Shown: in pieces, positions 1 to 64,000 of the stretch
Numbering within the stretch: the stretch's first letter is position 1
How the letters are laid out: every line of letters starts with the position of its first letter
NCBI RefSeq assembly: GCF_022458985.1
Contig: NC_061771.1
Span: 26,094,001-26,158,000 of the forward strand
DNA from: Mugil cephalus
Lineage: Eukaryota > Chordata > Actinopteri > Mugiliformes > Mugilidae
Length of the DNA stretch: 64,000 bases
Direction of reading: 5' to 3'
The notes under the pieces: generated by a model
What the model saw: the letters and a program-made list of their open reading frames with translations, nothing else
What the model was told of the DNA's origin: nothing
Databases searched by the model: none
Program-made: the position numbers and the translations under genes

Positions 1-742
1 TTTAAGACAAACAATACACAACAGCAATTAGATTGTATGGGGGTGAGCCACACACCAAGCACTACCACCCTCCTCCTCTCACTTTTGTTACACATAGTGT
101 TTTTAGGTTGTCCTTCTATCCCTCTCAACTCTCTGTGAATCAAACACACAACCCCGCGGAGCTATTTAAACTTAAATTAAAACATGATTGACGACCACCA
201 CTGACAGAACATGATACAACTATTAATAAAAAACACACAACTCATTTCAATTCTACACGAGTTAACACAAAAATACATTATAAAGAATGTAGCTGAAGTT
301 GAAGATACAGATACGCAGATAGACAGAATGTTTAAGAAATCACATATTATAGTATTTTTAGCTATAGTAAGAAATACATCATTGAAATTTAGTATTTCAC
401 ACATTTGTGTGTATTTTTTTGTGAGTAATCTCTAATTTTTGTTTGTAAGTTGTTGTCACTTTTTATATTATATTTTAATTAGTTATTGAGTTTTTTGATT
501 GATTAGAACTCGGCATAATAAGAATACTCCCATGAGTGTGTTATGATCTTACTTATCACCTCCTATATTACTTGTCGAGAGGGATATGTTTGTTTGTGGT
601 GTAAGGTTGAAAAGGATTATAGGTGATTTAAGGTTGGGGAGTTTGGTATTAATTTTGTGGTTGGGGAAAATTAAATGAAAAAAAAAAAAAAAAAAAAAAA
701 AAGTGGAGGAATATTGTAGAATGATTTAAATATAGATAGGAC
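1..742. other. AT-rich left edge, no gene
   Basis: No supportable gene. The stretch is AT-rich with a pure A run at about 680-702. Homology to the protease copies begins abruptly at about 743, so a rearrangement breakpoint lies here, inside what would be exon 2. Short open frames at 177-435 show no recognisable domain. Confidence 0.6.
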
Positions 743-1239
743 TAGAGCCTCCAAAACTAAATTTTTTTTTTGATAACCATTTTCACTGATACAGACGCTC
801 ATTGCATTACACGTTGACTCTCCAATGATCTTTTGTGCACATCCACCACTGTGCTCACTGTGGTACCTGAAAGAGAAAATGATCTTACTATGAGTTGGAA
901 CTTGGTGCTAAAATTGGTTCTGTGGTTTTACTCACTGGAACAACATAGTCACTCACTGCCTCAATGACTAAACATAGAGTTTTAGAAATCATTTATTACA
1001 GAAACACCCACAGCTCCAAATCACTCAACATATGTTAGAAGTATAAAAATATCGAGTAATGTCCTCTTTCCATGCATTGAATGAAGGGAGGGAATACAGT
1101 ACATTAAACCTTCAGAACTAGCATCTGATGGATCAACAAAAACATGATGTGGTCAAGTTTCCAAATGATGAAATCACATAAACATCATCCTCTACCTCAC
1201 GACCCACAGCATAACAATAAGCAGCGACAGACGAGCCAT
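743..1239 (-). pseudogene. P1: truncated S1 protease copy (exons 1-2 only)
   Basis: Exon 1 (about 1,201-1,239) encodes a signal peptide starting MARLSLLLIV, like the MARLTLLLVL of the intact copies. The partial exon 2 ends at its acceptor near 866 (revcomp CTTTCAG|GTACC) and carries the activation region with Lys-Arg, but a one-base deletion breaks the frame straight after it. Exon 2 is cut off at about 743, before the catalytic His, and exons 3-6 are absent to the left. The copy forms the left end of the palindrome whose right half holds P2. It cannot encode an active protease. Confidence 0.8.
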
Positions 1240-1934
1240 CGCTTTCCGTTCTGAATCCAGTGACTTCTGTCCAGTGGCACCGACCTTCTTTAAACATGTT
1301 CACCATCTCATGATGGTCATTGGAGCACCAATCAACAGAGCAGAGCTTTAATCAACAGAAATCACATTGTGAATGCAGCTCTACACATTCATGAAAAGTG
1401 TCATGAAACATTCAAGTCTTTTTTTTCCAAACACTGACAGTGAGCATCCAAAGAAAACGTAAAAAGAATAAAGTGACATCTGACGCGGCAGGAGTTGAAG
1501 GGTGTGCAGAAGGGTTGTGGCTCTCTGTTCTCTGAAGCTAATTTAGGTAAAGATAAACATCAACAGTCACACTTCTAAGATCATCTCCCAGGCGAAAACA
1601 CATCACTTCTACCCTGTAGGGTTACGGTGTAGACCATGGAAACTACACTGAAGCGAGTTTATATGACATATGTCCTCTCCATTCACCACATCAGAAAAGT
1701 AACAGACACTTTTCCAGTCATTTGCCCAAAATGGATTGTCATTGTTTTCACGTGTCTCAGCGACTAAGCAGCAAACACGGAAAATTTCCCTCTCAGACTT
1801 CAGCCTCAACAAACTCTCTACTCAGACGTCTTCTCTATGTTCTGTGCTGCAGAGATTCAGTTAAAGTTACCATCTGATCCAGCATTATAAACTTCAGCAC
1901 CAACATGAGCTGACTCAGTTCATCACGGTGTAAA

Positions 1935-2240
1935 GTACACAGAGACACACCACCGAGACCCAGCACAGAGACACAGCACAGAGACACAACACAGAACACA
2001 GCACAGAGAACACAACACAGAGACACAACACAGAGACACAGCACTGAACACAACACATAAACAGCAGCACAGAGACACAGCACAGAGACACAAACCCCCC
2101 CAAGAGACACCATCCAGAGACACAGCACAGAGACACAGCACAGAGAACAGCAACACAGAGACCCAACACAGAGGCACGACACAGAGACACAGCACTGAGA
2201 CCACAGCACAGAGACACAACACAGAGACAACAAACACAGC
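1935..2240. repeat. Degenerate ACAGAGACAC-type minisatellite (left arm)
   Basis: Irregular repeats of ACAGAGACACAGC and ACAGAGACACAAC. The opposite strand reads as Cys/Val/Leu/Ser-rich frames in several registers, a by-product of the repeat and not a gene. The mirrored array lies at about 5,047-5,235. Confidence 0.85.
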
Positions 2241-3322
2241 TGACAGTGTCCCATAGTATTTCAGTGGCGTAATAACTTAAACAATAACAGACACACCAGA
2301 AGCACAGGTATAGAAGCTTTGACTGGAGCCAGCCTCCAAAACTTAGTGCTAAATGTAAACAATCAGTTAAGTATTTGACTTCCTTACATATGACAGCTGG
2401 TCATGCTTTAGTAAGATTCCTGTTTTAATTATTTCATGTTGTACCTCCCCATGCATGGAGCCTTCATAGACGTATCTCACGTTCCCCGTATCACCTGTCG
2501 TACCGTTAGATAAAGAACGTTAGATAGAAGTCACTCATGCCAGATTGAGCGACCTTGCAGCTGGAAGAATACTGTATATATCACTATTGCTTATCACAAA
2601 GCTTAACACTGAGGTCTTTGTTCCACAGCGACAAAACCGTCTTTCACACCCTTTGAAAACTTATTTAATTACAAAGACCATTCAGTCTGTGTTAGTGACG
2701 TTTATATACTATTTAATGATGCTGGAAATGGATTTAGTTTATCTTGATTTCATTTAGTATTTTAACTTTTAATTTATTTATGTTACAGCCCAACTCACCT
2801 AGAAAAAATAAGGGACTAACGACAGATGAATTGTGACTGGACATGGTCGTGTAATAGTTTGATGGAACAACCTTTTTTGTATTGCAGCAACAGGAAACTT
2901 TTGAATCTGGTTTTATTGTTTAAAAATCTGGTTTTTATTGTAGTTCTATGGTGTTTTAGGAAAAAAGACATGTTTTATATAAAAAGTGAGTAAGTTTGTG
3001 GATGAGTGGCTTCGCCATGTGGTCACCTTATTCTTTAATCACACCAATGCAAATAGCTGTCTTTTCCACTCCACAACGCTGACAGATCGTTGTCCTCCAG
3101 CTCCCCTGCTAGAGGGTCCTCCATCCTTTGTGTTTTACTAAAACAAGCCTTTAACTGACCAGAATAATCTTTTCCCTCTAGTTTTTCTGTGAAACTCTAA
3201 CCTCCAAACAGCCGTGAACACCAAAAATTCACAAAAGAAAACTTTTGAAGAGGATTTCAAATCTTCTTTTGCAGATCCAGTATCAGATTTTCAAGAAACC
3301 CATCGATCCATTTTCTAACAGA

Positions 3323-4007
3323 CGTCAATTTCCTTGAATCCTTCCATAAGATATTTAGCTTCCGCCTCAGAACTAGTTTCATGTGGGTTTGCTTTGCAAG
3401 AATGTTCGAATTACATTAGTCCACGTGGTTGTTTATCTTTTTTATTAGGCTAAGTAGAGATTACCTGTGTGAGACGGTAACTGTCCAGTGAATAGTAGGA
3501 AACATTTTGCTCAGAGACGAACCAGAGGAAGAGCAGCAGACCTTTCTACAGGGAGGAGTGGCTCTCCCAGAGATAAGACGATGAGCTGCTGCTGCTGCTG
3601 CTGCTGGAAGTGTCAGAGAGACTCGTTCGTTTTCTAGAGTTGAGTTGACACAAGGAACCAGAGTCAGAATCACAATTTACTTGTCATTGAAACAGCAGCA
3701 CAATGACATCAAAAACTTATAAGGTTCATATCACATAAGAAAACCAAACATAAAACAGTAAACAATCGCACCCTCATTCAGTTTTTCCTAGCATGTAATG
3801 TAAGTATCCTGAGAATCGCTGCGTTCAGAAATATAAATTAATAATGCAAGTGCCTTCAGATACAATGACAGATAAATAGTAGTTCAAAATACATCTACTG
3901 GCAGTTAGTGCATGTTTACGTTCGTATAGAAATGACTTATGTAAAAGCTGCTTCTTATCCGTTTGAAGTAAAAGACAAAATATAAATGTGTTAAGAAATG
4001 AAATGTA
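3323..4007. other. Palindrome spacer
   Basis: Non-repeated centre between the two palindrome arms. It contains a short GCT/CTG run (about 3,583-3,606) and AT-rich sequence. No gene seen. Confidence 0.6.
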
Positions 4008-6400
4008 TGTAGAAAATGGATATCATGATTTGTGGAATTGATTCTGGATCATTCAAATGAAGACAGATTTGAATCCTCTTCAAAAGTTCTTGTGCATTTT
4101 GTGTCACGGCTGTTTGGAGTTAAAGTGTCACAGATAGAACAAAACAGAGGGGAAAGATTATTCTGGTCAGTGAAAGGCTTGGTTTGTAAAATACAAAGGA
4201 TGGAGCGACTCTATCAGGCGACTGGAGACAACATCTGTCTGCGTGTGGAGTGGAAAGACCTGTATTTGCATCTGTGGGGGGGGGGGTAGATAAAGAATAG
4301 GTACACAGGGTGAAGCACTCATCCACAACTGACTCCACTTTTTATAAAAAACATTTTATTTTATTCCTAACACCATGAGCTACATAAAACAGTTTTTAAA
4401 CAATAAAACCATCAATAGTTTCTGTTGCTGCAAACAAAAGTTTGTTCGTCAAACCTCTACAGACCATGTCATCACTTTCATCTGTCTGTTAGTCCCTTTA
4501 TCTAAGTGAGGTTTGGGCTGTAACATAAATTAAAAATGAAAAGTTGAAAATAATAAAATGACCAAATCAAAAGATAACTAAATCCATCTTCCAGCATCAT
4601 TAATAGTCTAACTCACTAACACAACAGAATGTCATTGAATTAAATAAGAGTTTCAAAGGTGAAAGACAATTTGTCGTGGAACAAAGACCTCAGTGTTAAG
4701 CTTTGTGATAAGCAAATAGTGAATAGTACATATTCTTTCAGCTCACAGGTCAAACTGATAGTGACTTCTATCTAACGTCTTATCTAACGGTACGACACGG
4801 TGCAGTGAACGGTCTATGAAGGCTCCATGCACTGGGAGGTACCACATGAAATAATTAAGAACTGAATCGTACTAAAGCCACTGACCAGAACTGTCATATG
4901 TAATGAGTCCACAATACTTCATGTGTTTGCATTATACTAAGTTTTGGAGCTGCTCCAGTCCAAGCTCTATACCTGTGCCTGGTGTGTTCTGTATTGTTTT
5001 ATGATATTTACACCACTGAAATACTAATGGGACACAAGTCCCAGCTGTGTTGTGTCCTCTGTGTTTGTGTCTCTGTGTTTGTGCTCTGTGTTGTGTCTCG
5101 TGTTGTGGTCCTCTGTGCTGTTCGTCTGTGTTGTGTCTCAGTGCTGTGTCTCTGTGCTGGCGTGTTTATGTGGTTTGTGTCTCAGTTCTGTGTCTCTGTG
5201 CTGTGTCTCTGTGTTGTGTCCCTGTGTACTTTACACAGTGATGAACTGATCTCAGCTCATGTTGGGAGCTGAGTTTATAAATGTGGATCAATAGTCACTT
5301 TCACTGAAATCATCTGCAGCACAAACATATAGAAAGGGAGAAGACGTCTGATAGAGAGTTTGTTTGAGGCTGAACATGGAAGAATTTTCTGATGTTTTTG
5401 CTTGTTGCTGAGACACGTGAACAACAAAAAAGAAAAAAAATAAAAAAAAAATAAATGAAAAAAAAAAAAAAAAAAAAAAAGATAAAGCGAGCGAAAGAAA
5501 TACAGTTTTGGGCAAATGACAGGAAAGTGTAGATGACATGTACTGATGTGGTGAATGAGACTGACATATAAAATTCTCCATCTTCAGTGTATTCCATAGG
5601 CTACAACCGTACCTCAGGGTAGAAGTGATGTTTTTTCCTGGAGATGATGATACTAGAAGTGTGCGGTTGATGTACTTTACATAAATTAGCTTCAGAGAAG
5701 AGAGCGCAACTTTGCATTAACTGTCCAGATGTCACTTTACTTTTTACTTTTCTTTGGATGCCTACTGTCAGTTTTGGAAAAAAAAGACTTGAAATGTTCA
5801 TGACTTCATCTTGCATGAATGTGTAAGCTCATTCCAGAGTGAGTCTGTTGATAAAGCTCTGCTCTGTGATGGCTGCTCCATGACCAACATGAGAAATGGT
5901 GAACATGGTTAAAAGATAGTGGCCACTGGAACAGAATCACTGGAAGAGGAACGAAGCGATGGCTCGCTGACGCTCCTTCTTGTTCTGCTGGTGGGTCGGT
6001 GAGTAGAGAATGAGATGTTTATGTGATTTCTTTCATTTGAAACTTGACCACTATCAACGTTTTGTTGGTCCATCAGTGTAGTTCTGAAGGTTTTAATGAA
6101 CTGTCCTCCCTCCCCTATTCAATGCAGGAAAGAGGACAATACAGATATTTTTATACTTTAACATGTTTGAGTAATTGGTGCTGTTGGGTGTTTTGTAATA
6201 AAGGATTTATCTAAACTCTATGTTTAGTCATGAGGCAGTGAGTGACTATGTTGTTCAGTGAGTAAAACCAACCAATTTTAGCACCAAGTTCCAACTAATA
6301 GAGGATCATTTTCTCTTTCAGGTACCCACATGAGCACGTGGTGGATTGTGCCACAAAAGGATCATCGGTGGTCAAGACAGTGGTAAGAAGAGCGTCAAGT
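4008..6400. repeat. Right arm of large palindrome
   Basis: Mirror image of 743-3,322. It includes the TGTGTCTCTGTGCTG-type minisatellite (5,047-5,235), an A-rich tract at about 5,424-5,482, and at its right end exon 1 and part of exon 2 of P2. The arm is slightly shorter than the left one, mainly because the minisatellite is shorter. Confidence 0.8.
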
Positions 6401-7760
6401 ATCACGTGAAAGTGAAATGGACCATGTCCAGTGTCAGTCATTTTAGGAGTACATACAGGTCAACTCAAAGCAGGTGGACATAACACACAACTTGAGATCT
6501 ACAAAGAATGTAAACAACACGGACACAACCGATATCATGTTTTCTGAAGTTGCCTGACGGAAGAGAAATTACTTCGACTTTCTAAATTCATATTCGTCTG
6601 TTGACTTGCTGACTGCAATGCAAGACTCCAAGTTGTGAGTAGTTAAACATGGTACTAATGTTTACTTTATTTAAATTCTTCCCATTTATTTTATTCAGTT
6701 TAATTCAAAACACATTTTTTATGCAACTGCATTGTTTTTAGTATAATCCCTAATAATGATTCACAGTCCAGAAGCTTCATAATCTAAAAATAACAATATA
6801 ATAGATTTTACAATAAGGGAAAATAATGTTAGCTACTCGACTGGCCTTCATTTTGTTTTCCTTTTTGTTTACTTGTCGCTTCTTTCTAGTGTGTAGTTCT
6901 GAACAAATATGAAACTGAGAAAATGATAAGTAAAAGTTTATTAGCGTTGAGCTTAGAACATTCTTCTTTTGGGATTATTTTTATTCAAGGGAAACAAAGT
7001 GCAGAATTGCAGGTTTTATGGATACCAGTAACCATGGGCCCTAATTATGAAAAGAGTGAGATTTTCTTGAATTATCATTTATCATCATTTTCAACTTACC
7101 ATACATATCAAGGGGCTGACATTTCATCTGTTAAAAATATAATAATAATATAAAAACATAAATACCCCAATCTGGACTGATTTTCCATTTTAACCATTTT
7201 AACAGGGCAATTTTAATTTTGAAAATTGAATGTTATTTATTTATATGGACTGGATTTGTGGTACGGTTTTCTGTGTCCAGATTACTTTCTATGTAGATTT
7301 CAATTCTCTTATTTCTTACTTTGTAGTTGACCAGCCAACACCAAACTCTCAATGTACAGATGTTAACGTCGTTGACTTCACTAAGCTGAAAGAACTTAAG
7401 AGAACACACCCACGTCATTACCAGCACTGGTTCTGTGGTCAGCGGTGAAAGGATGTCATCTCCTAGTGAGTTGATAACCAGCTACTGACCTGGAACATCT
7501 TCAATAGTTTAAATGAAAAAATGAGCACAAACCTTTCCAAAAACATGTCCTCTTTCCTCACAGGTGACTCTTGTGGAAGGAGTCGTGTTCAAAGAGACCA
7601 GCTCAATGTTTAATCAGCTTCAACCAGAAATGATACACATCAACTAAAGAAGCATTTGGATTACTAGACCTTTGTTATCAGACTATTCCTCATGGAATAC
7701 AAAGTGTTATTGCTCGAAGAGAAAAATTTAAGTCAACTCTTAACTCACTCTAGGTTAAAG
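5959..7760 (+). pseudogene. P2: inverted, inactivated S1 protease copy
   Basis: All exons of the family can be traced on the plus strand. Exon 1 (5,959 to about 5,998) has a one-base deletion in codon 3 that gives an early stop. Exon 2 starts at 6,322 and keeps the activation motif HKRIIGG. It then runs straight into exon 3 sequence near 6,420, with the catalytic-His segment and the intron missing. Exon 3 ends at about 6,634 (TT|GTGAGT). A decayed exon 4 lies near 6,989-7,065, exon 5 near 7,330-7,450 (HWFCGQ is kept, then a stop), and exon 6 starts near 7,568 with GDSCG in place of GDSGG. Frameshifts and stops make it non-functional. Its KR|IIGG site is useful as the probable ancestral state. 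It is head-to-head with P1. Confidence 0.85.
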
Positions 7761-10555
7761 GGGACATGACACTTAAACATAGTTATAATAATTTAAAGAA
7801 AGTCTCCCACACGCCCAAAAAGATTATATATGTTTTATCACTGATGCCAAAGGATTTTCAAAATCTTGCATTTAAGTTTCACTGTTAAAAACACAGGACC
7901 GTCTCCAACAACGGTTGTGTCGCCAGACCGTGACACATTGAATTGGTCGGCTGACTTTGCAGACACACTGAGAAGCTGCATTTTCATTGAAAAAATGAAA
8001 ACAAAAAGGGGAACAAAGACCAAAAAACTTGAGCTGGATTTATCTGTAAACAACAATTTTAACTGAAATCAATCTGTTTGCTGTTTGTTGATCAGCTGAA
8101 ACAAATTTTTTTATTTATTTTTTAAATACAGTACAGAACAAATACAAAATGAACAACAAAAAGATATGAACATATGTTTATTTGTGTGTGTGTGTGTGTG
8201 TGTGTTGTGTGTCGTGTGAGGCTATCATAATTAGTATGTTTAACACCAGTTAATACAATAATACAGGAATAATAAGATTATCACATTGTTATTTATATTA
8301 TAGTAAGCATATATAAGAGAACAAATGGAAGTAAAAATATGCTTACCGTTAATAAGTATTAAAAAAAGAAAGAGATAAAGATAATAAATAAACAAACAAA
8401 AAACCAACGAGACATATACACAAACAATTAATAAACTAGTGATAATAATTAACTATAGTGAAGGATATGAGAGATAGTGGAGGAGGAGGGAGGAAGGATG
8501 GGGAAGATAGATCAGTTTTTAAACTTAAAACTGTGTTGAAACACTTTGTATTTGATACAGAGACCCCAAGACAACCCCCTTTCCTATTGGTAGAAAAAAG
8601 AATGCATCCCATTAGACCAAACAGTAAAGATGTGTCAACGTTTCTACGGAAAAGGGAAAAGTTGTTGGAGTGACACAATATTCAGTTTATGGTGTGACTG
8701 CAGAGCCAAAAAGAAAAAAGACAGAGAATTGGAACTTTTAGATATTATTACTTATTGTTGCACCTGATGGTTTTGTCAATGGTAGTAAATAGGTGTACAA
8801 AAATGCGATGCATTCCTTCAATTTAATTGGAAATAGTTAAAAATACAGTTGCTGTTTGCTAAATTTGTCCATACGTCTTTTGATATTCCACTCTAGATTT
8901 ACATTCTAATTTCGAAAAATGGCTTGGATAGATAAAAGTTTGGGTTTTTCACAGCGAAACACCTCACTTTTTCCTACTCGGTTTTATGTTTTTAGTGTGG
9001 TTTTTAGTCCAGTGTGTTAATACAGTTTGTCAAAAATGAAAGGCCAATTGTAAAATGACACAGGTGATGTTGTTCTGAAAGAATGATACCAAAAAAGGAG
9101 GTAGACAGCTTTATAAGATGAAATATGAAAGGAAAACCAAAAGTAGTACACAAAAAACAGCCAATTATTTAAATAGTTTTTTAAAAACAGTGGGTTAATG
9201 TGGTGTCTCGGGTCCCTGCTGACCCACTGGGAACCAGCCTGATCAATGAACAAGTTCGAGTGGGATCTTAAGAATTTTGAAGGATTGCTATAAATCAAAG
9301 TTTTATACAAATGTTAGAGCACAAGTCGAGGATGAACTATTAACTTTAGATGTATAAAAACATTAATCAACCTTCTGTAAAGGTGGGTCCTTTAAATGCT
9401 CACCATACATTGTTGTCATTTCTTTTTCTTCCGCCGGGATAAATAGTACAAATATATATTTGTATCATCATTTTTACTTGTCTCTGACATCAGTGGAGTG
9501 AGGCTGAAAGCAGCAGAGAGAAAAATCAAGCTTCTGCCTCGTCCTCGAACAGATGTTCTCCCCTAAACTGCATCTTCTTCACTTGCATCCAAAGCACACG
9601 ACCGATCGATGACGGAGTATCGACAGTACGAACCAAAAAATGATCAATTTGTTTAAAATATGTAACACTTTCACTATGTTGGTGCATGTTCCTTTTGTTT
9701 CAAGTTCCCCTTTAAGGATTTTATGTCACAAAACTCTTCCAGAATAAATATCATGTGAGACTCCAACCGTGCATGAGACTTTGTTTTTCCTATGAAAAGC
9801 TGAAGCCAGGCTGTTTTTTGTTGTTTTTCACTTGTCCAATGAAAATGTACAATTATTTAAATATAAATTGCACCAGTTTTAATCTATATGGCTTACTAAC
9901 ATAAGTACGCTAGCAGTCAATTTAGAGCATCAGAGAAATACTGTTTTTTTATACCTGGTTGCCCGTCCTGCCAACATGCCCATTAACTACATTAGAAGCT
10001 ACAGATGGTGCTGAGTCACAGCCTGTTTTTAAACAGGCGTATGCATAAGTCAGTTAGTAGCACATGGAGCGGTCTGTCTCATCATATGTATTCAGGTCAA
10101 CAATATAGATTTCACTGATGAAAGCATTACTTTTTCCTAAACTGTGTTTTTAGTCAGTGACACATCTAGTTACTGAATGTAAATGAAAACAGAGGACTAC
10201 ATAGATAGTAACCGCAACCCTATTCATGTCATGACTTTTCAATATATAGCGTACTAACATGACATCACCAAAAATACATGCAACATTAGAAGATTAAACT
10301 CCAATGCACTCTTGGTGAGACTCCAGTTTGATCTAGAAAAAAGCTGATATATATCCAGGAATAAATGATGTCATAAAAACAGAGTACACTCAGTATTCAA
10401 GTCATTCGGACCAGGGCTAAAGGAGAAGAAGTAGAATTTGTTTTCAACACACTGCAAGGACTCTTATCGTCAAGCGTATTTATTACCTTAGTATTTTAAG
10501 ATTTTTTTAGTAGTAGTCATTTGGTATTTGGGCTGATGCAAATGCTTTCAACATG
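7761..10555. other. AT-rich 3' flank of P2, no gene
   Basis: No gene recognised. It holds a (TG)n run at about 8,185-8,204. Its 9,830-10,260 part is an inverted match to the 3' flank of the minus-strand genes (for example 53,850-54,100), as expected if P2 was duplicated together with downstream DNA. A noisy second copy occupies about 26.0-28.6 kb. Confidence 0.6.
8185..8216. repeat. (TG)n microsatellite
   Basis: Simple TG dinucleotide run that breaks down into TGTCGTG. The counterpart in the noisy block is at about 26,424-26,460. Confidence 0.9.
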
Positions 10556-10559
10556 TCAG

Positions 10560-11390
10560 GCCGGCACAAAGCAGTACTCAGATGCCAGAGGGGTGGAAAG
10601 TTAAGGTGACTTTATTTCACAGAATCTAACAGGGTGAGAACTCAAACAGAGTGTAAATAAAAGTGCTATGAAACAAACTCCTGACAACACGCTTGAAATC
10701 TTATCAAAGTAAAATCAACACCTCCAGAGGAGGAAAAAACAAAGAATACTCACGGCTATGAAAGCTAACAAACAAAAGCGCTCCCAAAAGGGAGGAAAAC
10801 TCACATACTAACTACACTAACGAACAAACTAACCTTGACCTAACGGGAGGAAAAATAAATTGTCCCTGACAAACAAAAGGGCTCCAAAAAGAGAGGACGC
10901 AAAACTGGTATGAATTAACTAAGAAATGAGGAAGAACTCCCAAAAAAACAGAGGAAAAGCAAAGATGGAACTAAACACAAAATCACTTCCAGAAGGAGGA
11001 AACAAAAAACATGGCCAAATTTCCTAATACAGAAAACTAATCACTAGAACTAAGCTAAGAAGTCACAAAGAAAAAATCACTCTTTCAAGATAAACTCAAG
11101 GCAGACTGTGGCATGATTCGGCAGGCACGGGTACAACTGACAAAAAATGGAAAAAAAAACAAACATCCTCACACTCACACAATCAGACCTGGGACACATA
11201 GGAAGTGCAAGTGACCTGAAACCAGAGGAGAGTTTACTTTTACTTTCCTTTCCTCAACTTCCTCCCCTCCAAAAATTAACAGCTGGAAATTACGAGACCA
11301 AACACACCAAAATAAGACATGACCACACCTTGCGGTGTACACCACACAGAGCCTAAAGGCAATGGCTAAAGGCAAAACAACAGTGTTTCA
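10560..11390. repeat. Dispersed repeat with gaggaaa/ctccaaaa motifs
   Basis: A-rich sequence with recurring GGCTCC(A)n-GAGGAAA-like blocks, ending near 11,390. It resembles the many non-autonomous interspersed repeats of teleosts, but I cannot name the family. A noisy copy is at about 28,640-29,350. No coding frame of note. Confidence 0.4.
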
Positions 11391-14270
11391 CACCCATGTG
11401 TAAATACCATTTTATCATTGTTATTGATATTACTGTTATGATTATGAACATTTATTGGTCTCATTTCCTTGTTGCTGATTATTCTGTGTTTTCTAGAAAA
11501 GCCCCTATGACTGGTGGTGAAAATTAGAGCACGTGTCTATATACAACACCAAGCAAAGAATCTGGTCTGTCCACTGGGACAGTCTCAATATCAGTATTAT
11601 GATGTCCATATCAAATACATAAACATAACATAGCATTAGCCTGGGTAATCCTTTAAAGTCCAGTTTAGCCTGGACCCGACCTCCTTGGTCCAGAACCCTC
11701 CGTTGTGAACTGAATTATGCTCCGACAACCTCATACAGCACGATGAACAGCTGTTGAGTTGAACTTATTGGTGTTTAACTTATTTCTTGCTTTGGTCTGC
11801 CCCCGGCTGTCACAAATTGAGCATAATTGGAGTATACTTTGTGTGTAGATGCTGGCTGATTTTAGAAGGTCCCAGTGTGGATGTAATATGCATTCTTTAG
11901 AAATTATTTTCCGTATTTTAAGCTACTATGTTTTGGTTGTGAAAAAGATTTTCACGAAACAAAAGTCACGTAGTTGAAACAAAAAGTGAGGCCTGGTTGT
12001 TGATGTTCCATTAACACTTGATTGAGCGTGAAACTGCAAAGCATCATGTTTTACTCGACAATACATGTTAGGTACAAACTACTAGAACTGAGAGACTTGC
12101 AGTTTTAAATCTGTACGTCTCACTGCTTGCCGAGCACACTGTGAGAGACAGAACATGATTGTCTACAACTGTGGAAGAAAAATCATGTGAACTTGTTTAA
12201 ATTGTGGCTGGGACGAGCGGAAAGAAAAAAGGCTTCAACAAATTTCACACTTGTTCTCCTCCCTTTAAGTAGCGCTCACTTTCTGCACTTAGAACGAGTT
12301 TTCAAGAGAAATACTCCATGGTCATTGAACAATGATTGATCAAAAATTCTATAATCAAAACGAAGGAAGGGGGGGTAAAAAATACCCCCAACCCGTACAC
12401 ATTGTGTTTGTGTTCCTACTCACGATTCCTGTGTGTATTTTATTGGGGGGTTGTAACTGTATCTGTATCTGTGATAACAAAAGTTACCTGTGTGTGTGTG
12501 TTGGTGTGTGTCCGTTATGTAACATTAATGTGTTGGACACAGGGATCAGCTGTATTAACAGTCAGAGACATCAGAGAAGGCCCTGTGAATGAACGTCTCA
12601 TCCTGTTGGCCCAGAGCTACAGCCCTTTTTATTATTTTCAAGTGTTGCCGTAGCAACTCACAGTGGTCCAGTGACGACAGAAGCGCGAGAGAGCCGGGAC
12701 GCAGAAAAGAGCTAGATATCCCGCCATTTTCGCTGGGCTCACATTGGTCCTACTTGTGACAAAACCGTAGCTTCCAATCATAAAAACAACCATACTGTGG
12801 GCGTCGTAGACCTTCTGAAGACTTGATATTTTTTTGTCCTCCTAGAGTAAATATTTTTTGACACACTGCCCCCAGCCTCGCTGATTAAAGAAAAAAGGTC
12901 CTTCTCCTTCCTTTTCCAGGTAAAAAAAAAAAAGAAATGGAAAAAGTGTGGTATTCCTAAACTTTTGACCAGTAGTGTATATATTATCTAAACAGGCCGA
13001 GTTTACTGTAGAACACTTTAGTTGGTAGAGGGTCCTTACTTAAAGTTGTCATACAGATTTGGGGTCTCTTGCCTAAAAAATTTTGAAGACTCCTTCATTA
13101 AGCCGATTAGCTCACCGATTACAATTTCAGTGGGCGTAATTTCAAAACATGTCAGACACAGCACAGGATAGAAGCTTTCTCTGGAGCAGCCTCCTATCAC
13201 TCTGAATTAGAACCGGATAGGCTGGCGAAAACAGAGAAAGAAAAGACTAGTAAACTAGTATAAATGTAAACCCAGGAAATATTAGAACCTCTTACATATG
13301 ACAGCTGGTTTGCTTAGTTTCATAGAATTTTATGGTAGAGAAGTCCCCCGGTCAAACTCTGCACATTCCCACTAACAGCTGAAAGCAGTGGAGAACGTTT
13401 ATAGTTTCGTATAAGTCATGTCTGTACACGTTTTCGATGTTGCTTATTGTTATATAAAACACCTTTAATTAAGAAGCTATTTTAGATTCGTCTCTTTGTC
13501 TGCCAAGGTAGAAGCAAACCACAAGTGCAGGATGAATGACATACCAAATGGTGCATCTGTGATACTGATGAGGAAGTTAGAAAAGCAGGCAGAGATCTTC
13601 GTCAGACCAGTTTGAAGCACAGGCCTCAAATCTCATGTTTTAATAAACATAAAAGAAACCTTATTGGAGAGGACATAAGACACAGCTCTCTAGCAAGTCC
13701 CATAAAAAGAATAATACGTGTTTGAAGGGCCACTTCTATGGTGAGGCATGGTTATTTTATTTAATTATTTTATATTTATTTTTTTACCAGTGGTCCCACA
13801 GCCTGCCACCCAGGTGTGTATGATTACCTGACCTACTGACAGAGGATTCTGTCCACAGAGGGTTACATCTGCTGCGCATGGTTTTTCTACTGACTGTGTT
13901 TTTAAATCTTTTCATCATGAAATAGCCATCTTAAAGGCTTTTTTCAGTGTTTTGGACTTGTCTTTTAGCTTTGCTATTCATGGCCCTATCTCAAAGAGCA
14001 CCCTCGTTAAATGCATAAAAATACTTGCTCAGTTCATTTTTATCTCTTCTATTTTTGTCAACATTGTGACATTAGTTTTGTGAAACTCTGTTTCACAACC
14101 ATATTACAGAACAAAATATTTGAAAAAAGAAACTGAAATATTTCTAAATTAATTGATGTTAAATCACATTGGGACCTTCTAAAATTCAGTATTGATACCC
14201 AGCTAATACATTAAAATATATCAAGTATACCAAGGTAGAAATGTTCTTGGCAGTTTGTTTTTTTTTTTTT
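11391..14270. other. Intergenic, no gene recognised
   Basis: No gene seen. The parts at 13,050-13,330 also occur, diverged, at 35,930-36,180 upstream of gene B. That makes them part of the shared 5'-flank material of the cluster. A G/T-rich stretch lies at 12,440-12,530. Confidence 0.5.
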
Positions 14271-14275
14271 TTAAA

Positions 14276-14890
14276 CCATGACTGGAGACTGTAACTGTCA
14301 ACGAGGAAGGAATGGTTTGAGTGAGGACCAGTGGCAGAACGATAAGACGACCGCAGATAGTTTAAAACAAAAAAAGCATTTAATAATAAACGAAAGGCGC
14401 TGCAAGCAAAGCAGAAAATCCAAAAATAATCATGAAACGTGGCATCGCACGGTATCAAGGAACGGGCACAATGGAGATGACATCAAATGACGCAACAAGG
14501 AACAAAGGGGAAAGGCAGGACTATATATACACAAGAGGGCTCAGGGCTGACAAGACACATGAAACGCAACGAGGATCAACACAGGTAGACAATTAACAAT
14601 CAAGGGACAGGAGGCACAAAACAGGAACTCACCAACTTAACAAAATAAAACAGAAACACAACATGCCACAGACAGACATGACAAAACCACAAGGAAACTC
14701 GACAGACAGGGGGGAATCCAGAAACTTGACAAAATAAAAACAGGAAACTTCAACACATATCACAAAATAAAAGACAGACATAGAACCTGACAGAAACCTT
14801 TGAATCGCCAGTTGTGACACCAGCACAGGGGCAGACCCAGGAAACAAGAAAAAAATAAACACCATGAATGAAAGGCTGGCATTCAAATGT
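14276..14890. repeat. Dispersed teleost repeat (tatatacacaagag type)
   Basis: The core TATATACACAAGAGGGCTCAG is followed by runs of GACACA, CAGGAAAC and AACTTGACAAAATAAAA. The same element occurs at 43,310-43,690 and, noisy, at 31,978-32,520. It carries no protein domain and is probably a non-autonomous transposon or LTR remnant. The 90-aa and 85-aa minus-strand frames over it are incidental. Confidence 0.5.
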
Positions 14891-14899
14891 AGGAGTCAT

Positions 14900-17800
14900 T
14901 CAAACTCAAGGACACATTCATGATACACAATATATGTTTTGTCTTGCAAAGGAAAATAGTAATTTAATTTCCTGAAAATTATTCGATTTGCAATTTAACC
15001 ATTTATTCCCGTTTCAATTTATACAGAGAACTGTAGATCATATTCAGCCCAAAATTGCAGAAATTCACATCCTAACATTTAATAGAGGGTAGTATTATTA
15101 TTTTCCACTCTTTTTAAAGTTCCCAGTTTATAGTAGGACACATTCTCATAGCTTCATAATGTATCTTTCCGAAACAACACCAAAAAAACAACAACACAAC
15201 AGTAACAACACCGCTTATATGATAGCCCTTTTCACAGTAAACACGGAAATTGGACTGGACGCTATAATAACTGTTTGACACCGATCTATCACCATCAACC
15301 AGGAGACTTTATCAAACGCAGTGGTGTGACTCATTTCAACTTGACCCACTTTTAACCGTGCCAGTACCTGAGACATGTAGCTAATTAGCTTGCTTGCCCG
15401 ATTAGCCTATTGCTGCTAACTGGTACAGGCGTTGCTACGTCCTTTGTGTGAGAATTCTCCGTTGACACATTAAGTTTGTGGTATCTAGCCGCTCTGAGAT
15501 GCTCCTGTGTTGAGATACTATCGATAAGCCATATGGACTGATGGATGCATCAGAAGCTGCTCTACTATGACAACGACACGCCTGAACGGTTGCCCGACGC
15601 AACTGTTGCAATAAAGTCCTGGATTTGGTAGTATTAATGGAGCGCACGCAAAATACATGGGGGCCAATTCTTGATAGATAATACAATACATTTGGCCTCG
15701 AGTTTGATATGTTTGCCATAGGGTGACAGAGTTGGACACAACATAGCTGTCAGAGAGGAAGTATTCCTCCTGGCTGAACACTATTGATATTGGTAAGTAT
15801 GTAAAATAAATAAATAAATAAAGAAAGAAAGAAAGAAAGAAAGAAAGAAATGAAAGAAAGAAAGAAATGAAAGAAAAAAACAAACAAACAAACAAACAAA
15901 TGAAAGAGAGATTTTTCACCGGACCAAAAAGTCATATTTTATGTTCAAATAAAATTTTCCATTATGTTTGATTGTGTCCATGACTTACATTTCATTTCTA
16001 GTGGCATAAAACAGTCTTAAAAAATAATTAAATTTAACTTGAGCCCTGTTTTTTAGCCGTAAGATTGTGGATGTTACGACTGCCTTGTTTCCTGCGGTAA
16101 TATGAATATGTTAAGTGCGCTGGGCTGTTTTTTCCTATACAACTTTTTTTTAAAATCTATGCAGTTTAGCACTGTTTGGTTACTGGTTTAGGACATTCAG
16201 AGAATGCATTTATCATCTACAGGCCATAAATATTTTAGCCACATATTTAAGATTGTTTAGGTTAAAATACATAAATCTGACGGTTGTATATTTAAAACAC
16301 TTAAGGTTTTATACTATTAAATAAATCACATTACCTTTTCACAAATATGCATCACATGAAGTTAATTAGTTTATGTAAAACTATGTAATCCAAATGGATG
16401 GAAATTCCATATTCAATCGAAATGCATACATGTAAATAATAGGCCTGATTTTTTTTATTGTAATTTTGAACAAAGTTTTAGTTTTTGAAGTGAGTGATGG
16501 ATTGATAGAGTGATAAGGTTAGATATGTTCAATATTTTCTTATCTTCAGACATAATAGTGTAGGAGACGTTTCTTTACCTGCTTGATAGTTTCAACTGAG
16601 ACTCCAATCTTCCTCAGAAGTGTCATTAGTCTTTAAATTAAATTCATTATAGACGTGAACTTAAAATCATTGTTTTACTTCATGGCCTTGGTGCCCTGGC
16701 TTTTGACTTTGGTGCCCTCAAAAAATTGATAAAATGATGAAATTCCAGGCCTGGTCAAATTATTTTGGAAGCAGTAATTTCCAGGTTTGACAGCTCGGAG
16801 CTCATTTTTTTCCCCAAGTTGTCTTGAATGCCCCACTCTGCTTCTGATTAGCTACTAATGTAAGTTTGGAGAGGGAAAGTACATAGGCGGCTTTCTTTGT
16901 TTCCAAGTAGTATATCAGGCATTAATCTAAATTCCTCCCTGCATCATAGATTTGCATTGTTTAAGCATAATTTCCGCACAGTTTCCATATCTCTTTGATT
17001 TTTTTCCAAACTACGGGTTGGGCCGAGGGTCAAGTCACACTACGGCCATAAATTTAATCTTGCATTAAAAAGAGTGTGAATCAGTGAGCTGCTATCAGAT
17101 GAACTTTGACAGCTCAAACACATATCCATCACTACATTTGGAGACTATGTTAATAAAAAAGAAAAGAAACAGAACAGAAATGACAAAGAAAAATGACAAA
17201 AAAAAATCATCCCACTCCTGTTGTCCTCAGGGTCTCTAGTGGAGGCAGCGTGACCTGTGACCTCATCTCTGGAAACTTACAAGAACATCACAAAGCTGTT
17301 CATTTAACATCAGTGTTGAGCATTTGGTGCAGGGAAGAATGTGCTGCTTTATTTATTCAGTGCAAACCAGACGAACACCTGAACTTTAACCTGATGCAGC
17401 AGATCATTTGAATCTGGAAAGTTACTTTGAACCAGTTTTGATTAAAACAAATTACTTGGAATAAGTATGTGTCTATCATTGGGTACACTTGCTAGATTTT
17501 TAGCTAACTTTAGCATTATTGCATCTTTATAGGTTAGAAAATGGATTGTCAAGATCCTTTGATCTTGTGATGTTGCAACTAAATCTTAGCTTGAAGTAAC
17601 CGTATATGTGGATCTAATTTCTAAGAGACAGGTTGTGTTGCCAAAATCTGGAACAAACCATCAAAAAAGACCCTATAGACCTACACTCCTTTTAAACATA
17701 TACAAAAAGAACAATCTGAATGCAGAATGTTGTAGTGTAAAGTAATGCTCTAAACATCAGCATTTCCAACAAACAGTTTTTTTAAGGCATGGAAACACAC

Positions 17801-17900
17801 AACTCACATTTTACGATGATCTCTACAGTCAGTACGAGCCATTGGCAGAATATCAGAGTTGATATGCAGCTGCAGCAGCATAATATCATGATCATGATTT
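14900..17900. other. AT-rich region, no gene recognised
   Basis: It contains a GAAA/AAAC simple repeat (about 15,820-15,900). A less AT-rich stretch at 15,435-15,790 has a minus-strand frame I do not recognise. A short frame at 17,193-17,411 also lacks a known domain. Most of this interval (about 15,250-17,900) has no counterpart in the second, noisy copy of the locus. Confidence 0.5.
15818..15902. repeat. (GAAA)n / (CAAA)n simple repeat
   Basis: Run of AAAG units interrupted by ATG, followed by AAAC units. It explains the Phe/Leu/Ser-rich minus-strand frames here. Confidence 0.9.
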
Positions 17901-18376
17901 GCAAACAAAGTCCTACACGTGCAGTCAAAGGTGAAGATTGACATGACACCATGACTACACACCTTAAATTCTTCAGTCACTGCTGTTTGGTGTCTGATTC
18001 TGTCTGTTGTAATTAATCTCCTCAAGAACAACATAAGAAATAACAGTAGATACTCCATATAGACAGCTCCCAGTGTTTCAGGATCCCAGCTAGGCCTCTT
18101 TTCTGGTAAATATGAGCTCATTATTAGAAAGTCACTGTTATAAGATGAGGTCTACATCATTAATCCACTTACATTTCTTAATTAAACAATTTGTAAACTT
18201 TTGTAGCCCTGGTCTGTAATGAGTTGAACCTGAGTGTTAACATATGCATATGCTGAGAACAGACAGCTCATTGAAGCAGGGTTGCAGTGTCATGTAATAT
18301 TTATTGTGGAAGAGTTTTGCAACATGTTTATCCTTAACCACAGAAGAAATCACTACTTAGTACCCTCCTTGTTCTC

Positions 18377-20591
18377 CTAGTCCTTCTTCTTCAGTTTCTC
18401 CTTAATATTATCCTTCAGATTCGTAAACCCTTCCTTAACCTTATCCTTCAGATTCGACATCTCATCCTTCAGATTTGTTAACCCTTCCTTAACCTTATCC
18501 TTCATATTCGTTAACCCTTCCTTAACCTTTTCCCCCACTTTCTTCAGCTTCTCCTTAAATGTCTTCTTCCTCTGAACAGTCTTCTTCTTCAGCTTCTCCT
18601 TAACCTTATCCTTCAGATTCGTTAACCCTTCCTTAACCTTATCCTTCATATTCGTTAACCCTTCCTTAAACTTTTCCCCCACTTTCTTCAGCTTCTCCTT
18701 AAACGTCTTTTCCCCTTGAACATTTCTTCTTCGCTTCTCCTTAATTTATCTTTCGTTAAAAACCCCTTTCCCTTTAACCTTTATCCTTCATTTCTTTAAA
18801 ACCCTTTTCCTTTAAACCCTTTTTTCCCCCAGCTTCTTCCTCTGAACAGTCATCTTATTCTGCTTCTTGTTGGAATTAGCAATAGTTGTTTCGACCACTG
18901 AAAATAGCCTGGATGACAAAGGTCTATGAATCCAAATCTTTTTTTGTTGGTGTACGGCCCCCCGGTAAAAGGGACAAAACCGTAGGCCTGCCTTTAAAAC
19001 ACCATGCCCACCAGAGTCCCCCTGTGAGAAGGGGAACTGTTTATGGAAAGGTTTGTGCCTTTTTTCATTAAAACACCGATAAAATCTTAAACTACTGAAA
19101 ATTTTCCACTTGTAGTGTACCAACTCACATGAAGCACCCTTTTCCATCAGCTTGCCACAGAACCAGTGTGGGAACTCTTAATTCACTGATTTGGTGCAGT
19201 CAACGTTTTAACATTTGCCCACTGAAGAGTTCTGATTACCCCCTACTACGAATGAATAAAAAAGGTTGTAAAATAAAAAACAAAAAAATCTCCAAAGAAT
19301 GAATCGGGGGCAAAAAATTTTGTTTGCCAAAATAAATTCAGTTGAAATGAATCACATAAATTTTTTCAGTTTTTAAAAAAAATTCCCCAGTAAAAAGGAA
19401 AAATTCGAAATTAAAGAAATTTTTCCCCGTAAATTCCACCTCTTCTTTGTTGTTCCCCATGTGGGTGGAGCTTTCCTGCAATCTGCCCCTCACCCCCCTG
19501 GAAATAAAAATAATTTTTAAAAAAAGAAGGGTTACCTTGCTTAAAATTATTTCTTTTAAAAAACATTAGAAAAGAAGTGAAGAACCAAAAAAGGAAAAAA
19601 AAGATAAAATAAAATGTAATGAAAAAATGAAAAATAAAAAATTTATTATATTTTTCCTTTTTTTTAAAAATAAAGCTTTTTTGCCTTCTGAGCATTATGA
19701 TTAGAATTTAATAAATACAACAAAATTGCCAAAAAATATGTTTGTGAGTAAAAATGAAAAAAAACAAATGAAAAAGAAAAACATCGTAAATTTCCACTCA
19801 AAATCTTGGTTTTGATTATTTTGCAAGACCTAAATGCGGGAAATTTTTTGTTCCTTCCGGGTACTTAGTACATATATCATGGTCTCTTTTTAAAGATCGC
19901 AGGTTCTGTAGTTATGTCCCTTTCTCTCCTGGACCTGGATGCCTCCTAAAGACTGAAAAATTTTTTGCAAGCACAGATAAGTTTATTACTCTTACATTTT
20001 GGTAAAAACCCTAAAATCTGTTCCTGTAAACGTTTAATCCCCCTAATCTTTTTGGGGGTTTGATCAAAATTTAAGCTCAGAAATTTTGGGATATTTTTCT
20101 TACAACCCCTGACTTCCAGCGTGAGCCAAAGTCAAACCCACTGGTCTGATCAGAGAGCCTCCACGATGAAAATTTTTTTTTGATCGACCATTTACTGATA
20201 CGCGCCTTTTGGGTTACATTGTTAAACCTTTAATGACCTTTGGCCCTCCACACTGTGCTCACGTGGCCTAAAAGAGAAAATGATCTCTTGGGGGAATTTT
20301 GTTTTCCCAACTTTGTGCTCCCTCACTGCTAAACATAGAGTTTAGATAAATCCTTTATTACAAAACCCCAAAAATGTCCAAATCTACTAAAATATTTTAG
20401 AAGTATAAAAAATATATAATGTCCTCTTTCCATGCTTTAAATGAGGGAGGAGACGTACATTAAACCTTCAGAACTAGCTCTAAAGGATCAACAAAACAGT
20501 GGGGTCAAGTTTAAAAATGAAGAAATCACAAAAACATCATTTCTCCCCCCCCGCCCCACAGCAGAACAAGAAGCAGCGTCAGACAAGCCAT
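18377..20591 (-). pseudogene. Gene A: S1 protease copy with KVKEGLTN tail, 5' part corrupted by noise
   Basis: The clean 3' end (18,377 to about 18,700) encodes a lysine-rich tail with 11-residue repeats such as KVKEGLTNMKD and KVKEGLTNLKD, ending KEKLKKKD and a TAG stop. An AATAAA lies 3' of it at 18,300-18,305. Upstream all other exons can be located: GDSGG near 19,010-19,025, exon 5 near 19,130-19,250, exon 4 near 19,427-19,495, exon 3 near 19,800-19,960, exon 2 near 20,105-20,270, and exon 1 to its ATG at 20,591. Every one carries indels and homopolymer errors, which look technical because they continue through all flanking DNA. The real gene may be intact, and its tail is the closest relative of gene B's. 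I label it pseudogene only because the sequence as given has no open coding path. Confidence 0.75.
18380..18690 (-). repeat. 33-bp coding repeats, gene A tail
   Basis: Tandem 33-bp units encode 11-mers with hydrophobic residues at positions 2, 6 and 9 (KVKEGLTNMKD). A TVQRKK motif separates two blocks. Confidence 0.8.
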
Positions 20592-23500
20592 CGTTTTCAT
20601 TCGTTTCCCCAGTGCTTCTGCCCCATGGCACAAACTTTTACATGTTACCACTCAGTTGGTCATGGAGCAGCCAATCACAGAGCAAGGTTTTCAACAGAAT
20701 CACTTGTGAATGCAGCTTACACATTCATGCAAATGTCATGAACATTTCAAGTCTTTTTTTTCCAAACACGCAGAGGCTCCAAGAAAACGAAAAAGAAAAA
20801 TGACATCTGACGTTTGCAAAGTTGCCTCTTCTCTAAAGAAATTTTATGTAAAGTCATAACAGCACACTTTAATCACTCCCGGGGAAAACACATCACTTTA
20901 CCCGTGGTCGGTGTAGCCCTTGGAACATAAAACGAAGCTGAAATTTATATTCATTGGCCTCCATCACCCATCAGAAATGTAAAAACACTTTCAGCATTTC
21001 CCCAAAATGATTCATTGTTCACGTGTTCAGCGATAAGCAAACACGGAAAATTCTCTCTTTTTCCCTCAACAAATCTCTACTCACGTTTCTCTTGTTCTGT
21101 GCTGCAGAGTTTTCAGTGAAAGTCCCCTTGATCCACTTTATAAATTAGCTCCAACATGAACTGATCGTTCATCACTGTGAAAATACCGAGAACAACACAG
21201 GACCAGACAGGGACCAACCCCCGGCCAAAAACACAGAGCACAGCCAGAGACCAACACGGACACAGCACAGAGACCAACACAGAGCCCAACCAGCTGACTA
21301 GTCTCCCATTAGTATTTCAGTGGCGAAAATAACATAAAAATACAGCACACCAGGCACAGGTATAGAAGCTTTGACTGGAGCGCCTCCAAAACTTAGTAAA
21401 ATGTAAAAAATAAGTATTTTGACCATTACATATGCACTGGCAGTGGCTTTAGTAAGATTCTTTTTAAATTTATTTCTGTTGTCCTCCCAGTGCAGGGAGC
21501 CTTCATAGACATTCACTCACCTGCGTACTGTTGAAAAGAACTTTAAAAAGAAGTCACTCATCCCTTTTGACCTTCCCGCTGAAGAATATGTTTTTAAAAT
21601 ATTTCTTTCACAAAGCTTAACACGAGGTCTTTGTTCCGACAAATTTTCTTTCATTTTGAAACTTTATTTTTTCCCAAATGACATTCAGTCTGTGTTATGA
21701 TTTACTATAAAGACCTGGAAGTGGATTTATTATCTTTGATTTCTTTATTATTTTAATTTTTCATTTAATTTACTTACAGCCCAACCCCCTAGATAAAGGG
21801 ACTAACGAGTGTGTGATGGACTGGTCCTGTAGGGGTTTGATGAACAAATTTTTTTTGCAGCAACAGAAACTTTTGGGGTTTTTATTTTTTAAAAAATGTT
21901 TTTTGTAGTTATAGGGTGTTGGGAATAAAATAAAAATGTTTTATTATAAAAAGTGGAGTAGTTGTGGATGAGGGGCTTTCCCCGTGTCCCCTATTCTTTA
22001 TCAACACCAGATCAAATACAGGTTCTTCCCTCCACAACGCTGCAGATCGCGTCCCACCGATGATAACACACTCCCATTTTTTTGTATTTTACAAACCAAG
22101 CCTTTAACTGCCGAATTAATCTTTCCTTTTTTGTTTATCTGTTAAACCTAACCCCCAAACAGCCCGAACAAAATTCCAAAGAAATTTTTGGGAAGACGAT
22201 TCAGATCTTCTTTTGCAGGACCCGTATCGTTTCATAAAACCCATCGTCCTTTTTTAAACAGACGTCAATTCTTGAACCCTTTCCCAAAAGATTTTGCTTC
22301 ACCCTCAGGAGACTTTTTATGGGGGTTTTTGTTTGCAAGAATTTTAAATTGACATTAGTCCCGTGGGTTTTTATCTTTAAAAAAAATGAGGCTAAGTAAT
22401 GAATTCCCTGTGTGAGACGGAAATGTGTGAAATGTGAAAAAGTTTTGCTCAGAGACGCCAGGGAAGCAGCGACTTTCTACAGGTGAGGAGTGGCTATCCC
22501 AGGAAAGACGATGGCTGCTGCTGTGTTTACTGCTGCTGCTGGAAGTGACAGGTGACTTTTTCATTTTCTGAGTTGAGTTGACACAAAAACAGAGCTCAGA
22601 ATCAAAATTTTACTGTATTGAAAGCAGCACAATAAAACTCAAAAACTTTAAGGTTCAGATCCTAAAAAACCCAAACTTAAAACAATAACAATCGCTCCCA
22701 TCACCCGTTTTTCTACCTTAATGTAAGATCTGAAAATGTGTTCGAAAATTAAGTAATAGGAAAGTGCCTTCAGATACAATAAAAAGATAAATGTAGTCAT
22801 AATTACATTATGGCAGTTGTGCTGTTTACGTTCAGTAAAGAAATACGAGGTAAAAGCTGTTCTTGTCCATTTGAAGTAAAATATACATATAAAGGTGTAA
22901 TAATATAGTATTAAAAAAGGATATTATGGATTTGGGGAATGAGCGGACTTTAAAATGAACAGTTTGAATCCTCTTAAAAAAGTTTCTTTGTGTTTTTTGT
23001 GTCGGGGCCCGTTTGGAGTTGGGTTTTTCACGATAGACAAAACAGAGGAAAAAAATTTTCGGGTAGTTAAAGGCTTGTTTGTAAAATAAAAAGGTGGGCA
23101 CTCTAAGGCGGCGGAAGACACGATCTGTCAGCGTTGTGGAGTGGAAGACCTGTTTTGCATCGGGGTTTTGATAAAGAATAGGTGAACGTGGTGAAGCCAC
23201 TCATCCAAATTTTACTCCATTTTTTATAATAAAAATTTTATTTTTTTCCCAACACCATAGAACAAAAAAAAACAGTTTTTAAACAATAAAACCATAAAAA
23301 AGTTTCTGTTGCTGAAAAAAAATTTGTTCATAAAAAACCTCTAAGGCCCATGTCCACACTTTTTTGTCTTTGTCCCTTTTTTAAAGGTGGTTGGGCTGTA
23401 AAAAAATTTAAAATGAAAATTAAAAATTTATAATGAAATAAAAGTAAAAATCCATTTTCCCCAGCATCATTATTAGTTAACTCACTAACACAGACTGAAT

Positions 23501-24298
23501 GTCTTTGAAAATTAAATAAAAGTTTAAAAGGTGAAAGACATTTTTGTCGTGGAAAAAAGACTCGGGTTTTAAGCTTTGTGTAAGCAAATAGTGAATATAC
23601 ATATTCTTAGCTGAAAGGTAAAAAGGATGAGTGCTTCTATCTAACGTTCTTATCAACGGTAGACAGGTGAGTGAATGTCTATGAAGGCCCATGCACTGGG
23701 AGGTTACAACATAAAAATTTAAAAAGAATTTAAAAGCACTACCAGCTTAAATTTAAGGAGTTCTTCAGTCACTTTAACTGTTTTTTGGGAGGGTGCTCCA
23801 AAGCTTCTATACCTGTGCTTGGTGTTCTGTTTGTTTGTTTCCACCCCCCCCCCAAAACGTCCCCTTTTTTCCCCCCCCCCCCCCCCCGGGTGTCTCTGGC
23901 TGTGTCTCTGGTTGTGCTCTGTGTTGTGTTCTGTGTCTCATTTCAGTGTTGTTCCAGGTCTACACCGTCCTACGGGTAAAGGTGGTTTTCCTGGGAGATG
24001 ATGTTGAAGTGTGCGGTTGATTACTTTAAAAAAATTAGCTTCAGAGAAAGAAAAACTTTGCATTAACTCAAGTCATTTTTACTTTTTACGTTTTTTTTTG
24101 GGAAGCCTACTGTCTTTTTGGGTGAAAAAAAAGATTTAAAATGTTTTGCTTTGATGAATGTGAAGAGAGCACTCACAGATGATTCTTTTTGATAAACCTT
24201 GCTCTGTGTTTGGGCTGCCCCAAAGACCAACATAGTGGTAAACAGGGTTTAAATAATTTAGTCCCACTGGACAGAAGTACGGGAAGAGGAACGAAAGC
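20592..24298. repeat. Noisy copy of the palindrome
   Basis: The left arm continues from gene A exon 1, the spacer lies at about 22,265-22,915, and the right arm runs to P2' exon 1. The GCTGCT run (about 22,514-22,542) and the TGTGTCTC minisatellite (about 23,890-23,945) are in corresponding positions. The long C run at about 23,870-23,887 is likely an error. Confidence 0.7.
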
Positions 24299-25995
24299 GA
24301 TGGTCCTCTGACGTTTTTCTTCTTGTTCTGCTGTGGGTCTGGTAGAGAAGATTTTTTATGTGATTTCTTCATTTTGAGCTTGACCACATATGTTTTGTTG
24401 ATCATCAATGCTAGTTCTGAAGGTTTAATGAACGTTCCCTCCCTCATTCAATGCACGGAAAGGGACATTATGTTTTTTTTATCTTCTTACAATTTGGAAA
24501 TTTGGGCTTTGGGTTTTTTTGTAAAAAGGTTTTATCTAAACTCTTGTTTAGGTTTGGGGCAGTGAGTTATGTTTTTTTTCAGTGAGAAAAAACCAAACCC
24601 AAATTTTGACCAATTTTTCCAATCATAGAAATCATTTTCTCTTTCGGTACCCAGTGAGCACAGTGGTGGACGGCCAAAAGGTCACGGAGGCAAGACTGTG
24701 GAAAAAAAGGAGCGTCGGAAATCACGTGAAAGTGAAATGGTCCAGTGTCAGTGTCCGTCTTTTAGGAGTACACCAGGTAAACAAAGCAGGTGGCATAACG
24801 GCCACAATTTTGGGATTCTACAAAGTGAACAGGGACCACAGATATCATGTTTTTAAAGTTGCCTGAGGGGAAGGAATTACTGACTTTTCAAAATCGATTC
24901 CTCTGTTGTCTTGTGATGCAATGCAGCCCCCAGTTGGAGTATTTAAAAAAATGTATAATTTTTACTTTATTTTAATTTTATTTTTTTTATTCATTTTTAT
25001 TAAAAAACACATTTTTTGCAACGGCTTTGTTTTTAGTATAATTCCTAAAAAAGATTCTCAGTAGAAGCTTCAAAATTTTAAAAATAAAATAATCATAATT
25101 TACAAAAAGGGAAAATAATTTTGAGCTACTGACTGGCCCTTCTTTTTGTTTGTCCTTTTTGTTTTTTGTCGCTTTTTTCTAGTGGTAGATTGAACAAATA
25201 TGAAACTAAAATAAAAAGTAAAGTTTTATCGGTTGAGTTTAGAACTTCTTCTTTTGATTTTTTTTTTTTTTCAAGGGGAAACAAGTGCAGATTGCGGTTT
25301 GGATCCATCCCAGGGGCCCTAAAGAAAGAAGGAGATTTTCTTTGAATTTCATTTATCATAATTTTTAATTTAAACCCAAAATTTAATAAAGGGGGCTGAC
25401 ATTTCATCTGTTAATAATATAAAAATTAAAAAACATAAATACCATCTGACTGTTTTCCATTTTATCCTTTTAATGGGAAATTTTTTTTTAAAATTTTGAA
25501 TATGATTTATTTATAGGGAAGGTTTTGGGGTAGGGTTTTCTGTGTCTCAGATTCTTTCTAGGGGTTTTCATTTCTCTTTTTCTTTACTTTGATTTGACCA
25601 CCCCATCAGAAACTCTGCATGTGCAGTGTTAAGTCGTTGCTGCACTAGGCTGAAAGAACTTAAGAAGAACACATACATCATTTTCCAGCCGGTTCTGTGG
25701 TCAAGTGATGAAAGGAGGCATCTCCTGGAGTTGATACGTATGCCCGGGAAATCTTCAAAGTTTAAAAAAAAAAATAAAGCACAAACCTTTCCAAAAACAT
25801 TTCCTCTTTTTTACAGGGTGACTCGGGGGGGAGGGGTGTTTCAAAGACAAGCTTACGTTAATAGCTTCACCGGGAAAATGATACACATGCAACTAAAGAA
25901 GCATTTGGATTCTAGACATTTGTTCTCAAGACTATTTCCCAAAAGGATACAAAGGTTATTTTTTTTTCGAAAGAGAAAAATTTAAGTCACTCTTT
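24299..25995 (+). pseudogene. P2': noisy copy of inverted protease pseudogene
   Basis: It matches P2 in order: exon 1 near 24,299-24,345, the exon 2/3 fusion near 24,650-24,910, exon 4 near 25,280, exon 5 near 25,600-25,710, and exon 6 near 25,815-25,990. The same exon 2-3 fusion as in P2 is present, so that lesion predates duplication of the locus. Additional frame breaks cannot be told from sequence errors. Confidence 0.7.
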
Positions 25996-25999
25996 AAAT

Positions 26000-28900
26000 C
26001 ACTTGAGGTTTTTTAAAGGGGGCATGACACATTAAAAAATGTTATAAAAATTTAAAGAAAGTCTCCCCCACCAAAAAAAAATTTTATATGTTTTATCACT
26101 GATGGGCCAAAAAAGGGTTTTCAAAATCTTGCCCTTTAAGTTCACGTTAAAACACAGGACGTCGCCATCCGGGGGGGTTTTGTCCCAGACGTGACTCATT
26201 GATTTGGGCGCTGACTTTGCGCACATGAGAAATGCATGTACTTTTAAAAAATGCAAACAAATGGGACAAACCAAAAAATTTAGCTGGCAATTTATTGAAA
26301 AAAAATTTAATGAAATATTTTGCTGTTTGGATCAGCGATCAAATTTTTTTTTTTTTTATTTTTTTTTAATACGACTACATACAAAAATTTAACAAAAAAA
26401 GAAATATGAACAAAGTGTATTTGGTGTGTGTGTGTGTGTGTGTTGTGTGGTGGTGGTGTGAGACCCATCTAATTAGTATTTTACCCGTTAATACAAAAAT
26501 CAGGAATTAAAGTTATCACATTTTTTTTTATATTTAGAAAGGGTTTAAAAATGAACTAGGTAAAACAATGCTTCCATTTAAAAAGTATTAAAAAAAGGGG
26601 AAAATAAAAATGATAATAATAAAACAAACAAAACCAAAAGACATAACAAACAATTAATAAAATAGTGATAAAAATTACTTCGTGAAGGATAATGAGAGTG
26701 TGGAGGAGGGGGGAAGGAAGGGGAAGATATTCGTTTTTAAACTTAAAATGTGTTGAATAATTTACCCCACACTTTTATTGTGAATACTGACCCCCAGACA
26801 CCCCCTTTCCCATTGGTTAAAAAATGCACCCCTTGACCAAACAGTAAAGTGTGTCAACGTTTTTAAAGGGAAAAAGGGGAAAAATTGTGGGATACACAAT
26901 ATTCAGTTTATGGTGTGACTGCAGCCCAAAAAGGAAAGACGGATTTGGAACTTTTTAAGTTTATTATTTTGTTTTCACCCGATGGGTTTTTTCTGGTAGT
27001 AATAGTTTTACAAAAAGCATGATCATTACCTTTTAAAATGGAAAAATTTTTAATACCAAATTGTTGTTTGCTAAATTTGTACTTAAGTTTTGTATTTCAC
27101 CTAGATTTAATTCTAATTCGAAAAAGGTTTGTTAAAAAAGTTTGGGGTTTTCCGCGAAACACCTAATTTTTCCCCTCGGATTTTATGGGTTTTTTGTGTG
27201 GTTTTAGGTCCAGGTTTAATCATTTGTCAAAAATGAAAGGACAATTGTAAAATGACCAGGGGGGTTGTGCGAAAAGAAGATACCCAAAAAAGGGAGTGTA
27301 GACAGTTTTTAAGTGAAAAAAAGGTAAAACCAAAAGTAGTCAAAAACAGCCCCAAATTTTTTAAATAGTTATAAAACAGTGGTTAATTGGTGTCTCGGGG
27401 GCCTTGTGACCCTGGGAACCGCCCGATCAATGCAAGGTCGTGTGTGATCTTAAGAATTTGAAGGATGTGTATAAAAAAAATTTGTAAGATGTTAGAGCAC
27501 AAAGTCGAGATGAACTTTAATTTTTAAGTATAAAACATTTAATCAAAACCCTTTTGTAAAGGTGGGTCTATTTAAAAGCCGCCAGATTTTTGGTCTTTTT
27601 CCCCCGGGGTAAATAGTTCAAATATATATTTTTTCTCATTTTTATCTGTCTTGACATGCAGGGAGTGAGGCTGAAAACAGAGAGAGAAAAAATCAAGCTT
27701 TTCTGCCCCTCCTTGACAGTTTTCCCCCCCCTAAAATGTTTTTTCTTCACTTTCAGCCAAAGCCCCGACCGATCCCATGAGGGGGTTCGACGACGAACCA
27801 AAAAAAAATCCTTATGTTTTAAATTTTGTACACTTTTCCTTTGTTGTGCATGTTCCCTTTGTTTCAAGTCCCCTTTTAAAGGGTGATTATGTCACAAAAC
27901 TTCCCCGAATAAATATCATGTGGACTCCAACCCTGCATGGCTTTGTTTTCTAGAAAAGCGAAAGGTTTTTTTTTGTTGTTTTCACTTGTCATGTAATGTT
28001 AAAATTTTTTTAAAATAAAATTTCACGTTTAAATTTTTTGGCTTTCTACATAAGTCGCTAACAGCAATTTAGGAAAAAGAGAAATTCGATATTTTAAAAA
28101 TTGGCTGCCGTCCTGCAACATGCCTTTAACCTATTAGAAAACTACTGATGGGGCTGGTCACACCGTTTTTTATCAGGCATACTATTCGTACTAGCCGGCT
28201 GTTGGTCTCATCATATTTTTAGGTCAACAATTGATTTCACTGATGAAAGATTACTTTCTACTGTGTTTTTATCGTGCACTCTATGACTGAATGTTATGGA
28301 AAAAAGAGGACTACATAGATGTAACCGAACCTTTTCATGTCATGACTTTTCAATTATAGCGTACTAACTGACATCAAAACATACAGCAACATTGAAGTTT
28401 TAAAATCCAATTGCATCTTGGTGGATCCCGTTGATCTAAAAAAACTGATATTTTCCAGGAATAAAATTATTTCAAAAAAAACAGGGCATCGTTTCAAGTC
28501 ATTTGGGCCCGGATAAGGAGAAGGGGAAAGTTTGTCTTTCAACACCTGCCGGACCTTTTTCGTCGGGTTTTTTTACCTTGGTATTTTTATTTTTTAGTAG
28601 TAGTCATTTGGGATTTTTGGGCTGATGAAAATGCTTTAACTGTCGGCGGGCTCAAAAGGGCTCCCCATGCAGAGGGGGGCAGTTAAAGGGGACTTTATTT
28701 CAAAATGTACGGGGGGGGAACCGCAGAGTGTAATAAAGGCTATGAAAAAAAACCCCCCCGACACGGCTATGAAAAACTTATCAGAGTAAATCCTCCAGAA
28801 GGAAAAAAAAAGTCCACGGGTTGAAAGCTTTAAAAAAAAGGGGCTCCAAAAGGGAGGAAACTCACTATAACTACACTAAGACAAGCTAACCCGACCTAAA

Positions 28901-31900
28901 GGGGGGGAAAAATAAATCCCCGACAAACAAAAAGGGGCCCCAAAAAAGAGGAACAAACTGGTAAGAATAAATGAAAAAAAGGGAATTCCAAAAAAAAGGG
29001 GGGAAAAGCAAAGAAAGGACGAACACAAAATCACTCAGAAGGAGGAAACAAAAACAGCCAAATTCTAAACAGAAAAACCAATCACTAGAAATAAGCAAAG
29101 GGAAATCACAAAGAAAATCACTCTTTCGAGATAAAACAAGGAGACGTGGCATGGATCGCGGCAGGGTAGAACAGACAAAATGCAAAAACCCTCACCTCCA
29201 ACCTCAGACTGGGGGCACTGAGGGGTGCAAGTGACCTGAAACAAAAGGAGAGTTACTTTCCAAAATAAAACGGAAAAAACGAGACAAACACACCCAAAAA
29301 AAGACCTGACCACACCGCGCGTGACACAAAAGAGGCCTTAAAACTGGGTAAAAGGGAAAACAACCGGGGGTTTACATGTGTAAATACCATTTTTCATTGT
29401 TATTGTATTACTGTTATGATATGAAGTTATTTGTCTCATTCCTTTTTTGATTATTTTGTGTTTCTGAAAAGCCGCCTATGGAGGTGGTGAAAATTAGCAG
29501 GGCTATTTACCCCAACAAAGCATCGGGGTTTTCCATGGGACAGTTCTTATCAGTTTAGTGTGTCCATATCAATTTCAGTAAACATAACTCTTAGCCTGGG
29601 TAAGCCTTTAGGCCAGGTTTTATCCGGCCGACCTCCCTTTGGTCAGAACCTCCTTGTGAACTGATTTTGTCCGACAAAGCTCCTACGCACGGAACACTGG
29701 GTTTGGGGTTTTTAAATTTTTGGGGTTTAAATTTTTTTTTGCTTTGGTCTGCCCCTGCTGCCAAAATTTGGGGAAAAATTGGAGATATTTTGTGTTTAGA
29801 GCTGCGATTTTAGAAGGTCCCGTGGATGAAATTGCATTCACTTGAAATATTTCCCTTTTTTTAAGTCTATTTTGGTTTTGAAAAGATTTTCACGAAACAA
29901 AGTCCGATTTAAAAAAAAGTGGGCCTGGTGTTTATGTTTTCCCTTAAACTTTATTTTAAAAGGTGAAAAGCAGATCTGTTTTACTCGGCATAAATTTAGG
30001 TACGTATGAATGAGGAGACTTGCAGTTTAAAAATTTTGTCGTCTCATGCTTTGCCCAGGGCCCCGGAGAGCGAACTTTTTGTCTACAATGTGGAAAAAAT
30101 CATGTGACTAGTGTGTAAATTTTGGCGGGACGGGGTGGAAAAAAGGGAAAAGCTTCAACCGATTTTCCCCTTGTTCTCCCCCTTTAAAGTGCAACATTCT
30201 GCATTAGAAACGAGTTTCCGAGAAATTTTCATGGTCATTGCAGTGTTTGTCAAAAACTTCTCAAAACGAGGGGTAATCACCCGTAACATGTTGTTGGGTT
30301 TCCTACTCTATTCCTGTTGTATTTGTAACTGTGTGTGTACTGTGTAACCCAAATTCCTGGGTGTGTGTTGGTGGTATTGTTGTAACAAAATTTTTGGGAC
30401 ACGGGGTCCACTGTATTAACAGCAGGCTCAAAGGGGTCCCCGTGAATGAACTGGGCTCCTGTGGCCCAGGTCGTCAAGTGTGCCCTGGGCAATCCAGGGT
30501 CGAAGAAAGACAGAAGCGCACGGGCCGGGCCAGAAAAGAGTTTTCCCGCTTTTTTTCTGTCTACATTTGGTCTTATGTGCAAAACCTTAGCTCCCCAGAA
30601 AAACAACCATTTCCTGGGGGTCGTAAGACCTTCCTAAAGACTTTGATATGTTTTTGTCCTCCTAAAATAAATATTTTGGGGCACCTCGCGGTTTAAAGCC
30701 AAAAGGTCCCCTTCCCCTTTTTCCAGTAAAAAAAAAAAAGAAATGGAAAAAAATGTGGATTTTTAAAAATTTTGACCCCGTAGTGTATATTTATTAAACA
30801 TCGAGTTTAATGTAGAAACATTTAGTTGGTAGGGGTCCTTCTTAAAGTTGTCATCTTTGGGGTCCTGGCCTAAAAATTTTTGAAAACTCCCGCATTAGCC
30901 CCATTAGTCCCCGTTAGCATTTTTGGCGAATTTTAAAAAAATGCAGACACCCACCCGGCACAGGTAAGGCTTTCCTGGAGAGCCCCATCACTCTGAATAA
31001 ACCAGTGGAGAAAACCAGAATAAAAACTAGTAAACTTTATAAAAGTAAAAACAGAAAAATTTTGACTCATTACTTGACAGTGGTTGTTGTTTCATAAAAT
31101 TTTATTGTAGAGAAGTCCCCGGCAAATTGTCTTCCCACAACAGTGAAGCAGTGGGACGTTTATTATTACAGTCATGTCTGTACAGCGTTTTTTAAAATGT
31201 TTTATTATTTTAAAACCTTTTTTTAAGATGGTATTTTGTTGTCCTTTGTTGGCCAAGGTGAAGCAACCACAAGTGCAGGATAAACGACATACAAAAGGTA
31301 TCTGTGTACTGATGGGATTGAAAAAAAAGGGTGAGTCTTGTCCGACGATTTAGGACACCCAAAAACTCATGTTTTAAATAAACATAAAAAAACCTGTTTG
31401 GATGAGGACACCAGACACAGCTCTTAGGGCCCTAAAAAAATAATAGTGTTTGAAAAGCCTTCTATGGGTGAGGCTGGTATTTTATTTTTTTATATATTTA
31501 TTTATTTATTTTTTTACCCGTGGTCCCCCAGCCTGCCCCCCAGGTTGGGGGTGATTACCCGACCTACTGAAAAAGGGTTCTGTCCAAGAGGGTTTTTACT
31601 GCTCCCCATGGGTTTTTTACTCTGTGTTTTAAATCTTTTCTCGAAAATAGCCCTTTAAAAGGCTTTTTTTTAGTGTTTTTGGGTTTTATGTAGACTTTGT
31701 ATTCATGGCCCTTCCCCAAAAGCTCCCCCGTTAAATGGATAAAAATACTTGCCTCATTTTTTTCTCTATTTTTTTTTCAACTTGTGACTTTTTTTTGTGA
31801 AAACGCTATTTCACAACCATTCCAAATAAATAGTTTTAAAAAATGAAATATTTCTAAATTTTAATTGATGTTAAAAACCATGGGACCCCTTTTAAAATTT

Positions 31901-32840
31901 TGTTTTGATACCCCGCATCATTAAAATTATCAAGTATACCCGGTAGAATGTTGGCAGGTTGTTTTTTTTTTTTTTTTTTTAAAAATGACTGGAGACTATA
32001 ACGTCACGGGGAAGGGGTTGAGGTGAGGCCCCCGGTGCAGGCGATAGGACGCGAGGTAGTTAAACAAAAGCATTTTAATAAACAAAAGGGCTGCGCAAAG
32101 CAGGAAAAATCCCAAAAATCATAAACGTGGCACGGTATCAAAAAAAGTGGCAAATGGAGTTTCATCAAATGAGCCAAGGAACAAAGGGAAAGGGAAAGGG
32201 CTTATAACACAAAGGGGTCAGGGCTGACCAGACCAGGTGGAAAAGCACGAGGATCAACAAGGTGAGCCCCCTTTTAAACAAAACAAGGACAGGGAGGCCA
32301 AAAAAGGAAAAAACCAAATTAACAAAATAAACGGAAACCAACAGCCAGACAGACATGCAAAACCCAAAGGAATGCGAAGACAGGAAATCCAGAATTTCAA
32401 AATTAAACGGAAAATTCAAAACATGATCACAAAATAAAAGACGACATGAAACCCTTTACGTAACTTAATCTCCCCGTTTTTTGACAGCGGGGGCAGACCA
32501 GGAAAAAAGAAAAAAAAACACCCGTGAAAGAAGGTGGGTTCAATGTAGGGTCTTAAAACTCAAGATCATTCGATCCAATATTTTTTGCAAGGAAAATAAA
32601 TTTATTTCTGAAATTATTCGATTTGCAAATTTTAAACCCTTTAATTTCTTTCAAATTTTTAAGAAAACGTAGAATATTCTGCCCTAAAATTTCAAAATTC
32701 AATTTTTAACATTTAATAGTGGGTATTTATTATTTTCACTCTTTTTAAAGTTTTGTTTATAGGGGGACACTTCTCATGCTTTTTAAATTTATCTTTCGAC
32801 AACAGTAAAACCGGCTTTATGATCTTTACGTAAACTCAAA
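26000..32840. other. Noisy copy of the P2 3' flank and its repeats
   Basis: It follows 7.8-15.2 kb: the (TG)n at 26,424-26,460, the dispersed repeat at 28,640-29,350 and the tatatacacaagag repeat at 31,978-32,520. At 30,446-30,510 a stretch resembling a tRNA-type A box (TGGCCCAGG) and a GGGTCGAA box is present. The corresponding part of the clean copy (about 12,590) is reduced. No gene is supportable. Confidence 0.6.
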
Positions 32841-33299
32841 AAGTCCTACACGTGGTCAAAGGTGAAAGGGAATGCCCCATGACACCACCCCTTAAATTTT
32901 TTCAGTCCTGCGTTTGGTGTCTGATTTTGTCTGTTGTAATTAATCTCCTCAAGAACAACATAAGAAATAACAGTAGATACTCCATATAGACAGCTCCCAG
33001 TGTTTCAGGATCCCAGCTAGGCCTCTTTTCTGGTAAATATGAGCTCATAATTAGTAAGTCACTGTTATAAGATGAGGTCTACATTATTAATCCACTTATA
33101 TTTCTTAATTAAACGATTAACTTTTGTAGCCCTGGTCTGTAATGAGTTGAACCTGAGTGTTAACATATGCATATGCTGAGAATAGACAGCTCATTGAAGC
33201 AGGGTTGCAGTGTCATGTAATATTTATTCTGGAACAGTTTTGCAACATGTTTATCCTTAACCACAGAAGAAATCACTACTTAGTGCCCTCCTTGTTCTC

Positions 33300-35504
33300 C
33301 TAGTCCTTCTTCTTCAGCTTCTCCTTAATCTTATCCTTCAGATTCGTAAACCCTTCCTTAACCTTATCCTTCATATTCGTTAACCCTTCCTTAACCTTAT
33401 CCTTCATATTCGTTAACCCTTCCTTAACCTTTTCCCCCACTTTCTTCAGCTTCTCCTTAAACGTCTTCTTCCTCTGAACAGTCTTCTTCTTAAATTTGTT
33501 CTTCAGATTTATCCACTTGTCTCTCACAATCGACGGTATTTTTTTAACCTTGTCTATCAGATTATTCACCATCATCTTTTTAACTTCATTCCGCCTCTGA
33601 ACAGTCTTCTTCTTCTTCATCTTCTCCATCAGATTCTTTAACAGATTCGTCTCCTTAATGTCCTTCTTCATCTGAATAGTCATCTTATTCTGCTTCTTGT
33701 TGGAATTAGAAATAGTTGTTTCAATCCACTGTAAATAGCCTGGATGACAAAGGTCTATGAATCCAAATGCTTCTTTTGTTGCGTATACATGGCCCCCAGT
33801 GAAAGTGACTAAACCGTAGAGCCGGCCATTGAACACCACTGCTCCACCAGAGTCACCCTGTGAGAAAGAGGAACATGTTTATGGAAAGGTTTGTGCCTTA
33901 TTCATTAAAACACTGATGAATCTTAAACTACTGAAAGTTTTCCACATTAGTAGCTGTACCAACTCACATGACATGCATCCTTTCCATCAGCTTGACCACA
34001 GAACCAGTGCTGGGAACTCTTAAGTTCACTGAGTCTGGTGCAGTCAACGTTGTTAACATTTGCACACTGAAGAGTTGCTGATTCACCACCTACTACGAAT
34101 GAATGAAAAAGAGTTGTCAAATAAAATACAACAAAATCTCCATAGAATGTAATCTGGGGCAGAAAAGTGTTTGACCATAAATGATATTAATTGAAATGAA
34201 TCAAATCATATTTTCAGTTTTTCAAAATAAATTGCCCAGTTAAAACGGACAAATTCTGAAATTAAAGAAATAATTCAAAGTAAATCTCACCTCTTTCTTT
34301 GTTGTTGCCCATGTGGGTGGAGGCATGTCCTGCAATCTGCACCTCATCTCCCCTGGAAATAAAAATAATTAAAAGAAGAAGGTTACCTTGACTTAATATT
34401 ATTTCAGTTTCAAACATTAGAAAAGAAGTACAAAAATAAAAGAAAAGGAAAAATTAGATAAAATAAATGTAATGTTAAAATGTATAATAAAATATTTAAT
34501 ATACTTTCCTTTTTTTAATTATGAAGCTTCTGACCTTCTGAGCATTATGAATTATGAACTATAATAAATACAACACAATTGCCAAAAATGTGTTTGTGAG
34601 TAAAAAAATAAAATAAAATAAATAAATTATAAAAATGAAAGCGCAAACATCAGTATATATTTCACTACTCACAATCTTGGTTTTGCATTGCAGTTAGCAA
34701 GACCTATAATAGCTGGAATTTTTGTTCCTTCCGGTAGCTTCAGTAACATAATATCATGGATCCTCTTTTTGAAGATCGCAGGTTCTGTAGTTATGTCCAC
34801 TTTCTCTCCTGGACCTGGATGCACTCCTAAAATGACTGACAATTTTCTGCAAGCACAGATAACACATTGTTACGTCTTACATTTTAGGTAAAACCCTGAA
34901 TACTGTTCCGTGTCAACAGCTTAATCACATAATCGTTATGAGGTTTGATCTAAATTTAAGACTCAGAAATATTTGGATATTTTTCTTACAATCCTGACTT
35001 CCAGCAGTGAGCCACAGTCAGAACCCACTGGTTGTTGATCAAAGAGCCTCCACAGATGAAATTATTGTTTTGATCGACCAATTTCACATGATACAGACGC
35101 TCTGTTGGATTACATTGTTGACCTTTAATGATTCCTTTGTGCACATCCACCACTGTGCTCAGTGTGGTACCTGAAAGAGAAAATGATCTACTATGAGTCG
35201 GAACTTTGTGCTTCCAACTTTGTGCTGCCTCACTGACTAAACATAGAGTTTAGATAAATCATTTATTACAAAACACCCAACAGCCCAAATCTACTCAAAT
35301 ATGTTAGAAGTATAAAAATATCAGTAATGTCCTCTTTCCATGCATTGAATGAGGGAGGGAGACAGTTCATTAAACCTTCAGAACTAGCATCTGATGGATC
35401 AACAAAACATGATGTTGTCAAGTTTCAAAATGAAGAAATCACATAAACATCATTCTCTACTCACCGACCCACAGCAGAACAAGAAAGAGCTTCAGACGAG
35501 CCAT
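33300..35504 (-). CDS. Gene B: secreted S1 serine protease with 11-mer amphipathic tail
   Basis: The six exons on the minus strand are 35,465-35,504, 34,990-35,170, 34,673-34,846, 34,291-34,352, 33,968-34,089 and 33,300-33,857. All have GT/AG borders and matching phases, giving 378 aa. A signal peptide (MARLKLFLVLLW) is followed by the pro-region and IIKGQQC. ICGGS and AHC hold the catalytic His (about residue 68), DIMLLKL the Asp (about 105), and DACHGDSGG holds the S1-pocket Asp (about 190) and the Ser (about 196). The S1 domain ends at about 242 (LQWIETTI). The rest of exon 6 encodes a Lys-rich tail with two TVQR motifs and four 11-mers (KVKEGLTNMKD type) up to KKKD-stop. The residue before Ile-Ile is Gly, not Arg or Lys (codon at 35,133-35,135), so normal zymogen activation is doubtful. 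AATAAA lies at 33,223-33,228. S1 membership is firm. Closest kin (granzyme, mast-cell protease or trypsin) and substrate are unknown. Confidence 0.9.
33303..33431 (-). repeat. 33-bp coding repeats, gene B tail
   Basis: Four tandem units encode KVKEGLTNMKD (twice), KVKEGFTNLKD and a final KIKEKLKKKD. The 11-residue period with hydrophobics at 2, 6 and 9 fits an 11/3 amphipathic helix. Confidence 0.85.
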
Positions 35505-35589
35505 CGCTTTCATTCTGCTTCCAGTGACTTCTGTCCAGTGGCACCACGATTTTAACCATGTTCACCATCTCATGTTGGTCATGGAGCAG

Positions 35590-35594
35590 CCAAT
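35590..35594 (-). promoter_or_regulatory. Conserved CCAAT/ATTGG element, gene B
   Basis: GCAGCCAATCACAG (plus strand) lies 86 bp upstream of the ATG. The same block is at the same distance in genes C (47,370-47,374) and D (57,008-57,012) and is recognisable near gene A. No clear TATA box was found. Confidence 0.45.
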
Positions 35595-35599
35595 CACAG

Positions 35600-36430
35600 A
35601 GCAGAGGCTTATCAATGAAACCACATTGACAGCAGATAATGGTTTTCCAACGAAAATGTAAAAAAAATAAAGTGACATCTGACAAGTTATGCAAAGTTGG
35701 TCTCTACTGCGGGAGTTGGGGGGTGGGTGAAAGGTCTTTGGTAGATTAGACATATTTTTATAGATTTTTTTTTTAATATTCGGTTTATGTTCACGGCAGT
35801 TGCACTACAACCTTACTGTTGCACGTTTCAAAATAAAAAAAAAAATTTGAACCTGTGTATTATTTGAATAGCTTATAATGATGTATATTTAGAAACAGCA
35901 CTAAGCCGAGTTTAATATAGAACACATAATCTTGTCATCACTTTGGAGTCCTTGGCCTAAAAACATTTTGAAGACCCCCGGATTAGCCGATTAGTCACCG
36001 ATTAGCATTTCATTGGCCTAATTACGAAACAAGCTTTCTCTGGAGCAGCCTCCTATGACTCTGAATAAACCTGATGCTGGAGAACACAGCGAATAAAACA
36101 CTAGTAAACTTAGCATCAGTGTAAACACATGAAATATTTGACTCATTACATATGAAATTTGGTCGCTTGGTTTCATAAGATTTTATTTTATTGATTTTAT
36201 GTTATGTGTATGTATGTATGTATGTATGTGTATCTTCCAGTGCATGGGGCCTAGAAAGAAGCTTCTCAAAGAGGTTCCATTGAACAAAACCTTGCAGCTG
36301 ATGTCCTGCCTAAAAATATCAATATGTATATTCACTATTTGCTTATCACAAAGTTTAACACTGAGGTCTTTGTTCCTGTAGGGGTTTGATGAATTCTTTA
36401 ATGAACAACCTTTGTGATGACAAGACAGAA
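35600..36430. other. Gene B upstream flank
   Basis: Shared flank material of the cluster. 35,930-36,180 resembles 13,050-13,330, and 36,300-36,390 resembles the palindrome-arm block near 4,690-4,740. A TATG microsatellite is at about 36,205-36,230. No gene seen. Confidence 0.5.
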
Positions 36431-36439
36431 GCTGGTGGT

Positions 36440-36690
36440 TTTATCTAGTTATATGGAGTGAGGAATAAAACCAAATTGTTTTATGACAAAAGTGGAGTCA
36501 GGTGTGGATGCGTCAGCCTTTCTTTATCAACAGCAGATGCAAATACTGAGCTTCCACTTTACCATACTGCCAGATCAGCTGGTGGACACACTCCAGACCT
36601 CTGGCTCTACTCCTGCTACCACTCACCTGTTAAACCCTCACTCCAAACTTTTTGTGTCCTGCATCTTCTCCACCATGTATCAACATAGCA
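36440..36690. repeat. Recurring 5'-flank block of the protease cluster
   Basis: This block of about 250 bp (GTTATATGGAGTGAGGAATA to TGTATCAACA) recurs at about 49,362-49,600, 52,060-52,290, 58,974-59,200 and 61,545-61,775. In degenerate form it recurs in both palindrome arms (about 2,950-3,140 and 4,180-4,310). It encodes nothing recognisable. It marks homologous positions upstream of each gene copy. Confidence 0.6.
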
Positions 36691-36724
36691 GATTCAATTC
36701 ATAGCAGAATTTTTTTTAAACAAG

Positions 36725-37345
36725 TCACACATAAGACATCCCTCGGAAAAATGTGAGCAAATCAGCAAAGACATCTGAGGCCAAACAAAACACTGGAGAA
36801 GACATTTGTCGAGAAGTCCCAGTCAAATTATCTGGTTTCTTCCGATTCTCACTAATGCCAAATCTTTCCTTACCATAATTGTAGATAATATCTCCCATCT
36901 TCTCCAACTCTCTACCGTCCCTTTTAGCTTACCTAGCGCACTGGCCAAATCATTATTGATGTCCTCCCACTTCCTAGTTTCAGCTGTGCCTGGCCACCTC
37001 ACCCTTGGTTTCTGACCACTGATCTTCTCCTTCCTTGGCTGGCTGCACTTTTATTCTGTCTCCATGCTAGTATGCTTTAACATTAGGGATGCTGATATCC
37101 TGCAAACTGTGGATTACTTCCTGTCGCTGGACTCCAACCAACTGACTTGATACACTTCTTAAAAAGCAGCTATCAATGCGGGATCCCGGTGTTCCCTCTA
37201 CCAAGCACCTTTTCCTCCTTTGATGGATTCTGAGGCCTTTTACTGTTGTTGCTTTCCGCCAGCCACACACACAAACCTGCTGCTTCTTCCCATCTCCATC
37301 TGAACAACTAGCTAACAAGTTTCGCCTACTCATTGTCAAGTCCAT
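36725..37345 (-). mobile_element. LINE retrotransposon 5' ORF fragment
   Basis: Minus-strand frames contain a zinc-finger-like CVCGWRKATTVKGLRIHQ (within 37,067-37,345), then RWPGTAETRKWEDINNDLA (about 36,930-37,010), then EKMGDIIYNYGKERFG (about 36,855-36,905). These fit, from memory of the family, the N-terminal part of fish LINE polyproteins. Frames shift between the blocks and no reverse transcriptase follows, so it is a dead fragment. Confidence 0.65.
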
Positions 37346-37779
37346 CGGGGTCGTGAACTGTGTTAGTCAATGGTGAGAGCCCCTGTCTTCGCCGACATTA
37401 GGGGTATTTTATCTGTCATTAAGTCTTTCCCTAGTCGCCAGCTGTGCTATTCACAGCAGTCACTAGCCTAGGCTAGCTTTCATATTCATAAAAACACAGG
37501 ATAAGATGTTACAATCCCTTGTGCCATAATCTGAGGCAAAACACATTTAAAAACTTAGTCCAATTGAAAAGTCCACGAGCAGGCTACCAGTCAGCTACCA
37601 ACAAAAAGAAATCAGCTAACTAGCCTAGCCAACAGCAGCAGGTAAGAAGTGATGGGACATGCGACTACACTTCAACCAACACTGACAATATCCCGCATTA
37701 ACATTTTTTCTAAATGTTGTCTTTTTTTAATCGAATGCCACGGTGGCACAGTGCTGGAATACTTCCTAGCAAACACGTC

Positions 37780-38480
37780 CGGTTGGGGCCCATACGGGCC
37801 TCACTTGGGTTAGTTGGACTTTGGCTGGGTGTGGGCTCAGAGTGGGCTTTGCTGTTCGGCCCCACATGGGCATGTGGAGGACCAATTCAGCCACAATAAA
37901 AAATCAACATATCAAAAACAGATAAATGCAATAAATGCTATTTATGTATATACTGATGCAAGCACTTCAGCATGCACATTGAAATATAATGCAGATGAGG
38001 GAGCTGCCCACAATGGCTGAACTTTTCTCCTATTGGTTGATCAATGAGTGGACGGATTGACTGCACATGCCTTGCTTTTCACAGCCAGCCAGGTAGTTTG
38101 AACTTAAATGGCGCAGCAACAGCAGGCAGGAGCTGAGGCACTTAGCTGATGTGGCAGAAAGTAACAGTCAGGACTATTTACTTTTTGTAGTAGACCCTGT
38201 CTGATAGCCCGTTGCATTTAGCGTCTTACAACCATTGATCCTCAGACAGTACATCACTTGACCGTGTCTGTCTGCCACGCAGTTGGACGCCCAGTATGTG
38301 CGGCGCTAAGGGCCTCAGCCTCTTGGTTGGAAGTCGCCTGATTGCCCACATTGGCTCCCATAGACTTAATAAGGAGTAAATGCCGCATTCGTAGACATAA
38401 TAAAGAGTAGACTCCGCATTGACTGCTACCACCCGTAGGAACTGACGAGCTGTGTGGTCTCCATCTTGGACCAGTCATCA
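37780..38480. repeat. Left inverted repeat of a fold-back element
   Basis: It matches the reverse complement of about 42,650-43,000. The clearest stretch is 38,065-38,105 (CAGCCAGCCAGGTAGTTTGAA) against 42,826-42,860. Outside the core, GGGCCC/ATGGGC-rich ends (37,785-37,880) have a similar counterpart at 43,970-44,095. The gypsy element lies between the two arms. Confidence 0.6.
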
Positions 38481-39038
38481 GCTCCATACACTGACCTTTT
38501 TAAAAAGAATTAATGTGACCATAACTCCTGCGTTTTTCTTTGCTGCAAACGTCAGACTATGTGACTATGATACAGCATTATTATTTACATTGAGAACGAG
38601 TATTTTCATACTTTGCATGCAGACAGAAGGCTTAACAGTAACAGATTATTTTGAGTCTGTGTCCAGGCCCATTATGTTTGTAGTGTATTACATAACAGAC
38701 ACACACACATACAAAGAAACAGTACTATTCAACTCTTTTACTTCTATTTACTACTATCTGATTCTCTGAATACAATTGTATAAACTTTATTTCCAACCAG
38801 CATATCCACATAAACACAGATACACTATGTAAATGTACACACACACAAATATATTTGTAATACATACTGTATATACATCTACAACATTATGTCATCCACA
38901 CACCTTTAAGAGCTAGAGTTTGAAATGGTTACTTAGCAATATAATTGTGTGGAGAGTAAACGGACTCAACTCACCTCAGTCTCCGGTCTGATCATTGTTA
39001 TTTGCATCTCCACAATTGGTGACCACGAAAGTTTGAAA

Positions 39039-39440
39039 ATGTCTGATGGTGAAGGAAGCAGGCACAACACCTCAGCGGCACTGGCACCAAGCGAGGTTAA
39101 TGACACGGTTAATGTCAACGCCAACATCTATGCTGTAACCGTTAAGTTGCCCGACTTTTGGCAGCACAACCCAAGAACCTGGTTTCGGCACAACGAAGCC
39201 CAGTTCCAGTTGAGGGGAATAACTCAGGACGTTACAAAGTATTTCCCTGGCGTTAGATGCCTCGACAACGGCCAGAGCAATGGTGCTGCTGGAAGCGCCA
39301 TTGGCTACCTGAAAATGCGGCACACTGAAGACATTCCTTTTGAGACTCTTTGAACTGTCTGATCTGTAGAAAGCGGACCACCTGCTGTCTCTCAACGGCC
39401 TCTGTGATGGCAAACCGCCGGCCTGATGGAGAAAATGCTG
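39039..39440 (+). pseudogene. Gypsy gag remnant
   Basis: MSDGEGSRHN starts a gag-like frame with VKLPDFWQHNPRTWFRHNEA and FQLRGITQDVTKYF, typical of the capsid N-terminus in fish Ty3/gypsy elements. The frame shifts near 39,240 and most of the capsid and any zinc knuckle are deleted before pol. Confidence 0.75.
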
Positions 39441-39558
39441 GCTGTCTTGGGCTCAGCCAACCCCTCATTCCTTTTTACGCACATTTTTCTGCGGCATCTC
39501 CCTGCGCCCGTGCCCACTGCTCTAGCTATTTGACCCCTCTCCTCCTCCAAAGACTATC

Positions 39559-40407
39559 GTGCTCTGGCTCTCCGAGTTCCCTGACCTCAACACGCCCACA
39601 TTCTCGTCTAGATTGGCCAAGCATGGCGTGGAGCACCATATCACGACTGTGGGCCCCCCAGTTTACACACGGGCCTGCCGCCTTGACACAGCCAAGCTGG
39701 CAGTCGCAAGGGAGGAGTTCGCTACTATGGAGCGTCTTGGCAAAGTGTGCCACTCACACAGCCCATGGGCTTCCCCCTTACACATGGTTTCTAAAGTTGA
39801 TGGAGGGTGGTGCCCCTGCGGTAATTTTCGCTGCCTGAACAACAGCACAATCCCTGTCCGATACCCTGTCCTGTACATACAAGATTTCTCCACTCACTTG
39901 GCAGGGACAACTATCCCCGATCTGATGCGCGGATACCACCAGGTGCCAGTCCATCCGAAGAATGTGCCCAAAACAGCTGTCATTACATCCTTTGACCTTT
40001 TTGAGTTCCTGCGAATGCCTTTTGGGCTCAAAGGGGCAGCACAGACAGTTCAGCATCTGATGGACTCTGTGCTACGAGATAAGTCATTACTGTTTGTTTA
40101 CTTGGACGACATTCTTGTAGCCAGCACGTACGTAGATGAACACCTGACACATTTCTGGCAGTTGTTTGAAAAGCTCAGCGAACACAGACTTATTGTCAAT
40201 CCAGCCAAGTGGCAGTTTGGACAGTCGTCCATCACGTTCTTGGGACACCACATCACTCCACAGGGAGCAGTTCCTCTTCCTGCCATGGTGGAGGCAATCA
40301 CCAGTTTCCCATGCCCCCGCACCACAAAGTATCCTCAGGAGTTTCTGGGCATGGTGAACTTTTATAATAATTTTATTTGCTGCCCACCTCATGCGTCCTT
40401 TGTATGA
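39559..40407 (+). pseudogene. Gypsy reverse transcriptase domain (defective)
   Basis: The open frame of 282 aa carries RT motifs in order: KVDGGWCPCGNFRCLN (a changed form of the usual R-P-C-x-D-Y-R-x-LN region), FLRMPFGLKGAAQ, and YLDDILVAS with the catalytic YLDD at 40,099-40,110. FLGHHITPQG and LGMVNFYNNF follow. The frame is lost just after the thumb/connection region. The protease region upstream is missing. Confidence 0.85.
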
Positions 40408-40819
40408 GGCCCTGCGAGGAAAAAGGGCCAATGACGAAGGGGATTGGTCCCCAGAGAGAGACAAAGCTTTCTATGCTGTCAAGACCACACTGGCCAACGC
40501 TGTTCCGCTGGCGCACCCATCTCCCACTGCCTCAATCGCCCTCACTACCAGCGCCTCTGAATATGCTGTGGGGGCAATGTGTGAGCAGTGGGCAGGCGGT
40601 GCCTGGCAGCCACTAGACTTTTTCAGCAAGTGGCTCTGCGACAATAAAAAAAAATATAGCACCTTTGATAGAGAGCTCCTGGGTCTTTTCCACCCGACAC
40701 TTCAGATTCCTGTTGGAGGGCCGCTGTTTCACTGCATTTGTGGACCACAAGCCTCTGACAATCGCCATGTCCAAGACCCCCGAGCCGTGGACTGGTCATC
40801 AGCAGCGGCAGCTCTCTGA
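40391..40819 (+). pseudogene. Gypsy RNase H domain (defective)
   Basis: WSPERDKAFYAVKTTLANA, TSASEYAVGAMCEQ, PLDFFSKWL and KKKYSTFDRELLG match the Ty3/gypsy RNase H region. The first catalytic Asp of the usual T-D-A-S motif reads Ser here. It overlaps the RT frame in another register, a frameshift. Confidence 0.8.
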
Positions 40820-42080
40820 AATCTGAGCTTACCACACATAACGGCATGTGGCGGGCAAGGACAACTTTGTCAGCGACTGCCTTTCCCAGGCGGTTGTATT
40901 GGGACTGGACTATGCTGCTATGGCGAGGCCACAGACTCAGACATTCTGGCTTGTCAGAAGGGCCTCACTCCGCTAAGGCTGGAGGATGTGGTGTTCGACA
41001 GAGCCAACACCACGCTTCTCTGTGACGTCTCCACAGACCTATTGTTGCTGCTGGCTGGTGACGCCGTGTTTTTGACATCATCCACAGTCTTTCTCACAGA
41101 CTCTGTGAAGGCCTCTGCCAAGCTGGTCGGGGCTAATGTGTGGCATGTCAGTGCGCCAAGATTCAGCGTCACACCAAGGCCCCTTTGGCACCTTTTGCAC
41201 TACCTGGGAAGCGTTTTGATCACGTGAATGTGGATCTGGTGGGCCCCCTGCCTCCTTCCCGCGGGTTCACTCACCTCCTCACCATGGTGGACAGGACCAC
41301 CAGGTGGCCAGAAGCCCTGTCCTCATCTACGTCAGCAGAGGTGGCCAGAGCATTCATCACATCCTGGGTGGCCCGATTTGGCACACCATTGGATGTTACC
41401 TCCGACATTTGCCCATAGTTCCTGCCGGAGCTCTGGACTGCAATCGCTGAACACCTGGGGATGAAGCTCCACCGCACTACGGTGTACAACCACAGGGCAA
41501 TGGACTATATGAGAGGTTTCATCGTGCCATGAAGGCCTCCCTATGGGCCAGCCTTAAAGGCAACGACTGGGTTGACCACCTTCCATGGGTAATGCTTGGT
41601 CTTCACTCTGCTCCCAAGGAAGACCTCCAGACCTCATCAGCCGAGCTGGTATATGGCCAGCCACTGTGGGTCCCGGGTGAGTTTCTCCATGATGCAGCCC
41701 CCTGGTCAGCTGAGTCTCATCGGACTGTGGCCCGAGATATCACTGACACTTTCGCCCCCGTGCCGATATCTTGGCACTGCCTCCCCCAGTCCTACGTCCT
41801 CAAGGACCTGCCGTCGGCCAAGTATGTTTTCATCCGCCACGACAGTCATTGGACCCCGCTACAACACCCCTACGATGGGCCCTTCCGTGTCTTGGAGTGG
41901 GGATCTAAGAACTTTGTAGTGGACATGGGGGGCAAACCAGGACGGATCACGATAGACCGTCTTAAGTCTGCTGATTTGGACGTGGAGGAGCCAGTGGAGT
42001 TGGCCGAGGCCACGCGGCGGGGGCGCCCCTCTGCTTTGGCCTCTGACCTCTGGCCTCTTATTTACATTTCCACAATGTAA
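40820..42080 (+). pseudogene. Gypsy integrase region (defective)
   Basis: 41,140-41,418 holds the integrase core start (FDHVNVDLVGPLPPS, LTMVDRTTRWPEA, TSD). 41,529-42,080 holds the C-terminal part (KGNDWVDHLPWVMLGLHSA, SAELVYGQPL, YDGPFRVLEWG). An in-frame stop follows DICP and a frameshift lies around the third catalytic residue region. The HHCC finger is reduced. Confidence 0.8.
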
Positions 42081-42649
42081 TATATATTCTATCTACAGCC
42101 TATCTTTTTTATTTCATCTTAAGCATAATCATATTTATTTTATGTAATCTAATAATCTTATCTATTCCATTATGAACAGGTTCTCTCTATGTAAGAGAGG
42201 TGGGTTTGGTGATGTGGTGAAGCCTTATTTTAAGGAACACGGAACAAGTAATGACACCAAATTGGATTGATGGTTATCAATGGAACGGTGTCTCTGCAAT
42301 GTGGACAGAGGACATGTCCAGTGCAGACAGGGACACAGTGTCATCCTGTACCGCCACGTTGTCTGACTGACACCGAACCATCAGACAGTGGAGGATAGAC
42401 TGGAACTGGTGTGCAGATGGATTATTCTTCCATCACGTCTGTAGGGAAGACACATACAAGACATACATTACATTAAAAAAATTACAAAATATATTTTCAG
42501 AATTCATTGTAATAAGAAAACTAAGAATTCTGACTGAATTCAACAAAAGCTCTAAGTGAGTCAGGCCGAACCTGTATCATATAGCATATAAATAGCATAT
42601 AATTTCTTGTGTCCTATTTTGTTCGGTCTGCTGATTTTTACAGGAGAAG

Positions 42650-44100
42650 CTGCACAGTGCTCTGGTATAGTGCTTCAGTACTGTAGTAGCTGCAGCTGTA
42701 CAAGATGGCGACAATGTTGCTCGCGCTGAAGCAGTCCATGAATGTGGTGTCTGCTCTTTTTTATGTCCATGAATGCGGTACTATTACAGGCATGTCTATA
42801 TTAGCTCCTGTCTGCTGTTGCTGTGCCAGTTCAATTCAAACTACCTGGCTGGCTGTGAAAACATGTGCAGTCGATCCGTGCAGTCACCGATCAACCAACA
42901 GGAGAAAAGTTCAGCCAATGTGGACAACACACATGTCGTTGTGCATGCTGCAGTGCATGCATCAATGTTCAATGAATAAACAAATCAGTAAGACTTTAAA
43001 TTGTAGGAATGACATTACTGTGGACTTTACCATACAATTTAAGTTGAAGTGCTGCTGCTTTTCTTTATGGTAAATTCACTTGATGGCTTTAGAAATAATG
43101 ATAATAAGTGAAAAGATTATTATGGAAAAAACAGAAGCATTAATATCCCTGTTTTTGATGCTTGTAATTGTTTATCAGTTTCCAGGGTTCTCAAGTTTTG
43201 AACCTTGCTGGCTAGGAGAAATTGTTAGATATTGATGGTGTAGGGGTGAGGAACCAAATGCTGGACAATTGATGAGGAAGAAGGGAGTCTGGGAAAAATG
43301 ACATATTTTAATGAAAATTAAAAAAACTAACAAAAATCACTGCAGAGGGCAAGTAAATACAAAACAATCAAAAACACAGCAAAAGGTCAAAAAGCGCAGG
43401 AACAAGGGCAAGGTAGGAACTCATGGAAAACAACACAACAACACGAGAGGGAACAAAGCGAAGGCAGGGCTAAATATACACAAGAGGGCTCAGGGATGAC
43501 AAGACACAGGTGAAACTAATGAGGCTAATCACACCAGGAGAAACCAATAAACAATCAATACACAAGGAGGCACGAAAGACAGGAAACCAAGAAACTTGAC
43601 AAAATAAAAACAGGAAACTCAAACCATGACCAAGAAATAAAAAGCAGACACAGAACCATGACAGAAATACTACTTTTTCATTGGAGGTTATTGATTCAGG
43701 CAGAGCAGTTTGCATTGCTACACCAACCACCTCGCTCTTTTCCCCTCACCAATATAAAATATACCAATAACTTAAATTGTTGTTTTTTTGTTTTTTTTTC
43801 TCTTATAATGTTTAGACAGGCTATTAAAATGCATCAACTCTAAATCATACTTCTAGAATCTTTCAATTCAACAATTCACAAATACTGTCTTTCTCATTTT
43901 TGCCACTGTGCAGATCATATATCAATAAACTTTGTACTTTGTTTGCAAAAAAAAAAAAAAAAATGCTAATGTGGCATGTGAATCCCACTTTCAGCCCAAC
44001 TGGGCTTGCCCATGTGTGGCCACCATGGAACACCAGGCCAAATTTAACTGGGACCCAGCTGGGCAGCCTAGATGGGGCCCAATCACCATCTAATATTCAG
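42650..44100. repeat. Right inverted repeat side of the fold-back element, with an inserted dispersed repeat
   Basis: 42,650-43,000 is the inverted counterpart of 38,000-38,440. 43,970-44,095 (GGGCTTGCCCATGTG type) mirrors 37,785-37,880. Between them sits the tatatacacaagag repeat (43,310-43,690). An A run is at about 43,946-43,962. No gene. Confidence 0.55.
43310..43690. repeat. Dispersed teleost repeat (tatatacacaagag type)
   Basis: Third occurrence of the element also at 14,276-14,890 and, noisy, at 31,978-32,520. It contains the same TATACACAAGAGGGCTCAGG core followed by GACACAGGTGAAACTAATGA. Confidence 0.55.
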
Positions 44101-44114
44101 TTGATCCATTGAAA

Positions 44115-44290
44115 TTCCTTTACTGTTCTTCATGAGGTACTCTGGCCCTGAAGTAATTAGGCATATCATGTATGGGATATATATTATATGGGAACTGCTG
44201 AGCTTCCAGCTGTTGAAGACTATCAACCTGATGTCATCTGAGAGGTTCAGGCAAGATTATCAGGTCAAATGGTTCTACAGGAGTGTATAA
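44115..44290 (+). mobile_element. Short piggyBac-like remnant
   Basis: It is a shortened copy of the fragments at 53,060-53,350 and 62,560-62,840, with an internal deletion. It still reads TACTTCATGAGG-like sequence and GAGAGGTTCAGGCAA. Confidence 0.5.
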
Positions 44291-44769
44291 AATACATATT
44301 ACTTTCCCCTTCAATGTGTTTTTCTTGTAGTTCTTATACATACACTTTTTGGACTTAGTTTTACCACATAAGGGCAAGTTACCATATGTAGTCCCTTTGT
44401 TGACCTTGATTTTCTACATGAAAATGCACATTTTTGAAAAATTTCACAGTAAAAATGTATTGATATCTTGATTTCTTCAATTTTTCCGTCTGAACTGAAA
44501 TTCAAATGACCCTTCAGCCTTTACAAGGCTTTCTTAATTAAATGATTAACTTTTGTAGCCCTGCTCGGTAGTGACTTGAACCTGAGTGTTAAGACTTTTC
44601 CTAGAACAACAGAAATCTACATTCTTGAGCTGAATACATACATGCTGAGAAGAGACAGCTCATCTAAAAATGTTTCTATAATTATTGTATTTCTAGTAGG
44701 TGTCATGTACACTAACAGGTAACTAATCAGTCTGTATCTCTCTCTCTCTAAATATAATCTAATAATGTG

Positions 44770-44772
<3 letters not shown>

Positions 44773-44802
<30 letters not shown>
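44773..44802. repeat. (AC)n microsatellite
   Basis: AC dinucleotide run followed by ATATATATAT, in the 3' flank of gene C. Absent at the corresponding place beside gene D. Confidence 0.9.
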
Positions 44803-44810
<8 letters not shown>

Positions 44811-44969
44811 TCAGTATGTGTGACGTGTGTAACACTGGAGAGATTCAGTTTTTCATAGAAAAAACAGGGCTTCATGCAGGGTTGCAGTGTCACATGATAT
44901 TTATTCTGGAACAGTTTTGTGACATATTTACCCTTACCCACAGAAAAAAACATTACATCCCGCTGGGTT

Positions 44970-47284
44970 CTACTCGCCGCCGTCAGCCTCGCCGCCGTCG
45001 GCCTCGCCAGCATTGGCCTCGCCGCCATTCTCCTCACCACCGTTGGCCTCGCCGCCGTTGGCCTCGCCGCCGTTGCCATCGCCGCCGTTGCCATCGCCGC
45101 CGTTCTCCTCACCACCGGTGGCCTCGCCGCCATTCTCCTCGCCGCCGTTGCTCTCACCGCCGTTGCTCTCGCCGCCGTTGGCCTCGCCGCTGTCGGCCTC
45201 TGTGACTTCCTTATTCTCCTTGACCCCCTTCTTGTTCATCTTCTTCTTCAATTTTTTCATCAACTTCTTCATCTTCTTCTTTATCTTCTTCATCACCTTC
45301 TTCATCTTCTTCTTTATCTTCTTCATCACCTTCTTCATCTTCTTCTTTATCTTCTTCATCACCTTCTTCATCTTCTTCTTTATCTTCTTCATCATCTTCT
45401 TCATCTTCTTCTTTATCTTCTCCTTGATGTCGTTCTTCATCTGAATAGTCATCTTATTCTGCTTCTTGTTGGAATTAGCAATAGTTGTTTCAATCCACTG
45501 TAAATAGCCTGGATGACAAAGGTCTATGAATCCAAATGCTTCTTTTGTTGCGTGTACATGGCCCCCGGTGAAAGTGACTAAACCGTAGAGCCTGCCATTA
45601 AACACCACTGCTCCACCAGAGTCACCCTGTGAGAAAGAGGAACATGTTTATGGTTTGTGCTTTATTAATTAAAACACTGATGAATCTTTAACTATTCAAA
45701 TTTTTCCACATTAGTAGCTGTACCAACTCACATGACATGCATCCTTTCCATCAGCTTGACCACAGAACCAGTGCTGGGAACTCTTAAGTTCTCTGAGACT
45801 GGTGCAGTCAACGTTGTTAACATTTGCACACTGAAGAGTTGCTGATTCACCACCTACTATGAATGAATGAAAAAGAGTTGTCAAATAAAATACAACAAAA
45901 TCTCCATAGAATGTAATCTGGGGCAGAAAGGTGTTTGACCATAAATGATATTAATTGAAATGAATCACATCATATTTTCAGTTTTTCAAAATAAATTTCC
46001 CAGTTAAAAGGGACAAATTCTGAAATTAAAGAAATAATTCAAAGTAAATCTCACCTCTTTCTTTGTTGTTGCCCATGTGGGTGGAGGCATGTCCTGCAAT
46101 CTGCACCTCATCTCCCCTGGAAATAAAAAAATTAAAAGAAGACAGTTACCTTGACTTAATATTATTTCAGTTTCAAACATTAGAAAAGAAGTACAAAAGT
46201 AAATGAAAAGGAAAAATAAGATAAAATAAATGTAATGTTACAAAATAAAATGAAATATTTATTATACTTTGCTGTTTTTAATCATGAAGCTTCTGACCTT
46301 CTGAGCATTATGAATTATAATAAATACAACAAAATTGCCAAAAATGTGTTTGTGAGTAAAAAAATAAAATAAATAAATTATAAAAATGAAAAAGCAAACA
46401 TCAGTATATATTTCACTACTCACAATCTTGGTTTTGCATTGCAGTTAGCAAGACCTATAATAGCTGGAATTTTTGTTCCTTCCGGTAGCTTCAGTAACAT
46501 AATATCATGGATCCTCTTTTTGAAGATCGCAGGTTCTGTAGTTATGTCCACTTTCTCTCCTGGACCTGGATGCACTCCTAAAATGACTGACAATTTTCTG
46601 CAAGCACAGATAACGCATTATTACGTCTTACATTTTAGGTAAAACTCTGAATACTGTTCCATGTCAACAGCTTAATCACATAATCGTTATGAGGTTTGAT
46701 CTAAATTTAAGACTCAGAAATATTTGGATATTTTTCTTACAATCCTGACTTCCAGCAGTGAGCCACAGTCAGAACCCACTGGTCGTTGATCAGAGAGCCT
46801 CCACAGATGAAATTATTGTTTTGATCGACCAATTTCACATGATACAGACGCTCTGTTGGATTACATTGTTGACCTTTAATGATTCTTTTGTGCACATCCA
46901 CCACTGTGCTCACTGTGGTACCTGAAAGAGAAAATGATCTACTATTAGTTGGAACTTGGTCCTAAAATTGGTTGGTTTTACTCACTGAACAACATAGTCA
47001 CTCACTGCCTCAATGACTAAACATAGAGTTTAGATAAATCATTTATTACAAAACACCCAACAGCCCAAATCTACTCAAACAAGTTTGAAGTATAAAAATA
47101 TCAGTAATGTCCTCTTTCCATGCATTGAATGAGGGAGGGAGACAGTACATTAAACCTTCAGAACTAGCATCTGATGGATCAACAAAACGTGATGTGGTCA
47201 AGTTTCAAAATGAAGAAATCACATAAACATCACTCCCTACTCACCGACCCACAGCAGAACAAGAAGGAGCGTCAGACGAGCCAT
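44970..47284 (-). CDS. Gene C: secreted S1 serine protease with cationic 11-mer plus acidic GGEAN tail
   Basis: The exons are 47,245-47,284, 46,741-46,921, 46,424-46,597, 46,055-46,116, 45,732-45,853 and 44,970-45,626, with GT/AG borders and consistent phases, giving 411 aa. The signal peptide is MARLTLLLVLLW. The activation site reads VDVHKR|IIKGQQC (Arg codon 46,884-46,886), the only intact-gene copy here with a canonical basic residue before Ile-Ile. The catalytic triad is His68 (VAHC), Asp105 (HDIMLL) and Ser196 (GDSGG), with pocket Asp190. Cys pairs equivalent to 22-157, 42-58 and 168-182 are present. The partners of 136-201 are both missing, and Cys191 lacks Cys220. The tail (from about 244) has six Lys-rich 11-mers (262-327), a linker, then about 14 acidic five-residue units to the stop. 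AATAAA lies at 44,900-44,905. It is likely secreted or stored. Function is unknown. Confidence 0.92.
44973..45191 (-). repeat. 15-bp coding minisatellite, gene C (about 14 units)
   Basis: Encodes GGEAN, GGESN, GGEEN, GGDGN and similar units, residues 339-411. The sequence is GC-rich against an AT-rich background. The antisense strand reads as Ala/Ser/Pro- or Val/Gly/Leu-rich frames, which are shadows. Confidence 0.95.
45225..45422 (-). repeat. 33-bp coding repeats, gene C (6 units)
   Basis: Six near-perfect units encode 11-mers of the form KKIKKKMKKVM, residues 262-327. Hydrophobic residues space 3-4-3-1, one stripe of an 11/3 helix, and all other positions are Lys. Confidence 0.95.
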
Positions 47285-47369
47285 CGCTCCCGTTCCACCT
47301 CTAATGTCTGCTGTCCAGTGGCACTAACTTATTAACCATGTTCACCATTTCATGTTGGCCATGGAGCAG

Positions 47370-47374
47370 CCAAT
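47370..47374 (-). promoter_or_regulatory. Conserved CCAAT/ATTGG element, gene C
   Basis: Lies 86 bp upstream of the ATG within GCAGCCAATCACAGAGC, as in genes B and D. Confidence 0.45.
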
Positions 47375-47707
47375 CACAGAGCAGAGGTTAATCAATAAAA
47401 CCACAGCTTTTCGTATTCATGCAAACTTTACAATTCCAGTCATTTTAAGCCACACTGACAGTAGACAATGGTATTGGTGCCATCTGACAGTTAATGCAAA
47501 GCTGGTCTCTTGACTTAAGCTAATTTATTTAAAGTACATCGACAGCACACCTCTAAGATCATCTCTCAAGTACAAACTGCTCTGTTTCACAACCTGTCCT
47601 TTTAGCTTTCAAAGAATTATTTCCCTTTAAATGTTTTCAGTGATTCGCTGGTTTACACCATCAGTGTGTGTTCAGTAAATGTGTTCTGTGTTGCAGCAGT
47701 TTGTCAC

Positions 47708-47890
47708 GGTCAATCAATCAACTTTATTTATATAGCACATTTAAAAACCCCAGGGGAAGCCAAAGGTCTTTACATTGGGACATAAAATAGGTTTAAGATT
47801 AAGATAAAAGGCATAAAAACAACAACAAACAAACAAAAAAAAAACAGTCAGTTCCAATCATCTAATCACTTTAATCTTGGTTTTAGATGC
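47708..47890. repeat. Teleost dispersed repeat (TTTATTTATATAGCAC type)
   Basis: TCAATCAATCAACTTTATTTATATAGCAC, with GCCAAAG and TTTACATTGGGACA following, is a very common fish interspersed-repeat sequence. It precedes the LTR element in both units (second copy 57,345-57,530). Confidence 0.6.
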
Positions 47891-48025
47891 TTGTTTGAAA
47901 GGATCACTTCTACCCTGTAGGTACGATTTAGCTGTGGACCCTAAGGTCGTATTCTGACCAGGCTCGCGTGGTCTGCTTGAAATGGACCTTTTCTCTAGTC
48001 TGGATCTTTTGGGTAGGTGTCAATA

Positions 48026-48583
48026 TGTAACAGGGCGGAGCTGTATCAGCTGTTGTGTAGAGCATGTGTGGGTGTGTAATGGTGGGTGTGGCTTCCACAT
48101 AGTGAGTGTGTGCAGTGATCGCAGGTGATGAGTGTTTTGATGGAGGTGTGCTGGGTGTGTCTTTAGCCTGCTAGTTAAGTGCTGCAGGAATATTCACCAT
48201 TCGGCCTCTCTTTTTCCGTTGCCGGTGTCAGGTGTGTGACGGAGCACTGGGCCTTCTCTTAAGGACGCCGGGTTGAAATGAGAGCGGTGGAGGGCAGCAG
48301 CAGCAGTGCCCACCGAGCCTTCTGGTTCGACAGCCAACCCGTGGACCAAATGCACTAGTTCTGGTGATTGCACGGCTTGGCCACACGCTGGATCGCACAC
48401 CAGGGACACCCAGCCCAGAGAACTCGTAGTCCTCGTGTAGTTCAGCCATGCCTGTGATTTTAAGACTCTTTCTAATAATCTTTTCTTGATTGGCCAATGA
48501 AGATCAATTGATAATAGTCCTGTCTGGTTGCCTCTTGCCTCCCTCTTACTGGTCGGTCAAGTCATTTGCCTTCCCACCTTACA
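48026..48583 (+). mobile_element. LTR of a truncated gypsy-like element (unit C)
   Basis: The sequence starts TGTAACAGGGCGG and ends CCACCTTACA, giving the TGTAA/TTACA terminal inverted repeat expected of an LTR. It is followed at once by ATTGGCGTTGTTGGCAGGAT, a probable primer-binding region. Length is 558 bp. No second LTR was found downstream. Confidence 0.65.
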
Positions 48584-49362
48584 ATTGGCGTTGTTGGCAG
48601 GATTGACCAAAAAAGAAATCAGTGGTTGGCAAGACCAACATGACTGACCAAAGTGAGCCTCAATCAGGCCCTAGTCATGAAAATTTACGGTACAGTGTCT
48701 TGGCATGAGAGGGCATAATCAAGCCAATGTCCCCAGTGTGAAGGATTTGGAACAACTTAAAACCCAATTGCAGGATGAAATGAACACACGAATGTCAGCC
48801 AAATTTAATAAGCTGTCCCAGTCTCTGATTAAGGAGATCCGGTCAGAGCTCCACCAGACTACCTCACGAAGTGGGCCACCAAGAAGGATGGGTGAACCCT
48901 CGGCTGGGTTCAGCCAACCGGTGTGATGACCACGGTAACCCTCTTTGTAACATCTGCTCTCAGCCTGGACATATAGCACGCTTCTGTAACAACAGACAAA
49001 GGTCTGCATCGTTACTAGGATACACCACTGTGGCGGCCCAGACAGTGGGGTGTCCAGATGTGAACGGACCTCTTCATTTTTTCTTGGAGTGTTTTGCAAA
49101 GAAAGGGGAGCGGTTGAAGGACGCCGACAGTTGGCTGACCTTAGAAGCTGCTAATGGACTGAACACACCTTATGTGCTATTACCTGTTAAAGTCGGGGAA
49201 ATTGAAGTTTCTGATGGTGGGCTTCTGGTTGTTAAAGACCATTGCTTCACTGATGCAGAGAGGTTGGTGGGCACGAACATCATTGAACGTTGTTGGAGAA
49301 ACATGTGCCTCCTCGCCTTTCCCATTGTTCTCTGTTGCATAATTTTTACCCCCATTTTATCT
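48584..49362 (+). pseudogene. Truncated gag/protease with CCHC zinc knuckle (unit C)
   Basis: A frame at 48,705-48,926 (VKDLEQLKTQLQDEM, a helical gag C-terminus) shifts into 48,871-49,377. The second frame has the zinc knuckle CNICSQPGHIARFC (CX2CX4HX4C, 48,946-48,987). LEAANGLNTPYVLLPVKV and LVGTNII fit the end of a Ty3/gypsy retropepsin-like region. The active-site segment is absent, and the open frame ends in host flank (SSYME). Pol is missing. Confidence 0.75.
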
Positions 49363-49933
49363 AGTTATATGGAGTGAAGAATAAAACCAAATTGTCCTAT
49401 GACAAGAGTGGAGTCGGGTGTGGATGAGTGGCCATACCAACTGCCAGCCTTTCTTTATCAAAAACAGATGCAAATACTGAGCTTCCAATTCACCATACTG
49501 CCAGATCAGCTGTTAGACACACTCCATCCTTTGTATTTTTGCACAGAAAGAATAATACCCATGCTAACACTCAATTGTTAAGCCCTCCCTCCCACATGCT
49601 AAAATGCCTAGCCTTGATAACCTCGAACTGTACTCTGACATACATTTAATACATAAAATAATTAATAATGCCAATTTCGCAAATGGTAATAATTTTTCTT
49701 TCATATGTATATATATGATGCTGTGTGTGAGTGTGTGTCTGATCATGTCTGATTTTATTGCTTGTATCTGTCCATGGACTGCAGATGGAAATTAGCTTGT
49801 AGCTAAATCTAGCACAGAACATCACTGACGTTCATTAACGTATTCTGTAAATGATCCCTGAAAGAAATAAACTAAATGAAAAAGAGACTTGTTTCACATG
49901 CGTCTATTTTATAAGCATGACATTAGTGACAAT
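49363..49933. repeat. Recurring 5'-flank block and AT-rich spacer
   Basis: 49,363-49,600 is the block also seen at 36,440-36,690. The remainder is AT-rich without genes. Confidence 0.5.
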
Positions 49934-50197
49934 GGGACTCATTCACCAATATCTTCTTGAGAATCTTCTTAGATTCTTTCTTAAGTCTTCCTTAAGAAGA
50001 TTTCTAAGAAGAGCCTACGTCAGATTCATCAACGTGTTCTTAAACCGCTGAATTAATGAATGCTATCTCCTCGTAAATTGAGCGCGCGTGCCGGGTGAGT
50101 CTAATTAACATAGGATTAGCATAGTAACCGCCCATTAATGCCCATAAAAGGGACAGCACGGCCGCGTGTAGACGCCACACAGAGGAAACGGCAACAG

Positions 50198-50560
50198 AAT
50201 GCGTAAAGCAAAGAGTAAATCCGGTGGAGCACAGGTAAAAAGAAAAAAAACGTTAGTAGTTCAGAACTAGAAGTTCTGCTGCAGGAGAAACTATATTTAG
50301 CCTTAGTGGAGGTTGCACTAACACAAAAAGGAGGCCTGAGGGCAGTTGCGCGTGCAGTGAATGAAGTGTCGGGAGAGGGACGGGACGGGAATGGTTCGAC
50401 CTTAACTGCGAAACATTGCAAAATTCCGTCGGGAGATGCAACGGACTGGAGGGGGGACAGCATGTCGTGCAGACACGACACCCATGTCTGAGTTGGACCA
50501 GCGCATTGGGGCCATCATCGGGGGAGACGGCACTCTCGGGTAGGATATATGGATTACATT
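50198..50560 (+). pseudogene. Myb/SANT-like accessory protein remnant (unit C)
   Basis: MRKAKSKSGGAQVKRKK is followed, after stops and frame changes, by VEVALTQKGGLRAVARAVNEV and a region reading MSELDQRIGAIIG. This resembles the Myb/SANT-like protein that partners Harbinger transposases. It is broken in both units. It converges with the transposase. Confidence 0.55.
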
Positions 50561-50689
50561 TTCCCACCTTGCTTTTTCAGGAGCGCCATCAATTGAGTCT
50601 CTGGACACGGACCTGGGCACCAATGCAATGCTGTCATCCCCTCCCTGTGCCGCTGCTTCTCCAGAGGAATGCGTATGTATATGTATGTA

Positions 50690-50799
50690 TATGTGTATGT
50701 ATGTGTATGTATGTGTATGTATATGTGTTTGTATATGTGTATGTGTGTATATATATGTGTATATATGTGTATGTATATGTGTGTGTGTATATATATCTG

Positions 50800-50844
<45 letters not shown>

Positions 50845-50845
50845 C
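50690..50845. repeat. TATG/TG microsatellite
   Basis: GTATGTATATG units grading into TATATA and a pure TG run. It separates the Myb-like remnant from the transposase and generates the long His/Thr/Tyr and Cys/Val/Tyr frames on both strands. Confidence 0.9.
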
Positions 50846-51449
50846 CATCCCACGGAGCCGTTTTGAAAAATATAGGAGTCGTGTGCTCCTCCCGGGAACC
50901 GGGACACTACGTTCAGCAGGTGGTTATTTGAGTCGCAAATGAGTTGTACATTTATTGAGTGATAATGCCTGCGGTTGAGATATGTAAAGGAGTCTGGAGA
51001 GGGTGCCTTGATGCGCACGTGGGTGCAGTCCATTGCGCCGATGGTGTTAGGGAGACCAGCAACAAGAGGAAATCCTCTCTTGACTGCGACTCGCTCTTCT
51101 GCTGTGTATTGAAATTGGATGTATTGCGTAGCGAGTTGATTAATTGCATCCACAACTCGAAGGACAGCGCGGCTGGTGGATGACTGTGAGATGCCCACCC
51201 TGTCTCCCAGCTCTCGTTGAAAGGATCCAGTGGCCAAAAACCCGAGGGTCGATAGTACGTGCGGGGGGACAGGGTCGGACCGATGTGTGTGGCTCCGAAG
51301 TGCTGGCCCACAAATAGTTGCAGAGATCGTTGAGAATAGCTCGTGGGAGCCTCGTCGCTCTCTGAAATAAATAAATAAATAAATAAATAAATAAAATAAA
51401 AAAATCTACGTGGTCCTGAAAGATTCGTTCCCTTCGTAGGGCACGATCC

Positions 51450-51455
<6 letters not shown>
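50846..51455 (-). pseudogene. HARBI1-like transposase, C-terminally truncated (unit C)
   Basis: The minus-strand frame reads STLGFLATGSFQRELGDRVG, ISQSSTSRAV, AGLPNTIGAMDCTHVRIKAP and FPGGAHDSYIFQN. The first two catalytic Asp of the DDE triad are in MDCTH and AHDSY. The Glu-containing C-terminal third is gone, replaced by the TG microsatellite. A short N-terminal piece (ERIFQDHVDF) lies beyond an AAAT repeat at 51,364-51,394. Non-functional. Confidence 0.85.
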
Positions 51456-51516
<61 letters not shown>

Positions 51517-51574
51517 ATATATATATATATAATATATATATATATATAATATATATATCTATATATATATATAT
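51456..51574. repeat. (TC)n-(TATC)n-(TA)n compound microsatellite
   Basis: About 120 bp in unit C, shrunk to about 25 bp in unit D (61,028-61,052). Shows recent length change since duplication. Confidence 0.9.
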
Positions 51575-52049
51575 GCATGCCATTGTTTTGTAGGCCGTGG
51601 ATGGAGAAATGCCACTTATAAATAGGGTGGGATCACTAATTGACGGCATGGTTTCCAATTTACTTGATTCATGTTAAAGGTTGGCACATTTAATTTAATT
51701 AAAATGGGGGAAAAATTTAAATGAATAAATATGACAGAAATTGCACTATAATGTATTTAATTGAACTTAACAAAAGAAGACAACACAACCATGCCAACAT
51801 GTCGCTACTGAAATGTGCTTAAGAGTACTCCTGGGTGTTCGTAGGATTTGTTCTTACACTAAGAAAAATCCTGGATGAGAAAAAAATTCCTGAATGCCAC
51901 AATCTTCGTAAATTTTTGTGAGTAGGACGGTTCGTGAATGAGGCCCAGTGACATTAGTCCACATGGGGAGGGAGATCTAAAACATGAAAAACAATTGGAT
52001 CTGACATCCCTCTGAAGCATTCACTGGAGCAGCCCGCTATGGCTCTGAA

Positions 52050-53050
52050 TAGCAAACTGTTTTTAGAGAGCGGAGTCAGGTGTGGATGCGTGGCCTTATC
52101 TGTTGCCAGCCTTTCTTTATCAAAACAGATGCAAATACCGAGCTTCCACTTCACTACACTGCCAGACCAGCTGGTAGTCACACTCCAGACCTGTGCCTCT
52201 ACCCCTGCTAGCACTCACCTGTTAGACCCTAACTCCAAACTATTTGTGTCCTGCATCTGCACCACCCTGTATCAACAACCATGACACAAAATACACAAAG
52301 GTCATAGCAGATTTTTTTTTTAAACAAGTCACACATAAGACATCCCTCAGAAATACTCAGCAAATCATCAAAGACATCTGAGGCCGGACAAACACTGAAG
52401 TAGGAAAGTCAAATTCTCCATGTTCCCAATAATAGGAGGCAATTCCAAGGGCCCTTGACTAACAGGGGCCCCAAAAGATAGGTAGAAAAAGAGACAGAAA
52501 ATGATTAAACCACCCTCACAAAAAAGAATTTTGTCATATAATAATGAAATATAACTATTTATATAGTGATAAGTGATCTTTTTGGCGGGAAAAGTTAAAA
52601 AAGTCTCTAATGAAAAGGCAAATGATATTGACCAACAACCTGCATGATTCTGCCTGCTTTTGCACATCAGTTGCCCAGGCAGCGATCTTCTGTAGATGCC
52701 CTGATCCACAGACGTGATAAATTATTACTATGGCTTCATCAATCACAATTCTCCCCAGTGGCAAACAAAAATTGGGGTTTTAAAAAAGGAAAGAAGGAAA
52801 GGAGAGAGAGGAGTGAGCCGATTCTTCTGCAAGAAAGGTGTGTACCCTCTTTAATTTGTGAGTGGCAGAAATTAACCTGTTGTCCATAGTGAAATAAGCT
52901 AGGTAGCTACAGGCTAGTATTAGTACCATTCATTCATTTGAATTTTAACACAGACAAGAAAATCAATAAAATGGAGAAACAGTTCATATTTCATTATTCA
53001 TGTTTCAATGTCAAACAAAACTTTGATATCCATTTCTAATATCCAATCGA
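52050..53050. other. Flank block and AT-rich spacer, no gene
   Basis: 52,060-52,290 is the recurring 5'-flank block. The rest (52,300-53,050) has no recognisable gene. Several short frames are conserved between units only because the units are almost identical. Confidence 0.5.
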
Positions 53051-53059
53051 CTACACTGA

Positions 53060-53350
53060 AATCCCTTTGCTGTACTTCATGAGGTACTCTGGCCCTGTAG
53101 TAAATAGGTATATCATGTATCAAACCTATATGTACAACACACAGAAGGGCTGAAATGGTCGTCCTCATTTATATGGGAATTGCAGAGCTTCCAGCTGTTG
53201 AAGACTACTGGGTCATGGAGACCAGGATCCAAATTGTCAACCTGATGTCATCTGAGAGGTTCAGGCAACATTATGAGGTCAAATGAGTCTACAGGAGTGT
53301 TTACAGGGTCAACCGCTACATGAACGCTGAGTATAACCACTTCATTTGAT
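53060..53350 (+). mobile_element. piggyBac transposase remnant (unit C)
   Basis: The plus strand reads YQTYMYNTQKG, a stop, then MVVLIYMGIAELPAVEDYW, METRIQIVNLMSSERFRQ. This matches, from memory of the family, the N-terminal part of piggyBac-derived (PGBD-like) transposases. Stops and truncation at both sides make it a fossil. Copies: 62,560-62,840 and, shorter, 44,115-44,290. Confidence 0.7.
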
Positions 53351-53359
53351 ACATTTGTA

Positions 53360-54336
53360 CATGTGTAAACAATGTTGTTATAATGTGCATGCTTACAAGT
53401 GTCGTAATGTTAAAAAAATAAAAAGTCTTAATGATATAAAATACTTATTACTTTCACCTTGTATGTGTTTTTCTTGAATTTCTTATATATACATTTCTTG
53501 GACTTAGTTTTACCACTTAAGGGCAAGTTACCATATACGGTCCCTTTGTTGACCTTGATTTTCTACATGAAAGTTAAAATTTTAGAAAATTTTCACAACA
53601 GTAAAAAAGTCTTTATAAGTCCATTTTATTGTTTTTTCCTTCTGAATTGAAATTCAAATTAATAAATGGTACATGGACCTACCCTTTAGCCTTTACAATG
53701 TGGGGCTGTTGCCCACAGTGATGTGTTTTCCATGGGCCCAAAATTCCTGGTGGCGCCCCTGAGTCCACTATATATTGAAAAGTCAAGTCATGAATAGTTT
53801 GCAGGTATTGCAGTAGAATACCGCAATGAAATCATCAATGAATCAATGAAATCTATATTGTTGACCTGAATACATATGATGAGAACAGACAGCTCATGTG
53901 CTAGATACTGACTATATGTATAGCCTGTAAAAATAAAAGGCTGCGACTGAACACCATCAGTAGCTTTTAATAGTGCTCAATGGCATATTGCAGGATGGCA
54001 GCCAGATTTTAAAAAATGCAGTATTTTTTCTGATGCTCTAAATTGACTGCTGTAGAGAGGACTACTTATGTAGAAAACCCATATCAGATTAAATTGTGGC
54101 ATTTATACTTAAAAATCACACATTACATTGATAAACAATGAGTTGTTCATGACAGCAATATAGTAAATTATGTCACCAAAATGTTTCTATGTTTCTATGT
54201 ATCTCTAGTACCTGTTATGTATAGTATCAGGTAAAAACAATCAGTCGGTTCAGCTTTTCATACAAAACGAGGTCTCGTGCAGGGTTGCAGTATCATGCAA
54301 TATTTATTGTGGAAGAGTTTTGTGACATGTTTGTCG
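53360..54336. other. 3' flank of an E-type gene, no coding
   Basis: AT-rich. 53,850-54,100 matches, inverted, the P2 3' flank (9,830-10,260). AATAAA-like sequence near 54,300 belongs to the E-type exon 6 remnant. Confidence 0.5.
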
Positions 54337-54413
54337 TTAACCACGGAAGAAACCACTACATTTTTTTCTCTTTGGAATAGCAATAGTTGTCTCGATCCAC
54401 TGTAAATAGTCTG
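54337..54413 (-). pseudogene. Last-exon remnant of an E-type protease
   Basis: Encodes only the final residues (DYLQWIETTIAIPKRKKCSG...) and TAA, the same end as gene E at the right edge. It breaks off at about 54,413, where the 3' flank of gene D begins. This is the junction of the 9.5-kb tandem duplication and not a gene. Confidence 0.85.
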
Positions 54414-54486
54414 GCTTCATGCAGGGTTGCAGTGTCACATGATATTTATTCTGGAACAGTTTTGTGACATTACATCCCGCTGGGTT

Positions 54487-56922
54487 CTACTCGCCGCCGT
54501 CAGCCTTGTCGCAGGGGGCCTTGCCGCCGTTGGCCTCGCCGCCGTTGGCCTCGCCGCCGTTGGCCTCGCCAGCGTTGGCCTCGCCGCCGTTGGCCTCGCC
54601 GCCGTTGGCCTCGCCAGCGTTGGCCTCGCCGCCGTTGGCCTCGCTGCCATTCTCCTCACCACCGTTGGCCTCGCCGCCGTTGCCATCGCTGCTGTTGCCA
54701 TTGCCGCCGTTCTCCTCACCACCGTTGGCCTTGCCGCCGTTGGCATCGCCGCCATTCTCCTCACCACCGTTGGCCTCGCCGCCGTTGCCATTGCCGCCGT
54801 TGGCCTCGCTGCCGTTGGCCTCGCCGCCGTCGGCCTCTGTGACTTCCTTATTCTCCTTGACCCCCTTCTTGTTCATCTTCTTCTTCAATTTTTTCATCAC
54901 CTTCTTCATCTTCTTCTTTATCTTCTTCATCAACTTTTTCATCTTCTTCTTTATCTTCTTCATCACCTTCTTCATCTTCTTCTTTATCTTCTTCATCACC
55001 TTCTTCATCTTCTTCTTTATCTTCTTCATCATCTTCTTCATCTTCTTCTTTATCTTCTCCTTGATGTCGTTCTTCATCTGAATAGTCATCTTATTCTGCT
55101 TCTTGTTGGAATTAGCAATAGTTGTTTCAATCCACTGTAAATAGCCTGGATGACAAAGGTCTATGAATCCAAATGCTTCTTTTGTTGCGTGTACATGGCC
55201 CCCGGTGAAAGTGACTAAACCGTAGAGCCGGCCATTAAACACCACTGCTCCACCAGAGTCACCCTGTGAGAAAGAGGAACATGTTTATGGTTTGTGCTTT
55301 ATTCATTAAAACACTGATGAATCTTTAACTATTCAAATTTTTCCACATTAGTAGCTGTACCAACTCACATGACATGCATCCTTTCCATCAGCTTGACCAC
55401 AGAACCAGTGCTGGGAACTCTTAAGTTCTCTGAGACTGGTGCAGTCAACGTTGTTAACATTTGCACACTGAAGAGTTGCTGATTCACCACCTACTACGAA
55501 TGAATGAAAAAGAGTTGTCAAATAAAATACAACAAAATCTCCATAGAATGTAATCTGGGGCAGAAAGGTGTTTGACCATAAATGATATTAATTGAAATGA
55601 ATCACATCATATTTTCAGTTTTTCAAAATAAATTTCCCAGTTAAAAGGGACAAATTCTGAAATTAAAGAAATAATTCAAAGTAAATCTCACCTCTTTCTT
55701 TGTTGTTGCCCATGTGGGTGGAGGCATGTCCTGCAATCTGCACCTCATCTCCCCTGGAAATAAAAAAATTAAAAGAAGACAGTTACCTTGACTTAATATT
55801 ATTTCAGTTTCAAACATTAGAAAAGAAGTACAAAAGTAAATGAAAAGGAAAAATAAGATAAAATAAATGTAATGTTACAAAATAAAATGAAATATTTATT
55901 ATACTTTGCTGTTTTTAATCATGAAGCTTCTGACCTTCTGAGCATTATGAATTATAATAAATACAACAAAATTGCCAATAATGTGTTTGTGAGTAAAAAA
56001 AATAAAATAAATAAATTATAAAAATGAAAAAGCAAACATCAGTATATATTTCACTACTCACAATCTTGGTTTTGCATTGCAGTTAGCAAGACCTATAATA
56101 GCTGGAATTTTTGTTCCTTCCGGTAGCTTCAGTAACATAATATCATGGATCCTCTTTTTGAAGATCGCAGGTTCTGTAGTTATGTCCACTTTCTCTCCTG
56201 GACCTGGATGCACTCCTAAAATGACTGACAATTTTCTGCAAGCACAGATAACGCATTATTACGTCTTACATTTTAGGTAAAACCCTGAATACTGTTCCAT
56301 GTCAACAGCTTAATCACATAATCGTTATGAGGTTTGATCTAAATTTAAGACTCAGAAATATTTGGATATTTTTCTTACAATCCTGACTTCCAGCAGTGAG
56401 CCACAGTCAGAACCCACTGGTCGTTGATCAGAGAGCCTCCACAGATGAAATTATTGTTTTGATCGACTAATTTCACGTGATACAGACGCTCTGTTGGATT
56501 ACATTGTTGACCTTTAATGATTCCTTTGTGCACATCCACCACTGTGCTCACTGTGGTACCTGAAAGAGAAAATGATCTACTATGAGTTGGAACTTGGTCC
56601 TAAAATTGGTTGGTTTTACTCACTGAACAACATAGTCACTCACTGCCTCAATGACTAAACATAGAGTTTAGATAAATCCTTTATTACAAAACACCCAACA
56701 GCCCAAATCTACTCAAACAAGTTTGAAGTATAAAAATATCAGTAATGTCCTCTTTCCATGCATTGAATGAGGGAGGGAGACAGTTCATTAAACCTTCAGA
56801 ACTAGCATCTGAGGGATCAACAAAACATGATGTGGTCAAGTTTCAAAATGAAGAAATCACATAAACATCATTCCCTACTCACCGACCCACAGCAGAACAA
56901 GAAGGAGCGTCAGACGAGCCAT
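54487..56922 (-). CDS. Gene D: secreted S1 serine protease with longest acidic repeat tail
   Basis: The exons are 56,883-56,922, 56,379-56,559, 56,062-56,235, 55,692-55,753, 55,369-55,490 and 54,487-55,263, all with GT/AG borders and the same phases as B and C, giving 451 aa. The S1 domain is almost identical to gene C: signal MARLTLLLVLLW, His68, Asp105, pocket Asp190 and Ser196. Unlike C, the residue before IIKGQQC is Gly (codon 56,522-56,524), so cleavage after Lys would leave an extra Gly at the new N-terminus. The tail has six Lys-rich 11-mers (262-327), a linker with VTEAD, then about 22 five-residue units (GGEAN, GGEEN, AGEAN) to the stop. AATAAA lies at 54,445-54,450. Part of the 3' flank seen beside C is deleted. 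Function is unknown. Confidence 0.92.
54490..54828 (-). repeat. 15-bp coding minisatellite, gene D (about 22 units)
   Basis: Encodes residues 339-451. It is about eight units longer than in gene C, with the reading frame kept throughout. Confidence 0.95.
54862..55059 (-). repeat. 33-bp coding repeats, gene D (6 units)
   Basis: Six 11-mers as in gene C but with the Val/Leu variant unit in a different position, which suggests unit shuffling or conversion. Confidence 0.95.
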
Positions 56923-57007
56923 CGCTCCCGTTCCACCTCTAATGTCTGCTGTCCAGTGGCACTAACTTATTGACCATGTTCACCATTTCATGTTGGCCAT
57001 GGAGCAA

Positions 57008-57012
57008 CCAAT
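57008..57012 (-). promoter_or_regulatory. Conserved CCAAT/ATTGG element, gene D
   Basis: 86 bp upstream of the ATG in GCAACCAATCACAGAGC, one base different from genes B and C outside the core. Confidence 0.45.
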
Positions 57013-57344
57013 CACAGAGCAGAGGTTAATCAATAAAACCACAGCTTTTCGTATTCATGCAAACTTTACAATTCCAGTCATTTTAAGCCACACTGACAGT
57101 AGACAATGGTATTGGTGCCATCTGACAGTTAATGCAAAGCTGGTCTCTTGACTTAAGCTAATTTATTTAAAGTACATCGACAGCACACCTCTAAGATCAT
57201 CTCTCAAGTACAAACTGCTCTGTTTCACAACCTGTCCTTTTAGCTTTCAAAGAATTATTTCCCTTTAAATGTTTTCAGTGATTCGCTGTTTACACCATCA
57301 GTGTGTGTTCAGTAAATGTGTTCTGTGTTGCAGCAGTTTGTCAC

Positions 57345-57530
57345 GGTCAATCAATCAACTTTATTTATATAGCACATTTAAAAACCCCAGGGAAGCCAAA
57401 GTGCTTTACATTGGGACATAAAATAGGTTTAAGATTAAGATAAAAGGCATAAAAACAACAACAAACAAACAAAAAAAAACAGTCAGTTCCAATCATCTAA
57501 TCACTTTAATCTTGGTTTTAGATGCTTGTT
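57345..57530. repeat. Teleost dispersed repeat (TTTATTTATATAGCAC type), unit D
   Basis: Second copy of the repeat at 47,708-47,890. Confidence 0.6.
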
Positions 57531-57660
57531 TGAGAGGATCACTTCTACCCTGTAGGTACGATGTAGCTGTGGACCCTAAGGTCGTATTCTGACCAGGCTC
57601 GCGTGGTCTGCTTGAAATTGACCTTTTCTCTGGTCTGGATCTTTTGGGTAGGTGTCAATA

Positions 57661-58195
57661 TGTAACAGGGCGGAGCTGTATCAGCTGTTGTGTAGAGCAT
57701 GTGTGGGTGTGTAATGGTGGGTGTGGCTTCCACATAGTGAGTGTGTGCAGTGATCGCAGGTGATGAGTGTTTTGATGGAGGTGTGCTGGGTGTGTCTTTA
57801 GCCTGCTAGTTACTGTAAGTGTTGCAGGAATATTCACCATTCGGCTCTCTTTTTCCGTTGCCGGTGTCAGGTGTGTGACGGAGCACTGGGCCTTCTCTTA
57901 AGGACGCCGGGTTGAAATGAGAGCGGTGGAGGGCAGCAGCAGCAGTGCCGACCGAGCCACAAATGCACTAGTTCTGGTGATTGCACGGCTTGGCCACACG
58001 CTGGATCGCACACCAGGGACACCCAGCCCAGAGAATTCGTAGTCCTCGTGTAGTTCAGCCATGCCTGTGATTTTAAGACTCTTTCTAACAATCTTTTCTT
58101 GATTGGCCAATAAAGATCAATTTCTATAGTCCTGTCTGGTTGCCTCTTGCCTCCCTCTTACTGGTTGGTCAAGTCATTTGCCTTCCCACCTTACA
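57661..58195 (+). mobile_element. LTR of a truncated gypsy-like element (unit D)
   Basis: Same TGTAACAGGG...CCACCTTACA ends as at 48,026-48,583. It is 535 bp, shorter by a deletion near 57,958. Followed by the same primer-binding-like sequence. Confidence 0.65.
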
Positions 58196-58974
58196 ATTGG
58201 CGTTGTTGGCAGGATTGACCAAAAAAGAAATCAGTGGTTGGCAAGACCAACATGACTGACCAAAGTGAGCCTCAATCAGGCCCTAGTTGTGAAAATTTAC
58301 GGTACAGTGTCTTGCTATGAGAGGGCATAATCAAGCCAATGTCCCCAGTGTGAAGGATTTGGAACAACTTAAAACCCAATTGCAGGATGAAATGAACACA
58401 CGAATGTCAGCCAAATTTAATAAGCTGTCCCAGTCTCTGATTAAGGAGATCCGGTCAGAGCTCCACCAGACTACCTCACGAAGTGGGCCACCAAGAAGGA
58501 TGGGTGAAACCTCGGCTGGGTTCAGCCAACCGGTATGATGACCACGATAACCCTCTTTGTAACATCTGCTCTCAGCCTGGACATATAGCACGCTTCTGTA
58601 ACAACAGACAAAGGTCTGCATCGTTACTAGGATACACCACTGTGGCGGCCCAGACAGTGGGGTGTCCAGATGTGAACGGACCTCTTCATTTTTTCTTGGA
58701 GTGTTTGGCAAAGAAAGGGGAGCGGTTGAAGGACGCCGACAGTTGGCTGACCTTAGAAGCTGCTAATGGACTGAACGCACCTTATGTACTATTACCTGTT
58801 AAAGTCGGGGAAATTGAAGTTTCTGATGGTGGGCTTCTGGTTGTTAAAGACCATTGCTTCACTGATGCAGAGAGGTTGGTGGGCACGAACATCATTGAAC
58901 GTTGTTGGAGAAACATGTGCCTCCTCGCCTTTCCCATTGTTCTCTGTTGCATAATTTTTGCCCCCATTTTATCT
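58196..58974 (+). pseudogene. Truncated gag/protease with CCHC zinc knuckle (unit D)
   Basis: Nearly identical to the unit C copy: a gag helix frame at 58,317-58,538, frameshift, then 58,483-58,989 with the zinc knuckle at 58,558-58,599 and a retropepsin-like end. The same truncation point in both units shows it was already a fragment before duplication. Confidence 0.75.
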
Positions 58975-59801
58975 AGTTATATGGAGTGAAGAATAAAACC
59001 AAATTGTCCTATGACAAGAGTGGAGTCGGGTGTGGATGAGTGGCCATACCAACTGCCAGCCTTTCTTTATCAAAAACAGATGCAAATACTGAGCTTCCAC
59101 TTCACCACACTGCCAGATCAGCTGTTAGACACACTCCATCCTTTGTATTTTTGCACAGAAAGAATAATACCCCTGCTAACACTCAATTGTTAAGCCCTCA
59201 CTCCCACATGCTAAAATGCCTACCCTTGATAACCTTGTACTGTACTCTGACATACATTTAATACATAAAATAATTAATAATGCCAATTTTGCAAATGGTA
59301 ATAATTTTTCTTTCATATGTATATATATGATGCTGTGTTTGAGTGTGCATGTCTGATTTTATTGCTTGTATCTGTCCATGGACTGCAGATGGAAATTAGC
59401 TTGTAGCTAAATCTAGCACAGAACATCACTGACGTTCATTAACGTATTCTGTAAATGATCTCTGAAAGAAATAAACTAAATGAAAAAGAGACTAGTTTCA
59501 CATGCGTCTATTTTATAAGCATGACATTAGTGACAATAGGACTCATTCACCAATATCTTCTTAAGAATGTTCTTAGATTCTTTCTTAAGTCTTCCTTAAG
59601 AAGATTTCTAAGAAGAGCCTACGTCAGATTCATCAACGTGTTCTTAAACCGCTGAATTAATGAATGCTATCTCCTCGTAAATTGAGCGCGCGTGCCGGGT
59701 GAGTCTAATTAACATAGGATTAGCATAGTAACCGCCCATTAATACCCATAAAAGGGACAGCACGGCCGCGTGTAGACGCCACACAGAGGAAACGGCAACA
59801 G

Positions 59802-60165
59802 AATGCGTAAAGCAAAGAGTAAATCCGGTGGAGCACAGGTAAAAAGAAAAAAAAACGTGAGTAGTTCAGAACTAGAAGTTCTGCTGCAGGAGAAACTATA
59901 TTTAGCCTTAGTGGAGGTTGCACTAACACAAAAAGGAGGCCTGGGGGGCAGTTGCGCGTGCAGTGAATGAAGTGTCGGGAGAGGGACGGGACGGGAATGG
60001 TTCGACCTTAACTGCGAAACAAAAAGAAACATTGCAAAATTCCGTCGGGAGATGCAACGGACTGGAGGGGGGACAGCATGTCGTGCAGACACGACACCCA
60101 TGTCTGAGTTGGACCAGCGCATTGGGGCCATCATCGGGGGAGACGGCACTCTCGGGTAGGATATA
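59802..60165 (+). pseudogene. Myb/SANT-like accessory protein remnant (unit D)
   Basis: Same broken frame as at 50,198-50,560, with a small insertion near 60,020 (AAAAAGAAAC) and one near 59,943 relative to the first copy. Confidence 0.5.
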
Positions 60166-60289
60166 TGGATTACATTTTCCCACCTTGCTTTTTCAGGAGC
60201 GCCATCAATTGAGTCTCTGGACACGGACCTGGGCACCAATGCAACGCTGTCATCCCCTCCCTGTGCCGCTGCTTCTCCAGAGGAATGCG

Positions 60290-60361
60290 TATGTATATGT
60301 ATGTATATGTGTATGTATGTGTATGTATATGTGTTTGTATATGTGTGTGTGTGTGTATGTG

Positions 60362-60422
<61 letters not shown>
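60290..60422. repeat. TATG/TG microsatellite (unit D)
   Basis: Counterpart of 50,690-50,845 with different TA and TG run lengths. Confidence 0.9.
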
Positions 60423-60424
<2 letters not shown>

Positions 60425-61040
60425 CCATCCCACGGCGCCGTTTTGAAAAATATAGGAGTCGTGTGCTCCTCCCGGGAACCGGGACACTACGTTCAGCAGG
60501 TGGTTATTTGAGTCGCAAATGAGTTGTACATTTATTGAGTGATAATGCCTGCGGTTGAGATATGTAAAGGAGTCTGGAGAGGGTGCCTTGATGCGCACGT
60601 GGGTGCAGTCCATTGCGCCGATGGTGTTAGGGAGACCAGCAACAAGAGGAAATCCTCTCTTGACTGCGACTCGCTCTTCTGCTGTGTATGGAAATTTTAT
60701 GTATTGCGCAGCGAGTTGATTAATTGCATCCACAACTCGAGGGAGAGCGCGGCTGGTGGATGACCGTGAGATGCCCACCCTGTCTCCCAGCTCCCGTTGA
60801 AAGGATCCAGTGGCCAAAAACCCGAGGGTCGATAGTACGTGCGGGGGGACAGGGTCGGACCGATGTGTGTGGCTCCGAAGTGCTGGCCCACAAATAGTTG
60901 CAGAGATCGTTGAGAATAGCTCGTGGGAGCCTCGTCGCTCTCTGAAAAGAAAAAATAAAATAAATAAATAAAAAAAATCTACGTGGTCCTGAAAGATTCG
61001 TTCCCGTTGTAGGGCACGATCCGCAATCTCTCTCTCTCTA
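60425..61040 (-). pseudogene. HARBI1-like transposase, C-terminally truncated (unit D)
   Basis: In this copy the N-terminal piece (ADRALQRERIFQDHVDF) is in one frame with the transposase core through a Phe/Leu stretch derived from the A-rich repeat. The first two catalytic Asp are present and the C-terminal Glu region is missing, replaced by TG repeats (about 60,290-60,422). Confidence 0.85.
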
Positions 61041-61544
61041 TATATATATATCATTGTTTTGTAGGCCGTGGATGGAGAAATGCCACTTATACTGTAAATA
61101 GGGTGGGATCACTAATTGACGGCATGGTTTCCAATTTACTTGATTCATGTTAAAGGTTGGCACATTTAATTGAATTAAAATGGGGGAAAAAATTAAATGA
61201 CTGAATACATACATATGACAGAAATTGCACTATAATGTATTTAATTGAACTTAACAAAAGAAGACAACACAACCATGCCAACATGTCGCTACTGAAATGT
61301 GCTTAAGAGTACTCCTGGGTGTTCGCAGGATTTGTTCTTACACTAAGAAAAATCCTGGATGAGAAAAAAATCCATGAATGCCACAATCTTCGTAAAACCT
61401 TCGTGAGTAGGACGGTTCATGAATGAGGCCCAGTGACATTAGTCCACATGGGGAGGGAGATCTAAAACATGACAAACCATTGGATCTGACATCCCTCTGA
61501 AACATTCACTGGAGCAGCCCGCTATGGCTCTGAATAGCAAACTG

Positions 61545-62550
61545 TTTTTAGAGAGCGGAGTCAGGTGTGGATGCGTGGCCTTACCTGTTGCCAGCCTTTC
61601 TTTATCAAAACGGATGCAAATACCGAGCTTCCACTTCACTACACTGCCAGACCAGCTGGTAGTCACACTCCAGACCTCTGCCTCTACCCCTGCTAGCACT
61701 CACCTGTTAGACCCTAACTCCAAACTATTTGTGTCCTGCATCTGCACCACCATGTATCAACAACCATGACACAAAATACACAAAGGTCATAGCAGATTTT
61801 TTTTTTTAAAACAAGTCACACATAAGACATCCCTCAGAAATACTCAGCAAATCATCAAAGACATCTGAGGCCAAACAAACACTGAAGTAGGAAAGTCAAA
61901 TTCTCCATGTTCCCAATAATAGGAGGCAATTCCAAGGGCCCTTGACTAACAGGGGCCCCAAAAGATGGGTAGAAAAAGAGACAGAAAATGATTAAACCAC
62001 CCTCACAAAAAAGAATTTTGTCATATAATAATGAAATATAACTATCTATATAGTGATAAGTGATCTTTTTGGCGGGAAAAGTTAAAAAACTCTCTAATGA
62101 AAAGGTAAATGATATTGACCAACAACCTGCATGATTCTCCCTGCTTTTGCACATCAGTTGCCCAGGGAGCGATCTTCTGTAGATGCCCTGATCCACAGAC
62201 GTGATAAATTATTACTATGGCTTCATCAATCACAATTCTCCCCAGTGGCAAACAAAAATTGGGGTTTTAAAAAAGGAAAGAAGGAAAGGAGAGAGAGGAG
62301 TGAGCCGATTCTTCTGCAAGAAAGGTGTGTACCCTCTATAATTTGTGAGTGGCAGAAATTAACCTGTTGTCCATAGTGAAATAAGCTAGGTAGCTACAGG
62401 CTAGTATTAGGGTACCATTCATTCATTTGAATTTTAACACAGACAAGAAAATCAATAAAATGGAGAAACAGTTCATATTTCATTATTCATGTTTCAATGT
62501 CAAACAAAACTTTGATATCCATTTCTAATATCCAATTGCCTACACTGAAA
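61545..62550. other. Flank block and spacer (unit D), no gene
   Basis: Copy of 52,060-53,050. No gene seen. Confidence 0.5.
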
Positions 62551-62559
62551 TCCCTTTGC

Positions 62560-62840
62560 TGTACTTCATGAGGTACTCTGGCCCTGTAGTAAATAGGTAT
62601 ATCATGTATCAAACCTATATGTACAACATACAGAAGGGCTGAAATGGTCGTCCTCATTTATATGGGAATTGCAGAGCTTCCAGCTGTTGAAGACTACTGG
62701 GTCATGGAGACCAGGATCCAAATTGTCAACCTGATGTAATCTGAGAGGTTCAGGCAACATTATCAGGTCAAATGAGTCTACAGGAGTGTTTACAGGGTCA
62801 ACCGCTACATGAACGCTGAGTGTAACCGCTTCATTTGATA
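62560..62840 (+). mobile_element. piggyBac transposase remnant (unit D)
   Basis: Copy of 53,060-53,350 with the same stops and motifs (LIYMGIAELPAVEDYW). A base change adds a stop before SERFRQ (CTGATGTAATC against CTGATGTCATC). Confidence 0.7.
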
Positions 62841-63821
62841 CATTTGTACATGTGTAAACAATGTTGTTATAATGTGCATGCTTACAAGTGTCGTAATGTT
62901 AAAAAAAAAAAAGTCTTAATGATATAAAATACCTATTACTTTCACCTTGTATGTGTTTTTCTTGAATTTCTTATATATACATTTCTTGGACTTAGTTTTA
63001 CCACTTAAGGGCAAGTTACCATATACGGTCCCTTTGTTGACCTTGATTTTCTACATGAAAGTTAAAATTTTAGAAAGCTTTCACAACAGTAAAAAAGTCT
63101 TTATAAGTCAATTTTATTGTTTTTTCCTTCTGAATTGAAATTCAAATTAATAAATGGTACATGGACCTACCCTTTAGCCTTTACAATGTGGGGCTGTTGC
63201 CCACAGTGATGTGTTTTCCATGGGCCCAAAATTCCTGGTGGCGCCCCATGAGTCCACTATATATTGAAAAGTCAAATCATGAATAGTTTGCAGGTATTGC
63301 AGTAGAATACCGCAATGAAATCATCAATGAATCAATGATATCTTTATTGTTGACCTGAATACATATGATGACAACAGACAGCTCATGTGCTAGATACTGA
63401 CTATATGTATAGCCTGTAAAAATAAAAGGCTGCGACTGAACACCATCAGTAGCTTTTAATAGTGCTCAATGGCATATTGCAGGATTGCAGCCAGATTTTA
63501 AAAAATGCAGTATTTTTTCTGATGCTCTAAATTGACTGCTGTAGAGAGGACTACTTATGTAGAAAACCCATATCAGATTAAATTGTGGCATGTATACTTA
63601 AATAATCACACATTACATTGATAAACAATGAGTTGTTCATGACAGCAATATAGTAAATTATGTCACCAAAATGTTTCTATCTTTAGATGTTCTATGTATC
63701 TCTAGTACCTGTTATGTATAGTATCAGTCGGTTCAGGTTTTCATAGATAAAACAGGGCTTCATGCAGGGTTGCAGTATCATGCAATATTTATTGTGGAAG
63801 AGTTTTGTGACATGTTTGTCG
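62841..63821. other. 3' flank of gene E, no coding
   Basis: Copy of 53,360-54,336. AATAAA for gene E lies at 63,788-63,793 on the minus strand. Confidence 0.5.
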
Positions 63822-64000
63822 TTAACCACAGAAGAAACCACTACATTTTTTTCTCTTTGGAGTAGCAATAGTTGTCTCGATCCACTGTAAATAGTCTGGA
63901 TGACAAAGGTCTAAGAATCCAATTGCGTCTTCACCTGCACGTGTAGCGTTCACGCTGAAAGCGATTAAACCGTAGAGCCGGCCATTGAACACGACTCCTC
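63822..64000 (-). CDS. Gene E: S1 protease last exon, short-tail form (partial)
   Basis: Only the last exon from just after GDSGG is in the window. It encodes GVVFNGRLYGLIAFSV, an N-glycosylation-type NAT, AIGFLDLCHPDYLQWIETTI, and ends KRKKCSGFFCG-TAA at 63,822. It has no 11-mer or acidic repeats, so it represents the family without the extended tail. The two Cys in the tail are not seen in B-D. The rest of the gene lies beyond the right edge. Confidence 0.85.
   Translation of the reverse strand, partial: GVVFNGRLYGLIAFSVNATRAGEDAIGFLDLCHPDYLQWIETTIATPKRKKCSGFFCG

Follow-up and report, generated by a model that had tools for sequence, protein, structure and literature searches.

A cluster of trypsin-like S1 protease genes

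The window analysed here, a 64-kb stretch of DNA from Mugil cephalus (the flathead grey mullet), contains a cluster of trypsin-like S1 protease genes, A to E, on the minus strand (Table 1). Genes B, C and D had been predicted to be six-exon S1 genes with a catalytic triad, and this is borne out: their exons are joined at GT-AG junctions, His-Asp-Ser is present in each, and the products have the chymotrypsin-like fold of the S1 family, with scores against the PF00089 profile of 101.4 bits for B and 101.3 bits for D (cut-off 20.6). The protein lengths of 379, 412 and 452 residues are predictions from sequence; a public predicted protein, P0001 ('serine protease 1-like [Mugil cephalus]'), is identical to B. 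Over the 243 residues of the S1 part there are eight differences between B and C, seven between B and D, and a single one between C and D. Known RNA families have no matches within the 64-kb window.

Table 1. Features of the protease cluster, by position in the window
Feature	Position	Strand	Remarks
Gene A, ancestral C-terminal codons (fossil)	18334..18357	-	22/24 bases, behind A's stop
Gene A, clean part of B-type tail	18380..18595	-	72 open codons
Gene A, body	18600..20694	-	S1 gene with many small indels, probably assembly errors
Gene B, ancestral C-terminal codons (fossil)	33257..33280	-	CSGFFCG-stop; 22/24 bases, behind B's new stop
Gene B, S1 protease, 379 aa	33300..35504	-	exons 35504-35465, 35170-34990, 34846-34673, 34352-34291, 34092-33968, 33857-33300
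Gene B, tail	33303..33710	-	136 aa, net +32; last third made of 11-residue amphipathic repeats; helix predicted
Gene C, ancestral C-terminal codons (fossil)	44934..44957	-	20/24 bases, in tail's own frame (stop-NPAGCNVFFCG-stop)
Gene C, S1 protease, 412 aa	44970..47284	-	exons 47284-47245, 46921-46741, 46597-46424, 46116-46055, 45856-45732, 45626-44970
Gene C, tail, acidic part	44973..45206	-	78 aa, net -22; 15-bp (5-aa) units
Gene C, tail, basic part	45207..45479	-	91 aa, net +44; 33-bp (11-aa) units
E-like tail-less last-exon fragment	54264..54414	-	151 bp with an AATAAA of its own (54308-54303); joined to the 3' UTR of D at shared CC
Gene D, S1 protease, 452 aa	54487..56922	-	exons 56922-56883, 56559-56379, 56235-56062, 55753-55692, 55493-55369, 55263-54487
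Gene D, tail, acidic part	54490..54843	-	118 aa, net -22; 15-bp units, eight more than C's array
Gene D, tail, basic part	54844..55116	-	91 aa, net +44; 33-bp units
Gene E, tail-less, last exon	63822..64000	-	63,998-63,822; gene cut by window edge; ends ATPKRKKCSGFFCG-stop

The body of gene A (18.6-20.7 kb) is separated from B by 138 gap openings and 160 mismatches, and only the tail of this gene is clean. It lies in an error-rich, palindromic region (1-32.8 kb of the window), and self-matches involving that region have gap/mismatch ratios of 0.45-1.79, as against 0.00-0.41 for those within 33-64 kb, which points to assembly error; we have set aside the interpretation of gene A as a biological pseudogene, since its indels fit this error pattern. 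The genome was assembled by wtdbg2 from PacBio subreads with POLCA polishing, as stated in PMC9247318, and this, together with the error-rich region, could suggest that the tails described below are themselves artefacts of assembly. We consider this extremely unlikely, as B, C and D lie within the half of the window with low gap/mismatch ratios, the repeat units preserve the reading frame, and the same two types of tail recur in two proteins, P0002 and P0006, coded elsewhere on a chromosome of equal length.

The His-Asp-Ser triad is also found in P0002, P0006 and P0005. The activation site, which has an Arg in 59 of 61 aligned rows, reads Lys-Gly-Ile-Ile in B, D and P0002 (three of the five tailed copies), and the Arg or Lys preceding the I-I/V-G-G N-terminus is kept in C and P0006. 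Because a Gly replaces the activation-site Arg, B, D and P0002 may not be active proteases. The loss of this P1 residue, the broken state of gene A as assembled, and the absence of C and D as such among the database matches listed (in one search, the best 120 of 253) would all be expected if the genes were silent or decaying and the repeats noise. However, frames, splice sites and triads are intact in B, C and D, dN is below dS in the S1 part between C and D (0.0018 and 0.018), B and P0002 are present in public annotation, and an AATAAA is conserved behind each tail; silent genes thus seem very unlikely.

Repeat-built tails in an open frame

Tails of about 135-210 residues built from in-frame repeats had been anticipated, and those that follow the WIETTI helix are 136 (B), 169 (C) and 209 (D) residues long. 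They are of two types: A and B have 11-residue amphipathic repeats, and in C and D a run of 11-mers rich in lysine precedes a 5-residue acidic repeat; the coding-frame repeats of exon 6 comprise K/M/I/V 11-mers, KEGLTNMKDKV-type 11-mers and GGEAN 5-mers. The C and D tails differ in length by exactly eight 15-bp units, and proline is almost absent by eye. The best repeat lag is 11 in B, C, D and P0006; in P0002 it is 23, with 11 second. The original prediction of a different tail in each of A/B, C/D and E is correct for the first two groups, but E has no repeat tail and finishes in a short CSGFFCG end, which rules out a third type.

There are no stops in the reading frame of the tails, compared with 19 and 16 in the other two sense frames of B, and 24 and 7 in those of both C and D; the frame is open also in the clean part of A, in P0002 and in P0006. 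First-order resamples of the tails stay open in 0, 2 and 1 per 2000 cases (B, C and D respectively), although their repetitive make-up inflates the result. Within tails, each of the 18 tandem-repeat rows has a period that is a multiple of three, compared with 5 of the 26 remaining rows (period ≥ 4); the Fisher p of 3e-8 for this contrast is indicative only, because the rows overlap. Pfam profiles give weak coiled or charged matches to the tails, all under cut-off, including an apolipoprotein match of 20 bits (cut-off 90) that likely reflects composition bias; NCBIfam profiles give no match for B or E, and a spurious transposase match for P0006.

Fossil C-termini and exchange of 3' ends

The 58 residues of E recur unchanged in the mullet protein P0093, which is E's own model and has no His exon. 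When E's last 24 bases are compared with the whole window, the best matches are E itself (24), the fragment beside D (23), B and A (22 each) and C (20), with the next at 18. E's last codons thus persist in A, B and C directly after the new stop, and the tail therefore arose within the former C-terminus.

C and D are products of a tandem duplication (97.0% across 6004 bp, 96.6% across 2806 bp), and the 3' UTR of D joins an E-like last exon at its middle. In the protease tree the tailed P0006 and the tail-less E are sisters (support 100/99), and with E included a single tailed clade is rejected by the AU test (p = 3e-10). These sisters and the fusion of D's 3' UTR to an E-like exon argue that 3' ends recombine, and neighbouring copies seem to have traded tails. 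Leaving E out of the tree unites the tailed genes in one clade (93/88), so that swapping is argued from E, which contributes only a short usable row.

The mullet genes belong to the same family (PF00089) as secreted S1 proteases of percomorphs annotated as kallikrein-8-like, anionic trypsin-2-like or snake venom serine protease-like. Most of the non-repeat percomorph relatives are 42-66% identical to the mullet genes, and the VDxxKR-IIGG start and short Cys-rich ends (e.g. RGCGLLCG) are common to both. However, 157 of the 166 relatives retrieved have no more than 20 residues beyond the S1 domain, and repeat tails occur in three, all from mullet. A query with the B tail, scored against a capped set of 7999 candidates, recovered nothing beyond P0001, P0002 and the weak, unrelated matches P0091 and P0092.

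S1 proteases with additional C-terminal modules do exist, such as acrosin and the GPI-anchored S1 proteases, and acrosin, like the mullet proteins, continues beyond its S1 domain at the C-terminus. The acrosin extension is proline-rich, and other S1 extensions are membrane anchors rather than tandem-repeat helices. The earlier note knew of no described family with this layout; helical-repeat tails on S1 proteases did not come up in our searches, and a survey of non-subscription literature, judged mostly by title, returned no description of such a protease family. What is new here is the C-terminal fossil in A, B and C, the pairing of tailed and tail-less sisters with the D-E junction, and the presence of tails in so few of the relatives.

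Selection, helix prediction and possible roles of the tail

We propose that a lysine-rich stretch between the WIETTI helix and the old CSGFFCG end of a secreted percomorph S1 protease expanded in the mullet lineage as an in-frame 33-bp (11-aa) minisatellite, and that one branch gained the 15-bp acidic array; the anatomy is evident, the order of steps presumed. Stops that arose upstream of the former end have turned the ancestral codons into a 3' UTR fossil, visible in A, B and C; tandem duplication with 3'-end recombination, marked by the fused junction and the tree conflict, would then have spread, swapped or removed the tail, in a direction that we infer. The last helix of the protease would run on through the tail as a long, positively charged, amphipathic 11/3 helix. 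This helix is predicted to tether the enzyme, once secreted, to surfaces that are anionic or lipid, such as mucus, a microbial membrane or a lipid particle, and the acidic array of the C/D type would temper its charge. We hold this explanation as a whole with about even confidence; as to function, a surface-tethering helix is the likeliest prediction.

The tail had been cast as the evolving functional module, and the evolving part is well founded: the tails change fast and are modular (two types on proteases differing at no more than 8 of 243 residues, and the eight-unit difference between C and D), absent from E, discordant with the protease tree, and mullet-only among the relatives; function is an inference. 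In the acidic arrays, synonymous changes counted in the real frame exceed expectation (C 13 vs 5.0, D 16 vs 9.0), an excess seen also in one of four control readings. The basic arrays have 3 vs 2.3 expected (C) and 5 vs 2.8 (D), and their class-keeping changes are not above expectation (C 3 vs 5.3, D 4 vs 6.1), so that residue-class conservation fails for them as proof of tail function; likewise unit-to-unit changes in B (1 vs 1.9) and A (3 vs 3.3) give no clear sign of purifying selection.

These results for the basic arrays suit an alternative reading of the tails as translated and neutral: slippage in the minisatellite would have lengthened a C-terminus that drift keeps changing, harmlessly because the S1 fold is already complete. 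Tail length varies between close copies, as this would predict, and synonymous divergence between C and D is much higher in the tail (0.175) than in the S1 part (0.018), although the repeat alignment is uncertain. The frame nevertheless remains open in B, C, D, the clean part of A, P0002 and P0006, amphipathicity is retained in both types, and the acidic arrays show their synonymous excess; we regard neutrality as a tentative alternative and rather unlikely.

The predicted helix is consistent with several observations. In most tails the longer windows have their maximum hydrophobic moment at 98-100 degrees, with z values, taken at the best position, of 9.2 for C and 9.8 for D (66 residues) and 4.2 for B (44 residues). 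AlphaFold2 models P0006 with one helix at residues 245-336 (pLDDT about 86-96 for most) and B with helices at 235-299 and 303-377 (pLDDT about 74-96), support that is weakened by the generally high pLDDT of lysine-rich helices. In sequence the B tail comes closest, among solved structures, to alpha-synuclein and its 11-residue repeats; the match is weak (E 0.0019) and composition bias likely.

The same charge and amphipathicity could instead belong to a precursor from which proteolysis frees cationic helical antimicrobial peptides, with the adjoining acidic stretch (-22, beside +44 in 91 residues) as the usual neutralising pro-piece and a protein start that by eye is of the secreted type. But the tails have no dibasic-only cleavage punctuation, cleavage would shred the helix because lysines are everywhere, and we know of no precursor with the order protease-basic-acidic; this seems quite unlikely.

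Several known systems resemble the mullet genes in part. Perilipin 4 has an amphipathic helix of 11-residue repeats (PMC5889406), and it shares with alpha-synuclein, apolipoproteins and the mullet tails (helical in models) the 11-residue period and the amphipathic character. Those proteins have no protease attached, the likeness need not reflect common ancestry, and the C/D type is far richer in lysine. In the notothenioid antifreeze glycoprotein (AFGP) and chimeric afgp/tlp genes (PMC10256766), a trypsinogen-derived antifreeze arose with a Thr-Ala-Ala repeat in exon 2 and the protease largely replaced. Both systems involve a teleost S1 gene cluster and a short repeat expanded in frame, with chimeric protease/repeat genes persisting, but in the mullet the S1 domain is intact and the repeats, helical charged 11-mers, come after it in the last exon; Thr-Ala-Ala coding-frame repeats upstream of the protease exons do not occur in the mullet genes, whose repeats are in exon 6. 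As with the antifreeze genes of the Antarctic fish, slippage in a protease gene can give rise to new protein, in the mullet at the other end and with the enzyme kept.

With near-identical proteases, two tail types, a tail-less sister, an old terminus still legible in the 3' UTR and a junction left by recombination, the cluster may catch the birth of a protein module midway, and it makes testable whether a young, charged, repeat-built tail is under selection, and for what purpose. It is possible, though we think it unlikely, that module-swapping is live, last-exon recombination dealing repeat-built surface-binding helices onto near-identical S1 proteases; the protease of B, D and P0002 would then be a mere secreted carrier of the helix, a new effector born from an enzyme's C-terminus, with the old terminus left as the 3' UTR fossil. 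Of the residues that mark trypsin specificity (Asp189, Gly216 and Gly226), D aligned to rat trypsin has Asp189; it has T-F-T in place of trypsin's S-W-G at 214-216, and an ambiguous position 226.

Tailed S1 proteases and their relatives

The mullet genes are a genuine S1 protease variant that is restricted to one lineage, and one whose origin is unusually readable. Genes B, C and D, all on the minus strand, each start with a leader, have six exons, and encode a Pfam trypsin domain (profile match 101.3 bits for D, 101.4 for B) with the His-Asp-Ser triad; their 243-residue S1 parts have 8, 7 and 1 residue differences over the three comparisons. The same exon continues past the WIETTI helix for 136 (B), 169 (C) and 209 (D) codons, confirming the original observation of six-exon S1 genes with in-frame repeat tails, and the gene B product is identical, letter for letter, to the public protein P0001 ('serine protease 1-like [Mugil cephalus]'). 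An AATAAA lies 3' of every tail, so a transcript with the catalytic serine exon and that poly(A) site would include the tail, barring splicing within the exon.

Mugil cephalus is a percomorph of the order Mugiliformes, and mullet proteins are the first matches in a protein search with the S1 part of gene D. We retrieved 168 proteins, part of them drawn from the best 120 of 253 matches, and 166 have an S1 profile match; 157 of these have at most 20 residues beyond the S1 domain, two have 21–40, and seven have more than 40. A search for tailed S1 proteins in other fish had been suggested, and among the 166 listed relatives repeat tails occur in mullet P0001, P0002 and P0006 only, the remaining long ends (P0013, P0061, P0146 and P0149) being without such repeats. 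No other mullet species appears by name among the matches listed. With the B tail alone as query (7999 candidates scored), the matches are P0001 and P0002, plus weak ones to two proteins that are not related.

Tail architecture and the ancestral C-terminus

The B tail (net +32) is built of 11-residue repeats of the KEGLTNMKDKV kind. The C and D tails have a lysine-rich first part of 91 residues in 11-residue units (net +44) and an acidic second part (net −22) of 78 (C) or 118 (D) residues in five-residue units. The two tail types open alike (NSNKKQNKMTIQM), which suggests a single origin. The 33-bp array is equally long in C and D (191 bp), and the 15-bp arrays differ by exactly eight units. 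Repeat periods are divisible by three in 18 of 18 rows in the tails as against 5 of 26 elsewhere, counted over overlapping rows. Translated in another, non-coding frame, the 15-bp array would encode repeats rich in Thr-Ala-Ala, like fish antifreeze glycoprotein, which we regard as coincidence.

Distinct tails had been claimed for A/B, C/D and E; the A/B and C/D types do differ, but E is tail-less, its last exon (truncated at the window edge) ending ATPKRKKCSGFFCG-stop. Its 58 residues are found unchanged in mullet protein P0093, and relatives from other fish have comparable short Cys-rich ends, e.g. RGCGLLCG and KSCLSCFG. Matched window-wide, the last 24 coding bases of E score 24 in E, 23 in a fragment behind D, 22 in B, 22 in A and 20 in C, with 18 as the next best. 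This fossil of the ancestral end lies directly 3' of the new stop in A, B and C, shares the tail's frame in C (stop-NPAGCNVFFCG-stop), and is lost in D. Its position suggests that the tail arose upstream of the ancestral last codons, which later stops would have severed.

Recombination, selection and enzyme state

C and D lie in tandemly duplicated DNA (97.0% over 6004 bp, 96.6% over 2806 bp). At 54,414 the D 3' UTR is joined to an E-like, tail-less last exon, midway through that exon, with CC common to both sides of the junction. Two more tailed paralogues are outside the window or unplaced: P0002 has a B-type tail with a 23-residue repeat, and P0006 a C/D-type tail on an E-like protease. An S1 tree that includes E makes this tail-less gene the sister of the tailed P0006 (100/99), and the AU test rejects one clade of all tailed genes (p = 3e-10). 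In the tree that omits E, the five tailed rows group together as one clade (93/88); the conflict thus rests on E, whose row had its N-terminal part trimmed off because exon 2 is missing from the public model. Either the tail passed to a P0006 ancestor or E got back a tail-less end, and both routes would require exchange within exon 6.

The tails would most likely serve in surface tethering through the helix, the main rival being that they are neutral. For selection, we compared neighbouring repeat units, setting observed against expected synonymous single changes in the real frame. The acidic arrays exceed expectation (13 vs 5.0 in C, 16 vs 9.0 in D). Of the four control readings, one is slightly above expectation (14 vs 10.3) and the other three are not. 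The basic arrays have no clear excess (C 3 vs 2.3, D 5 vs 2.8, B 1 vs 1.9, A 3 vs 3.3), and in C and D class-keeping changes are fewer than expected. Because 4 of 6 changes in a B control frame are synonymous, the test is weak for B, and these counts do not establish that the basic helix is under constraint.

Arg precedes the new N-terminus in 59 of 61 aligned rows and is kept in C and P0006; B, P0002 and D have Gly, so that a cut behind the Lys would make the N-terminus one residue too long. Aligned to rat trypsin, D has Asp189 and has T-F-T for S-W-G at 214–216, the latter making trypsin-like cleavage of the lysine-rich tail doubtful.

Assembly quality and other loci

PMC9247318 describes the published chromosome assembly as made with wtdbg2 on PacBio subreads and polished with POLCA. 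Positions 1–32800 are error-rich (self-match gap/mismatch ratios 0.45–1.79 vs 0.00–0.41 within 33–64 kb), and annotation there should be distrusted. Inverted self-matches centred near 3.6 kb and 22.4–22.6 kb have the pattern of missed-adapter PacBio palindromes. In the plus-strand S1 copies the 3' UTR lies ~2 kb downstream of exon 6, and a repeat tail is not seen.

Repeat arrays and further loci in the window
Feature	Position	Strand	Remark
15-bp array (C, D)	44973-45200, 54490-54837	-	
Two more S1 genes, or a single locus represented twice in the assembly	5848-9796, 24186-27939	+	77.8% alike, 164 gap openings
S1-family fragment, exons 1 and 2	744-1369	-	error-rich part
Open frame resembling retroelement polyprotein	39526-42080	+	by eye
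Open frames resembling Harbinger-type transposase/nuclease	50554-51405, 60170-61108	-	by eye; within C/D duplication
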